Source: Azospirillaceae bacterium (GTDB lineage Bacteria; Pseudomonadota; Alphaproteobacteria; Azospirillales; Azospirillaceae). From it: DNA of 64,000 nucleotides. The position numbers were made by a program, and so were the translations under genes. Location: positions 620,001 to 684,000 of the forward strand of contig JAPWJW010000001.1 in NCBI GenBank assembly GCA_028283825.1. Direction: 5' to 3'. Positions 1 through 64,000 of the stretch are shown here, piece by piece (position 1 is the stretch's first letter; every line of letters begins with the position of its first letter). Under the pieces are notes generated by a model, which did not search any database, was not told where the DNA came from, and saw nothing but the letters and a program-made list of their open reading frames with translations.

Positions 1-2
1 TG

Positions 3-779
3 GTGCTGGTGGCGGCGGACAGCGCTTATGTCCGGCGTTTCCTGCCCGTCCTGGCGGCGTCCATCGCGTCGGCAGCACCGGGCGCGCGCCTGCATGTCCA
101 TGTCTGCGATCCGGTGCCGGGGGATATCGATTTTATCCGAGCGCAGGCCGGCGCCGCACCGGCCCTGCGGCTGGGCTGGTCGACGGAGGTGCTGGACGCC
201 GCCCTGGCCGGCCCGTCGCGGACCACCTATCTGACGGCCGCGCGTTTCCTGCGCCTGCCCGACATCCTGGAGCGCTATGCCGCACCCCTGGTGGTGGCGG
301 ACATCGATGCCGCCTTCCTGACCGATCCCGCCCGCTTCGTGGCGGCGCTGGATGCCGGCCGGCCGGTGGCCACCACGTGGGGGCCGGGCAATCTGGCCGG
401 CCCCTATGACGCCGCCGGCGGCGGGCTGGTGGTGCTGGCCGACCACGCCCGCGCCCGGGACTTCGCCCGGGGTGTGGCGGATTTCCTGCTGTACCATGTC
501 GACCGGGCCCGGCGGCACGGCGTGCCCCTGGGCTATTTCCTGGACCAGGTGGCCTTGATCGCCACCATCAACGCGGTGCTGAAACCGGCGCATCTGCGCC
601 CCATCCCCATGGACGGCCGCGTGCACCGCCTGGGGGGGGAGGGTCCGGAGGAAGGCGCCTTCGTGCAAATCCTGCCGGAAAAGGCGATGGCCGATTTCGA
701 CGAGCGCATGGCCCGGGTGGTGGCGCGGCTGCGCACCGGGGAAGGGCCGCGCCCGCTGGAGGAATTCTTCCGCCTGTGA
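3..779 (+). CDS. glycosyltransferase-like protein, 5' end outside window
   Basis: The reading frame is open from the left edge, so the N-terminus is missing; 258 residues are visible. It looks like a GT-A-fold nucleotide-diphospho-sugar transferase: an early strand-rich segment (LHVHVCDP) is followed by VVADIDAAFLTD, whose DID at visible residues 100-102 is the expected metal-binding DxD position. A histidine near residue 208 (RVHRLGG) would fit a late metal ligand. Two family 2 glycosyltransferases and a methyltransferase lie nearby, which supports a surface-polysaccharide role. Donor and acceptor cannot be told from sequence. Family assignment is moderate; that the frame is coding is clear from its length and codon use. 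Confidence 0.6.
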   Translation: MLVAADSAYVRRFLPVLAASIASAAPGARLHVHVCDPVPGDIDFIRAQAGAAPALRLGWSTEVLDAALAGPSRTTYLTAARFLRLPDILERYAAPLVVADIDAAFLTDPARFVAALDAGRPVATTWGPGNLAGPYDAAGGGLVVLADHARARDFARGVADFLLYHVDRARRHGVPLGYFLDQVALIATINAVLKPAHLRPIPMDGRVHRLGGEGPEEGAFVQILPEKAMADFDERMARVVARLRTGEGPRPLEEFFRL

Positions 780-881
780 ACGCCCCGACGCACCCTAACC
801 TTTTGCACCCGGCGGCGACGGCGCCTTTCCTGGCTTTGTGCGCGGCAAGCGCGGCCGGAGCGTCGCCGGTGGCGAGGATTT

Positions 882-895
882 GGTAATGATTTACC
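882..895. promoter_or_regulatory. inverted repeat upstream of the propeller-diguanylate cyclase gene
   Basis: GGTAA (882-886) and TTACC (891-895) form a 5-bp inverted repeat with a 4-base spacer in an A+T-richer patch about 75 bp before the start at 971. It could be an operator or part of the promoter. No regulator is suggested by the sequence. Confidence 0.25.
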
Positions 896-970
896 GTTAA
901 CCATTCTGGGGTAGGGGCCGCCCGGCGTGAGGGCGGGCCGGATCACGAAGGGGATGGACTGCATCGGACC

Positions 971-3900
971 ATGATCGGACGGTGTTTTCTGCGGACCATG
1001 GTGCGGGGTATGGGGATGGTGCGGCGGCTGGGGCCGGCCGTGCTGATGGCCTATGCGTTGGCGCAGGGCGTTGCCTCTGCCGCCGCCCCCACATCAGCAC
1101 CCCCGGTGGCCGCCGATCCCTGGGCCCCGTTCCATAGCCCGGAATTCACCCATTTTCCCGATGGCCTGCGGTTGCCCAGCGATGTGGTGACCAGCCTGGC
1201 GCAAAGCCGGGACGGGCCCATCTGGTTCGGGACATTGGGCGGTCTGGTACGCTTCGACGGGTATCGGGCGCAGATCTACCGGGGCGCCGCCGACATGCGG
1301 GCGGTATTGTCCGGACCCGGCCCTGCGGCCTCGGCCACGTCGTCTCCGCTGTCACCCGTCCTGCCCGACGCCTATGTCCGCAGCCTGCTGGTGCTGGCCG
1401 ATGGTACCTTGCTGGTGGGCACCAACAGCGGTGGACTGGTCCGTTTCGATCCCGACGCCAACGGTTTCCGGCCGGTGCCGATCTTCCGTCGCGAGGTGGC
1501 GGTCCGCATCACGGCGCTGGCCCCGGCGCGCGATGGTGGCGCCTGGGTGGTATCGGACCGGGGACTGGACCATTATGATCCACGCGGCGGCGCGGTGACG
1601 CCCCTGCCCATGGGGGACGTTGACGGCGTCGGTGCCCGCCTGTTCAGCGTGCTGGAGGACAGCCACGGCACCCTGTGGGTGGGCGGTCATCCCGGCCTGT
1701 TCCGTCGTGCCGCCGGGGAGGCCGGTTTCAGCCGCATCGCGGCGGACGATGGGGACAAGCCCCTGCAAGGGGCGCTGAACGACGATGTCTGGTCCCTTTA
1801 CCAGGATTCGGCAGGGCGCTTGTGGGTGGGCACCGGCGAGACCGGGGCCTATGTCCTGGATCCCGAAACCGGCCGGCCGCAGGCCATCCCCGGGTTGACC
1901 GGCCTGGACGGGGCGGTCAACCATCACACGGTCCGGGCCATCATCGAGGCCCCGGACGGCGACGGGTCCGGGAAAGCGGGTGGGCCGATATGGCTGGCCA
2001 CCGATGGCCTGGGCATCCTGACCTATGACCCTGCGGCCCATGTGCTGGGTGGTCTGGTCCATTCCCAGACGGCGGCGACCTCATTGGCCGGCGACACGGT
2101 GCGCGCGCTGATGCGGGACCGCACCGGCAACCTGTGGGCCGGGACCCAGCGCGGCGTCGACCGGGTCGATCCCGCCCGGCGGGCGGTCATCACGGTGCAG
2201 GCGGCCCCACCCGGAGGGGTCGGGCTGGCCGACCCGGATGTCCACGCCGTGACCGTCGATCAACGGAACCGGATCTGGCTGGGCCTGGCGCGCGGGCTGA
2301 TCGACGTGCTGGATCCGGCGGTTGGCACCGTGCGGCATCTTCAGTTGCCCGCGGCGCAACGGGGGCGTGACGTGTTCAGCCTGGCGACGGCGCCGGATGG
2401 TGCCATGCTGGCCGGCGGCCGGGGTGTCGCCCGCATCGACGCCGACAGTCTGGTGGTGACGCCTTCCTGGATTCCAGCGTTGGACGGCACCTTGATCCTG
2501 GCCATCGCCTCAGCCGGTGATTGGGTGCTGTTGGGGGGGTATGATGGGCTCTACATCCGGCGCCCCGACGGCACGGTGACGCGTCTGACCCATGATCCTG
2601 ACGATCCCGCCAGCCTGCCGTCGGACCAGATCGACGATGTCCTGGTGCAGCCGCCGGGCGGCATCTGGCTGGGCAAGACGGGCGCCAAAGACGAAGCGGG
2701 CCCGGTCGGCGGGCGCGTTTGGGTGGGAACGGCCGGTGGCCTGGCCGTGGCTGATCTGGCCGACCTGCCGCGCCTGCGGTTCCAGACCCTGCGCCGGGTG
2801 GGCCGGGACGGTGTGCCGCTGCCCCACAACGTCATCAACGATATCGACGTGGACGGTAACGGCAACCTGTGGGCCGGCACTTTCGGTGGCGGCATCGCCG
2901 TCCTGTCGGCGGACCAGGTACGTGATGCCCTGTCATCCGGCAAGGGAAAGGGGCTGGGTGCCACCGTCCCCCTGGTGATCGACGAACTGCAGGGCCTGGC
3001 CAACAATGAGGTGTCGTCCCTGGTGGTGGACAGCGGGGGCGGCATCTGGGCCAGTTCCGCCGCCAATCTGGTGCATTTTCCCAATCCGGGTTTTCCGCCC
3101 CGGGTGCTGGGTGCCCGGGATGGCGTGCTGGTCCGGTCCTTCAACGGGCGCGCCGCGGCCTGCGGCCCGAACGGCGAGATGTTGTTCGGCGGCCTCGGCG
3201 GGCTGACGGTGGTGCGTCCGAGCCTGCTGACCCCGGCGGTGCCGGTGGGGGTGCTGGCGGTGACGGCGCTGGACGTCAACCACATGTCGCTGCCACCGGG
3301 CCGCCTGCCGGCGCCCGGCCGGACGCTGACCCTGGGGGCGGGGGTCAAGACCATCCGCATGTCCCTGTCCCTGCTGGATTTCCGGGCGCCGCACGACACG
3401 CGCTACGCCTATCGCCTGGACGGTTTCGATGAGGATTGGGTGGAGGTCACGGGCGCGCAGCCGCAGGCCGTCTACACCAACCTGCCCCAGGGCGATTACA
3501 CCTTCCGTGTCCGCGCCTGGACCGACCTGCCGGGCCTGGTCCTGTCCACCACCCGGGACGGGGTGGCGGATGCCGACCTGGATGCCGAGGTGGACACCGC
3601 CACCGCGCCACCGCCCGCGCCGACGCGGGCGGAGGACATGGCCCAGGCCCTGTCCATCGCACCCATGGCCGAACTGGCCTTCCATGTCCGCGTATTGCCC
3701 CATTGGTACGAACAGGCCTGGTTCCGCCTGCTGATGGGCTTCGCCGTGCTGGCACTTGTCGCTTGTATCCTGGCCGTGCGGACCGAGGCGCAGGCGCGGC
3801 GCGAACGGGCGCTGGCCCAGGTGGTGGCCGCCCGCACTCGCGACCTGCGGGCCGCCAACACCAAGCTGGAACAGCTGGCCAGCACCGACCCGCTGACCGG

Positions 3901-4669
3901 CATCCTGAACCGCCGCCGCTTTTTCGAACTGGCCACGCTGGAATGCGGGAGGGCGCGCCGGTACGGCCGGCCCTTCTCCGTCATCCTGTTCGACCTGGAC
4001 CATTTCAAGCGGGTGAACGACACCTTCGGCCACCTGATGGGGGACGAGGTGCTGCGTGCCGCCGTGGCGGTGGCGGGCAAGGCCTGCCGCGCCGTCGACC
4101 TGCTGGCCCGTTTCGGCGGGGAAGAGGTGATGCTGCTGCTGCCCGAAACGGATGCGGAAGGGGCGCAGGTGGTGGCGGAACGTATCCGTATCGCCCTGGC
4201 GGAGACGGAGGTGCGGTACGAGGACCAGGTGGCGCAGGTGACGGCCAGCCTGGGCGTGGCCCAATGGCGCCTGCCGGATGAGACGCTGGAATCCCTGCTG
4301 GCCCGGGCCGACGGCGCGCTGTACCAGGCCAAGAAGGGCGGGCGCAACCGCACTGTGCTGGCCTATCAGGAACTGGAACGCGCCGCCCGCATGGGCTGGG
4401 CCATCGTTCCCTCCAGTCCTGATCCCACCGAGTCGGCCGCTGTGCCGGGCGATCATGGGCTTGTGATCCCGGGTGGGCCGGATCCCCTGGGCCCTGACCC
4501 CGTCGCCGGGCAGCCTGAAAGCCCGTCTATGCTGGAACCGCTGGCCCGCTTGGCGGGATTGGCCGGCGACAGCTGGATCGATCCCTATGAGCGCGCGGCC
4601 TATAGCCGCCCCGCCGTGCCGCCGCCCACCCAGAAATTGGACAAGGAATCGGAGGAAAGCGAGGGCTAG
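971..4669 (+). CDS. periplasmic two-component-type propeller sensor with Y_Y_Y and GGDEF diguanylate cyclase domains
   Basis: 1232 residues. A signal-like hydrophobic N-terminus ends near residue 40 (ASAAAP). Then come many Reg_prop blades of the form NDVWSLYQDSAGRLWVGT, enough for about two seven-bladed propellers (roughly residues 55-770), a Y_Y_Y domain around 800-860 (YAYRLDGFDEDW), one membrane helix near 915-935, a short coiled coil, and a GGDEF domain from about 970 to 1130. The active-site loop reads GGEEV near residue 1050, and RAVD sits five residues before it, so the inhibitory RxxD c-di-GMP site is kept. The architecture predicts a sensor that reads a periplasmic ligand and makes c-di-GMP inside the cell. 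There is no histidine kinase domain, the usual partner of such propellers. A 100-residue acidic, Pro-rich tail follows GGDEF. The stop codon overlaps that of the convergent glycosyltransferase gene. Confidence 0.85.
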   Translation: MIGRCFLRTMVRGMGMVRRLGPAVLMAYALAQGVASAAAPTSAPPVAADPWAPFHSPEFTHFPDGLRLPSDVVTSLAQSRDGPIWFGTLGGLVRFDGYRAQIYRGAADMRAVLSGPGPAASATSSPLSPVLPDAYVRSLLVLADGTLLVGTNSGGLVRFDPDANGFRPVPIFRREVAVRITALAPARDGGAWVVSDRGLDHYDPRGGAVTPLPMGDVDGVGARLFSVLEDSHGTLWVGGHPGLFRRAAGEAGFSRIAADDGDKPLQGALNDDVWSLYQDSAGRLWVGTGETGAYVLDPETGRPQAIPGLTGLDGAVNHHTVRAIIEAPDGDGSGKAGGPIWLATDGLGILTYDPAAHVLGGLVHSQTAATSLAGDTVRALMRDRTGNLWAGTQRGVDRVDPARRAVITVQAAPPGGVGLADPDVHAVTVDQRNRIWLGLARGLIDVLDPAVGTVRHLQLPAAQRGRDVFSLATAPDGAMLAGGRGVARIDADSLVVTPSWIPALDGTLILAIASAGDWVLLGGYDGLYIRRPDGTVTRLTHDPDDPASLPSDQIDDVLVQPPGGIWLGKTGAKDEAGPVGGRVWVGTAGGLAVADLADLPRLRFQTLRRVGRDGVPLPHNVINDIDVDGNGNLWAGTFGGGIAVLSADQVRDALSSGKGKGLGATVPLVIDELQGLANNEVSSLVVDSGGGIWASSAANLVHFPNPGFPPRVLGARDGVLVRSFNGRAAACGPNGEMLFGGLGGLTVVRPSLLTPAVPVGVLAVTALDVNHMSLPPGRLPAPGRTLTLGAGVKTIRMSLSLLDFRAPHDTRYAYRLDGFDEDWVEVTGAQPQAVYTNLPQGDYTFRVRAWTDLPGLVLSTTRDGVADADLDAEVDTATAPPPAPTRAEDMAQALSIAPMAELAFHVRVLPHWYEQAWFRLLMGFAVLALVACILAVRTEAQARRERALAQVVAARTRDLRAANTKLEQLASTDPLTGILNRRRFFELATLECGRARRYGRPFSVILFDLDHFKRVNDTFGHLMGDEVLRAAVAVAGKACRAVDLLARFGGEEVMLLLPETDAEGAQVVAERIRIALAETEVRYEDQVAQVTASLGVAQWRLPDETLESLLARADGALYQAKKGGRNRTVLAYQELERAARMGWAIVPSSPDPTESAAVPGDHGLVIPGGPDPLGPDPVAGQPESPSMLEPLARLAGLAGDSWIDPYERAAYSRPAVPPPTQKLDKESEESEG

Positions 4670-6675
4670 CGCGTCACCGGCCCATGCACCAGGCCGGGCA
4701 GGGCCAGCCAGTCCTCCGGGCCGTCCAGCGACAGGCCGGGGTTCCAGGCGCGGTCATGGCCGATGGCGGCCCCCCAGCGCTCCTGGAAGGCCAAACGCTC
4801 CTGCTCCACCCGCTCCCGCCGGTCGGACGCGTAGGGCTCCAGCGCCGTCAACTGCGCATGGGGCGTCCACAGCGTGGCGTAGCCCGCCTGTTCCAGCCGC
4901 AGGCAGATGTCCACGTCGTTGAAGGCGATGGGGAAGGTTTCGGCATCGAAGCCGCCCACGGCCTCGAAACAGCTGCGGCGGATGGCCATGCAGGCGCTGG
5001 CCACGGCGGTGACGCGGTGGGCGCACAGGCCCACGCCCAGGTCGCCCACCGTGTCGCCCGGCCGCCCGGCGAAGCGCGACCCGGCCAGGCGGGCGGCACC
5101 GGGGCCGTTGCCCAGGCCCAGGACGATGCCGCCATGCATCACCGTGCCGTTGGTGGCCAGCACCTTGGGGCCCACGGCGCCGATGTCCGGCCGCAGCGCC
5201 TGGGTCACCAGTTCGCGCAGCCATTCCGGATGCTGCGGCTCCATGTCGTTGTTCAGGAACACCAGCACCTCGCCGGCGGCGGCGACGGCGGCGCGGTTCA
5301 TCATGTCGGCGAAATTGAATGGCCCGCGATAGGGGATGACCCGCGCCCGGTCCCGGTCGCGCAGGGTGTCCAGGTATTCCAGCGTTTCCGGATCGCGCGT
5401 CTCATGGTCGATGACGATCAGTTCCATGGCGGGATAGCGCGTCTCGCCCAGGATGGCCTCCACGCAGGGGCGCAGCAGATCCACCCGGTCGCGGGTCGGC
5501 ATCAGCAGGCTGACCACGGGCGCCTGTGCCGGCAGGGGCCAGATGACCCGGCGGGCGGTATGGCCCTCGCCCCTGGTGTCTTTTTCCGTCACCGGCTCGG
5601 CCACCGCACCCGGATGGTGCACCGTCAGGAAGGATTGCAGGGCGGCCAGCCCGCCCTCCGGCAGCGGGCGGCGACGGCGCAGCAGGACGCGCGGCATATG
5701 GCGGATGCGCCGGCGCGCCGCCTCATCCCCGCCGCAGCCCGCCCCATTGGCGCATCCGCCGTTGCTGGCCAGGTGCACCGTCTCCAGCAATAGGCGGTAG
5801 CGGTCCAGCCGGCCGGGCTGTTGGCCGATGGCCATCGCCTTGCGCGCCAGGCTGGTGCGGATCAGCAGCAACTGGCCGGGATAGACGCCGCTGGAACCGT
5901 ACAGCAGATCGGGGTCGAAGGCGGGCTTCAGCACCGGGCGCAGGGGATGACCCAAGCGGTCGGTCCATTCCTCGTCCGTGTACAGGATCGCGGTGTCGGG
6001 ATTCTGCGCCAGGGCCAGCACGCACAGCGCCAGGGCGTGGCGGGGCAGCAGGTCGCCGGGCGACAGCAGGGCGACCGTCTCGCCCTCCACCTCCGCCAGG
6101 GGCGGCACGCCGGGGCTGCGGCGTTTGACGCGAGGGTCGCGGAAATCCGCCGGCGCATCGGCCGGCAGCCATAGGTCCCAGTTGTCATGGATCTGGCGGG
6201 TCAGGCTGTCCACCGTGCGGCGCACGGCCACCACCCAGGCGGCGGGCTTCAGACCGGCGTTCTCCGGCCCCAGCATGACCAGGCTGACGCGTGGGGGTGC
6301 TGGCAGGCGGGCCAGCGCCACAGAGATCTCGCCCGCCTCCGTCCGGCGGGGGCCGTCGCGGCGCAGGGTCCAGGCACGGTAGAAGGACCGGGGCGCCAGC
6401 GCCTGCCACAGGCGGCTGGCCACGTCGGCGAACTGCCCCTGGGCCACCATGCGGCCCAGCGCCCGGGCCAGCGCCATGCCGGTGGGGCCGCGCAGGGGGC
6501 GCGTGGGCGGCGGCGGGGCCGCGTCGATGGCCGTGCCGGGCACATGATGGCTGCCGGTTCGGGCACCCAGGGGGGCGCCCTCCAAGGCGTCATGGTGGCC
6601 GTTCTGGGGGCCGCTCGCAGGCCCATTCGTCGGCCCGCTGGCCGCTGCCACGTCGTCCGGGTTCTTTTTATCCAC
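4666..6675 (-). CDS. two-domain family 2 glycosyltransferase
   Basis: 669 residues from a GTG at 6675, preceded by AAGGGACGGG about ten bases upstream. The frame stays open further upstream, but that stretch reads as non-coding and overlaps the region divergent to the next gene. There are two GT-A modules. The first (about 130-290) has a YTDEEWTD motif. The second (about 383-640) starts PVVSLLMPTRDR, carries LNNDMEP near 472 as its DxD-type motif, and FNDVDICLRLEQAGY near 587. This is the layout of large O-antigen or rhamnan glycosyltransferases. A Pro/Ala/Gly-rich linker of about 70 residues precedes the first module. The protein probably builds a surface glycan on the cytoplasmic face. The sugar specificity is unknown. 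Confidence 0.8.
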   Translation of the reverse strand: MDKKNPDDVAAASGPTNGPASGPQNGHHDALEGAPLGARTGSHHVPGTAIDAAPPPPTRPLRGPTGMALARALGRMVAQGQFADVASRLWQALAPRSFYRAWTLRRDGPRRTEAGEISVALARLPAPPRVSLVMLGPENAGLKPAAWVVAVRRTVDSLTRQIHDNWDLWLPADAPADFRDPRVKRRSPGVPPLAEVEGETVALLSPGDLLPRHALALCVLALAQNPDTAILYTDEEWTDRLGHPLRPVLKPAFDPDLLYGSSGVYPGQLLLIRTSLARKAMAIGQQPGRLDRYRLLLETVHLASNGGCANGAGCGGDEAARRRIRHMPRVLLRRRRPLPEGGLAALQSFLTVHHPGAVAEPVTEKDTRGEGHTARRVIWPLPAQAPVVSLLMPTRDRVDLLRPCVEAILGETRYPAMELIVIDHETRDPETLEYLDTLRDRDRARVIPYRGPFNFADMMNRAAVAAAGEVLVFLNNDMEPQHPEWLRELVTQALRPDIGAVGPKVLATNGTVMHGGIVLGLGNGPGAARLAGSRFAGRPGDTVGDLGVGLCAHRVTAVASACMAIRRSCFEAVGGFDAETFPIAFNDVDICLRLEQAGYATLWTPHAQLTALEPYASDRRERVEQERLAFQERWGAAIGHDRAWNPGLSLDGPEDWLALPGLVHGPVTR

Positions 6676-6967
6676 GTGCCGGTTGTCCCGTCCCTTGGAA
6701 AAACGACTTCCGCGCCGGCGGTCCCCAATGCCCCGCCAAGCCCAGAAACAACAAAGCGCCAACCGGGCGCCGGCCTTGCCCGGCACCGATCGGCGCTTCC
6801 CCCTCACCATCCGGGTGCCGTCCGCTTGGGGCACCCGCCGTCGTTATCAAGGGGGATTCATGGGGGAGAGTGGCCCGCCGGGTCAAGCGGCAAAGCGGGA
6901 ACCTATCGGTCAACCAAAACACCATACGAATATCGCCAACCGGCCGGCCGGCTGCTATCCAGGCGTT

Positions 6968-7942
6968 ATGCGCGATCCCGTCCATACGCCCGAAACCACG
7001 GTCCCCATCCCATCGTTCCCAGGGGCGTTTCCAGGGGCGTTCCCGGGTGCCGTCGCCGCCCTGGTGGTGGCCTACCGTCCCGACCCCGGGCTGCGGGACT
7101 GCCTGGTCGCCGCCGCGGCCGCGGCTGACCGTGTCTACCTGTTCCAGCAGGAACGGGGCGTGGACGCGGAGGACGACCGCCTGGTCGATGGGGCGGTGGC
7201 GGCCGTCGGCGCCACCCTGCTGCATGACGCCGGCAACATCGGCCTGGCGGCGGCGCAAAACCGGCTGATCGATCGGGCGCTGGCCGACGGTCATGGCTGG
7301 TTGCTGTTCCTGGACCAGGACAGCGTGCCCCGTCCGGGCTTGCGCGCCGCTTTCACTGCCGCCCTGGCCCAGGCGCCCGCCGACACCGGCCTGCTGGCCG
7401 CCCGCAACCTGGAGGCCGAGGGGGCGGGGCATGAGGCGCCCTGGGTGGTCAGCGCCGACGGCCGGCACTGGGCCATCGCGCAATTCGACGGTGCCGTCCT
7501 GCCGGATCTGCTGCTGGCGCCGGCGTCCGGTTGCCTGGTCAGTGCCGCCGCGCTGACGGCCTGCGGCCCCTTGCGCGACGGCTTCTTCATCGACTGGGTG
7601 GATGTGGAATACGCGCTGCGCCTGCGCCGGCATGGCTTCCGCCTGGTGGCGGTGCGGGATGCGTTGGTGGACCACCGGTTGGGGGCCGCCACCCATGTCC
7701 ATGCCGGCGGGCGTACCGTCGCCATCACCCACCATGCCGCCCGCCGCCGTTATTTCCAGGCGCGCAACGCCGTGTGGACCTGGCGGCTGCACCATGCGGC
7801 GGTGCCGGCCCTGTCGGGGTGGACCCTGCGCGTCCTGGCCTCCACCGCCATCAAGATCCTGCTGCTGGAACGGGGGCGTGGCGCTAAGCTGGCGGCCTTG
7901 GCCCGGGGCCTATGGCAGGGCCTGACGACAAAGCCGGCGTGA
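6968..7942 (+). CDS. family 2 glycosyltransferase, rhamnosyltransferase (RfbF) type
   Basis: 324 residues from ATG 6968; the upstream in-frame ATGs lie in sequence that does not look coding. The N-terminal pattern ALVVAYRPDP, then GNIGLAAAQN and LLFLDQDSVP, is characteristic of RfbF-type dTDP-rhamnosyltransferases, with DQDS as the metal/nucleotide motif. WVDVEYALRLRRHGF near residue 215 fits the catalytic base region. A Phe/Pro/Gly repeat (PGAFPGAFPGA) precedes the domain. The gene starts about 290 bp from, and divergently to, the two-domain glycosyltransferase. The methyltransferase starts 26 bp after its stop. Together these suggest a small glycan assembly block. Family is confident, the sugar less so. 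Confidence 0.78.
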   Translation: MRDPVHTPETTVPIPSFPGAFPGAFPGAVAALVVAYRPDPGLRDCLVAAAAAADRVYLFQQERGVDAEDDRLVDGAVAAVGATLLHDAGNIGLAAAQNRLIDRALADGHGWLLFLDQDSVPRPGLRAAFTAALAQAPADTGLLAARNLEAEGAGHEAPWVVSADGRHWAIAQFDGAVLPDLLLAPASGCLVSAAALTACGPLRDGFFIDWVDVEYALRLRRHGFRLVAVRDALVDHRLGAATHVHAGGRTVAITHHAARRRYFQARNAVWTWRLHHAAVPALSGWTLRVLASTAIKILLLERGRGAKLAALARGLWQGLTTKPA

Positions 7943-7968
7943 CCTGGCCCTCCGAAAGACCGCATCGC

Positions 7969-9426
7969 ATGACCGCCGACTGGACCCGGGGCTACGCCTC
8001 CGACATCGACTATACCCGGGGTTGGTATCGGGAACTGTCGCCCCTGTGGCTGAACACGGCCCTGGCTCTGGCCGGTGTGGCGCCGCCACAGGCTGACGGT
8101 GGACCGGTGTGGCTGGAACTGGGTTGCGGCCACGGGCTGTCGGCCCTGGCGCTGGCGGCGGCGCGGCCGGACATGACGGTCATCGCCGTCGACTTCAACC
8201 CCACCCATGTCCATGGCGCCCAGCGCCTGGCCCGCGCTGCCGGCCTGGCCAACGTCCGTTTCATCGAGGCCGACTTCGCCGATCTGGCGGACGATGCCAG
8301 CCTGCCGCCGGTGGATTATGTGGCGCTGCACGGCGTCTACACCTGGGTGGGGCCGGAAAGCCGCGCCCACATCGCCCGCCTGATCGCCCGCCGGCTGAAG
8401 CCCGGCGGGGCGGCCTACCTCAGCTACAACTGCCTGCCGGGATGGGCGGCGGCCATGCCGGTGCAGTTCCTGCTGAACGCCTACGGCCAGGCGCTGCCGG
8501 GGCCGAAGGCCGTCGCCGGCGACCAGGCGCGCGACCTGCTGCTGCACCTGCTGAACCAGGGGGCCGGCTATTTCACCGGCAACGCCGCCGCCAGCGCCCG
8601 GGCTGATCGGCTGCGCGGCGCCACCGCACCCTATCTGGTGCACGAATACATGCACAGCGGCTGGGCGCCCGCCTACCATGCCCAGGTGGCGGCCGACCTG
8701 GATGCCGCCAAGCTCAGCTACGCCGGCAGTGCGGCCTGGGTGGAAAACTTCCCCGACCTGATGATGGGCCGGGCGCAGCAGGACATGGCGGCATCCGCCC
8801 CCACCCGCGCTCTGGCGGAAACGGTGAAGGACTACATCACCAACCAGCCGCTGCGCCGCGACATCTTCGTGCGCGGCCCCCTGACCCTGGACGGGCGGCA
8901 ACGGGCCATCATGCTGGGTGGCCTGCGCCTGGTGGCGTTGGGGGAGCCGGGGGCGGCCCTGCCCGACTTCACCCTGCCCCTGGGCGCCCCCGACCCGGCG
9001 GTGTCCGACCTGTTCCAGCCGGTGCTGGCGGTGCTGGCCCGCGGCCCCGCCACCCTGGCCGACCTGATCGAACATCTGGCCCGCACCGTGCCCGACTGGG
9101 GGGCGGACAGTGCCGGCTGCCTGTTGCGGGCGGTGGCCATCCTGGTGGCGGGCGAGGTGCTGGCCCCTTGCCTGGCGGATGCGGGGATCGCCGCCGCCTT
9201 GCCCGGCGTACGCCGCCTGAACCAGGCGCTGCTGGCCGATACGCTGTTGACCGGCGCCGCGCTGGACCACGACACCCGTCTGCCGGAACGCCTGGCCTCG
9301 GCCGTCACCGGCGGCGGCGTCATGGCCTCGGTGGAAGAGATGCGGGTCCTGGCCGCCCACCTGGCCGGCGACCTGGTGATGCCGCCCGAGGCGCTGTCCC
9401 GCCTGTCGCGCCTGGGCGTGGTGTGA
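7969..9426 (+). CDS. class I SAM methyltransferase with methyltransferase regulatory domain
   Basis: 485 residues from ATG 7969; an earlier in-frame ATG at 7912 would overlap the preceding gene. The SAM-binding motif ELGCGHGLSALALA is at about residues 46-59, the acidic residue closing strand 2 is in VIAVDFNPTH, and VRFIEADFADL follows. The middle part (TAPYLVHEYMHSGW onward) matches the methyltransferase regulatory domain that follows many bacterial methyltransferases of this kind. The C-terminal 120 residues look like a helical or winged-helix tail. It probably methylates a sugar or lipid-linked intermediate made by the neighbouring glycosyltransferases; this is inference from position. Confidence 0.8.
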   Translation: MTADWTRGYASDIDYTRGWYRELSPLWLNTALALAGVAPPQADGGPVWLELGCGHGLSALALAAARPDMTVIAVDFNPTHVHGAQRLARAAGLANVRFIEADFADLADDASLPPVDYVALHGVYTWVGPESRAHIARLIARRLKPGGAAYLSYNCLPGWAAAMPVQFLLNAYGQALPGPKAVAGDQARDLLLHLLNQGAGYFTGNAAASARADRLRGATAPYLVHEYMHSGWAPAYHAQVAADLDAAKLSYAGSAAWVENFPDLMMGRAQQDMAASAPTRALAETVKDYITNQPLRRDIFVRGPLTLDGRQRAIMLGGLRLVALGEPGAALPDFTLPLGAPDPAVSDLFQPVLAVLARGPATLADLIEHLARTVPDWGADSAGCLLRAVAILVAGEVLAPCLADAGIAAALPGVRRLNQALLADTLLTGAALDHDTRLPERLASAVTGGGVMASVEEMRVLAAHLAGDLVMPPEALSRLSRLGVV

Positions 9427-9512
9427 GGGGGCGATAAGCCGCTTTGACGGCCGCCATCCCGGGGCTTAAGCTCCGCCGCCTTGATCCCGCATATCCACGG
9501 CCTCCCCATCCC

Positions 9513-9572
9513 ATGACGCCCAAGCGCCCGACCGTTCCCCCCTTCCGCCCCGCAACCGCCGGCGGGGCGTGA
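9513..9572 (+). CDS. possible 19-residue leader peptide
   Basis: ATG 9513 opens a 19-codon frame (MTPKRPTVPPFRP...) whose TGA shares its A with the ATG of the next gene (TGATG at 9570-9574). The arrangement would allow translational coupling. It is Pro/Thr-rich and too short to test by composition, so it may be chance. Confidence 0.2.
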   Translation: MTPKRPTVPPFRPATAGGA

Positions 9573-9835
9573 TGCTGGCGAAACTGGTGGTCCTGGTCGG
9601 CCTGATCGTCCTGGTGTGGAAGGCCTATCAGTGGGGGGCGGCGGCCCAACGGCGCAAGGCCGCGTTCATGAACGGCCGGGGCATGAACACGCGCGGCCCC
9701 GCGCGGGCCGGTGGGGGCGGTAACCGCCCCCCCGAACCCGTCGCCGAGGATCTGTACGCCTGCGCCGTCTGCGGCGCCTACGTCGCCCGCGCGTCCACCG
9801 CCTGCGGCAAGCCGGAATGCCCGCAACGGCGGTGA
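9572..9835 (+). CDS. PP0621-family small membrane protein with zinc-ribbon-like tail
   Basis: 87 residues from ATG 9572 (a GTG lies one codon earlier). Residues 1-22 form one hydrophobic helix (LAKLVVLVGLIVLVWKAYQW). A basic, Gly-rich linker follows, and the C-terminal 25 residues carry four cysteines in the order CAVC, C, C (YACAVCGAYV, ACGKPECPQ). This matches the small PP0621-type family, which has one membrane anchor and a short Cys tail exposed to the cytoplasm. The function of that family is unknown. It converges on adhP with only ten bases between stops. Confidence 0.65.
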   Translation: MLAKLVVLVGLIVLVWKAYQWGAAAQRRKAAFMNGRGMNTRGPARAGGGGNRPPEPVAEDLYACAVCGAYVARASTACGKPECPQRR

Positions 9836-9845
9836 TACGCCTTTT

Positions 9846-10874
9846 TTACAGCGTCACCACCACCCGGCCGTTGATCGTGCCGGCGCGCAGGCGGTCGAAG
9901 ATGCTGTTGATGGCTTCCAGGGGCTGGGTTTCCACCTGGGCCGCCACCTTGCCTTCGCCGGCGAAGGCAAGGGCCTCGGCCAGGTCGGCGCGGGTGCCGA
10001 CGATGCTGCCGCGCACGGTGATGCGGTTCAGCACGACGTCGAAGATGGGCAGGCCGAATTCGCCCGGCGGCAGGCCGATCAGGGCCACGGTGCCGTGACG
10101 GCGGGCCATGCCGACCGCCTGGGTGAAGGCGGGACGGGACACGGCGGTCACCAGCACGCCGTGGGCGCCGCCGATGTCGCTTTGCAGGCGCTTGGCCGGG
10201 TCTTCCACCTTGGCGTTGATCGTCAGGTCGGCGCCCAGGCGGCGGGCCAGGTCCAGCTTGTCGTCGGCCACGTCGATGGCGGCGACGTGCAGGCCCATGG
10301 CCTTGGCGTACTGGACGGCCACATGGCCCAGGCCGCCGATGCCGGAGATGGCGACCCACTGGCCGGGCCGCGCCTCCGTCTCCTTCAAACCCTTATAGAC
10401 GGTGACGCCGGCGCACAGGATGGGGGCGATGGCATTGAATTCCACGCCGTCGGGCAGGTGGCCGACATAGTTGGGATCGGCCAGCACGTATTCGGCATAA
10501 CCGCCGTTGATGGAATAACCGGTGTTCTGCTGCGCGGTGCACAGCGTCTCCCACCCCGTGATGCAATGTTCGCAATGGCCGCAGGCGGTATAGAGCCAGG
10601 GCACGCCCACCCGGTCGCCTTCCTTCACGTTGGTGACGCCGGCGCCCACGGCCGCGACGTAACCCACGCCCTCATGCCCCGGAATGAAGGGCGGGTTGGG
10701 CTTCACCGGCCAGTCGCCGTCGGCGGCGTGCAGGTCGGTGTGGCAGACGCCACTGGCGTGGATGCGCACCAGGATCTGGCCGGGGCCGACCTCCGGCACC
10801 GCCACTTCGCGGATTTCCAGCGGCTTGCCCAGCGTGTGGACGACGGCGGCTTTCATGGTCCGGGGCAGGGACAT
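9846..10874 (-). CDS. adhP: zinc-dependent alcohol dehydrogenase AdhP
   Basis: 342 residues, the normal length for the bacterial AdhP family, which interconverts ethanol and acetaldehyde with NAD in the cytoplasm. Catalytic zinc ligands are C44, H67 and C154. The structural zinc cysteines C98, C101, C104 and C112 are all present. The Rossmann motif [10 protein letters not shown] lies near residue 177. ATG 10874 is preceded by GGAGTG-like sequence. A perfect FNR-type palindrome lies 100 bp upstream, so induction at low oxygen is likely. It is the last gene of a leftward block with cbpM-cbpA and a fused kinase gene, but a gap of about 150 bp with its own box suggests its own promoter. Confidence 0.92.
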
Positions 10875-10973
10875 GGGATCGCACTCCTTCAGATTGGCTG
10901 ATGCCGGATGATCGGGGGCCGGCGGCCCTGGCCGATGTGGTCGGTAGCAGACACCCGTGGGCCCCGGCGGGCG

Positions 10974-10987
10974 TTGACGTGGGTCAA
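10974..10987. promoter_or_regulatory. FNR/FnrL-type box upstream of adhP
   Basis: TTGACGTGGGTCAA is a TTGA-N6-TCAA palindrome with five-base perfect arms. It matches the FNR/FnrL consensus and lies 100 bp before the adhP start, inside the gap between cbpM and adhP, so adhP is the only gene downstream in its orientation. Confidence 0.65.
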
Positions 10988-11027
10988 ATGCCGCTACCCC
11001 ACGGTCAAATTTTCAGGAAGCAAACCG

Positions 11028-11387
11028 TTAGGCTGGGGATTTGTCGTCCTGGGGTGCCGCCGCCAGCACGGCCCGCCGCACCTCGGGCGGCAGGTGGTCC
11101 AGCACGCCGGCCACGCCGCGCAGGGCCGCGCGCAGGCTGTAGACCTGGTCGATCAGCGACAGCACCAGGGGCAGGGTGTCCTCCGCCACGCCCATGTCGC
11201 CGCGCAGGTCGTGGATCAGGGCCACGCGCGCCACGTCCACGGCGTGGAAGCGCCAGGCACCTTCGTCCGGTTCGCTTCTGTCCGGCCGCACCCAGCCCTG
11301 TTCCACCCACCAGCGGATCTCGGTGACGGCCAGGTCGGGAAAGCGTTGGGCCACGGTTTCCAGCGTCAGCAGGGTCAGCGTGCTCAT
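11028..11387 (-). CDS. cbpM: chaperone modulator CbpM
   Basis: 119 residues with the MerR-like helical fold of CbpM, which binds the J domain of CbpA and inhibits it. The segment TEIRWWVEQGWVRP and the following FHAVDVARVALIHDLRGDMGV are typical of the family. Its ATG overlaps the cbpA stop by four bases (ATGA), so the two are translationally coupled as in other proteobacteria. Length and context agree, so the call is firm. Confidence 0.88.
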   Translation of the reverse strand: MSTLTLLTLETVAQRFPDLAVTEIRWWVEQGWVRPDRSEPDEGAWRFHAVDVARVALIHDLRGDMGVAEDTLPLVLSLIDQVYSLRAALRGVAGVLDHLPPEVRRAVLAAAPQDDKSPA

Positions 11388-12355
11388 GATTCTGCTCCCT
11401 CTATACCGGCGCGCGGGTCCTGGTCGTGCCGGGGCCGCCAGTCGCGCAGGAAGGCTTCCAGTTCCGGCTCCTCACCCGTGGGCAGGGTCACGCGCAGTTC
11501 CACCACCTGGTGGCCCTCCCGGATGCCCCGGCCTTTCAGGCGCAGGCGGGCGCCGCTGTTGGACCGGGGCGGGATGGCCAGCATGACGGCGCCGTGGATG
11601 GTGGGTACCTTTACCTTGGCGCCCAGCACCGCCTCTTTCAATGTGACCGGCAGTTCGATGACGATGTCGTCGCCCTCGCGCCGGAACAGGGGATGGGGGG
11701 CGACGGTGACCTCCACCAGCGCGTCGCCGGCCGGGCCGCCGCCCACGCCCGCATGGCCCTTGCCGGCCAGGCGCAGCACCTGCCCGTCCTTCAGGCCGGC
11801 GGGGATGGAAACGTCCAGCACCTGGCCGTCCGGCAGGGTCAGGCGCCGCGTGGCGCCCTTGGCCGCCGTCAGGAAATCCACCGCCAGGGCGTAACGCGCG
11901 TCCTGGCCACGCAGGGCGAAATCGGCGCCAGCCCCACCGCCCATGCCGGCACCGCGTGCACCCTCGCCGAAGGCGCGGCGCAGCAGGCTTTCCAGATCGT
12001 CATGGTCGAAACCGCCGAAACCCTCGGGTCCGCCGCCATCCTGGGATGAGTACCGGCCATGGCCGCCGCCGAACGGGTCGCTCGCGTATTGCCGATAATA
12101 TCCGCCGCCTCCAGGACCTGCCTTGGGTCCGGTCTCCACCCCCTCGGCGTCGATCTCCCCCTTGTCGAAGCGGGCGCGCTTCTCCGGGTCGGACAACAGG
12201 GTATAGGCGGCGGAGATTTCCTTGAACCGCGCCTCGGCGTCCGGCTTGTCGGGGTTCAGGTCGGGATGGTGGCGCTTCGCCAGGGTGCGATAGGCGCTGC
12301 GGATGGTCTTCTCATCGGCGTCGCGGGCGACGCCCAACAGATCGTAAGGGTCCAC
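11384..12355 (-). CDS. cbpA: DnaJ-type co-chaperone CbpA
   Basis: 323 residues from GTG 12355, behind GAGAGGTT. The J domain occupies residues 1-70 with HPD at 30-32, then comes a Gly-rich linker (about 80-135), and the two DnaJ C-terminal beta-barrel domains run to the end. There is no CxxCxGxG zinc-finger region, which separates CbpA from DnaJ. It should stimulate the ATPase of DnaK and is often a stationary-phase or stress protein. It is coupled to its modulator gene cbpM. The hairpin-repeat copy at 12388-12491 sits directly upstream and may contain or shape its 5' leader. Confidence 0.9.
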   Translation of the reverse strand: MDPYDLLGVARDADEKTIRSAYRTLAKRHHPDLNPDKPDAEARFKEISAAYTLLSDPEKRARFDKGEIDAEGVETGPKAGPGGGGYYRQYASDPFGGGHGRYSSQDGGGPEGFGGFDHDDLESLLRRAFGEGARGAGMGGGAGADFALRGQDARYALAVDFLTAAKGATRRLTLPDGQVLDVSIPAGLKDGQVLRLAGKGHAGVGGGPAGDALVEVTVAPHPLFRREGDDIVIELPVTLKEAVLGAKVKVPTIHGAVMLAIPPRSNSGARLRLKGRGIREGHQVVELRVTLPTGEEPELEAFLRDWRPRHDQDPRAGIEGAES

Positions 12356-12387
12356 CGGGCAACCTCTCTCAGCGGTTTTATACGCGT

Positions 12388-12491
12388 GGCATTTGATCTC
12401 GACCGATCAAATGCCTTCCTCAATCGCCGGCGTCGCCATCCGGCGGCTGCGGTCGCAGCCTAAGCCGCATGAGACTAAACCTCATGCGGCT
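12388..12491 (+). repeat. hairpin-string repeat, copy A (short form)
   Basis: This copy has an extra first hairpin, GGCATTTGATC (12388-12398) pairing with GATCAAATGCC (12405-12415). The family head CCTCAATCGCCGG begins at 12418. H1 is CGCC-ATCC-GGCG (12434-12445). H3 is GGCTGC-GGTC-GCAGCC (12445-12460). H4 is AGCCGCATGAG / CTCATGCGGCT (12463-12473, 12481-12491). The H2 hairpin and both linkers around it are missing, so this is a short form. It lies between the fused kinase gene and cbpA. Confidence 0.8.
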
Positions 12492-12499
12492 GGCTGGCA

Positions 12500-14191
12500 T
12501 TACTCCGGACGATGGGCGCGATAGGGGGTGGTGGCGGCCGGCCGGGCCAGGCGCGGCCGGGACGGTGCCGGGCGCGCCAGATGGGCCTTCGCCCGTTCCA
12601 GCACGGTGGCGGGGTCGCCGCCCGCGTCCACGACGGCCCAGGACAGGTCGCCAGCACCTTGGCGCACTTGCTGGAACAGGACCGGGATGTCGGCATCGGA
12701 CGCGTCCTTCTGGGCGGCCTGGCCGCGCAGGCGCAGGCGTTCGGTCAGAACCTCTTCCGGCGCGTCCAGCCACAGGCCGGTGAAACGCGCGCCATGATCG
12801 GCCGCGACGGCGGCGGCCATGGCCCTATCCTCGCCCCGCGCGAACACGGCGTCCAGCACCACGCTGCATCCGCTGGCCAAACAGGCGGCCGCCTGGTCGC
12901 GCAGGCGTTCGTACACCGTGGCGGTGACGGCCGCCTCATACGCCGCCGGCGGCAGGGCTTGTTCCGCGCCCACGCCGTACAGCTGCTTGCGGATCACATC
13001 GGTGCGCAGCACCCGGGCACCCGGGGCGACGCCCAACAGGGGGGCCAGGCCGCGCGCCAGGGTGGATTTGCCCGTGCCGCTGAAGCCCCCCACCGCCACC
13101 AGACGCGGCCGGCCCCGTTTCAGGAAGGACAGGGCCAGTTGCAGGTAACGGTCGGCCTCGATGGCGCCGGCGGTCTTTTGCGTCGGCGTGGTCTGGCGCC
13201 GGGCGGCGGCGGCCGTCACCTGGGCCCGCACGGCCGCGCGCACTGAGAGGAACAGGGACAATGCCGGCAGGCCGCCCAGGGCGCCGCCCTCGCGTCCGGC
13301 ACCGCCCCGGCCGGGCAGATCCTCCCCCGTCGCGTCCAGGTAACGGTTCATGACCAGGTTGGCCAGATCGCCCATGTCGCGGAAACACAGGTCCATCAAC
13401 AGGAAGGCCAGGTCGTACAGCACGTCGGTGCAGGCCAGCGACGGGTCGAACTCGATGGCGTCGAAGGGCGTGGGCACGCCATCCACCAGGCAGACGTTGC
13501 CCAGGTGCAGGTCGCCGTGGCAGTCGCGCACCCGGCCGGCCTCGCGCCGGGCGTCCAGCAGGGGGCCTTGCGCCGCCAGCGCCGCATCCACCCGGTGGTT
13601 CCAGGCACGGATGTCGGCGGCGGTGAAGGTGGTGCCCGGCTTCAGGTTGGCGCGGGTGATGGCGATGGCCTGGCGCAGGCCCTCCACCCCGCCACCGTCG
13701 GCGCGGCCGGGCTGCGCCCGGTGCAGGCGGGCCACCCGGTCGGCCAGATCCAGCATCAGGGACGGGGTCAGGCGCCCTTGCGTCGCCATGCGGTCGAACA
13801 GGGCGTCCTGGTCGAAGCGGCGCATGACCAGCAGCCAGTCGACCACATCGCCGGCGGGCAGCGGCGGCTCGTCCTCCCCCGCCGCCCATTCGGGGCCCAG
13901 GAACAGGCCGCCATGAGGGCCGATCCCGGTGCGCAGGATGGGGCGCACGCCCAGGTAAAGATGGGGGGCGAAGCGGCGGTTGATGGCCAGTTCCGCCAGG
14001 CAGAAGTGCCGCCGCCGCTCCACCGTGGAATAATCCAGATAGGAATAACGCACGGCGCGCTTCAGCTTGTAGGCGCGGTCGCCGGCCAGGAAGACGGACG
14101 AGATGTGGGTATCGATCCGTTCCACCCGCCCCCGTGCCCCGAAGGACTCCGGGTATTGCAGGAAGTCGAGCGTCTCGGTCTGGTCGTCCAT
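12500..14191 (-). CDS. fused aminoglycoside-phosphotransferase-like / P-loop ATPase protein
   Basis: 563 residues. The N-terminal half (to about 350) is an APH-type kinase fold, with the catalytic-loop motif RDCHGDLHLGNVCLVDG and the metal-binding FDAIEFDPSLACTDVLYDLAFLLMD. The C-terminal half starts near residue 375 with a Walker A motif, GGFSGTGKST, and resembles AAA_33/zeta-like kinases. This fusion is a recognised conserved bacterial family, but its substrate is unknown. An FNR-type palindrome lies 92 bp upstream, which suggests control by oxygen. A Gly-rich insertion (GRGGAGREGGALGG) interrupts the APH half. The frame is complete and both active sites look intact. Confidence 0.85.
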   Translation of the reverse strand: MDDQTETLDFLQYPESFGARGRVERIDTHISSVFLAGDRAYKLKRAVRYSYLDYSTVERRRHFCLAELAINRRFAPHLYLGVRPILRTGIGPHGGLFLGPEWAAGEDEPPLPAGDVVDWLLVMRRFDQDALFDRMATQGRLTPSLMLDLADRVARLHRAQPGRADGGGVEGLRQAIAITRANLKPGTTFTAADIRAWNHRVDAALAAQGPLLDARREAGRVRDCHGDLHLGNVCLVDGVPTPFDAIEFDPSLACTDVLYDLAFLLMDLCFRDMGDLANLVMNRYLDATGEDLPGRGGAGREGGALGGLPALSLFLSVRAAVRAQVTAAAARRQTTPTQKTAGAIEADRYLQLALSFLKRGRPRLVAVGGFSGTGKSTLARGLAPLLGVAPGARVLRTDVIRKQLYGVGAEQALPPAAYEAAVTATVYERLRDQAAACLASGCSVVLDAVFARGEDRAMAAAVAADHGARFTGLWLDAPEEVLTERLRLRGQAAQKDASDADIPVLFQQVRQGAGDLSWAVVDAGGDPATVLERAKAHLARPAPSRPRLARPAATTPYRAHRPE

Positions 14192-14282
14192 GCGGTCAGG
14201 CCTCCGATAGGGGCGGCCCCGGCTGGGTGCGGCGCCGGGGCTTCACTGGCATAAACGATAAGGCGCCCACCGGTTCCCCGCC

Positions 14283-14296
14283 TTGACCGGGATCAA
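14283..14296. promoter_or_regulatory. FNR/FnrL-type box upstream of the fused kinase/ATPase gene
   Basis: TTGACCGGGATCAA fits TTGA-N6-TCAA. It lies 92 bp before the start at 14191, a spacing close to that of the box in front of adhP. The glyQ side is nearly 380 bp away, with a repeat copy in between, so the leftward gene is the likelier target. Confidence 0.6.
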
Positions 14297-14348
14297 GGGC
14301 TGGCCGCAACCCACGGGACTTTCGTACTAATCCGGCTCATTGCGCGTT

Positions 14349-14478
14349 CCCTCAATCGCCGGGCGCGGCCATCCGGCCGCTGGGTTTCCTCAGTTTTCGG
14401 TCCGCTGACGCTCCCCAAAAACTTCCGGCGGCCCCAGTCGGGGCCTATAGCAGCATGAGATGCAGCCTCATGCCGCTG
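14349..14478 (+). repeat. hairpin-string repeat, copy B
   Basis: A full-length copy. Head: CCCTCAATCGCCGGGC. H1: GCGGCC-ATCC-GGCCGC (14365-14380). H2: AGTTTT (14392-14397) pairs with AAAACT (14418-14423) around a conserved loop containing GGTCCGCTGACGCTCCCC. H3: GGCCCC-AGTC-GGGGCC (14430-14445). H4: CAGCATGAG / CTCATGCCGCTG (14451-14459, 14467-14478). It lies between the divergent fused kinase gene and glyQ. The rest of the gap, 14479-14675, holds the glyQ leader and a possible promoter. Confidence 0.85.
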
Positions 14479-14554
14479 TACAAACCCCGCGTCCTTCGCG
14501 CCACACCCCGCGTCAGAAGCGGGGCCGCATGCCGCAAACGCGCCGGTCGGCGCC

Positions 14555-14582
14555 TTGATTTGGGGTTGGGCGCCCTTGTAAG
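14555..14582 (+). promoter_or_regulatory. possible sigma-70-type promoter of glyQS
   Basis: TTGATT (14555-14560) and TGTAAG (14577-14582) are separated by 16 bases and lie about 95 bp before the glyQ start. The fit is fair and not tested. Confidence 0.35.
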
Positions 14583-14675
14583 GTGCGCCGCAACGCAACA
14601 AAGGGCCGGGGAGGTCGGGTTTCAACGCCCGAATTGAACCTTTCCACCCTTCCAGTGGTGAAGACGGTCAAGGCA

Positions 14676-15590
14676 ATGGCGGCCTCAGGCGCGGCGAAGC
14701 TCAGTTTCCAGGGATTGATCCTGACACTCCACCAGTTCTGGTCGGAGCAGGGGGCCCTGATCCTCCAGCCCTATGACATGGAGATGGGGGCCGGTACCTT
14801 CCATCCCTCCACCACCTTGCGGGCCCTGGGTCCGACGCCGTGGAAGGCCGCCTTCGTGCAGCCGTCCCGCCGGCCCAAGGATGGCCGGTATGGCGAGAAC
14901 CCCAACCGCTTGCACCAGCATCACCAGTATCAGGTGATCCTGAAGCCCTCGCCGGCCAACGTGCAGGAGATCTACCTGGAAAGCCTGCGCCGGGTGGGCA
15001 TCGACCCCAGCCAGCACGACATCCGCTTCGTCGAGGACGACTGGGAAAGCCCGACGCTGGGCGCCTGGGGCCTGGGCTGGGAAGTGTGGTGCGACGGCAT
15101 GGAGGTGACGCAGTTCACCTATTTCCAGCAGGTGGGCGGCATTGAGTGCGAGGTCGTGGCGGCTGAGCTGACCTACGGCCTGGAACGCCTGGCCATGTAC
15201 ATCCAGAACGTCGAGAACGTGTACGACCTGGACTTCAACGGCCAGGGCGTGAAGTACGGCGACGTCTACCACCGCAATGAGCGGGAACAGAGCGCCTATA
15301 ATTTCGAGGTGGCGGACACCGCCATGCTGCTGCGCCATTTCCAGGACGCGGAGCATGAGTGCGCCGAACTGCTGAAGCGCGGCCTGGCCTGGCCGGCCTA
15401 TGAGCAGTGCGTCAAGGCCTCCCACAACTTCAATCTGCTGGACGCGCGCGGCGTCATCTCCGTCGTCGAGCGGCAGAGCTACATCCTGCGCGTCCGCGAC
15501 CTGGCCAAGGCCTGCTGCGAGGCCTGGGTGGCGGGCGACAGGAAAGTGGACTGGACGTTACCCGGCATCGCGTCCGGTAAGGGGGCCTGA
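14676..15590 (+). CDS. glyQ: glycine--tRNA ligase alpha subunit
   Basis: 304 residues from ATG 14676; an in-frame start further upstream would add a leader that homologues lack. The protein begins with [16 protein letters not shown] and keeps the family core blocks [58 protein letters not shown] and [10 protein letters not shown]. It binds ATP and glycine and forms an alpha2beta2 enzyme with GlyS to charge tRNA-Gly in the cytoplasm. glyS starts three bases after its stop, so the subunits are made from one transcript. Confidence 0.97.
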
Positions 15591-15593
15591 ACC

Positions 15594-17684
15594 ATGGCCG
15601 AGTTGCTGATCGAAATCTTCTCCGAGGAAATCCCCGCCCGCATGCAGGTGCGTGCGGCCGATGACTTCAAGCGCCTGGTGACGACCAAGCTGGCGGATGC
15701 CGGCCTGGTGTTCGAAAGCGCCATCGCCCATTCCACCCCGCGCCGCCTGACCCTGGCCGTCACCGGCCTGCCGGTGCGCCAGGCCGATGTGCGGGACGAG
15801 CGCAAGGGGCCGCGCGTCGGGTCGCCCGACGCCGCTGTACAGGGCTTCCTGCGCGGCGCCGGCCTCTCCAGCCTGGACCAGTGCGAACAGCGCGACACCG
15901 GCAAGGGCGTGTTCTGGTTCGCCGTGGTGGAAAAGGTGGGCGGGGCCACGGCCGACGCCCTGCCGGGCATCATCGACGCCGCCATCCGCGAACTGCCCTG
16001 GCCCAAATCCATGCGCTGGGGCCGCAACAGCTTCCGCTGGGTGCGGCCGCTGCATTCCATCCTGGCGCTGTTCGACGGCGCCGTGGTGCCGGGCGCCCTG
16101 GTGCTGCGGGACGGCGAGACGGACGCGGACAAGGTCACGCTGGCCTATGGCGACACCACGCGCGGCCACCGCTTCCTGGCGCCCGGTGTGCTGACCATCC
16201 GCGACTTCGCCGATTACCAGGAAAAGCTGGCCGGCGCCTTCGTGGTGCTGGACCGCGACGCCCGCAAGGCCCGCATCCTGGAACAGGCGAACGCCCTGGC
16301 GGCGGCCGACGGCCTCACCCTGCGGGACGATCCCGGCCTGCTGGACGAGGTGGCGGGCCTGGTGGAATGGCCGGTGGGCCTGATCGGCACCATCGACCAG
16401 GCGTTCATGGACGTGCCGGCGGAGGTGCTGACCACCTCCATGCGCACGCACCAGCGTTACTTCGCGCTGGAGACCGCCGAGGGCAAGCTGGCCCCGCGCT
16501 TCATCCTGATGGCCAACCGCACCACCGAAGACGGCGGCAAAGCCGTCGTGGCGGGTAACGAGCGCGTGCTGCGCGCCCGCCTGTCCGACGCCAAGTTCTT
16601 CTGGGACCTGGACCGCAAGGTGAAGCTTGAGGACCAGGCCGCCAAGCTGGCGGACATCACCTTCCATGCCAAGCTGGGCACCACGGCGGCCAAGGTCCAC
16701 CGGGTGGAAGGGCTGGCCGCCGTGATCGCCCGCGCCATCCATGCCGATGTGGACGCCACCCGCCGGGCGGCACGCCTGGCCAAGGCGGATTTGGTCACCG
16801 GCCTGGTGGGTGAATTCCCTGAGGTGCAGGGCATCGTCGGCCGCTACATCGCCTATGAGCAGGGCGAAAACGCCGCCGTGGCCGAGGCCATCGCCGACCA
16901 TTACAAGCCCCTGGGGCCTGGCGACAGCTGCCCCACCGCGCCGGTGTCGGTGGCCGTGGCCCTGGCCGACAAGATCGACACGCTGGTGGCCTTCTTCGGC
17001 ATCGATGAGAAGCCCACCGGCTCACGCGACCCCTACGCTTTGCGCCGTGCGGCCTTAGGCGTCGTCCGCCTGATCGTGGAAAACGGCCTGCGTCTGGATC
17101 TGGGTGACCTGTTCCTGGTGGCGCGCGGCCAGCTGGGCCTGGACAACGCCGCCCTGGACGGCGAACTGCTGGCCTTCTTCGCCGACCGCCTGGTGGTGGC
17201 CCTGCGTGAGAAGGGTGTGCGCCACGACCTGATCGCCGCGGCGCTGGCCGGCCGGGCCGAGGGGGATCTGGTCCGCCTGCTGGCCCGCGTGGACGCGCTG
17301 GCCGGCTTCGTCGGCACCGACGACGGCGCCAACCTGCTGGCGGCCTTCCGCCGTGCCGCCAACATCCTGCGCATTGAGGAAAAGAAGGATGGCCACGCCC
17401 ATGACGGGCTGCCGGACGCCGCCTTGCTGCAACTGGATGAGGAAAAGGCCCTGGCCGCGGCGTTGGCCCAGGCGCAGGGTGCCTCCGAACCCGCCCTGGC
17501 GCGCGAGGATTACGCCGGCACCATGGCGGCGCTGGCCAGCCTGCGGGGGCCGGTGGACGCCTTCTTCGACAAGGTGACGGTGAACGCCGACGATCCGGGT
17601 TTGCGTGCCAATCGCCTGCGCCTGCTGGCGGGCATCCGTCGCACGTTGAACCACGTGGCGGATTTCTCGGTGATAGAGGGTTGA
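15594..17684 (+). CDS. glyS: glycine--tRNA ligase beta subunit
   Basis: 696 residues, full length for the family. It starts [17 protein letters not shown], the usual beta-subunit opening, and has PWPKSMRWG and [17 protein letters not shown] as further family blocks. The C-terminal part carries the tRNA-anticodon-binding DALR-like helical region. It is the partner of glyQ just upstream. The transcript ends at a strong hairpin with a T run immediately after the stop codon, so ppdK downstream has its own promoter. Confidence 0.97.
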
Positions 17685-17687
17685 TCA

Positions 17688-17714
17688 GGGGGCCGGGCGA
17701 CCGGCCCCCTTTTT
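17688..17714 (+). terminator. Rho-independent terminator of glyQS
   Basis: GGGGGCCGG (17688-17696), loop GCGA, CCGGCCCCC (17701-17709), then TTTTT. A perfect nine-pair stem three bases after the glyS stop codon. Confidence 0.92.
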
Positions 17715-17918
17715 CATAACCGTTCGGTCACAGTCTTGGCCCTTCCGTCCGGGGCTGTTGTCTGCAACGTTTTCAGTTCAGTACGCGTACCCAAATGGGG
17801 TCGGCACCTAAGCCGGCACCCGAAAAAACATCAGTGCAGAGAAACTTCGGGGAAACCAACGCGGGTGCATACGGCCAACGACGCCGATGTCCCCGCGGAA
17901 CGTATCAGGTGAGGAACC

Positions 17919-20606
17919 ATGAGCAGCGTGAGCAAGTGGGTGTACAGCTTCGGTGACGGCAAGGCCGAAGGCCGGGCCGAGATGAAAAACCTTCTGGGCG
18001 GCAAGGGTGCCAACCTGGCGGAGATGAGCAATCTGGGATTGCCCGTGCCGCCCGGCTTCACCATCACCACTGAGCTTTGCACCTGGTTCTACGACAACGG
18101 CCGCCAATATCCGGCCGAGTTGAAGGATGAGGTGGCCGCCGGGTTGAAGGCGGTGGAGGGCATCATCGGCGCCGTGTTCGGCGACCCGGCCAACCCGCTG
18201 CTGGTCTCCGTCCGGTCCGGCGCCCGCGCCTCCATGCCCGGCATGATGGACACGGTGCTGAATTTGGGCCTGAACGACGTCACCGTGCGCGGCCTGGCCC
18301 AGCGCTCGGGCGATGAACGCTTCGCCTATGACAGCTACCGCCGTTTCATCCAGATGTACGGCAACGTTGTGCTGGACGTGGAACACCACCATTTCGAAGA
18401 GATCCTGGACAGCCACAAGCGCGACCGGGGCCTGAGCTACGACACCGACCTGGAAGCCGGCGACTGGAAGGAAGTCATCGAAGGCTATAAGGAGGTGGTG
18501 CAGCACGCGCTGGGCCGCCCCTTCCCGCAGGATGTGCAGGAACAGCTGTGGGGCGCCATCGGCGCCGTGTTCGGCAGCTGGATGAACCAGCGCGCCATCA
18601 CCTATCGCAAGCTGCACGACATCCCGGCCAGCTGGGGCACGGCGGTGAACGTCCAGGCCATGGTGTTCGGCAACATGGGCGGCGACTGCGCCACCGGTGT
18701 GGCCTTCACCCGCAACCCGTCCACGGGTGAGAACGCCTTCTATGGCGAGTACCTGATCAACGCCCAGGGCGAGGACGTGGTGGCGGGCATCCGCACGCCG
18801 CAGCAGCTGACCATCGCCGGCCGCAAGGCCAACGCGTCCGACCTGCCCTCGATGGAAGAGAGCATGCCGGAGGTGTTCCAGCAGCTGGACGCCGTGCGCC
18901 TGAAGCTGGAGCGGCACTACCGCGACATGCAGGATATCGAGTTCACGGTGCAGCAGCAGAAGCTGTACATGCTGCAGACCCGCAACGGCAAACGCACCAC
19001 CGCCGCCGCACTCAAGGTGGCCGTGGACATGGCGCAGGAAGGCCTGATCGACGAGGCCGAGGCCGTGCGCCGGATCGAGCCCAAGTCCCTGGACCAGCTG
19101 CTGCACCCGACGCTGGACCCCAAGGCGGAACGCAAGATCATCGCCAAGGGCCTGCCGGCCAGCCCGGGTGCCGCCTGCGGCAAGGTGGTGTTCTCGGCGG
19201 ACGAGGCCGAGCGCCTGTCGGAAATGGGTGAGGCGGTCATCCTCTGCCGCGTGGAAACGTCGCCGGAGGATATCCACGGCATGCACGCCGCCGCCGGCAT
19301 CCTGACCACCCGGGGCGGCATGACCAGCCACGCTGCCGTGGTGGCGCGCGGCATGGGCCGATCCTGCGTGTCGGGTGCGGGTGAACTGCGCATCGACTAC
19401 AAGACCGGCATCATGACGGTGCGCGGCCAGAAGATCGCCGCCGGTGACATCATCACCATCGATGGGTCGACCGGCGAGGTCATGCTGGGCCATGTGCCCA
19501 CCATCCAGCCGGAACTGTCGGGCGATTTCGCCATCCTGATGGGCTGGGCCGACCGCTTCCGCCGCATGAAGGTGCGCACCAACGCGGAAACCCCGCTGGA
19601 CGCCCGCACCGCCGTCAAGTTCGGGGCCGAGGGCATCGGCCTGTGCCGGACGGAACACATGTTCTTCGACACCGAACGCATCATCGCCGTGCGTGAGATG
19701 ATCGTGGCGGAGAACGAGGCCGGCCGCCGTGCCGCCCTGGCCAAGATCGCCCCGATGCAGCGCCAGGACTTCGTGGAGCTGTTCCGCATCATGGCGGGCC
19801 TGCCGGTCACCATCCGCCTGCTGGACCCGCCGCTGCATGAGTTCCTGCCCAACAGCGAGGCGGAGATGGATGAGGTGGCGAAGGCCGCCGGCACCGACAT
19901 CCAGCGGGTGCGCCACCGCGCCCTGCAACTGCATGAGGCCAACCCCATGCTGGGTCATCGCGGCTGCCGCCTGGGCATCTCCTACCCCGAAATCTATGAG
20001 ATGCAGGCCCGTTCCATCTTCGAGGCGGCGGTCGAGGTGGGCCGGGAAGGCCAGACCGTGATCCCGGAGATCATGATCCCCCTGGTCGGCACCAAGAAGG
20101 AACTGGACATCCTGAAGGGCGTCATCGACCGCGTGGCCGGTGAGGTGAAACAGGCCACCGGCGTGCAGATCGACTATCTGGTCGGCACCATGATCGAACT
20201 GCCGCGCGCCGCCTTGCAGGCGGCGGAAATCGCCAAGTCGGCGGAGTTCTTCAGCTTCGGCACCAACGACCTGACGCAGACGACGTTCGGCATCAGCCGC
20301 GACGACGCCGCCAGCTTCCTGCCCGACTATCAGCGCGCCGGCATCTTCGAGCACGATCCCTTCGTGACCCTGGATACCGAGGGCGTGGGCGAACTGGTGT
20401 CCATCGCCGCCGAACGGGGCCGCAAGACCCGTCCGGACATCAAGCTGGGCATCTGCGGTGAGCACGGCGGCGACCCGGCCTCGGTCTACTTCTGTGAGAA
20501 GGTCGGCCTCAGCTACGTCTCTTGTTCCCCCTACCGCGTGCCCATCGCGCGGCTGGCGGCGGCGCAGGCGGCCCTGATGGGTGAGAAGCCGGCCAGCGAG
20601 GCGTGA
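17919..20606 (+). CDS. ppdK: pyruvate, phosphate dikinase
   Basis: 895 residues, the usual bacterial length. It interconverts pyruvate, ATP and phosphate with phosphoenolpyruvate, AMP and diphosphate. The N-terminal ATP-grasp domain opens KNLLGGKGANLAEM. The swivelling phosphohistidine domain carries TRGGMTSHAAVVARGMG with the catalytic His at residue 471. The PEP/pyruvate barrel ends with KLGICGEHGGDPAS, where C846 is the catalytic cysteine. AGGTGAGGAACC before ATG 17919 is a good ribosome site. The 234-bp gap upstream follows the glyS terminator and must hold its promoter. A long hairpin belonging to repeat copy C begins five bases after the stop and may act as its terminator. Confidence 0.97.
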   Translation: MSSVSKWVYSFGDGKAEGRAEMKNLLGGKGANLAEMSNLGLPVPPGFTITTELCTWFYDNGRQYPAELKDEVAAGLKAVEGIIGAVFGDPANPLLVSVRSGARASMPGMMDTVLNLGLNDVTVRGLAQRSGDERFAYDSYRRFIQMYGNVVLDVEHHHFEEILDSHKRDRGLSYDTDLEAGDWKEVIEGYKEVVQHALGRPFPQDVQEQLWGAIGAVFGSWMNQRAITYRKLHDIPASWGTAVNVQAMVFGNMGGDCATGVAFTRNPSTGENAFYGEYLINAQGEDVVAGIRTPQQLTIAGRKANASDLPSMEESMPEVFQQLDAVRLKLERHYRDMQDIEFTVQQQKLYMLQTRNGKRTTAAALKVAVDMAQEGLIDEAEAVRRIEPKSLDQLLHPTLDPKAERKIIAKGLPASPGAACGKVVFSADEAERLSEMGEAVILCRVETSPEDIHGMHAAAGILTTRGGMTSHAAVVARGMGRSCVSGAGELRIDYKTGIMTVRGQKIAAGDIITIDGSTGEVMLGHVPTIQPELSGDFAILMGWADRFRRMKVRTNAETPLDARTAVKFGAEGIGLCRTEHMFFDTERIIAVREMIVAENEAGRRAALAKIAPMQRQDFVELFRIMAGLPVTIRLLDPPLHEFLPNSEAEMDEVAKAAGTDIQRVRHRALQLHEANPMLGHRGCRLGISYPEIYEMQARSIFEAAVEVGREGQTVIPEIMIPLVGTKKELDILKGVIDRVAGEVKQATGVQIDYLVGTMIELPRAALQAAEIAKSAEFFSFGTNDLTQTTFGISRDDAASFLPDYQRAGIFEHDPFVTLDTEGVGELVSIAAERGRKTRPDIKLGICGEHGGDPASVYFCEKVGLSYVSCSPYRVPIARLAAAQAALMGEKPASEA

Positions 20607-20611
20607 TGCGT

Positions 20612-20757
20612 GCGGCCTTTGATCGTGACCGATCAAAGGCCGCCCCTCAGGCGCCGGGCGCCAGCATCCGCTGGCTGGGCTATCCTCGTTCCGCCCTGCG
20701 GTGCTCACTCCGGGGCCGGCCGTCGCCGGCCGCCAGCGGCACTTCATGCCGCTGGCG
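20612..20757 (+). repeat. hairpin-string repeat, copy C, directly after ppdK
   Basis: Begins with an extra 13-pair hairpin, GCGGCCTTTGATC (20612-20624) with GATCAAAGGCCGC (20631-20643), then the head CCCTCAGGCGCCGGGC. H1: GCCAGC-ATCC-GCTGGC (20660-20675). H3: GGCCGGC-CGTC-GCCGGCC (20714-20731). H4: GCCAGCGGCA / TGCCGCTGGC (20732-20741, 20747-20756). The H2 region is divergent and I cannot pair it in the usual way. The first hairpin resembles that of copy A in loop and core (TTTGATC...GACCGATCAAA) but its flanks differ. Confidence 0.75.
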
Positions 20758-20783
20758 TTAGTGTTTTGGGTGGGAAATGAAAG

Positions 20784-20815
20784 AAAGGCGGCGGGGGTGA
20801 CCTCGCCGCCTTTTT
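20784..20815. terminator. bidirectional terminator between ppdK and the Lrp gene
   Basis: AAAGGCGGCG (20784-20793) pairs with CGCCGCCTTT (20804-20813), flanked by A and T runs on both sides. It lies eight bases from the end of the leftward Lrp gene, so it mainly terminates that gene and backs up ppdK. Confidence 0.85.
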
Positions 20816-20822
20816 GTCGGAA

Positions 20823-21311
20823 CTACCCCACGTCCCCCCGTATCTGTCCCAACGGCAACGCCGTGGTCTCCTTCACCGTGGATACCGCCATCATGGAGTT
20901 GATTTCGCGCACGCCCGGCAGGTGGGACAGGCGGTGGAAGAACAGGGCCTCATAGGCCTCCACATCGCGCACCACGATGCGCAGCATGAAGTCCACCTGC
21001 CCCATCATGACGAAGCATTCCAGGATCTCCGGAATGTCGGCGACGGCGCGGCGGAAGGCGTCCAGGCTTTCGCCGGCGTGCGCTTCCAGCTTCACCTGGG
21101 CGAACACCAGGAAGTTCAGGCCCAGTTCGCGGCGGTCCAGCAGGGCCGCGCGGTGGCGGATGATGCCCGATTCCTCCAGTCGCTGGATGCGGCGCCAGCA
21201 GGGGGATTGCGACAGGCCCACGGCCTCGCCCACCTCGGCCGCCGAGGCGGCGCCGTTTTCCTGCAGCACGTCCAGGATCTTCCAATCCAGCCGGTCCAGT
21301 TTGTGCCGCAT
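20823..21311 (-). CDS. Lrp/AsnC-family transcriptional regulator
   Basis: 162 residues. The N-terminal winged helix is LDRLDWKILDVLQENGAASAAEVGEAVGLSQSPCWRRIQRLEESGII, with the helix-turn-helix at about residues 23-44. An effector-binding RAM (ACT-like) domain follows from about 65 to 150, with GQVDFMLRIVVRDVEAYE as its typical block. It should bind DNA as an oligomer and respond to an amino acid. It is divergent from a hypothetical/ACT-domain gene pair, which is its most likely target besides itself. Confidence 0.92.
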   Translation of the reverse strand: MRHKLDRLDWKILDVLQENGAASAAEVGEAVGLSQSPCWRRIQRLEESGIIRHRAALLDRRELGLNFLVFAQVKLEAHAGESLDAFRRAVADIPEILECFVMMGQVDFMLRIVVRDVEAYEALFFHRLSHLPGVREINSMMAVSTVKETTALPLGQIRGDVG

Positions 21312-21324
21312 GGATCATTCCTCA

Positions 21325-21337
21325 TGAAATCGTTTCA
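21325..21337. promoter_or_regulatory. palindrome between the Lrp gene and its divergent neighbours
   Basis: TGAAATCGTTTCA is an inverted repeat with five-base arms, 14 bp before the Lrp start and in an A+T-richer patch. Its position suits an autoregulatory operator. Lrp sites are loose, so this is tentative. Confidence 0.35.
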
Positions 21338-21449
21338 AACATGGTCCATGTCGAGAATGGCCGAAACGACAGGTCTTCGCAAAGACTATGCGCATGCCGG
21401 GCGCTATTCTCATCTCATCGATCAACGCCGTCCTTGATGAGCCGCCGCC

Positions 21450-21839
21450 ATGCCCCCGTCCGCGCTGAACGCCTCGCTTTCGCCGTCCGACTTCGCCGTC
21501 CTGCACCCCACCCTGACGCTGGTGCGCAGCGGTGACGGCTTCGTCGCCCTGGCCGTCAACCGCGCCGGCCCGGTGGACGTGACCCTGGACTGGAGCCGCC
21601 TGGACCCGGTGTCCGACAGCGATGGGCTGGACGCCGCCATCGACCACGCCCTGTCGGTCGCCCGCCATCGGGGTGAGGCGGACCGCCGCGCCGGTCGGCC
21701 CTGGGCCACCGCCCACGCCGTGGTGGTGGGATATGCCGGGGACGCGGCGGAGGCCGCGGTGCGCCGCGCCGTGGCCGTGGCCGCCGTGCCGGTGGCCGGC
21801 ATGCCCGACGCGGCGACGGCCCAAGGGGTGACCCTGTGA
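21450..21839 (+). CDS. hypothetical protein, coupled to an ACT-domain gene
   Basis: 129 residues, not recognised. It is soluble and Ala/Asp-rich, has no signal or membrane helix, and reads as a small alpha/beta domain (FAVLHPTLTLVRSGDGFVALAVNRAGP, then two amphipathic helices). The stop overlaps the GTG start of the next gene by four bases, so the two proteins are probably made together and may interact. Divergent from an Lrp regulator. No function can be assigned. Confidence 0.55.
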   Translation: MPPSALNASLSPSDFAVLHPTLTLVRSGDGFVALAVNRAGPVDVTLDWSRLDPVSDSDGLDAAIDHALSVARHRGEADRRAGRPWATAHAVVVGYAGDAAEAAVRRAVAVAAVPVAGMPDAATAQGVTL

Positions 21840-22114
21840 GCGCCGCCGTCGCCAGCCTGGCCGCTGAAGGCCCCGTCATGCTGTCCGTCGCCGCCGACGC
21901 CAGCCCTGGCCTGCTGTCCCGCCTGATGGGCACGCTGGCCCGCCTGGACATCGTGCCGGTGCACGTCTATGCCCGCCGCCGCGCCGACCATCCGGGCGAG
22001 GATATGCTGGAGGTGGACATCCAGCTGCCGGCCACGGCATCGGCCAGCAGCGAACGCGTGGCCGCCATCTTCCGCACCGTGGTGGGTGTCCACCAGGTGG
22101 CGGGGTCGGTTTAA
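21836..22114 (+). CDS. small ACT-domain protein
   Basis: 92 residues from GTG 21836. Nearly the whole protein fits one ACT domain: VMLSVAADASPGLLSRLMGTLARLDIVPVHVYARR gives the first strand, the Asp-x-x-Pro-Gly ligand turn and helix, and MLEVDIQLP the central strand. This resembles the small subunit of acetolactate synthase (IlvM/IlvN) or GcvR-like stand-alone ACT proteins. No large-subunit gene is nearby, so a regulatory amino-acid-binding role is likelier than a subunit role. It is translationally coupled to the hypothetical gene upstream and faces an Lrp gene. Confidence 0.65.
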   Translation: MSAAVASLAAEGPVMLSVAADASPGLLSRLMGTLARLDIVPVHVYARRRADHPGEDMLEVDIQLPATASASSERVAAIFRTVVGVHQVAGSV

Positions 22115-22118
22115 AGTT

Positions 22119-22248
22119 CCCTCAGGTGGCGGGCGGCCCCGTCCGGGGCCTTGCCTTCCTCGCTTTTCAGTCCGCTAACGCTCCCCAAAAAGCTCCGGCG
22201 ACCGCGGTCGCGGTCTACAGCGGCATGAGCCTTTGGCTCATGCCGCTG
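22119..22248 (+). repeat. hairpin-string repeat, copy D
   Basis: H1: GGCCCC-GTCC-GGGGCC (22135-22150). H2: GCTTTT (22162-22167) with AAAAGC (22188-22193) around CAGTCCGCTAACGCTCCCC. H3: GACCGC-GGTC-GCGGTC (22200-22215). H4: CAGCGGCATGAGCC, TTT, GGCTCATGCCGCTG (22218-22231, 22235-22248), the longest H4 in the window at 14 pairs. It fills the gap between the ACT-domain gene and the end of pnuC. Confidence 0.87.
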
Positions 22249-22255
22249 ATTCGGA

Positions 22256-22825
22256 TCAGGGAAGCGTGACGGCCGGCGTTCCCGCACGCCAGCTGCGCAG
22301 GCCCAGGACGGCCAGCACGATGAAGCCGGCGTACAGGCCGGCCGTCAGGCACAGGTCCTTCACCGCGTACATGGCGGTGTAGGCGACATCGACGGCGATC
22401 CACAGCCACCAGTTCTCGATATGCTTGCGCGCCGTCCAGTACTGCGCCACCAGGCTGAACGCGGCCAGGGTGGCATCGACATAAGGCAGGGCGGCATCCG
22501 TCCAGCGGGCCATGGCCCAGCCCAGGGCCACGCTGCCGACCGCCCCCGCCACCAGGCCGGCGATGGCGGCCTGGGTGCTTAAGGGCACCACGACCACCGC
22601 CCCCTCATCCCGCACGCCCCGCCACCAGTGGAACCAGCCATAGGCCAGGAAGGCGGCGAACACCGCCTGCAATCCCATGTCGGAATAAAGCTTGGCGTCG
22701 AAGAACACCCGGCCGTACAGCGCCACCGACGCCAGGCCCAGGGGCCAGCACCACAACACCCGCCGGGTGGTGGCCCAGACGGCCAGGGCGCTGACGATGA
22801 CGGCGATGATTTCCAGGATGGACAT
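22256..22825 (-). CDS. pnuC: PnuC-family vitamin/nucleoside transporter
   Basis: 189 residues from ATG 22825; a longer in-frame start would run into repeat copy E and lacks family similarity. Six to seven hydrophobic helices are visible. The family signature YVDATLAAFSLVAQYWTARKHIENWWLWIAVDVAYTAMY is complete, including the WxxW stretch that lines the substrate site in PnuC/PnuT proteins. These facilitators take up nicotinamide riboside, thiamine or riboflavin, which is then trapped by phosphorylation. An APH-fold kinase and a TonB receptor lie directly upstream on the same strand, which fits such a salvage unit. The exact vitamin cannot be read from sequence. Confidence 0.88.
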   Translation of the reverse strand: MSILEIIAVIVSALAVWATTRRVLWCWPLGLASVALYGRVFFDAKLYSDMGLQAVFAAFLAYGWFHWWRGVRDEGAVVVVPLSTQAAIAGLVAGAVGSVALGWAMARWTDAALPYVDATLAAFSLVAQYWTARKHIENWWLWIAVDVAYTAMYAVKDLCLTAGLYAGFIVLAVLGLRSWRAGTPAVTLP

Positions 22826-22852
22826 GGGGGGCGGGCCTTCGGGTGTTCTGTG

Positions 22853-22981
22853 CCAGCGGCATGAAGCTTTGACCCATGCCGCTGTAGGACGCGACCGCGG
22901 CCGCCGGAGATTTGCGGGGAACGAAGAGGACTGCAAATCGAGGAAGCCAAGCGGCCGGATGGCCGCGTCGGCGCTTGAGGA
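22853..22981 (-). repeat. hairpin-string repeat, copy E (reverse orientation)
   Basis: Read on the minus strand: head CCTCAAGCGCCGAC, H1 GCGGCC-ATCC-GGCCGC, linker TTGGCTTCCTCG, H2 ATTTGC with GCAAAT around AGTCCTCTTCGTTCCCC, H3 GGCCGC-GGTC-GCGTCC with one mismatch, H4 CAGCGGCATG / CATGCCGCTG (arms at 22854-22863 and 22875-22884). It fills the gap between the kinase gene and pnuC, and is co-directional with them, so it would be part of their mRNA. Confidence 0.85.
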
Positions 22982-22984
22982 AAA

Positions 22985-24181
22985 CTAACTTCTGAAAGTG
23001 CCGATATGGGCCAGCAGGGCCTGGCCGTCGGTACCGTGGAACCAGTCGGCGTGGCTCAGGAAATAGCCCTCGTAGGCCAGGCCGGCATTCCCGGCCGAAC
23101 GGGTCAGCCCATGGAAATAGTCGGTTTCCGCCAGGGCGAATTCGGCATGGGCCAGGGGCAGCAGGGCGGCCAGGGCCTGGCACTGACGGGGGGTGAGGGG
23201 GCTCACGGCGTCGTACCCCGCCAGCAGGGCGTCCACCTGGTCCAGATGCACGGCCGGCGGACGCCCCTCGGTCAGGGCCAGCCATTCCACCGTGTTGCGC
23301 TCGATGGCGGTGGCCAGGTCGAACAGCGCCGTGGTGCGGTCGGCCAGGCCGAAATCCAGCACCGCCGCCACCTCCGCGTCTGGCCCGCCGTCCGTCCAGG
23401 TGAGGTTGGAGGCATGCATGTCGTTGTGCGCCCACAGGCGCGGCAATTCATCCATCAGGGGGCGCAGGGCCGCGTGGAAGGGCAGCAGCAAACGCGTGGT
23501 GTCGCGGCGCCAGGGGCGGGGGGACAGGTAATCGGCCAGGGCCGGGCGTGCCGCGACATAGTCCGCCATGGCGGCCAGGGGATCGTCGCCGGCGAACAGG
23601 GTGAAACCGGGCACCAGCGCCTGTCCTGCCCGGCCCGGATGGTCATAACCGGCGGCGGCCCGGTGCAGGCGGGCCAGGGTGCGGCCGGCGGCGTGGGCGT
23701 GGCTGCCGTCACGGAAGGGCGTCCATGACGGCGCGTCGTGGTAAAGGTCCTGGCCCGGCGCCAGGCCATGGACCTCATAGGTCCAGTCGCCCAGGGTCAA
23801 GGCCCGCGCGTCGTCCGCCGTGGCCAGCACGTCGCACACCGCGACGCCCAGGGGCCCGCCATGCCGGCGCAGATGGTCCATGAAGGCGTGCTCGTCACCC
23901 AGCTGGGCGGCGGTACGCACCCGCACGTGATGGCGCTTCACGAACACGGCCGTGCGCCCTTCTGCACCGGCGGCGGTCGCCACCACCGACGCCGCCGAGA
24001 ACGGGCGCGGGCTGTGGCTCAGGATGCCGCGCGGGGCACCGACGCCGGGGTAATGGCGCAGCAGGCTCGCCACCTCGGCTATCGTCAGGGGGGGCCAGTC
24101 GGGTGCGACCGTGCCGATGCCCATGCCGTGGGCATAACTTCCCTGGGGAAGGGCTGGGGATCGGGCGGGGGATGCGCTCAT
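22985..24181 (-). CDS. APH-fold small-molecule kinase, probably for a transported vitamin
   Basis: 398 residues of the aminoglycoside phosphotransferase/choline kinase fold. The catalytic loop is AHNDMHASNLTW and the metal site VLDFGLADRTTALFDLATAIE. This fold includes thiamine kinase and homoserine kinase type II as well as resistance enzymes. Position decides here: it lies between a TonB receptor gene (17 bp upstream) and pnuC on one strand, the usual order for an uptake-and-trap pathway. I therefore infer a vitamin kinase, with thiamine a reasonable first guess because ThiK has this fold. Start choice is uncertain, since ATG 24124 is also possible. Confidence 0.7.
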   Translation of the reverse strand: MSASPARSPALPQGSYAHGMGIGTVAPDWPPLTIAEVASLLRHYPGVGAPRGILSHSPRPFSAASVVATAAGAEGRTAVFVKRHHVRVRTAAQLGDEHAFMDHLRRHGGPLGVAVCDVLATADDARALTLGDWTYEVHGLAPGQDLYHDAPSWTPFRDGSHAHAAGRTLARLHRAAAGYDHPGRAGQALVPGFTLFAGDDPLAAMADYVAARPALADYLSPRPWRRDTTRLLLPFHAALRPLMDELPRLWAHNDMHASNLTWTDGGPDAEVAAVLDFGLADRTTALFDLATAIERNTVEWLALTEGRPPAVHLDQVDALLAGYDAVSPLTPRQCQALAALLPLAHAEFALAETDYFHGLTRSAGNAGLAYEGYFLSHADWFHGTDGQALLAHIGTFRS

Positions 24182-24198
24182 GAAGGGGGAAAAGGACC

Positions 24199-26439
24199 TT
24201 ACAGGGAATACTGCATCGTGAAGCGGGCCGTGCGCGGCACGCCCAGATGCAGATAGGCGTCGCCGGCGCTTTCGCCAACATCCTTCCAGTACCGCCGATC
24301 CAGCAGATTGTCGACCGACAGCCGCAGGGTCAGCTTGTTGTCCAGCACGCTGGGGGCATACCGCAGGCCGGCGTTGAACAGGTGATATGCTGGCGCGTAG
24401 GCCACGGCGTCGCGGGCCGCCGGCTTGGCCCCGACATACTGCCAGCCGGCCAGCACGGCCAGGCCGTCCAGGTGCGGCAGGGTGTAGTCGGCGTACAGGG
24501 CGGTGCGCACGTGCGGCACGTTGATGGCCTGGTGGCCGTCATAGGCGGGCGTGCCCGTGCCGGTGGCCATGGCACTCATGAAGGTGGCGCTGGCTGTCAG
24601 GCGCAGGGCCTGGGTCACCTGGCCGGCGGCGTTCAGTTCCAGTCCGTCGTGGCGTTCGGTGCCCTGGCGCACGTAGGTGAAGCCGTATTCGCTGTCGTCG
24701 GGCTTGGCGTATTCGTAAGGCTTCACCAGGCGGAAGACGCTGGCGCCCAGCAGCAGGCCGTTCCAGTCGTACTTGGCGCCCACCTCATCCTGCCAGGACA
24801 GGGACGGCGACAGGAACTCGCTGGCGTTGGTGGCCCAGGCGGGGGCCTGGCCGCCCAGCGACAGGCCGCGCGCGTGGCTGACGTACAGCGTTAGCGCCGG
24901 CAGGGGCTTGTACACCAGGGCCGCCTGCGGCAGGGGCAGGGTCTCATTGGTGTTGCGGGTGGTGATGTGGTCGATGTCGAAGGTGCGTTCGCGCAGGAAC
25001 ACGCCGCGCACGCCGGCATCCAGTTCCAGCCCGCTCAGCAGGGCGCCCAGATCGATGCGATCCATGCCGATGAGGGCGTACTGCCGGCTGTCCAGCCGTT
25101 CGTAATTGGCGCCCGGATTGTTGGGCGACGGGGAAAAGGCCAGGGGCGTGGGGTTGTAGATGTTGTCGCTGCCGACATAGTCGTAGACGTAGTCGGTCTG
25201 CGTGACGGTGCGCCGGAAGACGCTGGCGCCCAGGGTCAGGCTGTGGCCGATGATGCCGGTGGCGACCTTGCCGTGCAGCAGGGCCTGGGCCTGGTCGTCC
25301 TCGCGCGCGTCGTTGGGGCTGCGATAATCGTAGACGTCGAAATCGCCGTTGGGCGCGAAGTAATAACCCGGGCTGTCGCCGGCAGCACAGCTGGCGACGT
25401 AATAGCAGCCATAGGCGAAGGCGACGTTGTCGTCGATGACGGTGCGGCTGTGCCCGGCCGACACTGTCAGGCGCCAGTCGTCGCTGAACCGGTGCTCATA
25501 CTGCCCGGACACGTTCAGGGAATTGATGGTGACCGGCTTGGTCCAGGATTGCGCCGCCAGCATGCGCGACGGCGACACGGTGTCCAGCGCCGGCAGGGCG
25601 GTGCCGCCCAGCAACTGGTAACCTGAGACCGAATGCTGCACCCGGCGCTGGTATTCCAGGTCGACGTTGAAGGTATCGTTCTCCGTGGCCCGCCAGTCGC
25701 CGGCCAATGAGCCGAAATTGCGGTAGCCGTCGGCGTGGTCGACGTAGGATGCGATGTCCTCATGCGCCGCGTTCAGGCGCAGGCCGTACTGCTTGCGGTC
25801 GCCGAACAGGGAACCCACGTCGATGGCGCTGTACAGGCCGCCGCGGTTGTCGGTGCCCAGGGTCAGGCTTTGCACATCGGCCGGCCGCTTGGTGACGTAA
25901 TCCACCAGGCCGCCCGGGGCTACCACCCCGGCCTCAACCCCGGCCAGGCCCTTCAGGAACTCCACCCGTTCCTTGTTCTCCAGCGCCACCGGCTGTTCGC
26001 CGGCGATGGTCAGGCCGTTGATCTGCAGGCCGGTGGCCAGGTCCAGGGGGAAACCCCGGATGGCGATATCCTCGTAATAGCCTTCGGGCGCGTAGTTCTC
26101 CCCGATCGAGGCGTCGTTGCGGATCAGGTCGCTCAGGCGCCGGGCCTGCTGGTCGTCCATCAGGTCGCGGGTGACGACGCTGACGGCGGCCGGCGTGTCC
26201 AGCAGGCTGCCGTTCTCCCCGAACTGGGTGCGGTCGGCGCGATAGCCTGAATCACGGGTGCCGGTGACGATGACGGTGTTGCCGTTGGCGGCGGTCGACG
26301 TCGCCTGGTCCGCCTGCGGGTCGGCCAGCGCCGGCCGCGCACCCACCGTGCCCAAGGCCAGCAGCAGGCCCAGCGCCGTTGCGCTGCGAGGCAGGCGGCG
26401 GGTGTGCGGCGCGAAAGGACGGCGGCGGGTGGGGATCAT
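24199..26439 (-). CDS. TonB-dependent outer-membrane receptor
   Basis: 746 residues from ATG 26439, with AGGA eleven bases upstream and a clear signal peptide (to ARPALADP near residue 40). The plug domain has the family pattern TPAAVSVVTRDLMDDQQARRLSDLIRNDASI. A 22-strand barrel follows and ends in a C-terminal Phe-rich strand (RFTMQYSL). The plug resembles siderophore-type receptors, but the gene is followed by an APH-fold kinase and pnuC, so a vitamin or nucleoside substrate is at least as likely. I see no TPP-riboswitch conserved segments upstream. A Fur-type box 145 bp upstream belongs mainly to the divergent haem receptor, but could also affect this gene. Confidence 0.88.
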   Translation of the reverse strand: MIPTRRRPFAPHTRRLPRSATALGLLLALGTVGARPALADPQADQATSTAANGNTVIVTGTRDSGYRADRTQFGENGSLLDTPAAVSVVTRDLMDDQQARRLSDLIRNDASIGENYAPEGYYEDIAIRGFPLDLATGLQINGLTIAGEQPVALENKERVEFLKGLAGVEAGVVAPGGLVDYVTKRPADVQSLTLGTDNRGGLYSAIDVGSLFGDRKQYGLRLNAAHEDIASYVDHADGYRNFGSLAGDWRATENDTFNVDLEYQRRVQHSVSGYQLLGGTALPALDTVSPSRMLAAQSWTKPVTINSLNVSGQYEHRFSDDWRLTVSAGHSRTVIDDNVAFAYGCYYVASCAAGDSPGYYFAPNGDFDVYDYRSPNDAREDDQAQALLHGKVATGIIGHSLTLGASVFRRTVTQTDYVYDYVGSDNIYNPTPLAFSPSPNNPGANYERLDSRQYALIGMDRIDLGALLSGLELDAGVRGVFLRERTFDIDHITTRNTNETLPLPQAALVYKPLPALTLYVSHARGLSLGGQAPAWATNASEFLSPSLSWQDEVGAKYDWNGLLLGASVFRLVKPYEYAKPDDSEYGFTYVRQGTERHDGLELNAAGQVTQALRLTASATFMSAMATGTGTPAYDGHQAINVPHVRTALYADYTLPHLDGLAVLAGWQYVGAKPAARDAVAYAPAYHLFNAGLRYAPSVLDNKLTLRLSVDNLLDRRYWKDVGESAGDAYLHLGVPRTARFTMQYSL

Positions 26440-26583
26440 CACGGGATTGTCATCCTGGAAAGCCGGCGTTTGTGCCGGAAACGGCCGCTTATTGGCCAAA
26501 CTATACAGAAACTGGCCGGTTTTGGCGGATTAAGGCGGTGGGGTCAAACAGTCACGTCATCAGGGCGGGGTTGCGTGGGATGA

Positions 26584-26610
26584 CAATGAGAATGCGATTG
26601 ATTCTCATTG
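26584..26610. promoter_or_regulatory. Fur-type iron box between two TonB receptor genes
   Basis: CAATGAGAAT (26584-26593) and ATTCTCATTG (26601-26610) are perfect 10-base arms around a 7-base spacer. This is the GAGAATnATTCTC type of Fur box. It lies 50 bp before the haem receptor start, overlapping where its promoter should be, and 145 bp before the leftward receptor. Confidence 0.82.
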
Positions 26611-26659
26611 ACGTGCGGCATATAGCTGCAACAGCGAACGATCCTTTGGGGGAAAAAGA

Positions 26660-28954
26660 ATGCGGCGAACGCTGTTGAGAACGGTTCCGGTTTGGCTGTT
26701 GGCGGCGCTGGGGGGCGCCACCCTGGCCCACGCGGCGCCGGCGGACATGGCATCCGGCGATGCGGCCGCGGCGCCCGACGCGTCGGAACCGGCGGACCAG
26801 GTAACGGTCACCGCCACGCGCACGGCCAAGGACGTCAGCGATGTCCCGGCCAGCGTCAGCGTCATCACCAGCCAGCAGATCGACGAACAGCTGGTCACCG
26901 ACATCAAGGACCTGGTGAAGTACGAACCGGGCGTGACGGTGCGCAAAAGCCCGGCGCGCTTCACCCTGGCCGGCTCCTCCACCGGCCGTGACGGCGACAG
27001 CGGCTTCAACATCCGTGGCCTGGAAGGCAACCGGGTGCTGATGCTGGTGGACGGCGTGCGTGTGCCCGACGCCTATAGCTTCGGCGCCCAGAACATGGGC
27101 CGTGGCGACTATGGCGACCTCAGCCTGGTGAAGTCGGTGGAAATCCTGCGGGGCCCGGCCTCCGCGCTGTACGGCAGCGACGGCGTCGCCGGTGCCGTCG
27201 CCTTCACCACCAAGGACCCGGAAGACTTCCTCAGCCCCGGCAAGGATTGGGCGGCGCAGGGCACGGTGGGTTACACCTCGGCCGATGGCGCCTGGTCCAA
27301 GAGTGCGGTGACCGCCGGTCGTGTCGGCAACTGGCAGGCCCTGATCGCCTATACCCGCCGTGACGGCAACGAGCAGGCGACCGACGGTTCCAACGACAGC
27401 GCCAATACCAGCCGCACCACCGCCAACCCGCAGGATACCTATTCCAACGCGGTGCTGGCCAAGGTGGTGTACCAGCCGTCGGATGCCCATCGCCTGCGCC
27501 TGACCTTCGACCACGATGACAACCACACCAACACCACGCTGCTCAGCGCCATAGCGCCCACGCCGACCGCGTCCACCAGCGTCATCGGCCTGTGGGCCCG
27601 CGACCGGCAGAACAGCAACCGCGTCGGTTTCGACCACCGCTGGGACGTGGACACGGTGGCGGTCGACAGCCTGCGCTGGGCGGCCTACTACCAGGAAAGC
27701 GGCGCCACCCAGTATGGGTATGAGGATCGCAACACCGCCGTCGATCGGACGCGCAACAGCACCTTCGACACCAACGTCTACGGCCTGGACATCCAGGCGC
27801 AAAGCAAGCCGTTGGGCGGCGCCATCACCAACACCTTCGTGTACGGCGGCGACTATTCCGTCACCCACCAGGAAAGCCTGCGTGACGGCACGGTGGCCTC
27901 GGTCGGCGACACCTTCCCGTCGCGCGCATATCCCACCACCGATTACACCCTGGCCGGCTTCTTCGTTCAGGATGAGATCAACGCCTTCGACAAGCGTTTG
28001 ACCCTCTATCCGGCGGTGCGCTTCGATTATTACGACCTGTCGCCGCACCCGGACGCCCTCTATACGGCGGGTGAGGCCATCGGCAAGAACGACAGCCACG
28101 TTTCGCCCAAGCTGGGCATCATGTACCACGTCCTGCCGGAGGTGGGCGTGTTCGTGAACCTGGCGGAAGGCTTCAAGGCGCCGGCGCCGTCGCAGATCAA
28201 CAACGGCTTCTCCAACCCCACCAGCTTCTACCAGTCCGTCTCCAACCCCAACCTGAAGGCGGAAACCAGCCAGACCATCGAAGGTGGTTTCAAGTTCAAC
28301 GGTGGCTGGGGCCGGAACGATGGCCGGGGCGACGCCAAGGGCGGCGACGGCAGCCTGTTCGGCGGCGGTGCCCGTTGGGACGCCAGCATCAGCGGCTACG
28401 CCGGCCGTTACCGCGACTTCATCGACCAGGTGCAGGTCAGCGGCAACTTCACCGCCGCCAACCCGGCCATCTATGAATACGTGAACCTGTCGCGCGTCAC
28501 CATCCAGGGGGCCGAGGCCAAGGGCCAGGTCACCTTCGCGTCGGGCATCGGCATGCTGGCCGCCTTCTCCTACACCCATGGCGAGTCGACCGAGGACGGT
28601 GTCACCACCGGCCTGGACAGCGTGGAGCCGTGGAAGCTGGTGGTGGGCCTGACCTACCGTGATCCGGCCGGGCGCTTCGGCGGCCAGGCGACCCTGACCC
28701 ATTCCGGTGCCAAGGACCGGGCGGATGTCAGCAGCGCCACCTACTACCTGCCGCCGGCCTTCACCATCGTGGACGCCACCGCCTATTGGAACGTGACGGA
28801 GAACGCCACTGTCCGCGCCGGTGTCTTCAACCTGTTCGACGAGAAGTACTGGTGGTGGAGCGACGTGCGCGGGGTGGCCGCCACCTCCACCGTGCTGGAC
28901 GGCTACACCCAGCCGGGCCGCAACTTCGGCGCCTCCATCACGCTGAAGCTCTGA
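26660..28954 (+). CDS. TonB-dependent haem/haemoglobin receptor
   Basis: 764 residues with a signal peptide (cut near AHAAPADM). The plug domain includes SVITSQQIDEQLVTDIKDLVKYEPGVTVRKSPARFTLAGSSTGRDGDSGFNIRGLEGNRVLMLVDGVRVPD, closely following the haem/transferrin/lactoferrin receptor subfamily (HmuR/HemR). The barrel ends in a terminal strand (NFGASITLKL). It should import haem across the outer membrane with TonB-ExbBD energy. The Fur box just upstream supports repression by iron. A DUF6607 gene follows 120 bp downstream, and that family commonly accompanies such receptors. Confidence 0.88.
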   Translation: MRRTLLRTVPVWLLAALGGATLAHAAPADMASGDAAAAPDASEPADQVTVTATRTAKDVSDVPASVSVITSQQIDEQLVTDIKDLVKYEPGVTVRKSPARFTLAGSSTGRDGDSGFNIRGLEGNRVLMLVDGVRVPDAYSFGAQNMGRGDYGDLSLVKSVEILRGPASALYGSDGVAGAVAFTTKDPEDFLSPGKDWAAQGTVGYTSADGAWSKSAVTAGRVGNWQALIAYTRRDGNEQATDGSNDSANTSRTTANPQDTYSNAVLAKVVYQPSDAHRLRLTFDHDDNHTNTTLLSAIAPTPTASTSVIGLWARDRQNSNRVGFDHRWDVDTVAVDSLRWAAYYQESGATQYGYEDRNTAVDRTRNSTFDTNVYGLDIQAQSKPLGGAITNTFVYGGDYSVTHQESLRDGTVASVGDTFPSRAYPTTDYTLAGFFVQDEINAFDKRLTLYPAVRFDYYDLSPHPDALYTAGEAIGKNDSHVSPKLGIMYHVLPEVGVFVNLAEGFKAPAPSQINNGFSNPTSFYQSVSNPNLKAETSQTIEGGFKFNGGWGRNDGRGDAKGGDGSLFGGGARWDASISGYAGRYRDFIDQVQVSGNFTAANPAIYEYVNLSRVTIQGAEAKGQVTFASGIGMLAAFSYTHGESTEDGVTTGLDSVEPWKLVVGLTYRDPAGRFGGQATLTHSGAKDRADVSSATYYLPPAFTIVDATAYWNVTENATVRAGVFNLFDEKYWWWSDVRGVAATSTVLDGYTQPGRNFGASITLKL

Positions 28955-28966
28955 TCCGATCCGACC

Positions 28967-28996
28967 ATCCGGCCGACGGGGGATAGTCGGCCGGAT
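28967..28996 (+). terminator. hairpin between the haem receptor and the DUF6607 gene
   Basis: ATCCGGCCGAC (28967-28977) pairs with GTCGGCCGGAT (28986-28996), an 11-pair stem without a T run. A second G+C-rich hairpin (GCCGCCGGC ... GCCGGCGGC) follows at about 29000-29030. They may stabilise the receptor mRNA end or attenuate read-through rather than terminate fully. Confidence 0.5.
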
Positions 28997-29074
28997 CGCC
29001 GCCGGCGGGGGCCGTGCCCTGCCGGCGGCACTTTCCATTTCCGACCGCACGACCCTCGATCCAGGAGGCCAACC

Positions 29075-30094
29075 ATGACGCACAACCCGTTGAAGACTGA
29101 TCGGCGCCGTTTCCTCACCGGTGCCGCCCTGCTGGGTGCCACCGCCGCCGTCCCCGCCGCCCTGTCGCTGTCGCCGGCCCGCGCCGCCACCCCGGATACG
29201 GGTCCGGCGCCGGACGCGGACCGCAAGGCCATCCTGGGCATGGCCGGCACCTACAAGGTGACCTTCGACTTCCGTGAGACGACACCCTTCCTGGCGGATT
29301 ACAAGCCCATCGCACCCAAAGTGATGGGGGGCGACGAAGTGGTGCGGGTGGCGGAGGACACCGGGTCCGTCATCCGCCTTCAGCACCTGCTGGTGGTCGA
29401 GGGCAAGGATGGCCAGCCCTTCGTGGTCAAGCACTGGCGCCAGGACTGGGCCTACCAGCCCGCCGCCGTGCTGGCCTACCAGGGCACCGGCCATTGGTCG
29501 CTGACCCCGGTGGACGCAGGCCTGGCCAAGGGCGCCTGGTCGCAGACGGTGTGGCAGACGGACGATTCCCCGCGCTATGGCGGCATCGGCCGCTGGCGCC
29601 ATGATGCCGGCGTCTCGCGCTGGACCAGCGAGGAGACCTGGCGGCCCCTGGCCCGCCGCGATGCCACCCGGCATCCGCCCTATGACCGCTACGCCGGCGT
29701 CAACCGCCACGCCCTGACGCCCGCCGGCTGGGTGCACGAACAGGAGAACGCCAAGGTGGGGCCGCGCGACGGTAACCTCGTCACCTTCGTGCATGAGTCG
29801 GTGATCAACACCTATGCCCGCTCCGCCGACTTCCCCGTCGTGGCGGCGGACGACTATTGGACGAAGACCAACGTCTACTGGGCGGCCGTGCGCGCCACCT
29901 GGGACGACGTCATCGCCCAGCACCAGGGCGTGTCGGTGGCGGAAGAGGCCGAGAACGGCTCCGCCACCGGGCACGCGCTGATGGAACTGGGCACCACCAT
30001 CGCCAAGGGCGGCAAAAGCGTGCCTGACGCCATCGCCGAGGCCCGCCGCATCATCGCGGACGGGACCAAGGCGACGGGCAAGTCGGGCGCCTGA
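29075..30094 (+). CDS. Tat-exported DUF6607 family protein
   Basis: 339 residues, ATG 29075 after CCAGGAGGCCAACC. The N-terminus has a twin-arginine signal, DRRRFLTGAALLGATAAVPAAL, with cleavage near ARAATP, so a folded periplasmic protein is expected. The body matches DUF6607: ILGMAGTYKVTFDFRET, many Trp residues (VVKHWRQDWAYQP, GRWRHDAG), and WVHEQENAKV. The function of this family is unknown. It follows the iron-boxed haem receptor and is probably in its operon, so a role in handling haem or iron in the periplasm is inferred. Confidence 0.8.
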   Translation: MTHNPLKTDRRRFLTGAALLGATAAVPAALSLSPARAATPDTGPAPDADRKAILGMAGTYKVTFDFRETTPFLADYKPIAPKVMGGDEVVRVAEDTGSVIRLQHLLVVEGKDGQPFVVKHWRQDWAYQPAAVLAYQGTGHWSLTPVDAGLAKGAWSQTVWQTDDSPRYGGIGRWRHDAGVSRWTSEETWRPLARRDATRHPPYDRYAGVNRHALTPAGWVHEQENAKVGPRDGNLVTFVHESVINTYARSADFPVVAADDYWTKTNVYWAAVRATWDDVIAQHQGVSVAEEAENGSATGHALMELGTTIAKGGKSVPDAIAEARRIIADGTKATGKSGA

Positions 30095-30103
30095 CGCCGC
30101 CGG

Positions 30104-30143
30104 CCGCCGCCCCGCACCGCCCGCGCGGGGCGGCGGTTATTTT
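30104..30143 (+). terminator. terminator of the DUF6607 gene
   Basis: CCGCCGCCCCGC (30104-30115) pairs with GCGGGGCGGCGG (30125-30136), then TTATTTT. A 12-pair stem ten bases after the stop codon. Confidence 0.9.
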
Positions 30144-30168
30144 GTGTATGTGTTCCTCAAGCGCCGGC

Positions 30169-30531
30169 TCACGCCAGCCACAGCAGGGCCAGCCCGATGG
30201 CGGCCGGCAGCGCCTGGATCATCAGGATGCGGCGGCTGACCGACCAGGCGCCGTAGGCGCCGGCGATGACGACGCAGGCCAGGAAGAAGGTCTTGATGTG
30301 CAGGCCGGCCAGCGGGTCGGGGTAGGCCAGGCCCCAGATCAGGCCCGCCGCCAGGAAGCCGTTGTACAGGCCCTGGTTGGCGGCCAGCACGGCCGACGCC
30401 TGGGCCTTTTCCAGCGATTGGCGGAAGGTGCGCAGGCCGGTGGGCTTGGTCCACAGGAACATCTCCAGCACCAGGAACCAGGCGTGCAGGGCGGCCACCA
30501 GCGCCACCACGATATTGGCGATCAAATCCAC
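30169..30531 (-). CDS. DUF1304 integral membrane protein
   Basis: 120 residues from GTG 30531, chosen because GGGGGA lies six bases upstream and because the family begins at this point (VDLIANIVVALVAALHAWFLVLEMFLWTKP). Four hydrophobic helices are visible. The signature ANQGLYNGFLAAGLIWG is intact near residues 51-67. The function of DUF1304 proteins is not known. Nothing nearby gives a clue. The last part of the gene is separated from the DUF6607 terminator by a 16-base string that resembles the head of the hairpin-repeat family. Confidence 0.88.
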   Translation of the reverse strand: MDLIANIVVALVAALHAWFLVLEMFLWTKPTGLRTFRQSLEKAQASAVLAANQGLYNGFLAAGLIWGLAYPDPLAGLHIKTFFLACVVIAGAYGAWSVSRRILMIQALPAAIGLALLWLA

Positions 30532-30596
30532 GAAATCCCCCCATTTATTGCGGCATAATCCCAGCATGCCGGTATCGCCACCATAGCATGAAAATA

Positions 30597-30628
30597 GGGA
30601 CCGCCCGGTCGCCCGGACGGCCCCTTTT
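30597..30628 (-). terminator. probable terminator of the 30651-33095 receptor gene
   Basis: On the minus strand GGGGCCGTCCGG and CCGGGCGGTCCC can pair with wobble and one imperfect step, followed by TATTTT. It lies 20 bases after the receptor stop codon. Confidence 0.6.
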
Positions 30629-30650
30629 CAAAAAACCGGCGCCCTTAAAC

Positions 30651-33095
30651 TCAGAACGTGTAGGCCAGGCGGAAATAATACATGCCGCCGTCGTAGCCGA
30701 AGGGCGAGGTGTCCGGATATTGGTCACCGTAGGCCAGGCGGCTGCTGCTGCGGTTCTTCTGCGGATAGGTGTCGAACAGGTTCTGGGCGCCGACGGTGGC
30801 GGTCAGGCTCTCCGTCACCTTGTAGGCGACCTCCGCATCGAAGATCCAATTGGGGTCATAGTTCTGGCCGGCGCTGACATTGTCCTGCCAGGCACCGTAA
30901 TAGCTGCCGCGATACATGAAGTTGAACGCGCCGATGTCGTAAGTGGCGGTCAGGTTCACGCGGTAATGCGGCAGGCCGTTCTCGATATCGTGCTTACGTT
31001 CTTCACTGATGACGATGGTATCGTACTTGGTCACTTCGGTGTGGTTGATGTTGGCCGCCGCCGTCAGGTGCAGTTCGCCGTCGTACAGGTCGAAGGTCTT
31101 GTTGGCGACGATGTCCACGCCCTGGGTGCGGGTGTCGAAGGCGTTGGCGAAATAGTTGACGTTGCCCAGGGTGTTGGCGCCGACCACGCCCAGGGCCGCC
31201 AGCCTGATCTGGTCGGCGGCGCTGACCGTGAAGTCGCTGGTGATGCCGATGCGGTCCTCGACCTTGATGTTGTAGTAGTCGACGGTCAGGTTGACCTTGT
31301 ACGGCAGGTCGAACACCAGGCCGCCGGAGATGTTGAACGAGGTCTCGGGCTTCAGCGTCTTGGCGCCGTAATATTGGGCCACCGCGCTATCGACCGGGAA
31401 GGTGCCCAGCACGATGGGTTCCGGACTGCCCGCCTTGAAGGTGGTCTGTGTGCTGCTGATGTGCGACTGGCCGGGGGTGGGTGCCCGGAAGCCGGTGTTG
31501 ACGGACGACCGGATGGCCACCCAGTCGGTCAGCTGATAACGGCCGAACACCTTCCAGTTGGTGGTGTCGCCGAAATCGTCATAGTCCTCATACCGCAGGG
31601 CCACGCCGGCGCTCAGATCCTTGATGATGTCGGCTTCGGCGTCGGCGTAGAAGGCGTAGTTGCCGCGCGGATACTGGCCGGCGTCGGTGGCGGTGAAGCC
31701 GGGATAGCCGTTGGATCCGATGGGCATGCCGGCGGTGTAGTACGGTCCCGCCTGGTAGGACGCCGTGTCGCCCGGCTTGATGGTGTAGGTCTCACGCCGG
31801 TATTCGCCGCCGCCGGCCAGGGTCAGCGGGCTGGCCAGCCAGTCCAGGTGCACCGGGTAGGCCAGGTCCAGGTTGAAGTTGGTTTCCTCCTGGATCTGCG
31901 TGCCGACATAGAACTGGCGCGGCGATGTCGGGCCCAGGGACGGGTTGACCGTGTTTTTGATGCTGTAGCGCAGTTCGTCCTTACCGTAGGACGCGCTGGC
32001 GTCGATCATCAGGCCGGACTTCAGGGTGGTCTTGTAGCCGCCGGTGATGCTGCTGTCCAAGATGTCGCCGTAGAACCAGGGCGTGAAGCCGTTGGGGAAG
32101 GCGCTGGCCCATTTGAAGGTCGACCCATCGGCCAAGGTGAACGGCGTGATCAGCCACGATACCGTGGTGGGATTGCGGTAGTTGAAGCTTTCCTTGGCAT
32201 AGCTGTGGCCGAAATTGCCGAACAGGTAGACCTTGGAATTGTCGGTCAGGTCGATGCCGCTGTTGATGAACAGGCGTTGCGCCTCCACCGCCGGGTCGCC
32301 GAAGCGCTGGGCCGGGTTGGGAATGTCCAGTCCCGCCGCCGTCAGGGCGGCGGCATCGGGGCGCTGGGTCCCGCGCGACGTCGGATCGTTCTTCACATAT
32401 TCGGCGCTGATGTTGACGAAGCCCCGGTCCCCCAGCGGCAGGCCGGAATTGGCCTGGATGTGGGCGCTGCCGCCGTCGCCGGCGTAGGTCTGGCCCCATT
32501 GGGCGACGATGGTGCCGTGGTCGGCCGAATCCTTCAGGGTGAAGTTCATCACGCCGGCGATGGCGTCCGACCCGTACTGGGCGGCGGCACCGTCACGCAG
32601 CACGTCCAACTGCTTGATGGCGATGGCCGGGATCTGCGCCAGATCCGGCCCCTGCGCGCCCTGGGTCAGGCCGTTGGCGCCGATCTGCACCAGGGCCGAC
32701 CGGTGGAAACGCTTGCCGTTGATCAGGACCAACGTCTCATCCGGCGGCAGGCCGCGCAGCGTCGGCGGCCGCACGAAGGTCGATCCGTCAGAGATGGCGA
32801 AGCGGGCCACGTTGAACGACGGCACCAACTGCCGCAGCAGGTCGTTGGTGTCGCCGCCGGCCTGGTGCGCCAGATCCTCCGGCGTGAAGACATCGATGGG
32901 GGCGGGTGAGTCCGCCACCGACCGGTCGACGCGCCGGGTACCCGTGACCACGATTTCACTCATCGTGTCGGTATCGGCCGCCGGTGCCTCGGCCGCGTGG
33001 GCCGTGCCCAAGGCCATCCAGCCTGCCCCGCAGAGCAAGGCAAGTTTCACAGGTTTTTTAGTAAAAATTCCCCGTAAGTAAGTAGATTGCGTCAT
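30651..33095 (-). CDS. TonB-dependent receptor with extended plug
   Basis: 814 residues from ATG 33095, behind a GGGGGC ribosome site. The signal peptide ends near THAAEAP. The TonB box region is SEIVVTGTRR. The plug contains SPAPIDVFTPEDLAHQAGGDTNDLLRQLVPSFNVARFAISDGSTFVRPPTLRGLPPDETLVLINGKRFHRSALVQ, the sub-type common in sphingomonads and related bacteria. The barrel ends MYYFRLAYTF. The substrate is unknown, and no transporter or enzyme lies in the same transcript. The upstream 270 bp is unusually A+T-rich for this window and must contain its promoter. Confidence 0.88.
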   Translation of the reverse strand: MTQSTYLRGIFTKKPVKLALLCGAGWMALGTAHAAEAPAADTDTMSEIVVTGTRRVDRSVADSPAPIDVFTPEDLAHQAGGDTNDLLRQLVPSFNVARFAISDGSTFVRPPTLRGLPPDETLVLINGKRFHRSALVQIGANGLTQGAQGPDLAQIPAIAIKQLDVLRDGAAAQYGSDAIAGVMNFTLKDSADHGTIVAQWGQTYAGDGGSAHIQANSGLPLGDRGFVNISAEYVKNDPTSRGTQRPDAAALTAAGLDIPNPAQRFGDPAVEAQRLFINSGIDLTDNSKVYLFGNFGHSYAKESFNYRNPTTVSWLITPFTLADGSTFKWASAFPNGFTPWFYGDILDSSITGGYKTTLKSGLMIDASASYGKDELRYSIKNTVNPSLGPTSPRQFYVGTQIQEETNFNLDLAYPVHLDWLASPLTLAGGGEYRRETYTIKPGDTASYQAGPYYTAGMPIGSNGYPGFTATDAGQYPRGNYAFYADAEADIIKDLSAGVALRYEDYDDFGDTTNWKVFGRYQLTDWVAIRSSVNTGFRAPTPGQSHISSTQTTFKAGSPEPIVLGTFPVDSAVAQYYGAKTLKPETSFNISGGLVFDLPYKVNLTVDYYNIKVEDRIGITSDFTVSAADQIRLAALGVVGANTLGNVNYFANAFDTRTQGVDIVANKTFDLYDGELHLTAAANINHTEVTKYDTIVISEERKHDIENGLPHYRVNLTATYDIGAFNFMYRGSYYGAWQDNVSAGQNYDPNWIFDAEVAYKVTESLTATVGAQNLFDTYPQKNRSSSRLAYGDQYPDTSPFGYDGGMYYFRLAYTF

Positions 33096-33365
33096 GTTGG
33101 CCCCCTGATCTTTGGGTTTTTTTAGATCATGGAAGCTTGATGCCGCGATTCCCCGCGTCATTTTCTGGAAGAGACGACTCTTTGTCCCCGTTCGTCTCAA
33201 CCAGAAGTGTCGGAAAATTTTGCAAATAAGTCAAAGTGCTATTTTGCTATCAGTTCAATCTGTGTCTCTTCTCTTCAACCTGTGGTTTTTTCACAACATT
33301 CCTTCATGGGTATGCCGTAGGAATCGGCGGATAGTCACAGCGGGTGCCGTGTGAAAAGGGGCCCG
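33096..33365. other. A+T-rich intergenic region upstream of the 30651-33095 receptor
   Basis: No gene is visible. Base composition is clearly lower in G+C than its surroundings. GAGACGA (33171-33177) and TCGTCTC (33192-33198) form a 7-base inverted repeat about 75 bp before the receptor start, a possible operator. The end of the cytochrome c gene lies at its right edge. Confidence 0.4.
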
Positions 33366-33770
33366 CTAATGCGTGACGACCGGCGCCTTGTCCTGCGGGT
33401 GGGCGTTATTCTTCACCTGGGTGACGAAGGCGGCGTCCACCGCCGGGGCGGAATTGCCCCAGGCTTGCCGCACATAACTGATGATGTCGGCCAACTGCTG
33501 TTCGCTGAGGACGGCGGCAAAGGTCGGCATGCCGCCCCGGCCCTGCAGCACGGTGCGGACCATCGGTTCCGCATCGCCCTGAACGAAGGGATCGCCGGCC
33601 AGAGCGGGAAAGGCCCCCTTCACACCCTGTCCCGTCTTCTGGTGGCAGGCGGCACATTTGTGATTGAACAGGTCCTGGCCCTGGGCCACGTCCTGCGCCT
33701 GGGCCCCCAGGGGGGCGAGCGCGGAAACCAGGGCGGCGGTGATGATTTTCCTCATCCCGCGCCCCCTCAC
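33366..33770 (-). CDS. class I cytochrome c
   Basis: 134 residues. The signal peptide is cut after AQAQ. One haem motif CAACH has C39, C42 and H43, and GGMPTF supplies the Met axial ligand around residue 83. It is a single-domain periplasmic electron carrier of the c5/c551-like group. ATG 33770 overlaps the stop of the FAD amine oxidase gene by four bases (ATGA), so the two are coupled. A second ATG at 33755 is also possible. Its partner is therefore most likely the oxidase, as in NicA2-type amine oxidases that pass electrons to a cytochrome c and not to oxygen. Confidence 0.9.
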   Translation of the reverse strand: MRGRGMRKIITAALVSALAPLGAQAQDVAQGQDLFNHKCAACHQKTGQGVKGAFPALAGDPFVQGDAEPMVRTVLQGRGGMPTFAAVLSEQQLADIISYVRQAWGNSAPAVDAAFVTQVKNNAHPQDKAPVVTH

Positions 33771-35284
33771 GCCGCCACGCGTTGGTGGATTTGCGCGATC
33801 TGGTGCCAGGCGGATTCGATGCCCCCCGCCTGCCAGCCGCCGATATAGCTGATGTGCTCCCCCGCCAGGTAGATGCGGCGGTCGGGCTTGTTCAGCACGG
33901 GATATGCTGACTTGCGCGCCTCCTCACTCCAGTTGGCCCAGCCACCCAGATTGTACTGGATCAGGTGCCAGGAGGCGGAGAAGGCGTTCTCGAAGCTGTC
34001 CTTGTATTGCGGGAAGATGCGCTGGCCGGCGTCCAGGGCGATGCCCGCCCGCTCCACCGGGCTGTTGGCGCTCATGTCCGTGGCGTCGGCCCCGAACATG
34101 TAATAGCCCAGCAGCACGCCCTTGGCGGATTGCCAGCCGCTGGACGGCAGGCTGATCTGGTTGATGCCCGGCGCGTCGGTGTAGACGTGACCGCCATAGA
34201 TGGCGTCGTCCTCTTCCCAGAAGCGGCGCTTCATCTGCAGGCCGATCTTGCACACGGGATCGTAGGGCACCATGGCCATGGCCTGCTTGAAGCCGTCGCC
34301 GAAGTCGGCGTCGATGCCGCGCAGGACCGACAGCGGAATGGTGCACAGGCAATAGTCGGCGGTGATCGTGCTGCGCTTGCCGGTCTTGGTGTCCAGGTAA
34401 TCCACCGTCACGCCGCTGTCGGACTGGCGTATCTTCTCCACCTCCGCATTGTATTTGATCAGGTGGCCGACCTGCTTCTCGAAGCCCTTGGCCACCTGGT
34501 CCATGCCGCCTACCGGCTGGAACATAGTGTGCTGCTGTTCGAAGCTGCCGACCGATTGCACCATGCGCCACAGCTTGGATTGCACCAGGTCGGGGAAGGC
34601 GTAGGGGGCGCTGGGCACGCCGGGGCCCGGGTCGTCGATGCCGGCGCCGGGGCGCACGGCGTAACCGCGGCCATCCGTGCCGCGATAGGCCAGATCCTTG
34701 TCCAGATAGCCTTCGCCGCGCAGGTATTCCACGAACAGGTCGACGTCGTCCTTGGACAGGCCGGTGTCCAGCTTGCCCGAGGTGGCGGCCTTCGCCACCA
34801 TTTCCGAGGTATAACCGCGCATGTCGGCCCGCACCTCGAACTGGCGGACGCGCTTGCCGGCCAGGGGGCCTTTCACCGTGTCGAAGCGGGCGTAGGAGGC
34901 GTCGTTCTCATTCACCATCACCTCCAGCGGGATGCCGAAGGTCTTGGTGTAGTGCAGGGTGGAGCGGTGGCAGAACGGGATGCGCCAGGGGCCATGGTTC
35001 AGGTACAGGCCGGCGTCGAACTTGCACTCCTGTTCCTCGCCGCCCAGTTCGGTCAGCTTGAAACCTTTGCGCGCCGTCTGGCAGCGGCCGCCGGCGAAGG
35101 CGCGGGCCTCCAGAATCGTGACCTGATAGCCCAGCTTGCTCATCTCATAAGCTGCCGTCATGCCGGCGACGCCGGCCCCCAGGATCAGCAGCTTATGGCC
35201 GGCGCCCGACCCGCGCAGGGCGGGCGGGGCATCGGCGGCCGAGGCGATGCCCGACCCCCAGGCGTTCATCGCCGTCATCACCAT
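33767..35284 (-). CDS. flavin monoamine oxidase family protein (N-terminal Tat signal split off by a frameshift)
   Basis: 505 residues from the first in-frame ATG (35284). The FAD-binding motif LLILGAGVAGMTAAYEMSKLGYQVTILEAR is at about residues 32-61, and the C-terminal FAD/substrate block is RIYLAGEHISYIGGWQAGGIESAW. It should oxidise an amine to an imine. From 35284 it starts in the middle of what looks like a Tat signal, because the bases just upstream encode RRHFLERAALLGGSA in the same frame but are cut off by a TGA at 35333-35335. Cytochrome c is coupled downstream and a RidA-like imine deaminase lies upstream. If the frameshift is real the enzyme would stay in the cytoplasm, away from its cytochrome. 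Confidence 0.85.
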   Translation of the reverse strand: MVMTAMNAWGSGIASAADAPPALRGSGAGHKLLILGAGVAGMTAAYEMSKLGYQVTILEARAFAGGRCQTARKGFKLTELGGEEQECKFDAGLYLNHGPWRIPFCHRSTLHYTKTFGIPLEVMVNENDASYARFDTVKGPLAGKRVRQFEVRADMRGYTSEMVAKAATSGKLDTGLSKDDVDLFVEYLRGEGYLDKDLAYRGTDGRGYAVRPGAGIDDPGPGVPSAPYAFPDLVQSKLWRMVQSVGSFEQQHTMFQPVGGMDQVAKGFEKQVGHLIKYNAEVEKIRQSDSGVTVDYLDTKTGKRSTITADYCLCTIPLSVLRGIDADFGDGFKQAMAMVPYDPVCKIGLQMKRRFWEEDDAIYGGHVYTDAPGINQISLPSSGWQSAKGVLLGYYMFGADATDMSANSPVERAGIALDAGQRIFPQYKDSFENAFSASWHLIQYNLGGWANWSEEARKSAYPVLNKPDRRIYLAGEHISYIGGWQAGGIESAWHQIAQIHQRVAA

Positions 35285-35369
35285 GGCGCTGCCGCCCAGC
35301 AGCGCCGCCCTTTCCAGGAAATGGCGCCGGGGTCACGCCGACACCTGGCAGTTCCTTCATAACAGGCAT
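35285..35369 (-). other. frameshifted Tat signal peptide of the amine oxidase
   Basis: ATG 35369 (or 35360) follows AAGGGGTGG and reads MPVMKELPGVGVT. With one fewer G in the run GGGG at 35329-35332 (CCCC on the coding strand) the frame would continue TRRHFLERAALLGGSA into the oxidase, giving a standard twin-arginine signal. As written, the frame misses this and the oxidase frame meets TGA. Either a one-base sequencing or assembly error in a homopolymer or a true recent mutation would explain it. Confidence 0.75.
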
Positions 35370-35460
35370 AAAGACCACCCCTTATCGTCGTCGGTCGGGC
35401 CGGCCGATATCGAGTGCCGCGCCCGGATTGATCGCCGTCCCCGGTGGGGGCACGCACATG

Positions 35461-36048
35461 TCAGGGCGCGTGGGCGGCGATCACCTCGATCTCGACCAGC
35501 AGGCCGGGGCCCGCCAGGCCCGCCACCTGCACCGTGGTGCGGGCGGGCTTGTTGGGTTGGTCGGCCGTGCCGAAGAATTGGGTGTAGCCGGACATCATGC
35601 CGGCGAAGTCCATCTTGCCCTCATGGGCCGCGTCGCCCACCAGATAGACATGCATCATGACCACGTCGCCCATGGTCAGCTTCTGCTCGGCCAGGGCGGC
35701 CTGGATTTTCTTCAGGGTGTTGACGGTCTGGGTGGCGGTGTCGCCATAGGCCTCCACGCTGCCCTTGGGCGCGTCGGGGTTGACCACGCCGCCGGTCATG
35801 CCGCTGAGGTACACCACATCCGACCCGGCCGGCACAGCGACGGCGCCGGAGATGGGGAAACCGCCAGGCACCGCCGTGCGCGTGATGGCCTTGGCGGCGG
35901 TCGCCGGCCCGCTGCTGGAGATGACACCGGCGGTGGTGATGATGGCGCCCAGGACGGCGGTCAGGGCCAAGGCACCCAGCAGGCGCATCATGCGGCGCTC
36001 AGCGGTGGGTTTGCCAACGGGCGTCTGCGAGGGGGAATTCGTGGACAT
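35461..36048 (-). CDS. RidA-family protein with N-terminal membrane anchor
   Basis: 195 residues from ATG 36048, with AGGAG eleven bases upstream. A basic stretch (AERRMMR) and one hydrophobic helix (residues 22-43) precede the YjgF/RidA domain (about 60-195), so it is membrane-anchored or exported. RidA proteins are normally cytoplasmic and hydrolyse reactive imines. The Arg that binds the carboxylate in RidA is kept as R170 in KPARTTVQV, and the terminal EIEVIAA block is present. The next genes are an FAD amine oxidase with a (damaged) Tat signal and a cytochrome c, so an exported imine-clearing role is inferred. Confidence 0.85.
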   Translation of the reverse strand: MSTNSPSQTPVGKPTAERRMMRLLGALALTAVLGAIITTAGVISSSGPATAAKAITRTAVPGGFPISGAVAVPAGSDVVYLSGMTGGVVNPDAPKGSVEAYGDTATQTVNTLKKIQAALAEQKLTMGDVVMMHVYLVGDAAHEGKMDFAGMMSGYTQFFGTADQPNKPARTTVQVAGLAGPGLLVEIEVIAAHAP

Positions 36049-36308
36049 CAAGGCAAGGCTCTCCTGTTCCGTTTTCCGTTTCTTATGGTCCTGCATCAGC
36101 ATCGGCACCGCCGTTTCGTCTCCGGGCCGCCGGGGATCGCCCGGCGGCCGGAGTGGGGTACTAAGCGGGGGCCTCATCAAAGTGTGCGGCGCACAATCCC
36201 TGGGGCCCGACGCCGATCAATGGGGACGCTGCCGGGTCAGCGCGGTCATGGCCCCGGGGCGTGATCCTTATGCTGGGGTGGCGGGAAAGGCGGTGGTGCT
36301 GCGGTCGG

Positions 36309-36343
36309 CCAAAAGAAAATGGCCGCCCAAACGGGCAGCCATT
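36309..36343 (-). terminator. intrinsic terminator facing left in a gene-free region
   Basis: On the minus strand AAATGGCTGCCC, loop GTTT, GGGCGGCCATTT, then TCTTTT. A near-perfect 12-pair stem with a U-rich tail. No gene precedes it on that strand for 600 bp, so it implies a leftward non-coding transcript. Confidence 0.75.
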
Positions 36344-36541
36344 TCCAAGACGACGCGATGAAGATTTTCGGTGAGAGCGGCCAAGCCCCGTCCATGACGC
36401 CGTAAATCGGCCGGGTGCGTGTCGCCCCCAGCCCGGCATATACCTGTGACAACGATGGTGACGGCCCGTTTCGTCATTCGTCCCTGTCAGAAAGTCGATC
36501 AAATGGAAGGGATTAGGCGTCTCTCTTTTCTGAACCCAACT

Positions 36542-36714
36542 GCCAAAACCGTACGGCTCCCTTCCCCCTGTTCCGGGAAGTGAGACCGCTTTCACTGATG
36601 GGGCAAGTTCAGCAATAACCGGGCCAACGCCCTTCGCGGCTGCGATATAAGCGTTTTGGCTTAGGTCTGGGGGGATGATCTCTGGCCACTCGCCCATAGA
36701 TTGGGCAATTTTTG
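36542..36714. ncRNA. candidate structured small RNA, strand unresolved
   Basis: GCCAAAAC (36542-36549) pairs with GTTTTGGC (36653-36660) and closes a 119-base segment. Inside are smaller hairpins, for example CTTCCC...GGGAAG and AGTGA...TCACT near 36570-36598. Read rightward, GCCC-ATAGATT-GGGC plus AATTTTT at about 36691-36714 could end it. Read leftward, the terminator at 36309-36343 could. I cannot match it to 6S, tmRNA, RNase P RNA or a known riboswitch. Confidence 0.35.
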
Positions 36715-36925
36715 ATTGTTACAGGCATGTTGCCGTAAAGCTGGGCAATTGCATCGCCCTGCCGCCGTCGGCGGGGGCCGGGCCGGGCGGGATAAACATC
36801 AATACGAAGATCGTGGGTCTATCCCTGCGCCGCTCATACGCTATTCACCGGAACGGGCTGGACAGCCGGCGGCGCGCCTGTCAGCAAGGGGGCCCTGCAT
36901 CCCACCTCATTTCCCCCGCCCGCCG

Positions 36926-38188
36926 ATGCGCCTGCTGAAACCTTTGGCCCATGGCCCCATCGCCCGCCTGTGGGGCGCCCTGTCCCTGTCGGCGGTGGGC
37001 GATCAGTTGCACCAGATGGCCCTGGTCTGGCTGGCCGTAGGTTTGGTGGGGGCGGATACCGGCTACGTCGCGGCGGCCGACACGGTGGCGTTGATGACCG
37101 TGGCGCTGCTGGCCGGCGCCTGGGTGGAGCGGTGGGACCAGGGTCGCGTCATGATGACGGCGGACCTGGCGCGCGCCGGCCTGGCGGTGGTGCCGGTGCT
37201 GGCGGCGCTGACCGGTCATCTGACGCTCTGGACCCTGGTGGTGCCGTCGGTGGCCCTGTCGGCGCTGTCCGGCCTGTTCGATCCGGCGCTGCAGGCATCG
37301 TTGCCGCGCCTGGCGGAAGATCGCGCCCTGCTGGCCGCCACCAACGCCCTGTTCGACGGCACCCTGCGCCTGGCCCGCCTGGTGGGCCCCACCCTGGCCG
37401 GGGCGCTGGCCACCCTGATGCCGCCGGTGGCCCTGATGGCGGTCAACGGCCTGAGCTTCCTGACATCGGCCCTTGCGGTCTACAGCGTGCGCGGCTCCCT
37501 GGGTGGGCCGGACACGACGGCGGCGATGCATGGGGATGGTCTGCCCAGCCTGGGTGCCCGCCTGCTGGCCGGCTGGCGCCTGGTGCGCCGGGAACCGCCC
37601 TTCACTTACCTGCTGTGGCGCACCGGCCTGACCGGCGGGTTGTGGACCCTGACCATCTGGCTGTCGCTGCCGCTGCTGATGCGCCAGCAGGGTGTGGCCG
37701 GTTTCGGGCTCAGCGGCCTGTCGGCGCTGGCCCTGCTGTTTTCCGCCTATGGCGCCGGCAACCTGCTCAGCAACCTGGTGGTGGGCAGTCTGGCGCCGGG
37801 TGGGGTCTTGACGCGTCGGCCCATGGCCCTGGTGATGGCCGGCGACATCGTCGTGGGCGGCGGCTTCATCCTGCTGGCGCTGTCCACGCTGGTGCCCGCC
37901 CCCTGGACGCTGGGCGTCATGGCCGCTGCCTGTACGGCCACGGCCATGGGCGGGCCGCTGGCCCAGATACCCGTCGCCACCCTGCGCCAGACCCGCTACA
38001 GCGGCGGGGAGATCGCGGCCGTCTTCCGCCTGTTCCTGGTGCTGGATTGCGTGGGCACGCTGGTGGCGATGACGGCGGCGCCCACCCTGCTGTCGGTCCT
38101 GCCCACCGCCCTGGTCATGGCGCTGGCCGGCGCCTTGGTCCTGGGCGTGGCCTTGCTGTGGGGGCGCCGCAACTTGAGCGCGGCCTGA
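36926..38188 (+). CDS. MFS transporter, enterobactin-exporter-like (MFS_3) group
   Basis: 420 residues from ATG 36926; about ten to twelve hydrophobic helices. The opening LWGALSLSAVGDQLHQMALVWLAVGLVG and the loop WVERWDQGRVMM after helix 2 are typical of the MFS_3 group of proton-driven exporters. The longer in-frame start upstream lies in non-coding sequence. A LysE-type exporter gene follows 65 bp later on the same strand and may share its transcript. Substrate unknown. Confidence 0.85.
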   Translation: MRLLKPLAHGPIARLWGALSLSAVGDQLHQMALVWLAVGLVGADTGYVAAADTVALMTVALLAGAWVERWDQGRVMMTADLARAGLAVVPVLAALTGHLTLWTLVVPSVALSALSGLFDPALQASLPRLAEDRALLAATNALFDGTLRLARLVGPTLAGALATLMPPVALMAVNGLSFLTSALAVYSVRGSLGGPDTTAAMHGDGLPSLGARLLAGWRLVRREPPFTYLLWRTGLTGGLWTLTIWLSLPLLMRQQGVAGFGLSGLSALALLFSAYGAGNLLSNLVVGSLAPGGVLTRRPMALVMAGDIVVGGGFILLALSTLVPAPWTLGVMAAACTATAMGGPLAQIPVATLRQTRYSGGEIAAVFRLFLVLDCVGTLVAMTAAPTLLSVLPTALVMALAGALVLGVALLWGRRNLSAA

Positions 38189-38253
38189 CCGCTTGGCGGC
38201 GGGCGGGGTGCCGGTTACGCTGTCGCCGTCAACCGCGATCCGAAGAGGCCCGC

Positions 38254-38904
38254 ATGCTTGTCAGCTTGTTACCCATCCTCGCGGCCCTGCTGCTGGGCGC
38301 CATGTCCCCCGGGCCCAGCTTCGTCCTGGTCACGCGCACCGCCGTCACCCAATCCCGCCGCAACGGCCTGGCCGCCGCCATCGGCATGGGCGTGGGCGGC
38401 CTGTTCTTCGGCACCCTGGCGCTGCTGGGCCTGACGGCGCTGCTGGCCCAGGTGGCGTGGCTGAACATGGCCCTGCGCCTGGCCGGCGGTCTCTATCTTC
38501 TTTATCTGGCTTTCCGCATCTGGCGGGGGGCGGGAGCCCCGCTGACCATGATGGCGGGGGCGGCGGCTGATGAGCCTGCGTCCTCGCTGGGCCGGGCCTT
38601 CGCCGTGGCGCTGGCCACGCAACTCAGCAATCCCAAGACCGCCGTCGCCTACGCCAGCATCTTCGCGGCCCTGCTGCCGGCGTCCGCCCCGTCGGCGCAG
38701 CTGTTGTTGGTCCTGCCGCCGCTGATCTTCCTGATCGAGGCCGGCTGGTACACGGTGGTGGCGCTGGCCTTTTCGCTGGAGGGGCCGCGCCGGGCCTATA
38801 TCAAGGCCAAGCGGGGCATCGACCAGGTGACGGGGGCGGTCATGGGCGCCTTGGGCCTGCGCCTGATGGTGGATGCCCTGCGTGACGTCGGCTTGGCGCG
38901 CTGA
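38254..38904 (+). CDS. LysE/RhtB-family amino-acid exporter
   Basis: 216 residues, six hydrophobic helices. The family signature is complete: LLGAMSPGPSFVLVTRTAVTQSRRNGLAAAIGMGVGG at residues 12-48, then LYLLYLAFRIWRG and QLSNPKTAVAYASIFAALLP. These proteins export amino acids such as homoserine, threonine or lysine. ATG 38254 follows CCGAAGAGGCC. The transcript ends at a strong bidirectional hairpin shared with the convergent acetoacetate decarboxylase gene. Confidence 0.92.
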   Translation: MLVSLLPILAALLLGAMSPGPSFVLVTRTAVTQSRRNGLAAAIGMGVGGLFFGTLALLGLTALLAQVAWLNMALRLAGGLYLLYLAFRIWRGAGAPLTMMAGAAADEPASSLGRAFAVALATQLSNPKTAVAYASIFAALLPASAPSAQLLLVLPPLIFLIEAGWYTVVALAFSLEGPRRAYIKAKRGIDQVTGAVMGALGLRLMVDALRDVGLAR

Positions 38905-38905
38905 G

Positions 38906-38934
38906 GGGCGGACACGGGGGGACCGTGTCCGCCC
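38906..38934. terminator. bidirectional hairpin terminator
   Basis: GGGCGGACACGG (38906-38917) pairs perfectly with CCGTGTCCGCCC (38923-38934), loop GGGGA. It lies between two convergent stop codons at 38904 and 38942. Confidence 0.8.
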
Positions 38935-38941
38935 ATCCGCA

Positions 38942-39685
38942 TCAACCCAGATAGTCGTGCAGCACCCGGCCGAAGGGCAGGGTGAAGTCCACCACCTGGT
39001 GCCGCCCGCCAACGATGCGGCGCACCGGCAGATCGGCCACGCGGCAATTGACGTGGGGCGTCAGGTGCAGGCGGGCGGGGCCGTCCCAGGCGCCGTGCAC
39101 ATGCACGTCGGTCAGGTTATAGCCCACCAGCTGCGCCACCTTGGGGCCGCCGTCCACGTCGGGGATGAACTTCAGGTTCACGTTCAGGCCGGCGATGCCC
39201 TTGGCGACCTCGTCCAGCTTGTCGGCCAGGCTGAAGTGCTTGTAGGTCATGGTGCCCATGGCCACCCGCTCCTCATCATAGTGCAGGGTGCCGGTCAGCG
39301 TGTCCTTCTGCACCTTCAGGCGGGGCACGCCGTATTTCTTGGGGAAGCCCCAGATCTCGCGGCCGGCGGTGATGGGCGGCTCATCATCCAGATACATCTG
39401 GACCGAGAAATTGCACGGCTCGCCGTTGAACAGCGCCTTGATGCCGGTGCCGCTTTCCTCGTAGTCGCCGAAGCCGGAACTGTCCGGCATCTTCATCCAT
39501 TCATAAAAGCACAAGTTGCCCGGCGCCGGCTCCAGCGGTTCCGGCAGGGCCTGGCGCAGGGCGTCGGGATCGGTCTCATAGGTGATGATCAGATATTCGC
39601 GGCGGATGAAGCGGTACGGCCCCCGCGGATAGCTGGGGCTGAACAGCGGCATGGAGGCGGCGGACAGGATCTCGTCACGATTCAT
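38942..39685 (-). CDS. adc: acetoacetate decarboxylase
   Basis: 247 residues from ATG 39685. The catalytic region GREIWGFPKKYG has adjacent lysines at 116 and 117, the position of the Schiff-base lysine and its pKa-lowering neighbour. YEWMKMPDSSGFGDYEESG and FSVQMYLDD are other family blocks. It would convert acetoacetate to acetone and CO2 in the cytoplasm, or act on a related beta-keto acid. GGAG lies about fourteen bases upstream. An in-frame start further upstream adds unrelated sequence. The oxidoreductase gene upstream on the same strand is separated by a probable terminator. Confidence 0.92.
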   Translation of the reverse strand: MNRDEILSAASMPLFSPSYPRGPYRFIRREYLIITYETDPDALRQALPEPLEPAPGNLCFYEWMKMPDSSGFGDYEESGTGIKALFNGEPCNFSVQMYLDDEPPITAGREIWGFPKKYGVPRLKVQKDTLTGTLHYDEERVAMGTMTYKHFSLADKLDEVAKGIAGLNVNLKFIPDVDGGPKVAQLVGYNLTDVHVHGAWDGPARLHLTPHVNCRVADLPVRRIVGGRHQVVDFTLPFGRVLHDYLG

Positions 39686-39830
39686 GGTCGGCACTACTCC
39701 CGGGAGGGGACGTGGCACCGGGACCGGCCTTGGGCCCCGGACGAAGGAAGGCCAGCTTGGGCGAAGTGCGCCCGGAAAACCATTCACCGTCCGGGTAAGT
39801 TTTGTTGCGTCGCACCTAAACAAACAGGAA

Positions 39831-39855
39831 GGGGGCGGCGCATGGCCGCACCCCC
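39831..39855 (-). terminator. probable terminator of the 39872-40483 oxidoreductase gene
   Basis: GGGGGCGGC (39831-39839) pairs with GCCGCACCCCC (39845-39855) with one bulged base. On the minus strand it is followed by TTCCTGTTT, a weak U tail, 17 bases after the stop codon. Confidence 0.5.
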
Positions 39856-39871
39856 TAAAATCATAGGGATC

Positions 39872-40483
39872 TCAATATCCCACGGTGAAGCGGCGGTTGG
39901 CATGGGCCGGGCTTTCCACCTCATCCACCAGCGCCACCGCGAAATCCTCGTAACTGATGTGGCTCTGGCCGTCGGCAGCGACCAGCAACTGGTCGTCGGC
40001 CAGGCGGAAGGTGCCGGTGCGCTCTCCCTCATGGAAGAAGGCGGACGGCGACAGGAAGGTCCACTCCACCCCGGGTCCCTGGCGCAGGGCCTTCAGGACA
40101 TCGCCGCCGGCACCGGCTTCGGCCTTGTAGGCCTCGGGGAATTCGGGCGTGTCGATCAGGGCGACGCCGGGCGCCACCTCCAGCGAACCCGCACCCCCCA
40201 CCACCAGCAGGCGCTTCACGCCGGCGGTCTTGATGGCCGACAGCAGGGCCGCCAGATCCAGGCCGACGAACCGCGTGCTGCTGATCACGGCGTCGTGGCC
40301 GGCCAGCACGGGCGCCAGGGCGGCCGGGGCGCCGGTGTCGCCGGCCTTGGCGGTCACGCCGTCCTGCGGGGCCAGCTTGCTCACGTCGCGGGCGATGGCG
40401 GTGACGGTGTGGCCGCGGCGGCGCAACTCCGCCAGGATGCGGGTGCCGACATTGCCGGTGGCGCCGATCAGGGCGATTTTCAT
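39872..40483 (-). CDS. NAD(P)H-binding atypical SDR oxidoreductase
   Basis: 203 residues from ATG 40483, behind GGAGACATCCC. The Rossmann motif GATGNVGTRI is at residues 7-16, and RRRGHTVTAIARD gives the second strand. The rest fits the NmrA/YwnB-like atypical SDR group without a clear YxxxK. These bind NAD(P)H and act as reductases or redox sensors. It is divergent from an HxlR regulator with a palindrome between, the usual pairing for a redox- or electrophile-inducible reductase. Confidence 0.85.
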   Translation of the reverse strand: MKIALIGATGNVGTRILAELRRRGHTVTAIARDVSKLAPQDGVTAKAGDTGAPAALAPVLAGHDAVISSTRFVGLDLAALLSAIKTAGVKRLLVVGGAGSLEVAPGVALIDTPEFPEAYKAEAGAGGDVLKALRQGPGVEWTFLSPSAFFHEGERTGTFRLADDQLLVAADGQSHISYEDFAVALVDEVESPAHANRRFTVGY

Positions 40484-40531
40484 GGGATGTCTCCGGTCAA
40501 GGCGCTGGCGCTTCATTGCGCAAGCGAACTA

Positions 40532-40548
40532 GGTTACGATTGGTAACC
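40532..40548. promoter_or_regulatory. probable HxlR operator
   Basis: GGTTAC (40532-40537) and GTAACC (40543-40548) form a perfect 6-base inverted repeat with a 5-base spacer. It lies 49 bp before the oxidoreductase start and 100 bp before the HxlR start, in the divergent gap of 165 bp. Confidence 0.6.
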
Positions 40549-40648
40549 AGATGCCACCACTGCCTGCTGCCTGTGAAGAAGGCATGTTCCCGTGCGCAGG
40601 TTATCGCGGGATTACCGCCCGGCCGGTGTGTGAATAGGAGAACCCGTG

Positions 40649-41101
40649 ATGGACGGACGGACTTTGGCGGAAGGCCCCCTGGAAGCCCCGACGGCAGCCG
40701 TCGTGGCGGATGAGGCGGCGGCGGCCGGCTTCCAACCGGATGCGGAGGATGGAACCTGTCCCATCCGCGACGTGCTGGATCGCCTGGGCGATGCGTGGAG
40801 CGTCCTGGTCATCCGTCATCTGGATGGCGGCCCCGCCCGTTTCAACGCCCTGCGCCGGGCGGTCGACGGTATTTCCCAGCGCATGCTGGCCCAGACCCTG
40901 CGCAAGCTGGAACGGGACGGCCTGGCCCGCCGCACGGTGTTCCCCACCACCCCGCCCCAGGTGGAATACGCCCTGACCGACCTGGGCCGCAGCTTCTCCG
41001 CCCACCTCGCCCAACTGGCCCAGTGGGCCGCCCTGCACCAGCCCACCATCCGCGCCAGCCGCCGGCATTACGACGCGGCGCTGGCGGATAAGGATATCTG
41101 A
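40649..41101 (+). CDS. HxlR-family transcriptional regulator
   Basis: 150 residues from ATG 40649, eight bases after AGGAG. The HxlR winged helix runs from about residue 35 to 130: CPIRDVLDRLGDAWSVLVIRHLDGGPARFNALRRAVDGISQRMLAQTLRKLERDGLARRTVFPTTPPQVEYALTDLG. Cys38 sits where redox- or electrophile-sensing members have theirs. An N-terminal Ala-rich extension of 30 residues is unusual but not rare. The divergent oxidoreductase gene is the likely target. Confidence 0.93.
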   Translation: MDGRTLAEGPLEAPTAAVVADEAAAAGFQPDAEDGTCPIRDVLDRLGDAWSVLVIRHLDGGPARFNALRRAVDGISQRMLAQTLRKLERDGLARRTVFPTTPPQVEYALTDLGRSFSAHLAQLAQWAALHQPTIRASRRHYDAALADKDI

Positions 41102-41219
41102 CGGACATGCGTCAGTTCGCCGCACTTGCCGCCGGCAGTTAACCACAATCCTGCGATGATTCACACTTCGGCAACCAATATGCTCGGGCTCTTGTCTATC
41201 CTATAAGTGGTAACACGCC

Positions 41220-41693
41220 ATGCATATTCGGTTAACATTTGTGGCCGCCCTGGGCATGCTCAGCCTTGCGGCTTGCTCGTCCATCGTGGAAGGCACATCC
41301 CAGGAAATCGCCGTGAACACCTACCCTTCCGGCGCTGATTGTGCGCTGGAACGTGAAGGGGCGGTCATCGCGCGGGTCAGCCAGACGCCGGCGTCCACGA
41401 CGATCAAGAAGACCAAGCACGACATCACCATCCGCTGCACCAAGGATGGTTTCCAGGAAGCCACCTTCCTGGATCACTCCGGCGCGGCTGGCGCCACCGC
41501 TGGGAACATTCTGCTGGGCGGCGGCATCGGTTGGGCGATCGACAGCGCCACGGGCGCCGACAACAAGTACGACAGCCCGGTGAACATCGATCTGGTGCCG
41601 GTGGGCACCGCGGCCCCCGCCTCCACCCCCGCGACGACCACGTCCATGGCGGTACCGGCGGCGACCCCGACGGCGGCCCCGGCCGTCCACTAA
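41220..41693 (+). CDS. small lipoprotein, PEGA-like
   Basis: 157 residues. A type II signal with the lipobox LAAC (Cys19) marks an outer- or inner-membrane lipoprotein; the following Ser-Ser favours transport to the outer membrane. The mature part has VNTYPSGADCALEREGAVIARVSQTPASTTIKK, which resembles PEGA-type beta domains, then a short Gly-rich hydrophobic segment (GATAGNILLGGGIGWAID) and an Ala/Thr/Pro-rich tail. The function is unknown. It is followed by a short GGCATC tandem repeat and a terminator hairpin. Confidence 0.8.
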   Translation: MHIRLTFVAALGMLSLAACSSIVEGTSQEIAVNTYPSGADCALEREGAVIARVSQTPASTTIKKTKHDITIRCTKDGFQEATFLDHSGAAGATAGNILLGGGIGWAIDSATGADNKYDSPVNIDLVPVGTAAPASTPATTTSMAVPAATPTAAPAVH

Positions 41694-41705
41694 GCGGTAG
41701 CCAAC

Positions 41706-41729
41706 GGCATCGGCATCGGCATCGGCGTC
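41706..41729. repeat. short tandem repeat, four GGCATC-type units
   Basis: Three exact GGCATC units and one GGCGTC, between the lipoprotein stop and its terminator. Probably neutral. Confidence 0.6.
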
Positions 41730-41738
41730 GGAACAGGA

Positions 41739-41774
41739 GAAGGGGGCGATGGCCAGCCGGCCGTCGCCCCCTTC
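41739..41774. terminator. bidirectional terminator hairpin
   Basis: GAAGGGGGCGA (41739-41749) pairs with TCGCCCCCTTC (41764-41774), and the inner GGCC/GGCC extends the stem. No strong T run. It lies between the convergent lipoprotein and HAMP-protein genes. Confidence 0.75.
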
Positions 41775-41789
41775 CTCTGCCAGGATGCG

Positions 41790-44114
41790 TCAGCCGCCGG
41801 TGGCGGCGCGCAGCTGGTCGGCGATGGCGGCCAGGCGGTCGCCCAGTTCCTTGGTGGCGGCGGTGCTGGCCTGTTCGTGGGTGCGGCCGGTTTCCACCAG
41901 GCTTTGCAGGCTGCCGGTCAGGTCCAGCAGGCCACGGGTGGTGTTGTCCACCGCGTCCAGGCGCTTGCGCAGGTTGTTGGCCAGGGACTTCAGTTCCGCG
42001 ATGTTGGGATCGACCCGCGGCTCCAGCACCGACACGATGCTGGCGGTCAGGGCGCGCAGCGACTCCGTCGCCTCGTCCTGGCGGGCCAGGGCCCGGTTCA
42101 GGGCATTGGTGGCGCCGGCGGAATCGGTGGCCAGGCTGGTGGCTTCGCGCTGCAGGTTCTGCACGGCGCCTGCCACCCGGTCGCCGGCGTCGCCCAGGCC
42201 GGCGTTCAGCATGTCGGACAGGCGGGCCGCCGTCTCGCCGATGGTGCCGGCGCGGTCGCCCAGGGCGTGGGCGGTGGCCTCCAGCCGGGTGATGGCCTCG
42301 TCGGCCGCGGCCTTCTGGTCGGGGTCGGCGCTGCGGCGTTCCAGTTCGGCGCGCATACCCTCCGATATCTTGCCCAGGCCGTCCAGGGTGCGGGTCATCT
42401 CGCCCGCGCGCAGCGCCACGCCGGCGGCGGCCCCGGCCAGGTCGCGCTGGACGGCGGCCAGGCTTTCCGCCACCGGTTCCAGCCGGGTGCTGTTGGCCTC
42501 CGCCGCCGTTTCGATCAGGCGGTTGGCGCGGCTCAGCCCCTCCAGCGCGCCCGATAGGTTGCGTGTCATCTCCTCCGACGTGCCGCGCAGCAGATCACCC
42601 GAATTCTCCACCCGGCCCGTCGCCCGTTCCAGCCGGTCGCCGGCATGGGCCAGGGCCGCCTGCAGGTTGCGGTCGCTGTTGCCCACAGCCTCTGTCGCCC
42701 GCGCCAGGCCGGCGGTCGCTTCCGTCGAACTGCTGGCCAGCATCTCGCCCGAGGCGCGCAGCAGCTTGACCGAGGCCAGCAGCTTGGCCTGCAAATCGCC
42801 CATGGCGCTGTTCATGCGCTCGTTGGCATCGTGTGCCTCGCCTGTGGCCCGGCGCAGGTCGCCTTCCGTTTCCGACAGGCCCCGCACCACCCGGCCCACA
42901 TCCTCGCCTGCCGTCAGGACGGTGCTGGCCACCAGGTCGGCGTTGCGGCGCAGGGCGTCGACCAGGGCGTCCAGCCCGCCGCCGCCGCCACGGTCGTCGA
43001 AGGCGTGCACCTGCGCGGCGGCGCGGGCCAGCAGGTCGGTCGCCTGGCTGATCTCGCGGTTGCTGTCGCCGGTGGCCTGGGCCACAGCGGCACACAGCTC
43101 CTGCACCCGCTGCACCGTCTGGGACAGTTCCCGCTGGGTTTCGCCCACCAGGCCGGTCAGGTCGCGGCGCGTGTCGCTGACCAGGGTGGACACCGCATTC
43201 CCGTTGCCGGCCAGGGTGTCGCCGGCACTGCGCAGGCGGGTGGTCAGTTGTTCGAACAGGTCGCCGGCGTCGCCGTCGAACTTCAGGCGGACCCGGCCCT
43301 GTTCGGTAACGATGGACACGTCGGGCAGGTCGGCCACCTGGCGGCGGAAGGCTTCGATGGCGCGGGCGATATCGCCCAGTTCGTCCGGACGATCCGTGCC
43401 GGCGACGGGCACGCGCCAGTCGCCGCGCGCCACGCCGTCCACGCTTTCGCGGATCTGGTTCAGGGGGACCAGCAGGCGCAGGCGGATCAGCCACAGCGTC
43501 GCGGCGGCGGTCGCCAGCATGGCGGCGACGGCGGCGATGCCCAGCCAGAAACCGGCGCGGGCGGGGCCTGCCAGGATGTCGGACGTGGCCTGCACCTCCT
43601 GCCGGCGCAGTTGGGCGATGCGGTCGGCCACGGCGGCGTGCAGGGTCATCAGCGACAGGCCGGTGGCGCCGGCCAGGGCCTGCGGCTTGTCGCCGGCGGC
43701 ACTGACGGCCGCGCGGTAGCGGTCGATCAGGCGATGCAGGTCGCGCGCCAGGTCCGACTCGGCGGTGGTCAGCCGGTTGCCTTCAAAGGCGCGCACCCCC
43801 CGGTCCGCCGTTTCCAGCGCCTGGCCGATGTCCGCCTTGGCCTGCGCGCTGCCGGTCTCGGCATAGACGGCCAGGGCGTTCAGCAGGCCGCCGTTGCCCA
43901 GGGCGGCCCGCGTCTCATCCAAGGCGCGGGACTTGGCGGCGGCGATGGCCGGTGTCTCATCCAGGGAACGGTCGACCCGGCTGAACAGGGCCAGGTTGTA
44001 GGTGGCGGCCGCCACCAGGGCGATGGCGGCGACGATGGTCAGGGCCGCGACCCACCCGCTGGCGCGGTACAGGCTGCCGGCGCCGGCACGCTTAGAACTG
44101 ACCGTTGATTTCAT
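41790..44114 (-). CDS. HAMP-domain membrane protein with a very long coiled-coil tail
   Basis: 774 residues from ATG 44114; a much longer open frame upstream is antisense to a glycosyltransferase gene and not real. Membrane helices lie at about 22-44 and 189-210, enclosing a helical periplasmic domain of about 145 residues. HAMP follows at 211-263. The rest (about 290-770) is almost all heptad-like helix, rich in Ala, Thr, Ser, Glu and Arg. It looks like a chemoreceptor, but I cannot find the conserved signalling-tip sequence of methyl-accepting proteins, and no kinase or cyclase domain is present. A Gly-run (DDRGGGGG) breaks the coil near residue 370. It may act as a scaffold or as an unusual signal transducer. 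Confidence 0.75.
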   Translation of the reverse strand: MKSTVSSKRAGAGSLYRASGWVAALTIVAAIALVAAATYNLALFSRVDRSLDETPAIAAAKSRALDETRAALGNGGLLNALAVYAETGSAQAKADIGQALETADRGVRAFEGNRLTTAESDLARDLHRLIDRYRAAVSAAGDKPQALAGATGLSLMTLHAAVADRIAQLRRQEVQATSDILAGPARAGFWLGIAAVAAMLATAAATLWLIRLRLLVPLNQIRESVDGVARGDWRVPVAGTDRPDELGDIARAIEAFRRQVADLPDVSIVTEQGRVRLKFDGDAGDLFEQLTTRLRSAGDTLAGNGNAVSTLVSDTRRDLTGLVGETQRELSQTVQRVQELCAAVAQATGDSNREISQATDLLARAAAQVHAFDDRGGGGGLDALVDALRRNADLVASTVLTAGEDVGRVVRGLSETEGDLRRATGEAHDANERMNSAMGDLQAKLLASVKLLRASGEMLASSSTEATAGLARATEAVGNSDRNLQAALAHAGDRLERATGRVENSGDLLRGTSEEMTRNLSGALEGLSRANRLIETAAEANSTRLEPVAESLAAVQRDLAGAAAGVALRAGEMTRTLDGLGKISEGMRAELERRSADPDQKAAADEAITRLEATAHALGDRAGTIGETAARLSDMLNAGLGDAGDRVAGAVQNLQREATSLATDSAGATNALNRALARQDEATESLRALTASIVSVLEPRVDPNIAELKSLANNLRKRLDAVDNTTRGLLDLTGSLQSLVETGRTHEQASTAATKELGDRLAAIADQLRAATGG

Positions 44115-44489
44115 GCCCCACCCGCTTTGAGAACCACGTGACCCCGCGCAATCGCGCGTCCCCCGAAGCGCGTTCCCCGGGATACCGCTTCCAAGCGGCC
44201 ATGGTGTGGGAAGTGCTGGGGATTTCGTCAATGAATTTGTACCCGTCGGAAATTTTGACTCTCCAGCACGGGCCAGCCCTTCGTGGACTGCCACAGTGCC
44301 GCCACGGGCCGGCGTTAATACCCGCCGGCGCCGCGACTTGCCCGGCCCACGCCAAACGCTTGCCCCCGTGCGGGGCAGGGCGTAGGAAAGTTGAATCGGG
44401 CGAGGTTGGCGCGTCTGGTTCCCTTCCCTTGAGTGGGACCGCTGGTAGGCGCCTGCATTGGTTGGGCGGATTTCGTATCGAGGGCCTGA
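44115..44489. other. 375-bp divergent intergenic region
   Basis: No gene is visible. It must carry the promoters of the HAMP protein (leftward) and the GT4 gene (rightward). There is a lower-G+C patch at about 44215-44265, and a small hairpin TGCCCC/GGGGCA at 44361-44377. I cannot name promoter elements with confidence. Confidence 0.5.
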
Positions 44490-45677
44490 ATGCGTATCGT
44501 CCAGATTATCTTGTCCAAGGGATTCCGTGGGGCCGAGCGCCATGTCGCGGAACTGGCGGTGGCGCAGGCGCGCCACCACGAGGTGCTGCTGATCCTGCGG
44601 GCCGATTGCGCCGACGCCGGCGGTCGTTCCATCCGCGACCAGTTGCCACCGGCGGGTGAATTGCCGGGCTTGCGGGTCGTTACGGTGGGGCCCGGCCTGA
44701 TGGCGCCAGGGATCTGGAGCCATATCCGCCGCTTCCGTCCCGACATCATCCATGGCCATGGCGGCCGGGCCGGCCGCACCGTGGGCCGGCTGCGGCCCTT
44801 CCTGCCGGGCCGGCCGCCCCTGCTGGCCACCATGCACCTGGATTATCGCCGCCGCTGGTACCAGAACCACGACGCGGTGGTCGCCACCACCGACTGGCAG
44901 GCGCAGGAGGCCAAGCTGGGGGGGTTCGAGGGGCGCATCGTCCGCGTGAACCTGTGGTTCCAGCCCCATCCGGCGCCCGATGCCGGCCGCATCGCGGCGC
45001 TGCGTGCCGAAATGGGGGCAGAGGCGCTGGGGGCCACGGTGCTGCTGGGGGTGGGCCAGTTGATCCGGGAAAAGGGTTTCGATCTGCTGATCAATGCCGT
45101 GCGCGGGCTGGACCGGCTGGACCTCAAGCTTGCCATCGTTGGCGACGGTCCGGAGATGGCGGCGCTGCGCGTGCAGGCGCAAGATAGCCCGGCCATCCGT
45201 TTCCTGGGCTTTCGCGGGGACGTGAAGGACTTTTACCACGCCGCCGACCTGTTCTGCTCCCCCTCCCGGTTCGAACCGTTCGGCTTGGTGTTCCTGGAGG
45301 CGTTGCACGCCGGCGTGCCGGTGGTGGCTTCCGCCTCCGAGGGCGCCCGCATGATCCTGGAAGGGGTTGGCGACCGGGGCGTGCCGGCCGGGCTCATCCC
45401 GTCCCAGCCCGCCGGAGGATTGGCCCTGGCGCCCCTGGCGGCCGTGGGTGACGCCGACGCGCTGGCGGAATCGCTGGTCCTGGCCCTGGACACCCTGGCG
45501 CAGGCGCGCGCCGCGGGCGCGCCCTTGCGCCCCAGCCCGTCGTTGGCGGCCTATAGCCAGGCCGGCAGCCTGGAGGCCTTGGAACGGCTGTACGCCGACC
45601 TGCTGGATTCCGCGGCCAGCAACGCCGCCGCAGTGGTGGCCGGATCTAAGGCTGGGGCGCCGGCGCCAGGCCATTGA
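44490..45677 (+). CDS. family 4 (GT-B) glycosyltransferase
   Basis: 395 residues. The N-terminal half opens MRIVQIILSKGFRGAERHVAELA, the acceptor-side Rossmann fold with its Gly-rich loop. The C-terminal half has LLGVGQLIREKGFDLLINAV, AIVGDGPE and SRFEPFGLVFLEALHAGVPVVA. This includes the E-x7-E nucleotide-sugar motif near residue 262. It transfers a sugar from a nucleotide donor, most likely in lipopolysaccharide or capsule synthesis, given the GT9 and O-antigen ligase genes close by. Its 3' end overlaps the ygfZ gene tail-to-tail by 32 bp. Confidence 0.88.
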   Translation: MRIVQIILSKGFRGAERHVAELAVAQARHHEVLLILRADCADAGGRSIRDQLPPAGELPGLRVVTVGPGLMAPGIWSHIRRFRPDIIHGHGGRAGRTVGRLRPFLPGRPPLLATMHLDYRRRWYQNHDAVVATTDWQAQEAKLGGFEGRIVRVNLWFQPHPAPDAGRIAALRAEMGAEALGATVLLGVGQLIREKGFDLLINAVRGLDRLDLKLAIVGDGPEMAALRVQAQDSPAIRFLGFRGDVKDFYHAADLFCSPSRFEPFGLVFLEALHAGVPVVASASEGARMILEGVGDRGVPAGLIPSQPAGGLALAPLAAVGDADALAESLVLALDTLAQARAAGAPLRPSPSLAAYSQAGSLEALERLYADLLDSAASNAAAVVAGSKAGAPAPGH

Positions 45678-46596
45678 CCGTCAGCGGCACATCGCCGCTG
45701 GTCAGGGCCGCATCGGGCTTTTCCACATCCTCAACCCGCAGCAGGGCCAGGCCGTGCCAGCCGTCGGGGCCGGCGGCACTGCTGCGCATCTCACCCACCT
45801 CGCGCTCCTGCCAGACGACGGGTGTTCCGGGCGGCGGCAGGGGCCGGCCGTCGGTGGCCGTCACGCGCATCAGGCGCTTGCGGATCAGGGCGCGGTAGTG
45901 GGTGCGGGCGGTCAGTTCCTGCCCCATGTAGCAGCCCTTGTCGAAGGCCACGGCCGATAGCGTGTCCATGCCGTTTTCCAGCGGGATGGACTTCTCCGGC
46001 ACCAGGTCGCGGCTGCCGTCGGGCACGCCCAGCGCCAGCCGGCGCCGGGCATACGCCGCGTCGGCCTCCGGCAATGTCTCGGCCACCGTCCGGGGCAGCA
46101 GCAGGCGCAGACCCAGGCCTGCGTGGCGGGGGTCGGCATAGGCCAGGCCGGCGCCGTCCGCCAGGGCCAGAACCTGGGCGTTGCCGGCTTCGCTGCCATC
46201 GAGGACGGCGTCCAGTGCCACGGCCACGGCCCATTGGCCGCTGACGTCGGCCAGCGCCACCTTGGACCGCAGCCTGTACATGGACAGGCGCCGCAGCAAG
46301 TCGGGGGTCCGCCCACCTTCCGTTTCGATCAGCAGCGTCTCCTCGCCCGTGGCGGGGTCGGTCAGGCTGGCCACGAACAACTCGTGCAGGAACTTGCCCT
46401 GTGGCGTCAGGAACAGGGCGTAAATCGCCTGGGTGGCGCTGATCCGGCGGACGTCGTTGGTGACCAGGCCCTGAAGGAAGGTCCGGGCATCGGGGCCGGT
46501 CAGGGCCAGGACGCCCCTATCGGTCAGCCGGCCGGCACTGGTCGTCGGCAGGGTGGGCGAGGAAAAGGGCCAGGAAAAGGGAACGCCGTTGGTCAT
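45646..46596 (-). CDS. ygfZ: folate-binding Fe-S cluster assembly protein YgfZ
   Basis: 316 residues from ATG 46596. The signature FDKGCYMGQELTARTHYRALIRKRL near residue 217 contains the K-G-C-Y-x-G-Q-E motif of the GcvT-related YgfZ family. This protein uses tetrahydrofolate to help assemble or repair certain Fe-S clusters, such as that of MiaB. An upstream in-frame start would add a Pro-rich stretch without similarity. It sits inside a glycan block but is likely unrelated in function. The last 32 bp overlap the convergent GT4 gene. Confidence 0.92.
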   Translation of the reverse strand: MTNGVPFSWPFSSPTLPTTSAGRLTDRGVLALTGPDARTFLQGLVTNDVRRISATQAIYALFLTPQGKFLHELFVASLTDPATGEETLLIETEGGRTPDLLRRLSMYRLRSKVALADVSGQWAVAVALDAVLDGSEAGNAQVLALADGAGLAYADPRHAGLGLRLLLPRTVAETLPEADAAYARRRLALGVPDGSRDLVPEKSIPLENGMDTLSAVAFDKGCYMGQELTARTHYRALIRKRLMRVTATDGRPLPPPGTPVVWQEREVGEMRSSAAGPDGWHGLALLRVEDVEKPDAALTSGDVPLTVNGLAPAPQP

Positions 46597-46716
46597 GATG
46601 CCGGACCTGAACAGTTTTCCGTCGGACGGGACGGGCCCAACAGGTAAGGGGTTGCGACCGTCGCCGCAAGGGACCGGCAGCACCGGTGCCCGCAATGGTC
46701 CGCCGCCTTCACCGCA

Positions 46717-46746
46717 TTGGCAAGCGCCGGATGCCCCCTGTATAAG
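46717..46746 (+). promoter_or_regulatory. probable sigma-70-type promoter of the GT9 gene
   Basis: TTGGCA (46717-46722), 18-base spacer, TATAAG (46741-46746), 32 bases before ATG 46779. The -10 is embedded in a palindrome, CCCCCTGTATAAGGGGG, which may itself be a regulatory site. Confidence 0.6.
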
Positions 46747-46778
46747 GGGGCGGCGCCGATGGTTGCGCGGGCCGGGGT

Positions 46779-47774
46779 ATGCGTTGGTTGGGGGCCACTC
46801 TTTTGCGGGTTTTGTTCATCACCTCCACCCGGCTGGGCGATGCCGTGCTGACCACCGGCCTGCTGGGCCATCTGGTGGATACCTTGCCCCAGGCGCGCTT
46901 CACCATCGCCTGCGGCCCCATCGCCGCCCCCCTGTTCCGTGCCGTTCCCCGCTTGGATGAAATCATCGCCATGCCCAAGCGGCGCATGGCGGGCCATTGG
47001 CTGGATCTGTGGCGTCAGGTGGCCGGGCGGCGCTGGGACATGGTGGTGGATTTGCGGGACAGCGTCGTCTCATGGCTGGTCCTGGCCCGACGCCGCGCCA
47101 TTTTCCGGGGTGGCGACGACCGGCAGCCCAAGGTGGTGTCGTTGGGCCGGGTGCTGGACCTGGAGCCGCCGCCCGATCCCCGGCTGTTCCTGGATGACGC
47201 CTTGCGCGCCCAGGCCGCCGCCCTCGTGCCGGCCGGCCCGCCTGTGCTGGCCCTGGGGCCGGCCGCCAATTGGACGGGCAAGGAATGGCCGGCCGACCGT
47301 TTCGCCGCCTTGGCGCGGGATCTGGTGGCGGGCCGCCTGGGCGGTGACGCCCGCGTGATGGTCCTGGCGTCAGCGGCGGAGCGCGCGCGTTGCGCGCCCG
47401 TGCTGGAAACCCTGACGGTTGCCCTGGGGCCGGCCCGCGTCATCGATCTGGTCGGGCGGACCGATCCGCTGCTGGCCGGTGCATGCCTGGAACGGGCGCG
47501 CCTGTTCGTGGGCAACGACAGCGGCCTCATGCATGTGTCCGCCGCCGCCGGCACGCCGACCTTGGGCCTGTTCGGGCCCACGCCCATCCATCTCTATGCC
47601 CCGTGGGGACGGAACGCCGCCGCGGTCATGTCCCAGGGGGACGCAGGCGCGTCGCCGGAGGCGCGCATGGCGGCGCTGTCCCTGGAACAGGTGAAGGGGG
47701 CGGCCCTGGATCTGCTGGCGCGGACGGACACCACGGGCCGGGCGGCGCCTGTGCCAAAGTTGCGGTCTCACTAA
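46779..47774 (+). CDS. family 9 glycosyltransferase (heptosyltransferase-like)
   Basis: 331 residues of the GT-B fold. VLFITSTRLGDAVLTTGLLGHL at residues 11-32 is the GT9 opening, and ERARLFVGNDSGLMHVSAAAGTPTLGLFGPT is the family donor-site block. Members add ADP-heptose or a related sugar to lipopolysaccharide core. ATG 46779 has a good promoter 32 bases upstream. The O-antigen ligase gene follows 91 bp downstream on the same strand, so the two are probably expressed together. Confidence 0.9.
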   Translation: MRWLGATLLRVLFITSTRLGDAVLTTGLLGHLVDTLPQARFTIACGPIAAPLFRAVPRLDEIIAMPKRRMAGHWLDLWRQVAGRRWDMVVDLRDSVVSWLVLARRRAIFRGGDDRQPKVVSLGRVLDLEPPPDPRLFLDDALRAQAAALVPAGPPVLALGPAANWTGKEWPADRFAALARDLVAGRLGGDARVMVLASAAERARCAPVLETLTVALGPARVIDLVGRTDPLLAGACLERARLFVGNDSGLMHVSAAAGTPTLGLFGPTPIHLYAPWGRNAAAVMSQGDAGASPEARMAALSLEQVKGAALDLLARTDTTGRAAPVPKLRSH

Positions 47775-47865
47775 AAAGCGCTAGGTATGCCGCCGTTCCC
47801 GGGTAAAAGGTGGTTTGGGGACCGGGCCCCGCCGGATAGACGGGCGAAACGCCGACTGGAGAGAG

Positions 47866-49365
47866 ATGTCGTCCATACAGACCAAGAACCGTCTGCGGAC
47901 CAGTGCGCCGGTCATATCCTCGACCAATCAGGGCGGCATTCCCTCACCGCGCCGGACGGTGACGGCGGCGCGTGAGGTTTTCACCTGGCCGTGGATGGGG
48001 GTGACGCTGTTCCTGCTGGCGGTGCTGGGTTTCATTTGCGCCCTGGTTCCTTTGGGAACGGCGCCGGTCTTGATCAGCCTGTCCATCCTGGGGGGCGCGC
48101 TTTACCTGCTGCGCACCCACCGGCTTCCCACCTTCCTGGCGGCGCTGAAGGAGCGCGCACGGGGGCCGTTGCTGCCCATGGCGCTGTTCCTGATCCTGGG
48201 CGCGGTCTCCATCCTGTGGACCCCGGTACGCAAGGATGGCGCCGCGCAGACCCTGACCTTCCTTTACACCGTGGTTCCCTTCATCTTCTGCCTGGGCACC
48301 TTGCGTGAGGTGGATGACGACCGGCGGCGTCTGCTGATGCGCTGGCTGGTGGGCGGCATGGTGGTGGGACTGATCCTCTTCGCCATCGAGGTCATCGGCG
48401 ACCAGCCCATCTACCGCCTGGAAAAGGCGGTCGAGGGCACCAACGTCGATCATGACCGCGCGCTCAACCGCCCGGCGGTGCTGTTCACCACGCTGGCCTG
48501 GCCGGTGGGGCTGGCGCTGGCTCGGCTGGCCTGGCCGCTGGGGCGCGCCGCCTTCTCCCGGATCACGGCAGGTGCCGCGAAGGCCGCCGGCGGGCTGGCG
48601 CGGGGTGCCACGGCCGCCAACCGGCTACCGGCGTCCGTGCCCTGGGCCTGGGTTCTGCCCGCGGGCTTTTTCCTGGTGTCGCTGGGTGGCACCAGCGCCT
48701 CGGCCAAGGTGGGCCTGGGCGTGGGCTTGGCGTGCTTTGCCCTGGCCCGTTTGTCGGCGCGGCTGACCCGCGTGGTGCTGATGGTGGCGCTGCTGGCGGG
48801 CCCCACCTTGTCCATCCCCATTTCCCTGGGGCTTTACCATGCCGGCCTGACGGAAGAGACGCGCATGCCGTTCAGCTTCCGCCACCGGATTGAAATTTGG
48901 GACGTGGCCGCCCGCCGCATCCTGGAAAAGCCGCTGCTGGGCTGGGGGCTGGACAGCTCACGCCACATCCCGGATGAGGGCGAGGTGTCCAAATTCCACC
49001 CCGAATCCTCCATAATCCCCCTGCATCCCCATAATCTCTTCCTGCAAATCCTGCTGGAGCTTGGGGTGGCGGGTGGCCTGCTTTATGCTTGGTTCGGCGT
49101 GGGCGTCGTGCGCGCCATCCGCCGGTTGCCCGACTATGCCCAGCCATCGGCCTTGGCCATGGCGGCGGCGACCATCGGTGTGGGCTGCTTCTCTTACGGC
49201 GCGTGGCAGACATGGTGGCTGTGCGGCATCATGCTGTCGGTCGGCATTCTGGAACTATGCCTGCCGGTGGGGTGGTGGGCGCGGGCCGCCGGTGCCGCGA
49301 AGGCGGTGCCCGCTGGCGTGTCCGCAGGTGCGCCGGGGCGGCGGCGAACCGTCCGCCGCCGCTGA
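47866..49365 (+). CDS. O-antigen ligase family membrane protein (WaaL/Wzy_C type)
   Basis: 499 residues from ATG 47866, directly after GGAGAG. About ten to twelve hydrophobic helices are visible. The large periplasmic loop contains the ligase block FSFRHRIEIWDVAARRILEKPLLGWGLDSSRHIP and the later PLHPHNLFLQILLELGVAGGLLYAW, whose His and Arg residues are essential in WaaL. It should join O-antigen or another polymer to the lipid A core on the periplasmic side. A Wzy polymerase has the same domain, so ligase versus polymerase is not settled. The location after GT9 favours ligase. Confidence 0.88.
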   Translation: MSSIQTKNRLRTSAPVISSTNQGGIPSPRRTVTAAREVFTWPWMGVTLFLLAVLGFICALVPLGTAPVLISLSILGGALYLLRTHRLPTFLAALKERARGPLLPMALFLILGAVSILWTPVRKDGAAQTLTFLYTVVPFIFCLGTLREVDDDRRRLLMRWLVGGMVVGLILFAIEVIGDQPIYRLEKAVEGTNVDHDRALNRPAVLFTTLAWPVGLALARLAWPLGRAAFSRITAGAAKAAGGLARGATAANRLPASVPWAWVLPAGFFLVSLGGTSASAKVGLGVGLACFALARLSARLTRVVLMVALLAGPTLSIPISLGLYHAGLTEETRMPFSFRHRIEIWDVAARRILEKPLLGWGLDSSRHIPDEGEVSKFHPESSIIPLHPHNLFLQILLELGVAGGLLYAWFGVGVVRAIRRLPDYAQPSALAMAAATIGVGCFSYGAWQTWWLCGIMLSVGILELCLPVGWWARAAGAAKAVPAGVSAGAPGRRRTVRRR

Positions 49366-49446
49366 TGGCTTGCCCCGGCGGGGCTGGCGGGGGTAAATGG
49401 CAACCCCATATCCCTTGTTCCGACTAATCCTCCAAGGACCCGTGCC

Positions 49447-49791
49447 ATGCCGCCCGTGAAAAAGAACCCGCTGAACCTGAACGCCCTGCAACTGAAGACC
49501 CTGACCCTGCTGCAGGTGTTGGCGGGTATCGAAGGCGTGGGCCAGCCGGTGGTCGAGGGTGGCATCATGGTCGACCGTTTCCCCCACCCCCACGGCAATC
49601 ACTTCCACCTGGGGCCGTACACGGTGATGTCGGCCGACGCGACCGGCCTGTCGAACCCGGCTGCCTGGGCGGCGCTGGAACGCAAGGGCCTGATCAAGTC
49701 GCAGTTCCCCAACGCCGCCATCGTGACCGAGGCCGGCCTGTCCTATGACACCGGCATCCGCCAGGATATCCTGCACGGTTCCGATCACTGA
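49447..49791 (+). CDS. conserved hypothetical protein
   Basis: 114 residues, from ATG 49447 with CCAAGGACCC before it. It reads as a soluble, possibly winged-helix-like small domain: LNALQLKTLTLLQVLAG, then a His-rich loop FPHPHGNHFHLGPYTV and TGLSNPAAWAALERKGLIKSQFP. I have the impression of a family common in alphaproteobacteria, but I cannot name it or its function. The clustered histidines could bind a metal. Repeat copy F starts ten bases after its stop codon. Confidence 0.75.
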   Translation: MPPVKKNPLNLNALQLKTLTLLQVLAGIEGVGQPVVEGGIMVDRFPHPHGNHFHLGPYTVMSADATGLSNPAAWAALERKGLIKSQFPNAAIVTEAGLSYDTGIRQDILHGSDH

Positions 49792-49800
49792 TCAGGTTGT

Positions 49801-49929
49801 CCCTCAAACGCCGGGTGCACGCATCCGCGGGCTAGGCTGTCCTCGCTTTCCAGTCCGCTACGCTCCCCGGAAAGCTCCGGCGGACGCCGTCGCGTCCTAC
49901 AGCGGCATGAGAAGAGGCTCATGCCGCTG
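49801..49929 (+). repeat. hairpin-string repeat, copy F
   Basis: Head CCCTCAAACGCCGGGT. H1: GCACGC-ATCC-GCGGGC with one mismatch (49817-49832). H2: CTTTCC (49846-49851) with GGAAAG (49869-49874) around AGTCCGCTACGCTCCCC. H3: GGACGC-CGTC-GCGTCC (49882-49897). H4: CAGCGGCATGAG / CTCATGCCGCTG (49900-49911, 49918-49929). It lies between two convergent genes and could terminate either. Confidence 0.86.
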
Positions 49930-49973
49930 CTGTGAGCCCGATCACCTCGGTGGGGTAAGGCCGGCCGTCTCGC

Positions 49974-50936
49974 TCACCCCAACCCCAGGCGGGCCCGGGC
50001 CGCGTCGTATTCCGCCTTCAGGCGGGCGATCAGGTCGGCCGTGGTCGGCACGTCGCCGATGGCGCCCACGCCCTGGCCGGCGCCCCAGATGTCCTTCCAG
50101 GCCTTGGCGCCGCTGGCGGCGGCCGCGAAGTTCATCTTGGTGCGGTCCACCTCGGGCAGGTTGTCCGGGTCCATGCCGGCCGCCACGATGCTGGACTTCA
50201 GGTAATTGCCGGCCACGCCGGTGAAGAACGGCGTGTAGACGATGTCCGACGCGCTGGCCTGGACGATGGCATCCTTGTACCCCGCCACCGCGTTCGCTTC
50301 CTGCGTGGCGATGAAGCGGGTGCCCATGTAGGCGAGATCGGCCCCCATGGCCTGGGCCGCCAGGATGGCGTCACCGGTGGCGATGGCGCCTGACAGGATG
50401 ATGGGGCCGTCGTAGAAGCGCCGCACCTCCCCCACCAGGGCGAAGGGGCTCAAGCCCCCGGCATGGCCGCCAGCGCCGGTGGCCACCAGGATCAGGCCGT
50501 CCACCCCGGCCTCCAGTGCCTTTTCGGCGTGGCGCAGGCTGATGACGTCATGGAACACCAGCCCGCCATAGGCGTGCACGTGGGGCACGATGTCCCCCGG
50601 TGCCCGCAGCGAGGTGATGATGACCGGCACCCTGTGGCGGACGCAGGCCTCCATGTCGTGTTCCAGCCGGTCGTTGGACTGGTGGATGATCTGGTTGACG
50701 GCGTAGGGGGCGATCTTGGCATCCGGATTGGATGCCTTGGCGTCGGCCAGCGCCGTCTCGATCCGGGTCAGCCATTCGTCCAAGGCTTCCTTGGGCCGGG
50801 CGTTCAACGCTGGGAAGGACCCGACGATGCCGCCCAGGCACTGGGCGATCACCAGTTCCGGGTTGGACACGATGAACATGGGCGAGGCGATGACCGGCAG
50901 GGCCAGGTTGTCGGCTAGGACGGGCGGCAGGCTCAT
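49974..50936 (-). CDS. nitronate monooxygenase family protein
   Basis: 320 residues from ATG 50936, eight bases after GAGGGAG. An earlier in-frame extension lacks a ribosome site. The FMN-barrel features are PVIASPMFIVSNPELVIAQCLGGIVGSFPALNA at the start, VATGAGGHAGG as the phosphate/FMN loop near residue 165, and GADLAYMGTRFIATQEANAV. This family (2-nitropropane dioxygenase-like) oxidises nitronates or, in some members, reduces quinones. Context gives no further clue. Confidence 0.88.
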   Translation of the reverse strand: MSLPPVLADNLALPVIASPMFIVSNPELVIAQCLGGIVGSFPALNARPKEALDEWLTRIETALADAKASNPDAKIAPYAVNQIIHQSNDRLEHDMEACVRHRVPVIITSLRAPGDIVPHVHAYGGLVFHDVISLRHAEKALEAGVDGLILVATGAGGHAGGLSPFALVGEVRRFYDGPIILSGAIATGDAILAAQAMGADLAYMGTRFIATQEANAVAGYKDAIVQASASDIVYTPFFTGVAGNYLKSSIVAAGMDPDNLPEVDRTKMNFAAAASGAKAWKDIWGAGQGVGAIGDVPTTADLIARLKAEYDAARARLGLG

Positions 50937-51132
50937 GGACGGCATCTCCCTCGGCTTTTGACCCGGTCCTCCAAAAGGGGCCGGTCTTGCCTCAATGCCA
51001 TGGAGGCCGGGGGCCGTCAATGCGTGCCGGGGTGCCGTTCCCGGGCGGAAATGCTGGGGCCCGGCGCCAAACCCAGGCGCAGTCCACTGCGCCTTCGCCT
51101 GAAAATTTTTGCGGATGGCGGACAATAAAAAC

Positions 51133-51164
51133 GGGTGGGAACCGGGGGCAGCCGGTTCCCACCC
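51133..51164 (-). terminator. terminator of the small lipoprotein gene
   Basis: GGGTGGGAACCGG (51133-51145) pairs with CCGGTTCCCACCC (51152-51164), 13 perfect pairs. On the minus strand it is followed by GTTTTTATT. It is 46 bp after the lipoprotein stop codon. Confidence 0.92.
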
Positions 51165-51210
51165 TCAAGGGTGTCCTCAGGTGGGATGGGGAAAGGGGGC
51201 GGGAGATGGA

Positions 51211-51495
51211 TCAGGGATAGGAGCGTGGGGCGGGCCCCGGTCCCGGCGGGGGCAGGGTGGCGGTGTTGGGGGGGGCAACGCTGCCGATCAGGTTGTTGTT
51301 GGCGTCGTAAACGGCGCCGCCGCCGGTGGGATAGAACACCACCTGGCCGGCGGTGCGGCCGTGGTCGTCCACCATGCGGTAGCTATGGCTCAGATCCACC
51401 CGCTCCGGGCGGGAAGAGCCGCAGGCGGTGACAGTCGCCAGCGCCACGACGGCCAGCAGTGGGCGCCAGATCTTATAATTCATCGGGGTCTTCAT
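51211..51495 (-). CDS. small lipoprotein of unknown function
   Basis: 94 residues, ATG 51495 just after GGAGGAAAAC. A type II signal peptide ends with the lipobox VTAC (Cys25). The mature part is only about 70 residues: VDLSHSYRMVDDHGRTAGQVVFYPTGGGAVYDANNNLIGSV, with a repeated short strand pattern, then a Pro-rich tail. It has its own strong terminator. No family recognised. Confidence 0.78.
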   Translation of the reverse strand: MKTPMNYKIWRPLLAVVALATVTACGSSRPERVDLSHSYRMVDDHGRTAGQVVFYPTGGGAVYDANNNLIGSVAPPNTATLPPPGPGPAPRSYP

Positions 51496-51675
51496 GTTTT
51501 CCTCCGGTCGGGCAAGGGTTGAACGCGTGCCCCAAGTCTTGTTCGCGGATCGGGAAACCAGAACTCAAATGTCCAATCACAGGTGGAACGCTAACACGGG
51601 CCAGAACACCTGTCATGAAGCAGTCCGATGTAGGCGGAAAGGCCGGAGAGTTCAGCGGCGTTGCTTGGGCCAGAC

Positions 51676-51706
51676 AAAAAGGGTGGCACCAGTACTGGCA
51701 CCACCC
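51676..51706 (-). terminator. terminator of the 51784-52548 SDR gene
   Basis: On the minus strand GGGTGGTGCCAGT and ACTGGTGCCACCC pair through 12 positions with two G-U wobbles, followed by TTTTTGTC. It lies 78 bp after the SDR stop codon. Confidence 0.75.
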
Positions 51707-51783
51707 CCTTATGGTCTACGCTGGAAAACGAAAACCGCCCCTGTCGGATTAGCCCAAGGCTGTGGCACAGGAATGGATCTTGC

Positions 51784-52548
51784 TCAAACAATGCCGCCGT
51801 TGGCGCGCAGCACCTGGCCGTTGATCCAGGCGCCGTCGGGCCCGGCCAGGAAGGCGACCGCGGCGGCGATGTCCTCCGGCTGGCCCAGGCGTTCCAGCGG
51901 CGCCAACTTGGCCAGGCGATCCACCAGCTCCTGCGGCTTGCCGTTCAGGAACAGGTCGGTGGCGGTGGGGCCGGGGGCGATGGCGTTCACGGTGATGGAT
52001 CGGCCGCGCATCTCCCGCGCCATGATCTTGGTCAGGGCCTCCACCGCCGCCTTGGTGGCGGCGTAGACGCCGTAGGTCGGCTGGTACAGCCCCACCACGC
52101 TGGTGGAGAAGTTGATGACCCGGCCGCCGTCGCGCAGGCGTTGGGCCGCCTCGCGCATGGTGTTGAACGTGCCCTTCAGGTTGACGTCGACCAGGCGGTC
52201 GAAGGCGTCGTCCTGCACATCGGCGATGGCGGCCAGCGTCATGATGCCGGCGTTGTTGACCAGGATGTCGACGCCGCCGAACGCGGCCTCCACCCTGTCG
52301 AACATGGTTTTCACCGCCTTGGCGTCGGCCACATCGGCCTGCACGGTCAGGGCGCGGCCACCTTGGCCCTCGATCCTGGCGGCCAGTTCTTCCGCCGCCT
52401 GGGTGCTGCCGGCATAGTTGATGATGACGGTGTAGCCGTCACGGGCCAGCCGTTCCGCGATGGCGGCACCGATGCCGCGCGCAGCACCCGTGACCAGGGC
52501 GACCTTGGCGGCGGTCTTGGGGGCGGCGGTCTTGTCGGTGGTGCTCAT
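51784..52548 (-). CDS. short-chain dehydrogenase/reductase
   Basis: 254 residues, classical SDR. The cofactor loop TGAARGIGAAIA is at about residues 20-31, NNAG near 98, a catalytic Ser in NFSTSVVG, and YAATK for the Tyr/Lys pair near 161-165. The C-terminal GPDGAWINGQVLRANGG is typical of 3-oxoacyl-ACP-reductase-like members. The substrate is unknown. It is divergent from a LysR gene, which probably controls it. Confidence 0.9.
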   Translation of the reverse strand: MSTTDKTAAPKTAAKVALVTGAARGIGAAIAERLARDGYTVIINYAGSTQAAEELAARIEGQGGRALTVQADVADAKAVKTMFDRVEAAFGGVDILVNNAGIMTLAAIADVQDDAFDRLVDVNLKGTFNTMREAAQRLRDGGRVINFSTSVVGLYQPTYGVYAATKAAVEALTKIMAREMRGRSITVNAIAPGPTATDLFLNGKPQELVDRLAKLAPLERLGQPEDIAAAVAFLAGPDGAWINGQVLRANGGIV

Positions 52549-52639
52549 GGCTATGCATCCTTGAATTGGGGGAGCGGTGCGTCGGATGGGTGGAGGATGC
52601 GCCGTGGAGGTTCCTGGATAAATCGGCTAGATTTGCCAT

Positions 52640-52664
52640 CATTGTCCAAAAATTATCAACAATG
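52640..52664. promoter_or_regulatory. probable LysR-type operator between the SDR and LysR genes
   Basis: CATTGT (52640-52645) and ACAATG (52659-52664) are inverted with a 13-base A+T-rich spacer. It lies only 12 bp before the LysR start, a place suited to autorepression and divergent control. Confidence 0.5.
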
Positions 52665-52675
52665 GCTCCAGGTCG

Positions 52676-53572
52676 ATGGATCGCTTCGACGCCATGCGCG
52701 TCTTCACCCGCATCGTGGAACGGCGCAGCTTCACCGCCGCGGCGGATGATCTGGGCATGCCCCGCGCCACCGTCACCCACACCTTGCAGCAGCTGGAGGG
52801 ACGGCTGGGCGCCCGCCTGCTGAACCGCACCACCCGCCATGTCAGCCCCACCCTGGATGGCGAGGCCTTCTATCAGCGTTGCCTGCGCCTGCTGGCGGAC
52901 GTGGAGGAGGCGGAGGCCGCGTTCCGTCCGGCCGATCCCAAGGGCCTGTTGCGCGTGGACGTGCACGGCAAGCTGGCGCGTCATTTCCTGTTCCCCAGCC
53001 TGCCCGACTTCCTGGCCCGCCATCCCGGCCTGGAATTGCACATCAGTGAGGGCGACCGGCTGGTTGATCTGGTGCGCGAGGGCGTGGATTGCGTGCTGCG
53101 GGTGGGGGAACCGCGCGACAGCGGCCTGATCGCCCGGCGGGTCGCCCAGCTGCCCCAGGTGACGGTGGCCAGCCCCGCCTATCTGGAACGCCACGGCGTT
53201 CCGGCGACCCTCGCGGCGCTGGAAGGACACCGGGCGGTGAACTTCATCTCCTCCGTCACCGGTCGGGCGTTGCCCTTCGAGTTCCTGGTGGGGGAGGAGA
53301 TGCGCCTGGTCACCCTGCCCGGCACGGTCAGCGTGACGGCGGCCGAAAGTTTCGTGGCGGCGGCGCGCGCCGGACTGGGGCTGATCCAGACGCCTTCATA
53401 CCATCTGGCGCCGGACCTGGCGGCGGGCACGCTGGTGAACGTGCTGCCCGGCTATCCGCCGCCGTCGCTGCCGGTGTCGGTGCTGTACCCCCATAACCGC
53501 CAGCTGTCGCCGCGCGTCCGGGTATTCGTGGACTGGGTGGCGGGGTGCTTCCGGGCCCAGATGTCGGCCTAA
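52676..53572 (+). CDS. LysR-family transcriptional regulator
   Basis: 298 residues, standard length. The N-terminal helix-turn-helix is MRVFTRIVERRSFTAAADDLGMPRATVTHTLQQLEGRLGARLLNRTTRHVSPTLDG, and the periplasmic-binding-like effector domain follows from about residue 90. This sequence type belongs to the AaeR/DsdC-like group that often sits divergent to an SDR. It likely regulates the SDR gene next to it. The effector is unknown. Confidence 0.93.
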   Translation: MDRFDAMRVFTRIVERRSFTAAADDLGMPRATVTHTLQQLEGRLGARLLNRTTRHVSPTLDGEAFYQRCLRLLADVEEAEAAFRPADPKGLLRVDVHGKLARHFLFPSLPDFLARHPGLELHISEGDRLVDLVREGVDCVLRVGEPRDSGLIARRVAQLPQVTVASPAYLERHGVPATLAALEGHRAVNFISSVTGRALPFEFLVGEEMRLVTLPGTVSVTAAESFVAAARAGLGLIQTPSYHLAPDLAAGTLVNVLPGYPPPSLPVSVLYPHNRQLSPRVRVFVDWVAGCFRAQMSA

Positions 53573-53574
53573 CG

Positions 53575-53600
53575 CCAGCGGCACGAAACAATGCCGCGCG
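53575..53600. repeat. possible degenerate H4 fragment of the hairpin repeat
   Basis: GCCAGCGGCA, eight bases, then TGCCGC resembles the last hairpin of copy C (GCCAGCGGCA ... TGCCGCTGGC). Only six pairs remain. It lies in a 29-bp gap between convergent genes. Weak. Confidence 0.25.
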
Positions 53601-53601
53601 C

Positions 53602-54555
53602 TTAAAGCCGCACGCGGTTCTCTTCCAGATAGGCCTGGACGGTGCGGCCCAGCGCCTCGTTCTGGCTCATGGGCGGCTGCCAGTCGAAGGCGATGCGGAA
53701 CAGGCTGTCGTCGATCTCCAGCGATCCCGTCAGGCGATCGACCACGCCGCCCAGGCGGGGCAGGCCGCCCAGCGCGCGCCAGACGGCGCCGGGCAGGGGC
53801 AGCAGCCAGGGGTGCTTGCCGGCGGCGGCGGCCAGGGTCGCCACCAGGCCAGTGGTGGACAGGGCCGGCCGGTCCGTCACCAGGAAGGTGCCGGTGACGT
53901 CGGGCCGTTCCGCCGCACGGGTGATGGCGTCGGCCAGGGTTTCCACCCCGATCAGGCTGCGGCGGTTGGCGATGCCGCCCAGGGGCAGGACGGGCCAGCG
54001 TGTGGCCAGGCGCAGCAGTGCCGCCATGTTGGCCTTGGCCTGGGGGCCGTGCACCAGGGGTGGGCGCAGGATGGCCAGCGACAGGGGGCCGTCCACCGGC
54101 AGCAGGGTGGTCAGCGCCTCCTCCGCCGCGCGCTTGGATTGGCCGTAGGCGTCGTCGGGGCGGGGCGTGTCGCGCTCCGTCAGGGGGCGTCCCGGGCTCT
54201 GGTCGCCCAGGGCCTTGACGCTGCTGACATAGACCAGGCGGCGCAGGCCGGCATCCAGGGCGGATTGGGCCAGGCGCAGGGTGGCGGTGACGTTCAGCGC
54301 CTCCAGCGCCGTGGGCGTGACGTTGCGCTGGTGGGCTAGGCCGGCCAGGTGGATCAAGGCGTGCGCGTCCGTCAGCGCCGGCGCCCAGTCGACGGGCCCG
54401 GTCAGATCGCCCACCGGCACCGCCGTCACGCCCGGCGGCAGGCCGACGCCGTCGGATCGCACGGCGGCGACCACCTCATGCCCGCCAGCCAGCAGCCGGG
54501 GCAACAGGGCGCGCCCCACGAAGCCGGTGGCGCCGGTCACCACGATCTTGCCCAT
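53602..54555 (-). CDS. NAD-dependent epimerase/dehydratase family protein
   Basis: 317 residues, extended SDR fold. The cofactor motif is VTGATGFVGRALLPRLLAGGHEV at residues 5-27. The catalytic pair is in YGQSKRAAEEAL near residue 138. LVYVSSVKALGD supplies the Ser. It resembles the UDP-sugar 4-epimerase-like group found next to undecaprenyl-phosphate sugar transferases, and a glycan role fits this window, but no such neighbour is adjacent. GGAGAGC directly precedes ATG 54555. Confidence 0.88.
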   Translation of the reverse strand: MGKIVVTGATGFVGRALLPRLLAGGHEVVAAVRSDGVGLPPGVTAVPVGDLTGPVDWAPALTDAHALIHLAGLAHQRNVTPTALEALNVTATLRLAQSALDAGLRRLVYVSSVKALGDQSPGRPLTERDTPRPDDAYGQSKRAAEEALTTLLPVDGPLSLAILRPPLVHGPQAKANMAALLRLATRWPVLPLGGIANRRSLIGVETLADAITRAAERPDVTGTFLVTDRPALSTTGLVATLAAAAGKHPWLLPLPGAVWRALGGLPRLGGVVDRLTGSLEIDDSLFRIAFDWQPPMSQNEALGRTVQAYLEENRVRL

Positions 54556-54640
54556 GCTCTCCGTTTCCTGAAACCCGTCCGCAGACCTGCCTCAATGACA
54601 CGGGGTGCCGCGGCGGGGCAACGGCGGAAACGGCGATGCT

Positions 54641-55432
54641 TTACTGATAGTTCCGGACGATGCGGGCCAGGGTGCCGTCGCGCTTCAGCGTGTCCAGCGC
54701 CCGGCGCAGGCGTTCCACCAGGGCGGGGTCGGTGCCCAGGTTGCAGCCGATACCCACCGGATCGACGGCGAAGCTGAACACCGGGTCGGCCGCCACGCCC
54801 GCCTGGCGCACCATCCATTTGCCGCTGATGGCGCCCGCCGCCACCAGATCGGCCCGGCCGGCGGCCAGCATGGGCATCATGCGGCCCAACTCCACCTCCG
54901 TCACCTCCAGACCCTGCGCCCGCAGCGTGCTGGCCAATACGGTGCCGGCGGGGACCAGAATGGGCGCGGCCCCCGGCTGGGCGGCCAGGGTCTTCACCTC
55001 ATCCAGGCCGGCCACGGCATGGACGCCGTCGGGATGGGCATGATCGTAGTGCAGCCAGTCACGGCGGGCAAAGAAGGCGGCGCCCCCCTGGACGACGGGG
55101 GTCACCCATTGGAACTGCGCCTGGCGTTCGGCCGTCTGGTTCATGGCGAACAGGCAGGTGCCGGGTACCTCCTGCGCCGTGTGATAGGCCCGTCGCCAGG
55201 GCATCACCTGGATCTGATAGGCGATGCCGGCTGCCGCCATCAGGGGCGGGATCAGGTCACCCATGATGCCGGTCACCCGGCCGGTGGCGGGGTCGGTGAA
55301 GTTCAGGGGTGGATTTTCCTCGGTCAGCAGGGTCAGGGAAACGGCGGCCTCGCCCGCCTGGGCACGGGCGGGCGCCACGATCAAGAAGGCCAGGATAACC
55401 AAGATCGCGCGCACGGCATTCCGGTTGGGCAT
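54641..55432 (-). CDS. periplasmic solute-binding protein, amino-acid (PBP2) type
   Basis: 263 residues from ATG 55432, after GGGGAGAGC. A signal peptide ends near ARAQAG. The lobe-hinge pattern of type 2 binding proteins is visible: LTLLTEENPPLNFTDPATGRVTGIMGDLIPPLM, then QFQWVTPVVQGGAAFFARRDW. No permease or ATPase genes are next to it. Such stand-alone members may sense, or bind for a transporter elsewhere. The ligand is unknown. Confidence 0.85.
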   Translation of the reverse strand: MPNRNAVRAILVILAFLIVAPARAQAGEAAVSLTLLTEENPPLNFTDPATGRVTGIMGDLIPPLMAAAGIAYQIQVMPWRRAYHTAQEVPGTCLFAMNQTAERQAQFQWVTPVVQGGAAFFARRDWLHYDHAHPDGVHAVAGLDEVKTLAAQPGAAPILVPAGTVLASTLRAQGLEVTEVELGRMMPMLAAGRADLVAAGAISGKWMVRQAGVAADPVFSFAVDPVGIGCNLGTDPALVERLRRALDTLKRDGTLARIVRNYQ

Positions 55433-55586
55433 GCTCTCTCCCCGCGGAAAGCCCCTGATGGTTTCCGCGGGCGCCCCCACGCGCAGGCAAGCGATCAGGG
55501 GTGGGCGGACCCTTTATCCTCCACCGGATTACCTACCAAGAGGTTAAAAAGATCCAAGAAGTGTTAAATGCGCGAGAATCGCGGTG

Positions 55587-55940
55587 TCAGTGCAGGTTGG
55601 CGGGGGTCGCGATCTTGTGCCGGACGGTATTGCTGGCGGCGGCCAGCGCCGCCGCCCGTTGCAGCAGGGCGCCGCGCTGCCCCGGCGCCTGGCGCGCCAG
55701 GATGGCCTCCACCGCCAGGGCGTCGCCGGCCGCCAGATCGTCGGCGGCCCTCAGCAGCAGGGCCGCCAGTTCGCGGCAGTCGGCGTCGTTGCCGCCCCCC
55801 GCCAAACCGGCCATTTTCCGGAACAGGTGGCGCATGCGCGCCGCCGCCCCGTCTGGGTCCTGGCAATAGGGGGGGATACCAACGGAGGCGACGGTGTCCT
55901 CGTCCGTTGGGGGTTGCACGGGGGTGTCCGGTGGGGCCAT
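55587..55940 (-). CDS. hypothetical protein
   Basis: 117 residues from ATG 55940, after GAAGGGA. Codon use is strongly biased to G/C third positions, in line with real genes here. It has a Pro/Thr-rich start followed by helices rich in Ala and Leu (CRELAALLLRAADDLAAGDALAVEAILARQAPGQRGALLQRAAALAAA). No membrane helix, signal or known domain. Resembles a small helical regulatory or flagellar-accessory type protein, but that is only an impression. Confidence 0.55.
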   Translation of the reverse strand: MAPPDTPVQPPTDEDTVASVGIPPYCQDPDGAAARMRHLFRKMAGLAGGGNDADCRELAALLLRAADDLAAGDALAVEAILARQAPGQRGALLQRAAALAAASNTVRHKIATPANLH

Positions 55941-56078
55941 CGGCTCGTTCCCTTCAACTGTCGGTCAGGACGGGGGACGTTCGATGGACCAGCGTAGCAT
56001 CGGCCCCTCCGTGGGGGCAGGCGTCCAAACGGAGGGGGGCCGAACGGGCAGGGCCAAAAGGCGGGGTGCGACCGGGCG

Positions 56079-57434
56079 TCACACCCCGGCCGGGTTCTCC
56101 ACCGGTGTTTCCGCCGGCACCGCCGCCGGGGGGGCACCGGCGGGCACCACGATCTCACGCAAGGGACGGGAGGTCAGGCCCACCGCCACGATGCCCCACA
56201 AGGCCAGGCCGCTGCCCAGGAACAGGGCTTGCGGCGGCAGGTACCGCATCAGCCAGCCGCACAGGGCGGCGGACAGGGGCGCCAGGCTCATGACGATGAA
56301 CATGAACAGGCTCATGCCCCGGCCCAGCATGGCCAGGGGGATGCGCCGCTGGATCCAGGTGAAGACGCTGATCTGGATGAAGCCCGACAGGCAGCCGGCC
56401 GCCGCCATCAACAGGCCCGCCTGCCAGGTGTGATGGGTCAGGCCCATGGGCATGAACACCAAGGCCACCATGGCATCGACCAGCAGGATGGTGGTGCCCA
56501 GGGTGCGCAGGCGCAAATTGGGTCGCGCGCCCGACACCGCCATGCCCACCAGGGTGCCGATGCCGTTCATGCCCATCATCAGGCCATAGCCGTCGGCGCC
56601 ATCGGCCAGCGTGTCACGGGCGAAGACGGGCAGGGCCGCCTGCAACGGCCCGGCGATGAAGAAGGTGGTGGCGGAAAAATACAGGCACAGGGCCCGCAGG
56701 CTGATGTCGTTCCAGAAATGGCGCACGCCGTCGCCGATGGCGCGGAACACGGCACCCAGGCTCTGGCCCTCTTGCAGCGCCTGGTCCGGCACCGCCCGCA
56801 TCCGCACCCGGTACAGGGTGAGGGCGGAGATGACGAAACTCAGGCAGTCCACCGCGAAGGCGGCACCCAGGCCGCGCAGGTCGCCGGGCGTCCCGCTCCC
56901 ATCCGCCTTGCCGCTGCCGCCCACCAGGGCGATCAGACCCCCGGCCATCAGGGGGCCCAGCAGCAGGGACGCCTGGCGCAGGCCCATCATCATGCCGTTG
57001 GCGGCCTGCAACTGTTCCCCCGCCACCACGCGGGGCAGCATGCTGGTGCCGGCCGGAATGCTGAAGGCGCTGGCCAGGCCGATGGCGAAGGCGCAGGCCG
57101 CCATCATCGGCACCGTCAGGGTGCCGGTCAGCACACCCAGGGCCAGGCCGCCCAGCAGCAGCGCGTTCACATACTTGGTGATCATCAGGACGGTGCGGGC
57201 GGGATAACGGTCCACCAGCGCCCCGCCAAACAGCAGGAAGACGGCGCGCGGCAGGCTGACCAGGCCCAGGATCAGGCCCATGGCCAGGGTGTCGTTGGTG
57301 ACGGCCAGCGCCAGCCACGGCATGGCCAGTTGCGTGAACTGGTCGCCCAGCATGGAAATGACGCCGCCGCCGATCAGCCACAGGAAATTGCGGTCCCGCA
57401 TCAGGGGGTTAGGCGCCGTTGGTGCTTTGGGCAT
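56079..57434 (-). CDS. MFS transporter (MFS_3 group), partner of PadR
   Basis: 451 residues with twelve hydrophobic helices. Opening RNFLWLIGGGVISMLGDQFTQLAMPWLALAV and the loop GGALVDRYPARTVLMITKYVNALL identify a proton-driven exporter of the MFS_3 group. The start ATG 57434 is only five bases after the padR stop, so it is in one operon with padR, behind the tandem palindromic operator. PadR-MFS pairs usually form inducible drug or phenolic efflux systems. Substrate unknown. Confidence 0.9.
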   Translation of the reverse strand: MPKAPTAPNPLMRDRNFLWLIGGGVISMLGDQFTQLAMPWLALAVTNDTLAMGLILGLVSLPRAVFLLFGGALVDRYPARTVLMITKYVNALLLGGLALGVLTGTLTVPMMAACAFAIGLASAFSIPAGTSMLPRVVAGEQLQAANGMMMGLRQASLLLGPLMAGGLIALVGGSGKADGSGTPGDLRGLGAAFAVDCLSFVISALTLYRVRMRAVPDQALQEGQSLGAVFRAIGDGVRHFWNDISLRALCLYFSATTFFIAGPLQAALPVFARDTLADGADGYGLMMGMNGIGTLVGMAVSGARPNLRLRTLGTTILLVDAMVALVFMPMGLTHHTWQAGLLMAAAGCLSGFIQISVFTWIQRRIPLAMLGRGMSLFMFIVMSLAPLSAALCGWLMRYLPPQALFLGSGLALWGIVAVGLTSRPLREIVVPAGAPPAAVPAETPVENPAGV

Positions 57435-57439
57435 GGCGA

Positions 57440-58126
57440 TCAGCCTTGGTCCGGGGATTTGGCGGGGGGTGTCTTGGGGCGTCGCCCGGTCTTGGGCGTC
57501 GGTTTGGGCGGTTTGGTGTTCGAGCGGTATTCGATGGGCAGTTCCGCCGGCGGGAAGGCGCCCATCGCCCGCGCCCGGTCATAGTCGGGTGCCCGGATGT
57601 CGCCCGCCTCCAGCGTTTCCAGCAGGCCGGCCAACCATTCGTTCTCCGTCTCCAGATGCGCCAGGCCGTTTTTCAGGATGGTGCGCATGCCGGTGGACGC
57701 CACCGGCGCCAGATAGTCGGCCATGGCCTTCAGGGGCGCGTGATAGGCCCGCTGTTCCGCCAGGCGCCGGCGCAGCACCGCCAGCAGCATGGCCGGATCG
57801 GCGTGGTGCAGGAACATCAGCGCCGGATACAGCGGATGGTAATGCGGGCTGGTGTCGGCCAGCTTTTCGCGCATCAGGGCGTGGAACCGCTCCCGCCCAG
57901 ACGGGGTCAGGCCATAGGTGGTGCGTTCGCCCCCCCGGGGCACCGCCTCCACCGCCTTGGCCTCAATCAGGCCGTCCCGCGCCAGGGCGCGCACGGCGTA
58001 GTAGAGCGTGCCCACGTCCACGTCGATGTACTGGTCGACCTGGGCTGCCGTCAGCCGCCGCTTGATTTCATAAGGGTGCAGGTCGCCGCCCTGCAGCACA
58101 CCCAGGATGAGGAGTTCCGCTTTCAT
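57440..58126 (-). CDS. PadR-family transcriptional regulator
   Basis: 228 residues. The PadR winged helix is at the N-terminus: LLILGVLQGGDLHPYEIKRRLTAAQVDQYIDVDVGTLYYAVRALARDGLIEAKAVE. A helical dimerisation domain (Vir_act_alpha_C type) follows to about residue 195, and a basic Pro/Lys-rich tail of 30 residues ends the protein. Its start codon lies within the first of two tandem palindromes, which strongly suggests autorepression. The MFS gene follows immediately. Ligand unknown. Confidence 0.92.
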   Translation of the reverse strand: MKAELLILGVLQGGDLHPYEIKRRLTAAQVDQYIDVDVGTLYYAVRALARDGLIEAKAVEAVPRGGERTTYGLTPSGRERFHALMREKLADTSPHYHPLYPALMFLHHADPAMLLAVLRRRLAEQRAYHAPLKAMADYLAPVASTGMRTILKNGLAHLETENEWLAGLLETLEAGDIRAPDYDRARAMGAFPPAELPIEYRSNTKPPKPTPKTGRRPKTPPAKSPDQG

Positions 58127-58161
58127 AGTTTGATTAAACTATAATAGTTGGATCAAACTAT
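58125..58161. promoter_or_regulatory. tandem PadR operator overlapping the padR start codon
   Basis: ATAGTTTGATTAAACTAT (58125-58142) is a palindrome with perfect 7-base arms. ATAGTTGGATCAAACTAT (58144-58161) is a second, near-perfect copy 19 bp further. The first copy includes two bases of the padR ATG. Two copies on the same face of the helix suggest cooperative binding by PadR. Confidence 0.85.
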
Positions 58162-58219
58162 CAACACGTCCCTCAAGACGCCTCTTGCGGGCGGACGTGC
58201 GGCACGATTCAATGCGCCC

Positions 58220-58579
58220 ATGACCGGACAGAACAGCCGCCTCACCCTTCGTATCGACTTCGGCGACCACGGTGCCGTGGGCCCGGGCAAGATCCGCCTG
58301 CTGGAGGCGATCGCCGAGCATCGCTCCATCTCCGCCGCGGGCCGGGCGTTAGGTATGTCCTATCGCCGCGCCTGGCAGCTGGTGGATGCCCTGAACCAGA
58401 CCTTCGCCCAACCCTCGGTCACCACCCAGGTGGGCGGCGGTGGTGGTGGCGGGGCGGCGCTGACCGATTTCGGGCAGGAGCTGGTGGCGGCCTATCGGGC
58501 CATGGAAAAGGCGGCGACCGATGCCACGGCCGACAGCCGCGCCGCCCTGGAACGTAAGCTGCGGCCGTCTGGCACCTGA
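58220..58579 (+). CDS. ModE-type winged-helix protein without molybdate domain
   Basis: 119 residues from ATG 58220. It matches the N-terminal ModE winged helix: SRLTLRIDFGDHGAVGPGKIRLLEAIAEHRSISAAGRALGMSYRRAWQLVDALNQTFAQPSV, then the Gly-rich GGGGGGGAALTDFG wing. The C-terminal molybdate-binding (Mop) domains of full ModE are absent, so molybdate sensing must come from elsewhere or the protein senses something else. modABC with a Mo-box lie 1 kb downstream on the other strand, which fits a regulatory role. It is divergent from padR and shares the 93-bp gap with the PadR operator. Confidence 0.88.
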   Translation: MTGQNSRLTLRIDFGDHGAVGPGKIRLLEAIAEHRSISAAGRALGMSYRRAWQLVDALNQTFAQPSVTTQVGGGGGGGAALTDFGQELVAAYRAMEKAATDATADSRAALERKLRPSGT

Positions 58580-58665
58580 GTCGCTTGAGACAACGTTGTC
58601 AGCAGACGTCACCACAGGTCCATGTTATGCCTCCGCCCATAAAAATCCGGGCAGGAGGAAACCCC

Positions 58666-59631
58666 ATGCGTTTTGTGCTCACGGTACTGGCGACAATATT
58701 GGTCTCCGTTGTCGCCCACGCCGCCGACACCGATCATTTCCGTAGCCGCGTCACCTTGTTCGATGTCACCAGCGGCAAGACCACCGTCCTGTTCACCGAC
58801 GATCAAGTGTGGGAGGCGCCGAACTGGGCCCCCGATGGGCAGTCGCTGCTGATCAACAGCCAGGGTATCCTCTATCGCATTCCCGTGGCGGGGCCGGACG
58901 CCGGCCATCCCACCCCCATCCCCATGGGCGACCTGCGCTGCAACAACGACAAGGCGCTGACCCGTGACGGCGCCCGCATCGCCGCGTCCTGCGGCGTGGG
59001 GTCTATGCGCGACAGCTTCGTTTATGTCGTGGGCGCAGGCGGCGTGGCGAAGCCGGACGACGCCCGGCGCATGACGCCCGTCACGCCCAGCTACTTCCAC
59101 GGCTGGTCGCCGGACGGCCAATGGCTGGCCATCGTGGCAAAACGCGATGGGGCGGCGCACTACAACCTCTACCGCCTGCCCCTGGCCGGCGGGGCGGAAC
59201 AGCGCCTGACCGACATCCAGGCGGATGACGACGGGCCGGACTACAGCCCCGACGGCCGCTGGATCTATTTCAACTCCAACCGCCAGGGCGGCTGGGACAT
59301 CTGGCGCATGCCGGCCGTCGGCGCCGGCCCGGGCGACTCCCGCGCCCAGCGGGTGACATTCGACGCGTTGGAGGATTGGTTCCCCCACCCCTCGCCGGAC
59401 GGCCGGCAGTTGCTGCTGTTGTCCTTTCCCGCCGGCACGAAGACGCATGACGGCCGGATCGCCGGCGTGCAACTGCGCCTGATGGCCCTGCCGGGTGACG
59501 GCGCACCCAAGGCCGAATCACCTGTGCGCACCTTGCTGACGATCTTCGGCGGCCAGGGTTCCCTGAACGTCAATTCCTGGGCGCCGGACAGTCGCCGCTT
59601 CGCGTTCGTCAGTTACGAACCGCTGCCTTAA
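58666..59631 (+). CDS. TolB-like PD40 beta-propeller protein, secreted
   Basis: 321 residues from ATG 58666, directly after GCAGGAGGAAACCCC. The signal peptide is cut after VAHAAD. Six or more PD40 units of the form WSPDGQWLAIV and YSPDGRWIYFNSNRQGGWDIWRM make a six-bladed propeller like the C-terminal half of TolB. No peptidase or TolB N-terminal domain. It probably binds a partner in the periplasm; which one is unknown. The stop codon overlaps that of the convergent modC. Confidence 0.85.
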   Translation: MRFVLTVLATILVSVVAHAADTDHFRSRVTLFDVTSGKTTVLFTDDQVWEAPNWAPDGQSLLINSQGILYRIPVAGPDAGHPTPIPMGDLRCNNDKALTRDGARIAASCGVGSMRDSFVYVVGAGGVAKPDDARRMTPVTPSYFHGWSPDGQWLAIVAKRDGAAHYNLYRLPLAGGAEQRLTDIQADDDGPDYSPDGRWIYFNSNRQGGWDIWRMPAVGAGPGDSRAQRVTFDALEDWFPHPSPDGRQLLLLSFPAGTKTHDGRIAGVQLRLMALPGDGAPKAESPVRTLLTIFGGQGSLNVNSWAPDSRRFAFVSYEPLP

Positions 59632-60734
59632 GCACCCTGGTCCAGGGCCACGGCCTTGACGATGGCCCACAGCGGCCGGCCGGGCGCGATGTCCAGGGCC
59701 TGGGTGCTGGTGCGGGTCAGGCGGGCCAGCACGGGCGTGCCCAGGCATTCCAGCCGCACGGTGCGGGTGCCGTCCGCCTCCTCCCGCACCTCGGTCGCGA
59801 TGCCGGACAGGATGTTCAGGGCGGACAGGCCCTGCGGCGGCCGGTCGGACAGCAGCACGTCGCGCGCCGGAAGGCGCAGGCGGGTGGGCATGCCGGGTTT
59901 CAGGTGGGGTGGCAGGTGGGGCACCAGGATCTCCCCCGCCGCCGTCGACAGGCGGGCCAGGCCGTCCACCGTCGTCTGGCCCACCACCGCGTCCAGCAGG
60001 GCGCCGGCCTCGGCCCCGCCCGTCATGTCCATCAGGTCGGGCCGCGACCACAGGGCCGCCGGCGTGCCGATGGCCCGCACGCGGCCCTGGTCCACCATCA
60101 CCACGGTGGTGGCCAGCCGCGCCACCTCGGCCACCGCGTGGGTGACGTACAGGATGGGCAGGCCCACCTGGTCGCGCAGGCGTTCCAGATAGGGCAGGAT
60201 CTCCGCCTTGCGGCGTTCGTCCAATGCCGCCAGCGGCTCATCCATCAGCAGGATGCGCGGGGCCGCCAGCAGGGCGCGGCCCAGGGCCACGCGCGCCTTC
60301 TCACCCCCCGACAGGGCGGCGGGGCGCCGCGCCAGCAGGGGGGCGATGCCCAGCAGGTCGGCCACACCCTCCAGCGTGGGGGCATCCGCTGTCAGGTGAC
60401 GACGGGCGAACCAGCGGCCGTACAGCAGGTTCTGCCGCACCGTCAGATGGGGCAGCAGCCGCGCCTCCTGGAACACGTAGCCCACCCGCCGCCGGTGGGG
60501 CGGCAGCCACAGGCCGGCACTCGTGTCCACCAGCGGTACGCCGCCCATGACGATGCGGCCCCGGTCCGGCCGGCGCAGGCCCGCCACCAGATCGATCAGG
60601 GTGCTTTTGCCCGATCCCGACTGGCCGAACAGCACGGTCAGGCCCGGCCCCGCCGTCACCTGGGCCTGCAGATCGAAGGCGCCCTGGCGCAGGGCGACGT
60701 CCAGTTCCAGCGACGGCGTCCGCGACTCGGGCAT
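59628..60734 (-). CDS. modC: molybdate ABC transporter ATP-binding protein ModC
   Basis: 368 residues. Walker A GQSGSGKST near residue 38, the signature LSGGEKARVALGRALL near 142 and Walker B ILLMDEPLAALD are complete. A C-terminal Mop/TOBE domain from about 300 (ALNILSGIATEV) is specific to ModC. The ATG shares one base with the modB stop (TGATG), so translation is coupled. It energises uptake of molybdate in complex with ModB. Confidence 0.95.
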   Translation of the reverse strand: MPESRTPSLELDVALRQGAFDLQAQVTAGPGLTVLFGQSGSGKSTLIDLVAGLRRPDRGRIVMGGVPLVDTSAGLWLPPHRRRVGYVFQEARLLPHLTVRQNLLYGRWFARRHLTADAPTLEGVADLLGIAPLLARRPAALSGGEKARVALGRALLAAPRILLMDEPLAALDERRKAEILPYLERLRDQVGLPILYVTHAVAEVARLATTVVMVDQGRVRAIGTPAALWSRPDLMDMTGGAEAGALLDAVVGQTTVDGLARLSTAAGEILVPHLPPHLKPGMPTRLRLPARDVLLSDRPPQGLSALNILSGIATEVREEADGTRTVRLECLGTPVLARLTRTSTQALDIAPGRPLWAIVKAVALDQGA

Positions 60735-61441
60735 CACGACAGCCCCGTAATGCGCCGGCTGACCATGCGGGCCAAGGCTTCCGACAGCAGCAGTGCCACC
60801 AGCGACAGGGCGACCGACACCGCCACCAGCCGCAGGGCGCCGGCGTCGCCGCCCGGCGACTGGGTATAGGCGTAGATGGCGCCCGACAGCGTCTGGGTGC
60901 GGCCGGGGATGTTGGAGACGAAGGTGATGGTGGCGCCGAACTCCCCCAACGCCTTGGCGAAGGCCAGCACCGCCCCCGCCAGCACGCCGGGCAGCATCAG
61001 GGGCAGGGTAACGGTGGCGAACACCCACAGGGGCGGGGCGCCCAGGGTGCCCGCCGCCTGTTCCAGCTTGGCGTCCACCGCCTCGATGGACAGGCGGATG
61101 GCCCGCACCATCAGGGGAAAGCCCATGACGCCGGCGGCCAGCGCCGCCCCCGTCCAGTTGAAGGCGAAGACGATGCCCAGGTGGGACAGCGGCTTGCCCA
61201 GCCAGCCTTGCCGCCCCATCAGCAACAGCAGGGCGTATCCCGTCACCACCGGCGGCAGGATCAGGGGCAGGTGCACCAGCCCGTTCAGCAGGTCGCGGCC
61301 CCAGAAGCGGCCGCGGGCCAGCAGCAAGGCCACGGCGATGCCGGGCGGCAATGCCGCCGCCGTGGCCCACAGCCCCACCTTCAGGCTGAGGTGGATGGCC
61401 GCCAACTCATCAGGGCCGAACCCAAGGAAAAGATCATTCAT
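60734..61441 (-). CDS. modB: molybdate ABC transporter permease ModB
   Basis: 235 residues, five to six membrane helices. LGIVFAFNWTGAALAAGVMGFPLMVRAIRLSIEAVDAKLEQAAGTLGAPPLWVFATVTLPLMLPG contains the coupling-helix EAA motif (EQAAGTLGA...LP). Specific to ModB is the tail FGATITFVSNIPGRTQTL. It starts 21 bp after modA on the same strand and is coupled to modC. Confidence 0.95.
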   Translation of the reverse strand: MNDLFLGFGPDELAAIHLSLKVGLWATAAALPPGIAVALLLARGRFWGRDLLNGLVHLPLILPPVVTGYALLLLMGRQGWLGKPLSHLGIVFAFNWTGAALAAGVMGFPLMVRAIRLSIEAVDAKLEQAAGTLGAPPLWVFATVTLPLMLPGVLAGAVLAFAKALGEFGATITFVSNIPGRTQTLSGAIYAYTQSPGGDAGALRLVAVSVALSLVALLLSEALARMVSRRITGLS

Positions 61442-61462
61442 CGGTGCTGGAAACCGCCGGGG

Positions 61463-62284
61463 TCATTTCCCCGACAGTACGGTGAAACCCTGCGCCTCGA
61501 ACAGGGGGCGCGCCTTGGGACTGGCCAGGAAGTCCAGCAGCGCCTTGGACTGGGCGTTGGTGGCGTCCTTGGCCAGGGCGATGGGGTAGAGGATGGGGGC
61601 GTGGCTGTCGTCGGGGAAGGTGGCGATGATGCGCACGCCCGGTTCCGCCACCGCGTCGGTCTTGTAGACGATGCCCAGCGGCGCCTCGCCCCGCGCCACC
61701 AGGGCCAGTGCTGCGCGCACGTTCTCCGCCGGGGCCAGGCGGTCCTGCACCTTGTCCCACACGCCCAGCGTGGTCAGCGCGGCCTTGGCGTATTTGCCGG
61801 CGGGCACGGCGGCGGGGTCGCCCACCGCCAGGCGACCGCCCTTCTGCGCCGCGTCCAGCGCCTGGTCCAGGGCGAAGCCCGGCTTGATCTCCACGGTGGT
61901 CTTCGAATCGGCGGCGGCCACCAGCACCAGGTCGTTGCCCAGCAGGTCGCGGCGCGTGGCCGGCTGGATCAGGCCCTTGCCGGCCAGATAATCCATCCAG
62001 TCCTCATCGGCGGAGATGAAGATGTCGGCGGGGGCGCCGGCCTCGATCTGTTTGGCCAGGGCGGAACTGGCGGCGTAGGTCACGGTGCCCTTGGCGCCAC
62101 CGTCGGCGGCATAGGCGGTGTTGGCCGCGTCCATGGCGTTCTTCAGGCTGGCGGCGGCGAAAACCAACGGGCCGGTGCCCTGCGCCCGCGCGCCGGTGGC
62201 ACCCATGCCCAGCCCCACGATGGACAGCATGGCCGCAATGGCGGCGGAGCGCCCAAGCATCTTGAACCCAAACATTTTGAGCAC
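61463..62284 (-). CDS. modA: molybdate-binding periplasmic protein ModA
   Basis: 273 residues from GTG 62284, behind GGGGGTAAGG; ATG 62275 is the alternative. Signal peptide ends near GARAQG. The molybdate pocket begins PLVFAAASLKNAMDA, with the conserved Ala-Ser; then VTYAASSALAKQIEAGAPADIFISADEDWMDYL and LLGNDLVLVA are ModA-specific. First gene of modABC, which has a Mo-box about 70 bp upstream. Confidence 0.95.
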   Translation of the reverse strand: MLKMFGFKMLGRSAAIAAMLSIVGLGMGATGARAQGTGPLVFAAASLKNAMDAANTAYAADGGAKGTVTYAASSALAKQIEAGAPADIFISADEDWMDYLAGKGLIQPATRRDLLGNDLVLVAAADSKTTVEIKPGFALDQALDAAQKGGRLAVGDPAAVPAGKYAKAALTTLGVWDKVQDRLAPAENVRAALALVARGEAPLGIVYKTDAVAEPGVRIIATFPDDSHAPILYPIALAKDATNAQSKALLDFLASPKARPLFEAQGFTVLSGK

Positions 62285-62354
62285 GGCCTTACCCCCTTCA
62301 TCGGTTTTGGACAGCCGCCGCGAAAGGCCAATAGCCCATGGGCAGTGGAGTCAT

Positions 62355-62378
62355 CGCTATGTCTGCATAGATATAGCG
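62355..62378. promoter_or_regulatory. Mo-box upstream of modABC
   Basis: CGCTATGT (62355-62362) and ATATAGCG (62371-62378) are inverted with seven of eight bases matching and an 8-base spacer. This fits the ModE/MopB operator type of CGnTATATA-N-TATATAnCG. It lies 71 bp before the modA start, so repression when molybdate is present is likely. Confidence 0.75.
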
Positions 62379-62442
62379 TGGTAGCGCCAGTCCTGCCATC
62401 GCGATCCGCTGACTTATGCGCCAATTCGTCGCATGTGTATTT

Positions 62443-62473
62443 TTGCAAGAGAGCGCTCTATTGCCTCTTGCAA
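62443..62473. repeat. 9-base inverted repeat with nested palindrome
   Basis: TTGCAAGAG (62443-62451) and CTCTTGCAA (62465-62473) are perfect inverted arms, spacer 13 bases. AGAGCGCTCT (62450-62459) is a second palindrome overlapping the first arm. It looks like a dimeric protein site. Which protein binds is unknown. Confidence 0.5.
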
Positions 62474-62513
62474 CGACTCATCTGGCGGAAACTGTCGTGC
62501 ATTTCGCAAACGG

Positions 62514-62547
62514 TATGCATGCCAGCTTGCCGCTGGTCGCATGCATA
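62514..62547. other. stem-loop in the gene-free region
   Basis: TATGCATGC-CAGC (62514-62526), loop TTGCC, GCTGG-GCATGCATA (62532-62547) with two unpaired bases. A stable stem of about 13 pairs. No T run follows, so it is not an obvious terminator. Confidence 0.5.
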
Positions 62548-62682
62548 GGGCGCGCGCAGGCTTAGTTCCTGGCATTGCCGTTTCGCGCGGACACCTAATT
62601 TTTCGGCCTTTGGGGGATTACGAAGGCCGGTATCGCCGTTTCCTGCGGCTTCGATCCACTTTCGCCCTTGGGGGATACGTCC

Positions 62683-63099
62683 ATGACCAGCATCTCTTCC
62701 TCATCCTCGACCTCCGGCACCAACCTGACGGTCTCGCTCAGCTCCCTGCTGCAGAGCGGCGGCTCGACCTCGGCCACCGCCAGCACGTCCGACAGCGACA
62801 GCTCGTCCTCGGCGGCTGGCGGCGCCGGTGGTTCCGGCGGCACCTCCGCCTCCAAGTCGGTGACCAGCACGGTCGTGACCACCGCCGCCGACGGGTCCAC
62901 CACGACCGTGGTCACCTATTCCGATGGCACATCGACCACCACGACCACGGCGGCCACCAAGTCGGCCAGCAGCGACCAGTCGGGCCAGACGGGTGGCCAG
63001 TCGTCGAGCGACCAGTCCGGTAGCGGCACTTCCGCCGCGGCGGCCAACGACAGCAGCAGCCAGGGCGGCCAGATCACCTCGCTCAACATGCTGGTCTGA
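62683..63099 (+). CDS. Ser/Thr-rich low-complexity protein
   Basis: 138 residues from ATG 62683, behind GGGGGATACG. Nearly every third residue is Ser or Thr (MTSISSSSSTSGTN), with a middle part repeating strand-like TSTVVTTAADGSTTTVVTYSDGTSTTTT and a Gln/Ser/Gly-rich tail ending TSLNMLV. No signal peptide or membrane helix. Such proteins can be type I-secreted surface or adhesin-like proteins, but no secretion genes are near, so function is open. The leader carries hairpins. Confidence 0.55.
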   Translation: MTSISSSSSTSGTNLTVSLSSLLQSGGSTSATASTSDSDSSSSAAGGAGGSGGTSASKSVTSTVVTTAADGSTTTVVTYSDGTSTTTTTAATKSASSDQSGQTGGQSSSDQSGSGTSAAAANDSSSQGGQITSLNMLV

Positions 63100-63218
63100 T
63101 CCAAATTACCTTGTGCACAATATAAATCGTCCTGTAGCCTGGGAACCGAATCGGGTTCCCGGGCTACGGTGCTTTCGGATGGACCCGGATGGGAAAACCG
63201 GACAGGGGTGGGACGGCC

Positions 63219-63701
63219 ATGGCGACGCTTTACGATCACACCGTGCGGGACGCGGCCGGTGCCTCGGTGGCGCTGGGCGATTATCGCGGCAAGGTGCTGC
63301 TGGTGGTCAACGTCGCCAGCAAGTGCGGCTTCACCCCGCAGTACAAGGGGCTTGAGGCGCTGTACCGCAAGTACAAGGACCAGGGCCTGGTCATCCTGGG
63401 CTTCCCCTGCAACCAGTTCGGCAAGCAGGAACCGGGTGACGCGGAGGAAATCCGCAATTTCTGTTCCCTGACCTACGACGTGACCTTTCCCGTCCTGGCG
63501 AAGGTCGAGGTCAACGGCGCCGGTGCCGACCCGTTCTATGAGGACATCAAGGGCCGGGCGCGGGGCTTCCTGGGCAGCAAGTCCATCAAGTGGAACTTCA
63601 CCAAGTTCCTGGTGGGCAAGGATGGCCGCGTTAAGCGCTATGGCCCCACCGCGAAGCCGGAAAAGCTGGAAAAGGTGATTCGGGCTGCGCTGGCCGCCTG
63701 A
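63219..63701 (+). CDS. glutathione peroxidase / thioredoxin peroxidase
   Basis: 160 residues from ATG 63219, behind GGGGTGGGA; an earlier ATG at 63189 is less likely. The thioredoxin-like fold has the catalytic tetrad C36 (NVASKCGFTPQYKGLE), Q70 (FPCNQFGKQEP), W125 and N126 (KWNFTKF). This is a Cys-type non-selenium peroxidase, cytoplasmic, probably reduced by thioredoxin or glutathione. It ends three bases before the convergent acetyltransferase gene. Confidence 0.95.
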   Translation: MATLYDHTVRDAAGASVALGDYRGKVLLVVNVASKCGFTPQYKGLEALYRKYKDQGLVILGFPCNQFGKQEPGDAEEIRNFCSLTYDVTFPVLAKVEVNGAGADPFYEDIKGRARGFLGSKSIKWNFTKFLVGKDGRVKRYGPTAKPEKLEKVIRAALAA

Positions 63702-63704
63702 CCC

Positions 63705-64000
63705 TCAATCGGCTTGGCCCTTCCGGGCGAAATACTCCGGCGCCAGCAGGCCCATGACCAGATTGTCGTGCCATAGGCCCAGCAGGGAATAGGCTTCGCG
63801 TTCCCGCCCCTCGACCTGGAAGCCGAGCTTTTCATAACAATGGATGCCACGGGCGTTGAACGCCAGGACGCGCAGGCCCACCCGGTGCAGGCCCAGCGGC
63901 CCGAAGGCATGGGCCAGGATCAGGCGCATGGCCCGCATGCCCAGGCCCCGGTCCAACGCGGCCGGGTCCAGCAGGCCGATGCCCAGGTTGCCGGTGCGCC
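63705..64000 (-). CDS. GNAT-family N-acetyltransferase, 5' end outside window
   Basis: The frame is open to the right edge, so only the C-terminal 97 residues are visible. LDRGLGMRAMRLILAHAFGPLGLHRVGLRVLAFNARGIHCYEKLGFQVEGREREAY includes the acetyl-CoA pyrophosphate loop (RGLGM) and the C-terminal GNAT strand pair with YEKLGF. This is the RimJ/RimL-like group acting on amino groups of proteins or small molecules. The substrate is unknown. Confidence 0.85.
   Translation of the reverse strand, partial: RTGNLGIGLLDPAALDRGLGMRAMRLILAHAFGPLGLHRVGLRVLAFNARGIHCYEKLGFQVEGREREAYSLLGLWHDNLVMGLLAPEYFARKGQAD

What the first reader, a model, noticed from the sequence alone, without database searches (positions are those of the whole stretch)
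12388..49929. Six-copy intergenic hairpin-string element with covarying stems
Copies at 12388-12491, 14349-14478, 20612-20757, 22119-22248, 22853-22981 (reverse) and 49801-49929 share a head (CCTCAAnCGCCGG), linkers (about TnGGCTnTCCTCG and TCCGGCG) and up to four hairpins. The stems of H1, H2 and H3 change from copy to copy but stay paired: H1 GCGGCC/GGCCGC, GCCAGC/GCTGGC, GGCCCC/GGGGCC around a constant RTCC; H2 AGTTTT/AAAACT, GCTTTT/AAAAGC, ATTTGC/GCAAAT, CTTTCC/GGAAAG around a nearly constant GTCCGCTnACGCTCCCC; H3 GGCTGC/GCAGCC, GGCCCC/GGGGCC, GACCGC/GCGGTC, GGACGC/GCGTCC around nGTC. Paired changes with constant loops argue for selection on structure. I cannot link it to a known REP, MITE or ncRNA family.
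Basis: seen in the sequence. Interest (0 to 1): 0.88.

Follow-up and report, generated by a model that had tools for sequence, protein, structure and literature searches.

The report
Stop-codon-nesting mobile hairpin element
A roughly 130-base folded DNA element has spread to well over a hundred places in this soil bacterium's genome, usually right behind the end of a gene, and its full-length copies look like small transposons that duplicate three bases, sometimes the stop codon itself.

Summary
All six copies are real; the genome (a Nitrospirillum, 7.16 Mb) holds at least 150 (capped), by extrapolation some 500. Covariation holds on 40 copies kept out of the model: 191 paired changes against 42 in shuffles. 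Full-length copies are miniature transposons: filled/empty sites between species 94% identical show a 3-base target duplication (two clean, TGA, each a verified stop codon; one with a diverged flank, TTA). Of 229 cores, 19 have both ends readable with TNA outside, and 17 of these carry the same triplet on both sides. Window copy 1 has TTA on both sides. TACCA ends and TNA duplication match an IS630-family element present in three copies in this genome: likely mobiliser, not proven. By my gene caller, 69 of 90 copies have an end within 12 nt of a facing stop codon. No Rfam match; no REP transposase in seven Nitrospirillum genomes. Unexplained: two thirds or more of copies lack the left end hairpin, yet abut stop codons, with TAG enriched; and why stems change in pairs while loops stay fixed (element-level selection or template-switch repair). 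New variant of a known kind (IS-mobilised mosaic MITE, like RUP/BOX).

The parts
12378..12502 (+). Copy 1, full-length type: TTA target triplet 12378-12380; element 12381-12499 (TACGCGTGGC..., left hairpin H0, head, H1 joined to H3, right hairpin H4, ...CTGGCA); TTA target triplet 12500-12502, which is the stop codon of the minus-strand ORF 12500-14191
14349..14478 (+). Copy 2, core plus H4, no H0; the only one of the six between a divergent gene pair
20604..20760 (+). Copy 3: TGA stop codon of ORF 17919-20606 at 20604-20606, left end TGCGTGCGGCC, H0, head, H1, other H2 type, H3, H4; right triplet TTA 20758-20760 (differs from the left one)
22119..22248 (+). Copy 4, no H0; left end 4 nt after a TAA stop codon; carries the paired basal-stem variant (head GGCGG with linker TTGCC)
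22853..22981 (-). Copy 5, no H0; on its own strand 3 nt after a TAG stop codon
49801..49929 (+). Copy 6, no H0; 9 nt after a TGA stop codon
30149..30168 (+). Solitary head (TGTGTTCCTCAAGCGCCGGC) without H1-H4, directly before the stop codon (TCA at 30169) of the minus-strand ORF 30169-30567 (other ORFs overlap here)

Best explanation
The element is a mosaic, non-autonomous transposable element (MITE-like). Complete form: target triplet TNA; left palindrome H0 beginning TAC(CA); a conserved folded core (head, H1 with ATCC loop, H2, H3 with GGTC loop); right palindrome H4 ending (TG)GTA; the same TNA again. SHOWN: insertion as a unit with a 3-bp duplication at sites with an empty counterpart; location at gene 3' ends; covariation; wide recurrence. 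INFERRED: full-length copies are moved in trans by an IS630-family transposase whose own copies have TACCA ends and TNA duplication. Landing on TNA makes TGA and TAA stop codons harmless targets, because the left triplet restores the stop, which with purifying selection leaves copies piled up behind genes. INFERRED: the fixed loops and linkers, kept across families while individual copies come and go, are constrained because the element needs its folded core to spread; the arms change in pairs because only pairing matters or because the DNA palindrome corrects itself. How copies without H0 arise is not known.
For: Empty/filled sites between G002 and G006: two clean ones with TGA on both sides, the TGA closing frames of 1177 and 280 codons in both species; a third with TTA on both sides, right flank diverged, TTA not an evident stop. 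Of 229 cores scanned, 19 have both ends with TNA outside, and 17 carry equal triplets (these include the three sites above); in the named set 11 of 13 against 3.1 expected, no shuffle above 9; the two sets of three are too small to test. IS630 transposase (DDE_3; NF033545) with TACCA ends and TAA duplication, three copies in the genome. Of 30 loci with related transposases, 8 show TACC ends with equal TNA triplets (L286 and L299 overlap and may show one pair) and a ninth, L310, is doubtful. Context: 90 of 91 copies intergenic, convergent 40/90 against 86/533, divergent 4/90 against 112/533. End within 12 nt of a facing stop codon: 42/57 without and 27/33 with the loose H0 motif (uniform placement means 22.0 and 15.8). 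Copies 1, 2 and 5 absent in 5 of 5 congeners, copy 6 in 4 of 4. H1 motif in 15 of 385 class genomes, this one included, control 0.
Against: No autonomous copy with the element's exact ends was found. The shared end is short: contiguous TACCA in this genome, 8 bases in N. iridis, 11 between an element of another family and the IS of G006; the Nitrospirillum left end is usually TACGCG. Three of seven Nitrospirillum genomes have no match to this IS630 transposase at E 1e-20. Of the 30 IS loci, L288 and L300 have TACCA ends with unequal TNA triplets, and most others no resolvable ends. RUP, the IS630-linked precedent, uses TA, not TNA (PMC2229807 passages). With looser end rules, 3 of 7 readable pairs in this genome have unequal triplets. 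Two thirds or more of the copies lack H0, and genes facing their left end stop with TAG in 16 of 35 (genome 82 of 689; two of the 16 at odd head positions; right end 5 of 27), which TNA insertion does not predict.
Confidence: 0.72

Rival explanations
1. Functional RNA: each copy is a 3'-UTR RNA element (terminator, mRNA stabiliser or protein-binding hairpin string) kept by the host, and stems covary under selection for the RNA fold.
For: Strong covariation; stop-codon proximity; low folding energies, z -3.1 to -5.2 over eight strands of four copies; in H1-H3 with the mini-hairpin of the 78 best rows A.C cells exceed G.T cells 47 to 8 (22 of the 47 at one position), a hint that the minus strand would be the RNA.
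Against: Between tandem genes the strand is balanced: 21 with the genes, 25 against. In H1 alone A.C and G.T are 9 and 8. Most window copies are not shared with congeners. No Rfam match.
Confidence: 0.15
2. REP/BIME system moved by a tyrosine (Y1) transposase on folded single-stranded DNA; H3 on the minus strand even reads GTAGG plus palindrome in copies with H4.
For: Palindromes, mosaic build and 3'-end location recall REPs; the REP head motif GT(A/G)G is described in PMC2817692 (passages).
Against: No Y1_Tnp match in any of 7 Nitrospirillum genomes while the same search rings in 5 of 14 controls and in 11 of the 34 genomes searched. A 3-bp duplication is seen, and known IS200/IS605 members are said to make no larger duplications (PMC2817692). 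GTAG is missing in the other genera read and in copies ending CCTAG.
Confidence: 0.05
3. The paired stem changes are mutational: replication template switching repairs imperfect palindromes, so covariation says nothing about function.
For: In four same-site copy pairs of 94%-identical species, 98 stem pairs show 3 double changes, all compensatory, and 7 single ones (alignments; count); independent hits would give well under one double. G.T intermediates are rare. The mechanism is described in PMC8794818 (abstract and start of introduction).
Against: Loops and linkers recur unchanged across families, which a neutral palindrome would not keep. No inverted H1 loop (GGAT) among 144 copies, though arm repair need not invert it.
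Confidence: 0.35
4. Copies without H0 spread by a second route, separate from IS630, that places the constant head (GTTCCCTCA) a few bases behind stop codons or terminator T-tracts.
For: 58 of 91 copies lack even the loose H0 motif, 70 of 91 lack an H0 hairpin; head 2-9 nt after the stop in 26 of 35 left-facing cases; TAG 16/35 (P 7e-7); T-rich upstream positions; same-site copies with other modules or opposite orientation.
Against: No clean duplication or end was found for them; end hairpins can be lost in place (H4 gone in G002 but present in G006 at one site); truncations are not clearly one-sided.
Confidence: 0.25

Closest known systems
RUP of Streptococcus pneumoniae (proposed to be mobilised by IS630-Spn1)
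   Same: 107 bp, 108 intergenic copies, ends like those of an IS630-family element, enriched between convergent genes (PMC2229807 passages; PMC3049150 passages and section 6)
   Different: RUP targets contain TA; here the duplication is TNA. RUP is densest 50-150 bp from genes; here ends abut stop codons. The review passage reports no further structure/function signature for RUP; here a multi-hairpin core with variable paired stems recurs across families.
BOX elements of S. pneumoniae
   Same: Modular repeat with tandem modules, predicted hairpins, ends similar to an IS, some copies encoding a gene's stop codon, enriched between convergent genes (PMC3049150)
   Different: Other IS (ISSpn2); the terms 'covar' and 'compensatory' do not occur in that paper's main text. 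No sequence comparison made here.
REP/BIME with RAYT transposase
   Same: Short palindromes, mosaic composites, extragenic location (PMC2817692 passages)
   Different: No Y1 transposase in seven Nitrospirillum genomes; 3-bp duplication; no constant GTAG head.
RIME/ABC mosaic elements of rhizobia (recalled; S. meliloti paper PMC2873474 seen only as a search listing)
   Same: Alphaproteobacterial intergenic palindromic mosaics
   Different: No sequence comparison made here.

Membership tests
MITE (non-autonomous DNA transposon derivative) | Short, many copies, no room for a transposase gene | tested here: met
   about 120-135 bp; at least 150 copies
MITE (non-autonomous DNA transposon derivative) | Terminal inverted repeats | tested here: met
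   TACCA...TGGTA in relatives, TACGCGCGGCA/TACCAGCGGCA here; full-length copies only
MITE (non-autonomous DNA transposon derivative) | Target site duplication with empty sites | tested here: met
   two clean sites and one with a diverged flank; 17 of 19 equal triplets. Not met for copies without H0
IS630-mobilised MITE (RUP-like) | Ends shared with an IS630 element in the same genome | tested here: inconclusive
   TACCA plus TNA shared, similarity short
IS630-mobilised MITE (RUP-like) | TA target duplication | tested here: not met
   TNA instead; the two clean empty sites (TGA) have no TA at the junction
IS630-mobilised MITE (RUP-like) | Moved in trans by the transposase | not testable with these tools
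   needs a transposition assay
REP/RAYT (BIME) | Cognate Y1 transposase in the genome | tested here: not met
   0 of 7 Nitrospirillum genomes
Rfam RNA family | Match to a curated covariance model | tested here: not met
   none in the window at gathering score; none at E<=1 for copy 6
BOX | boxA-boxB-boxC sequence and ISSpn2-like ends | not tested
   known from paper text only

The most novel reading that the evidence does not exclude
The folded core (fixed loops, freely changing paired stems) is itself a recognition structure for a mobility or copying machinery, so that selection acts on the fold of the element while it moves. It has spread through many alphaproteobacterial families, borrows IS630-type ends in some copies, and in others uses a second, undescribed route that lands it a few bases behind stop codons.
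Probability: 0.22. Interest if true: 0.85.

Novelty: new variant of a known kind. Interest (0 to 1): 0.62.

Why it matters
It gives a large set of natural replicates of one folded sequence with variable paired arms and fixed loops, so that selection on structure can be set against mutational repair of palindromes. It names a candidate mobiliser with an unusual TNA duplication and shows a way for transposons to settle harmlessly at stop codons. It also warns that strong covariation alone does not prove a functional RNA.

Tried and rejected
REP/RAYT: looked for and not found in the genus. Head CGCCGG pairing with the CCGGCG before H3 (a multibranch closing stem, seen in some single-sequence folds): dropped because head variants covary with the GGC linker of H1 instead. 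My first column choice for that basal stem was wrong; one search is the corrected count.

Orientation-specific 3'-UTR function: strand balance against it. One-sided truncation as in target-primed reverse transcription: module counts in 864 kb did not show a clear polarity; there 25 heads stand alone, 11 inside genes, against 6 for the reversed pattern, and some of the other 14 are copies whose H1 my pattern missed. BLAST against plasmid and phage collections with one copy: no match. Direct repeats flanking copies without H0: read by eye, nothing consistent.

The same-site test of paired changes is small because few copies are shared between G002 and G006 (18 hits in 920 kb, 3 more in 392 kb). 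The patterns for H2 and H3 and for H3 loops failed, and their zeros and scrambled counts are not used; one search replaces them. The loose H0 motif (33 of 91) takes in a few copies without a hairpin (seen); a hairpin criterion gives 21. Genes are from my own codon-usage script, not an annotation; a first run crashed on masked letters.

Papers: PMC2229807, PMC2817692, PMC4495683 passages; PMC3049150 passages and section 6; PMC8794818 abstract and start of introduction; all others only as search listings. No listing of the eight searches aimed at such an element (all of these but) showed a paper that describes it; that covers only the held open-access library. PMC4495683 was looked at for duplications: TA.
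Full report
WHAT WAS CHECKED. The six copies are at the stated places and strands. The window is G000:C1:620001-684000 of a 7.16 Mb, five-contig genome. Its genus is Nitrospirillum: congener G006 has a 2,007,914-base contig, and a named record of just that length, N. viridazoti CBAmc chromosome 2, carries the same motif. The strict pattern gives 92 copies in the genome, reversed control 0. The covariance model R1 (31 copies) lists 150, the cap, the weakest at E 7e-23. In 864 kb of the genome I kept 91 distinct copies of about 45 bits or more: 57 in 400 kb of C3, 28 in 400 kb of C1, 6 in the window. The C3 stretch was chosen because it looked dense, so this is not a random sample; the C1 figure would mean some 500 in the genome. 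The fetched letters include 10,000 masked ones.

COVARIATION. On the seed alignment 97.0% of cells pair, with 132 double changes against 38.5 in shuffles. On 40 copies not used for the model: 95.9% paired, 25 of 33 pairs with a change on both sides, 191 double changes against 42.2, covariation score 0.431 against 0.133 shuffled and at most 0.082 slid. The head is not a free linker: its GCC pairs with GGC after H1, 5 double changes in 120 cells against 0.6 shuffled, though the number of such pairs (2) was reached by 30 of 500 shuffles. H1 loops in 144 copies: ATCC 126, GTCC 11, seven others, never the inverted GGAT. In H1 of 157 distinct Nitrospirillum copies, 608 of 628 cells are Watson-Crick, 9 A.C, 8 G.T, 3 other; 140 copies are perfect. 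In the 78 best rows of 864 kb, H1-H3 with the mini-hairpin have 47 A.C and 8 G.T cells, 22 of the former at one helix-end position; H4 has 20 and 26.

ANATOMY. Full-length copies read: TNA | TAC... H0 | CCCTCA head | H1 | H2 | H3 | H4 ...GTA | TNA. H0 (GCGGCATTTGATCGTGACCGATCAAATGCCGC type) is present in 33 of 91 copies by a loose motif, some of them false, and in 21 by a hairpin criterion. H2 has at least two types, and H4 is missing or replaced in part of the copies without H0. In other genera the core head-H1-CTTGGCT is the same while H2, H3 and the ends differ; those loci were fetched by a fixed H1 stem, so stem variety was not judged on them. Tandem arrays occur, for example three 126-128-bp units in C3 of this genome and H1 units 54-90 bp apart elsewhere.

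HOW IT MOVES. Between G002 and G006 (94.2% identical over the first 60 kb), two insertions have clean empty counterparts and leave TGA on both sides; the TGA closes an open frame of 1177 and of 280 codons, the same in the species with and without the element. A third leaves TTA on both sides and the empty site has one TTA, but its right flank has diverged and TTA is not an evident stop codon. Over all material scanned (89 cores in G000, 119 in named loci, 21 in G002/G006), 19 copies have recognisable ends with TNA outside; the triplets are equal in 3/3, 11/13 and 3/3 (the last are the three sites above). For the 13, 3.1 were expected and no shuffle of 2000 exceeded 9; the two groups of three are too small to test. 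With looser end rules, 21 copies in 864 kb have an H0 hairpin. In 7 of them the triplet beside an end is exactly the stop codon of the neighbouring gene (5 left, 2 right); 7 have both ends readable, and 4 of these, window copy 1 among them, have equal triplets.

A search of the sequence in hand for other pairs of such ends 250-3000 bp apart with matching inverted ends and equal triplets found one, 1168 bp long, in C3. It holds HTH and DDE_3 reading frames of the IS630 family. Three near-identical copies lie in the genome, each with TACCAACGAGCGCTGATGGC / TACCAAAGAGCGTTAATTAC ends and TAA on both sides. Of 30 related transposase loci examined, 8 show TACC ends with equal TNA triplets (two of them, L286 and L299, overlap and may show one pair). 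A ninth, L310, is doubtful because two sister copies show no such ends; L288 and L300 have TACCA ends with unequal TNA triplets; the rest gave no resolvable ends. Element ends in N. iridis (TACCAACGGCATTTGATC) and in a genome of another family (TACCAGCGAGCC) share 8 and 11 contiguous bases with IS ends (TACCAACGAGCGCTGATG in G000, TACCAGCGAGCGCTGATG in G006); in this genome the shared stretch is TACCA. I take this as good but not decisive evidence that this IS630 group moves the full-length element. A TNA duplication differs from the TA reported for the IS630-linked RUP.

WHERE IT SITS. By my own gene caller 90 of 91 copies are intergenic: 40 between convergent, 46 between tandem (21 with the genes, 25 against) and 4 between divergent genes; among all gaps of 20 bases or more 86 are convergent and 112 divergent of 533 (P 2e-8 and 5e-5). 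An end lies within 12 nt of a facing stop codon in 42 of 57 copies without the loose H0 motif (uniform placement in the same gaps: mean 22.0, maximum 30) and in 27 of 33 with it, after subtracting 38 nt for H0 (mean 15.8, maximum 22). Genes facing the left end of copies without H0 stop with TAG in 16 of 35 cases (two at odd head positions), genome 82 of 689; at the right end 5 of 27. The left-end excess is not explained by TNA insertion.

TURNOVER. At the matching sites of five congeners, copies 1, 2 and 5 are absent from all five and copy 6 from the four that cover it. The gap of copy 3 has other, longer content without a model hit. The gap of copy 4 holds a copy in three of five (E 1e-5 or better), one in the same and two in the opposite orientation, and a weak hit in a fourth; I cannot say whether any of these is the same insertion. 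Between G002 and G006 a few copies are shared. In four such pairs, 98 stem pairs show 3 double changes, all compensatory, and 7 single ones, beside changes in loops and one loss of H4. At another shared site the two species carry quite different H1 and H2 modules.

SPREAD. The model finds relatives in 26 of 59 genomes, 11 of 37 genera. The exact H1 motif occurs in 15 of 385 alphaproteobacterial genomes, this one included, from nine families; control 0 in all. Named carriers of one stem variant include Niveispirillum, Aerophototrophica, Oleisolibacter, Roseomonas sp. HF4 and Acetobacteraceae assemblies.

JUDGEMENT. Full-length copies are a MITE-like mobile element with an IS630-type signature. 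The kind is known (RUP, BOX). The TNA duplication, at times of the stop codon itself, the constant-loop, variable-stem core found across the class and the end-less majority make it a new variant. Because single copies turn over while the loops stay the same across families, I think the fold matters for the element's own spread; template-switch repair of palindromes is a serious alternative for the paired changes, and host-level RNA function is less likely given the strand balance.

Noticed in passing
L092, G003:C8 about 90930-98093 (between the counterparts of window 9844 and 9848): Congener G003 carries a roughly 7.1-kb insertion inside an otherwise colinear stretch; content not examined.
   Followed up: no
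window 22119-22248 and counterparts in G002, G003, G006: One intergenic gap holds copies of the element in four species in either orientation, as if it were hit repeatedly or inverted.
   Followed up: partly
L333 (G000:C3:1216800-1218200): Three near-identical head-to-tail units of 126-128 bp, with the same stems: local tandem expansion of the core.
   Followed up: partly
L325, L326, L327 (genomes G202, G374, G228): In other families H1 units are arrayed 54-90 bp apart, some next to a GGCCTCAATGGCC-like hairpin.
   Followed up: partly
L079 (G020), a short way beyond the element: A solitary palindrome resembling the element's end hairpin stands alone near a full element, suggesting solo ends.
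   Followed up: no
L224:7765-8932 (G000:C3:1987765-1988932): IS630-family insertion sequence with two reading frames, TACCA ends and TAA duplication; three copies in the genome.
   Followed up: yes
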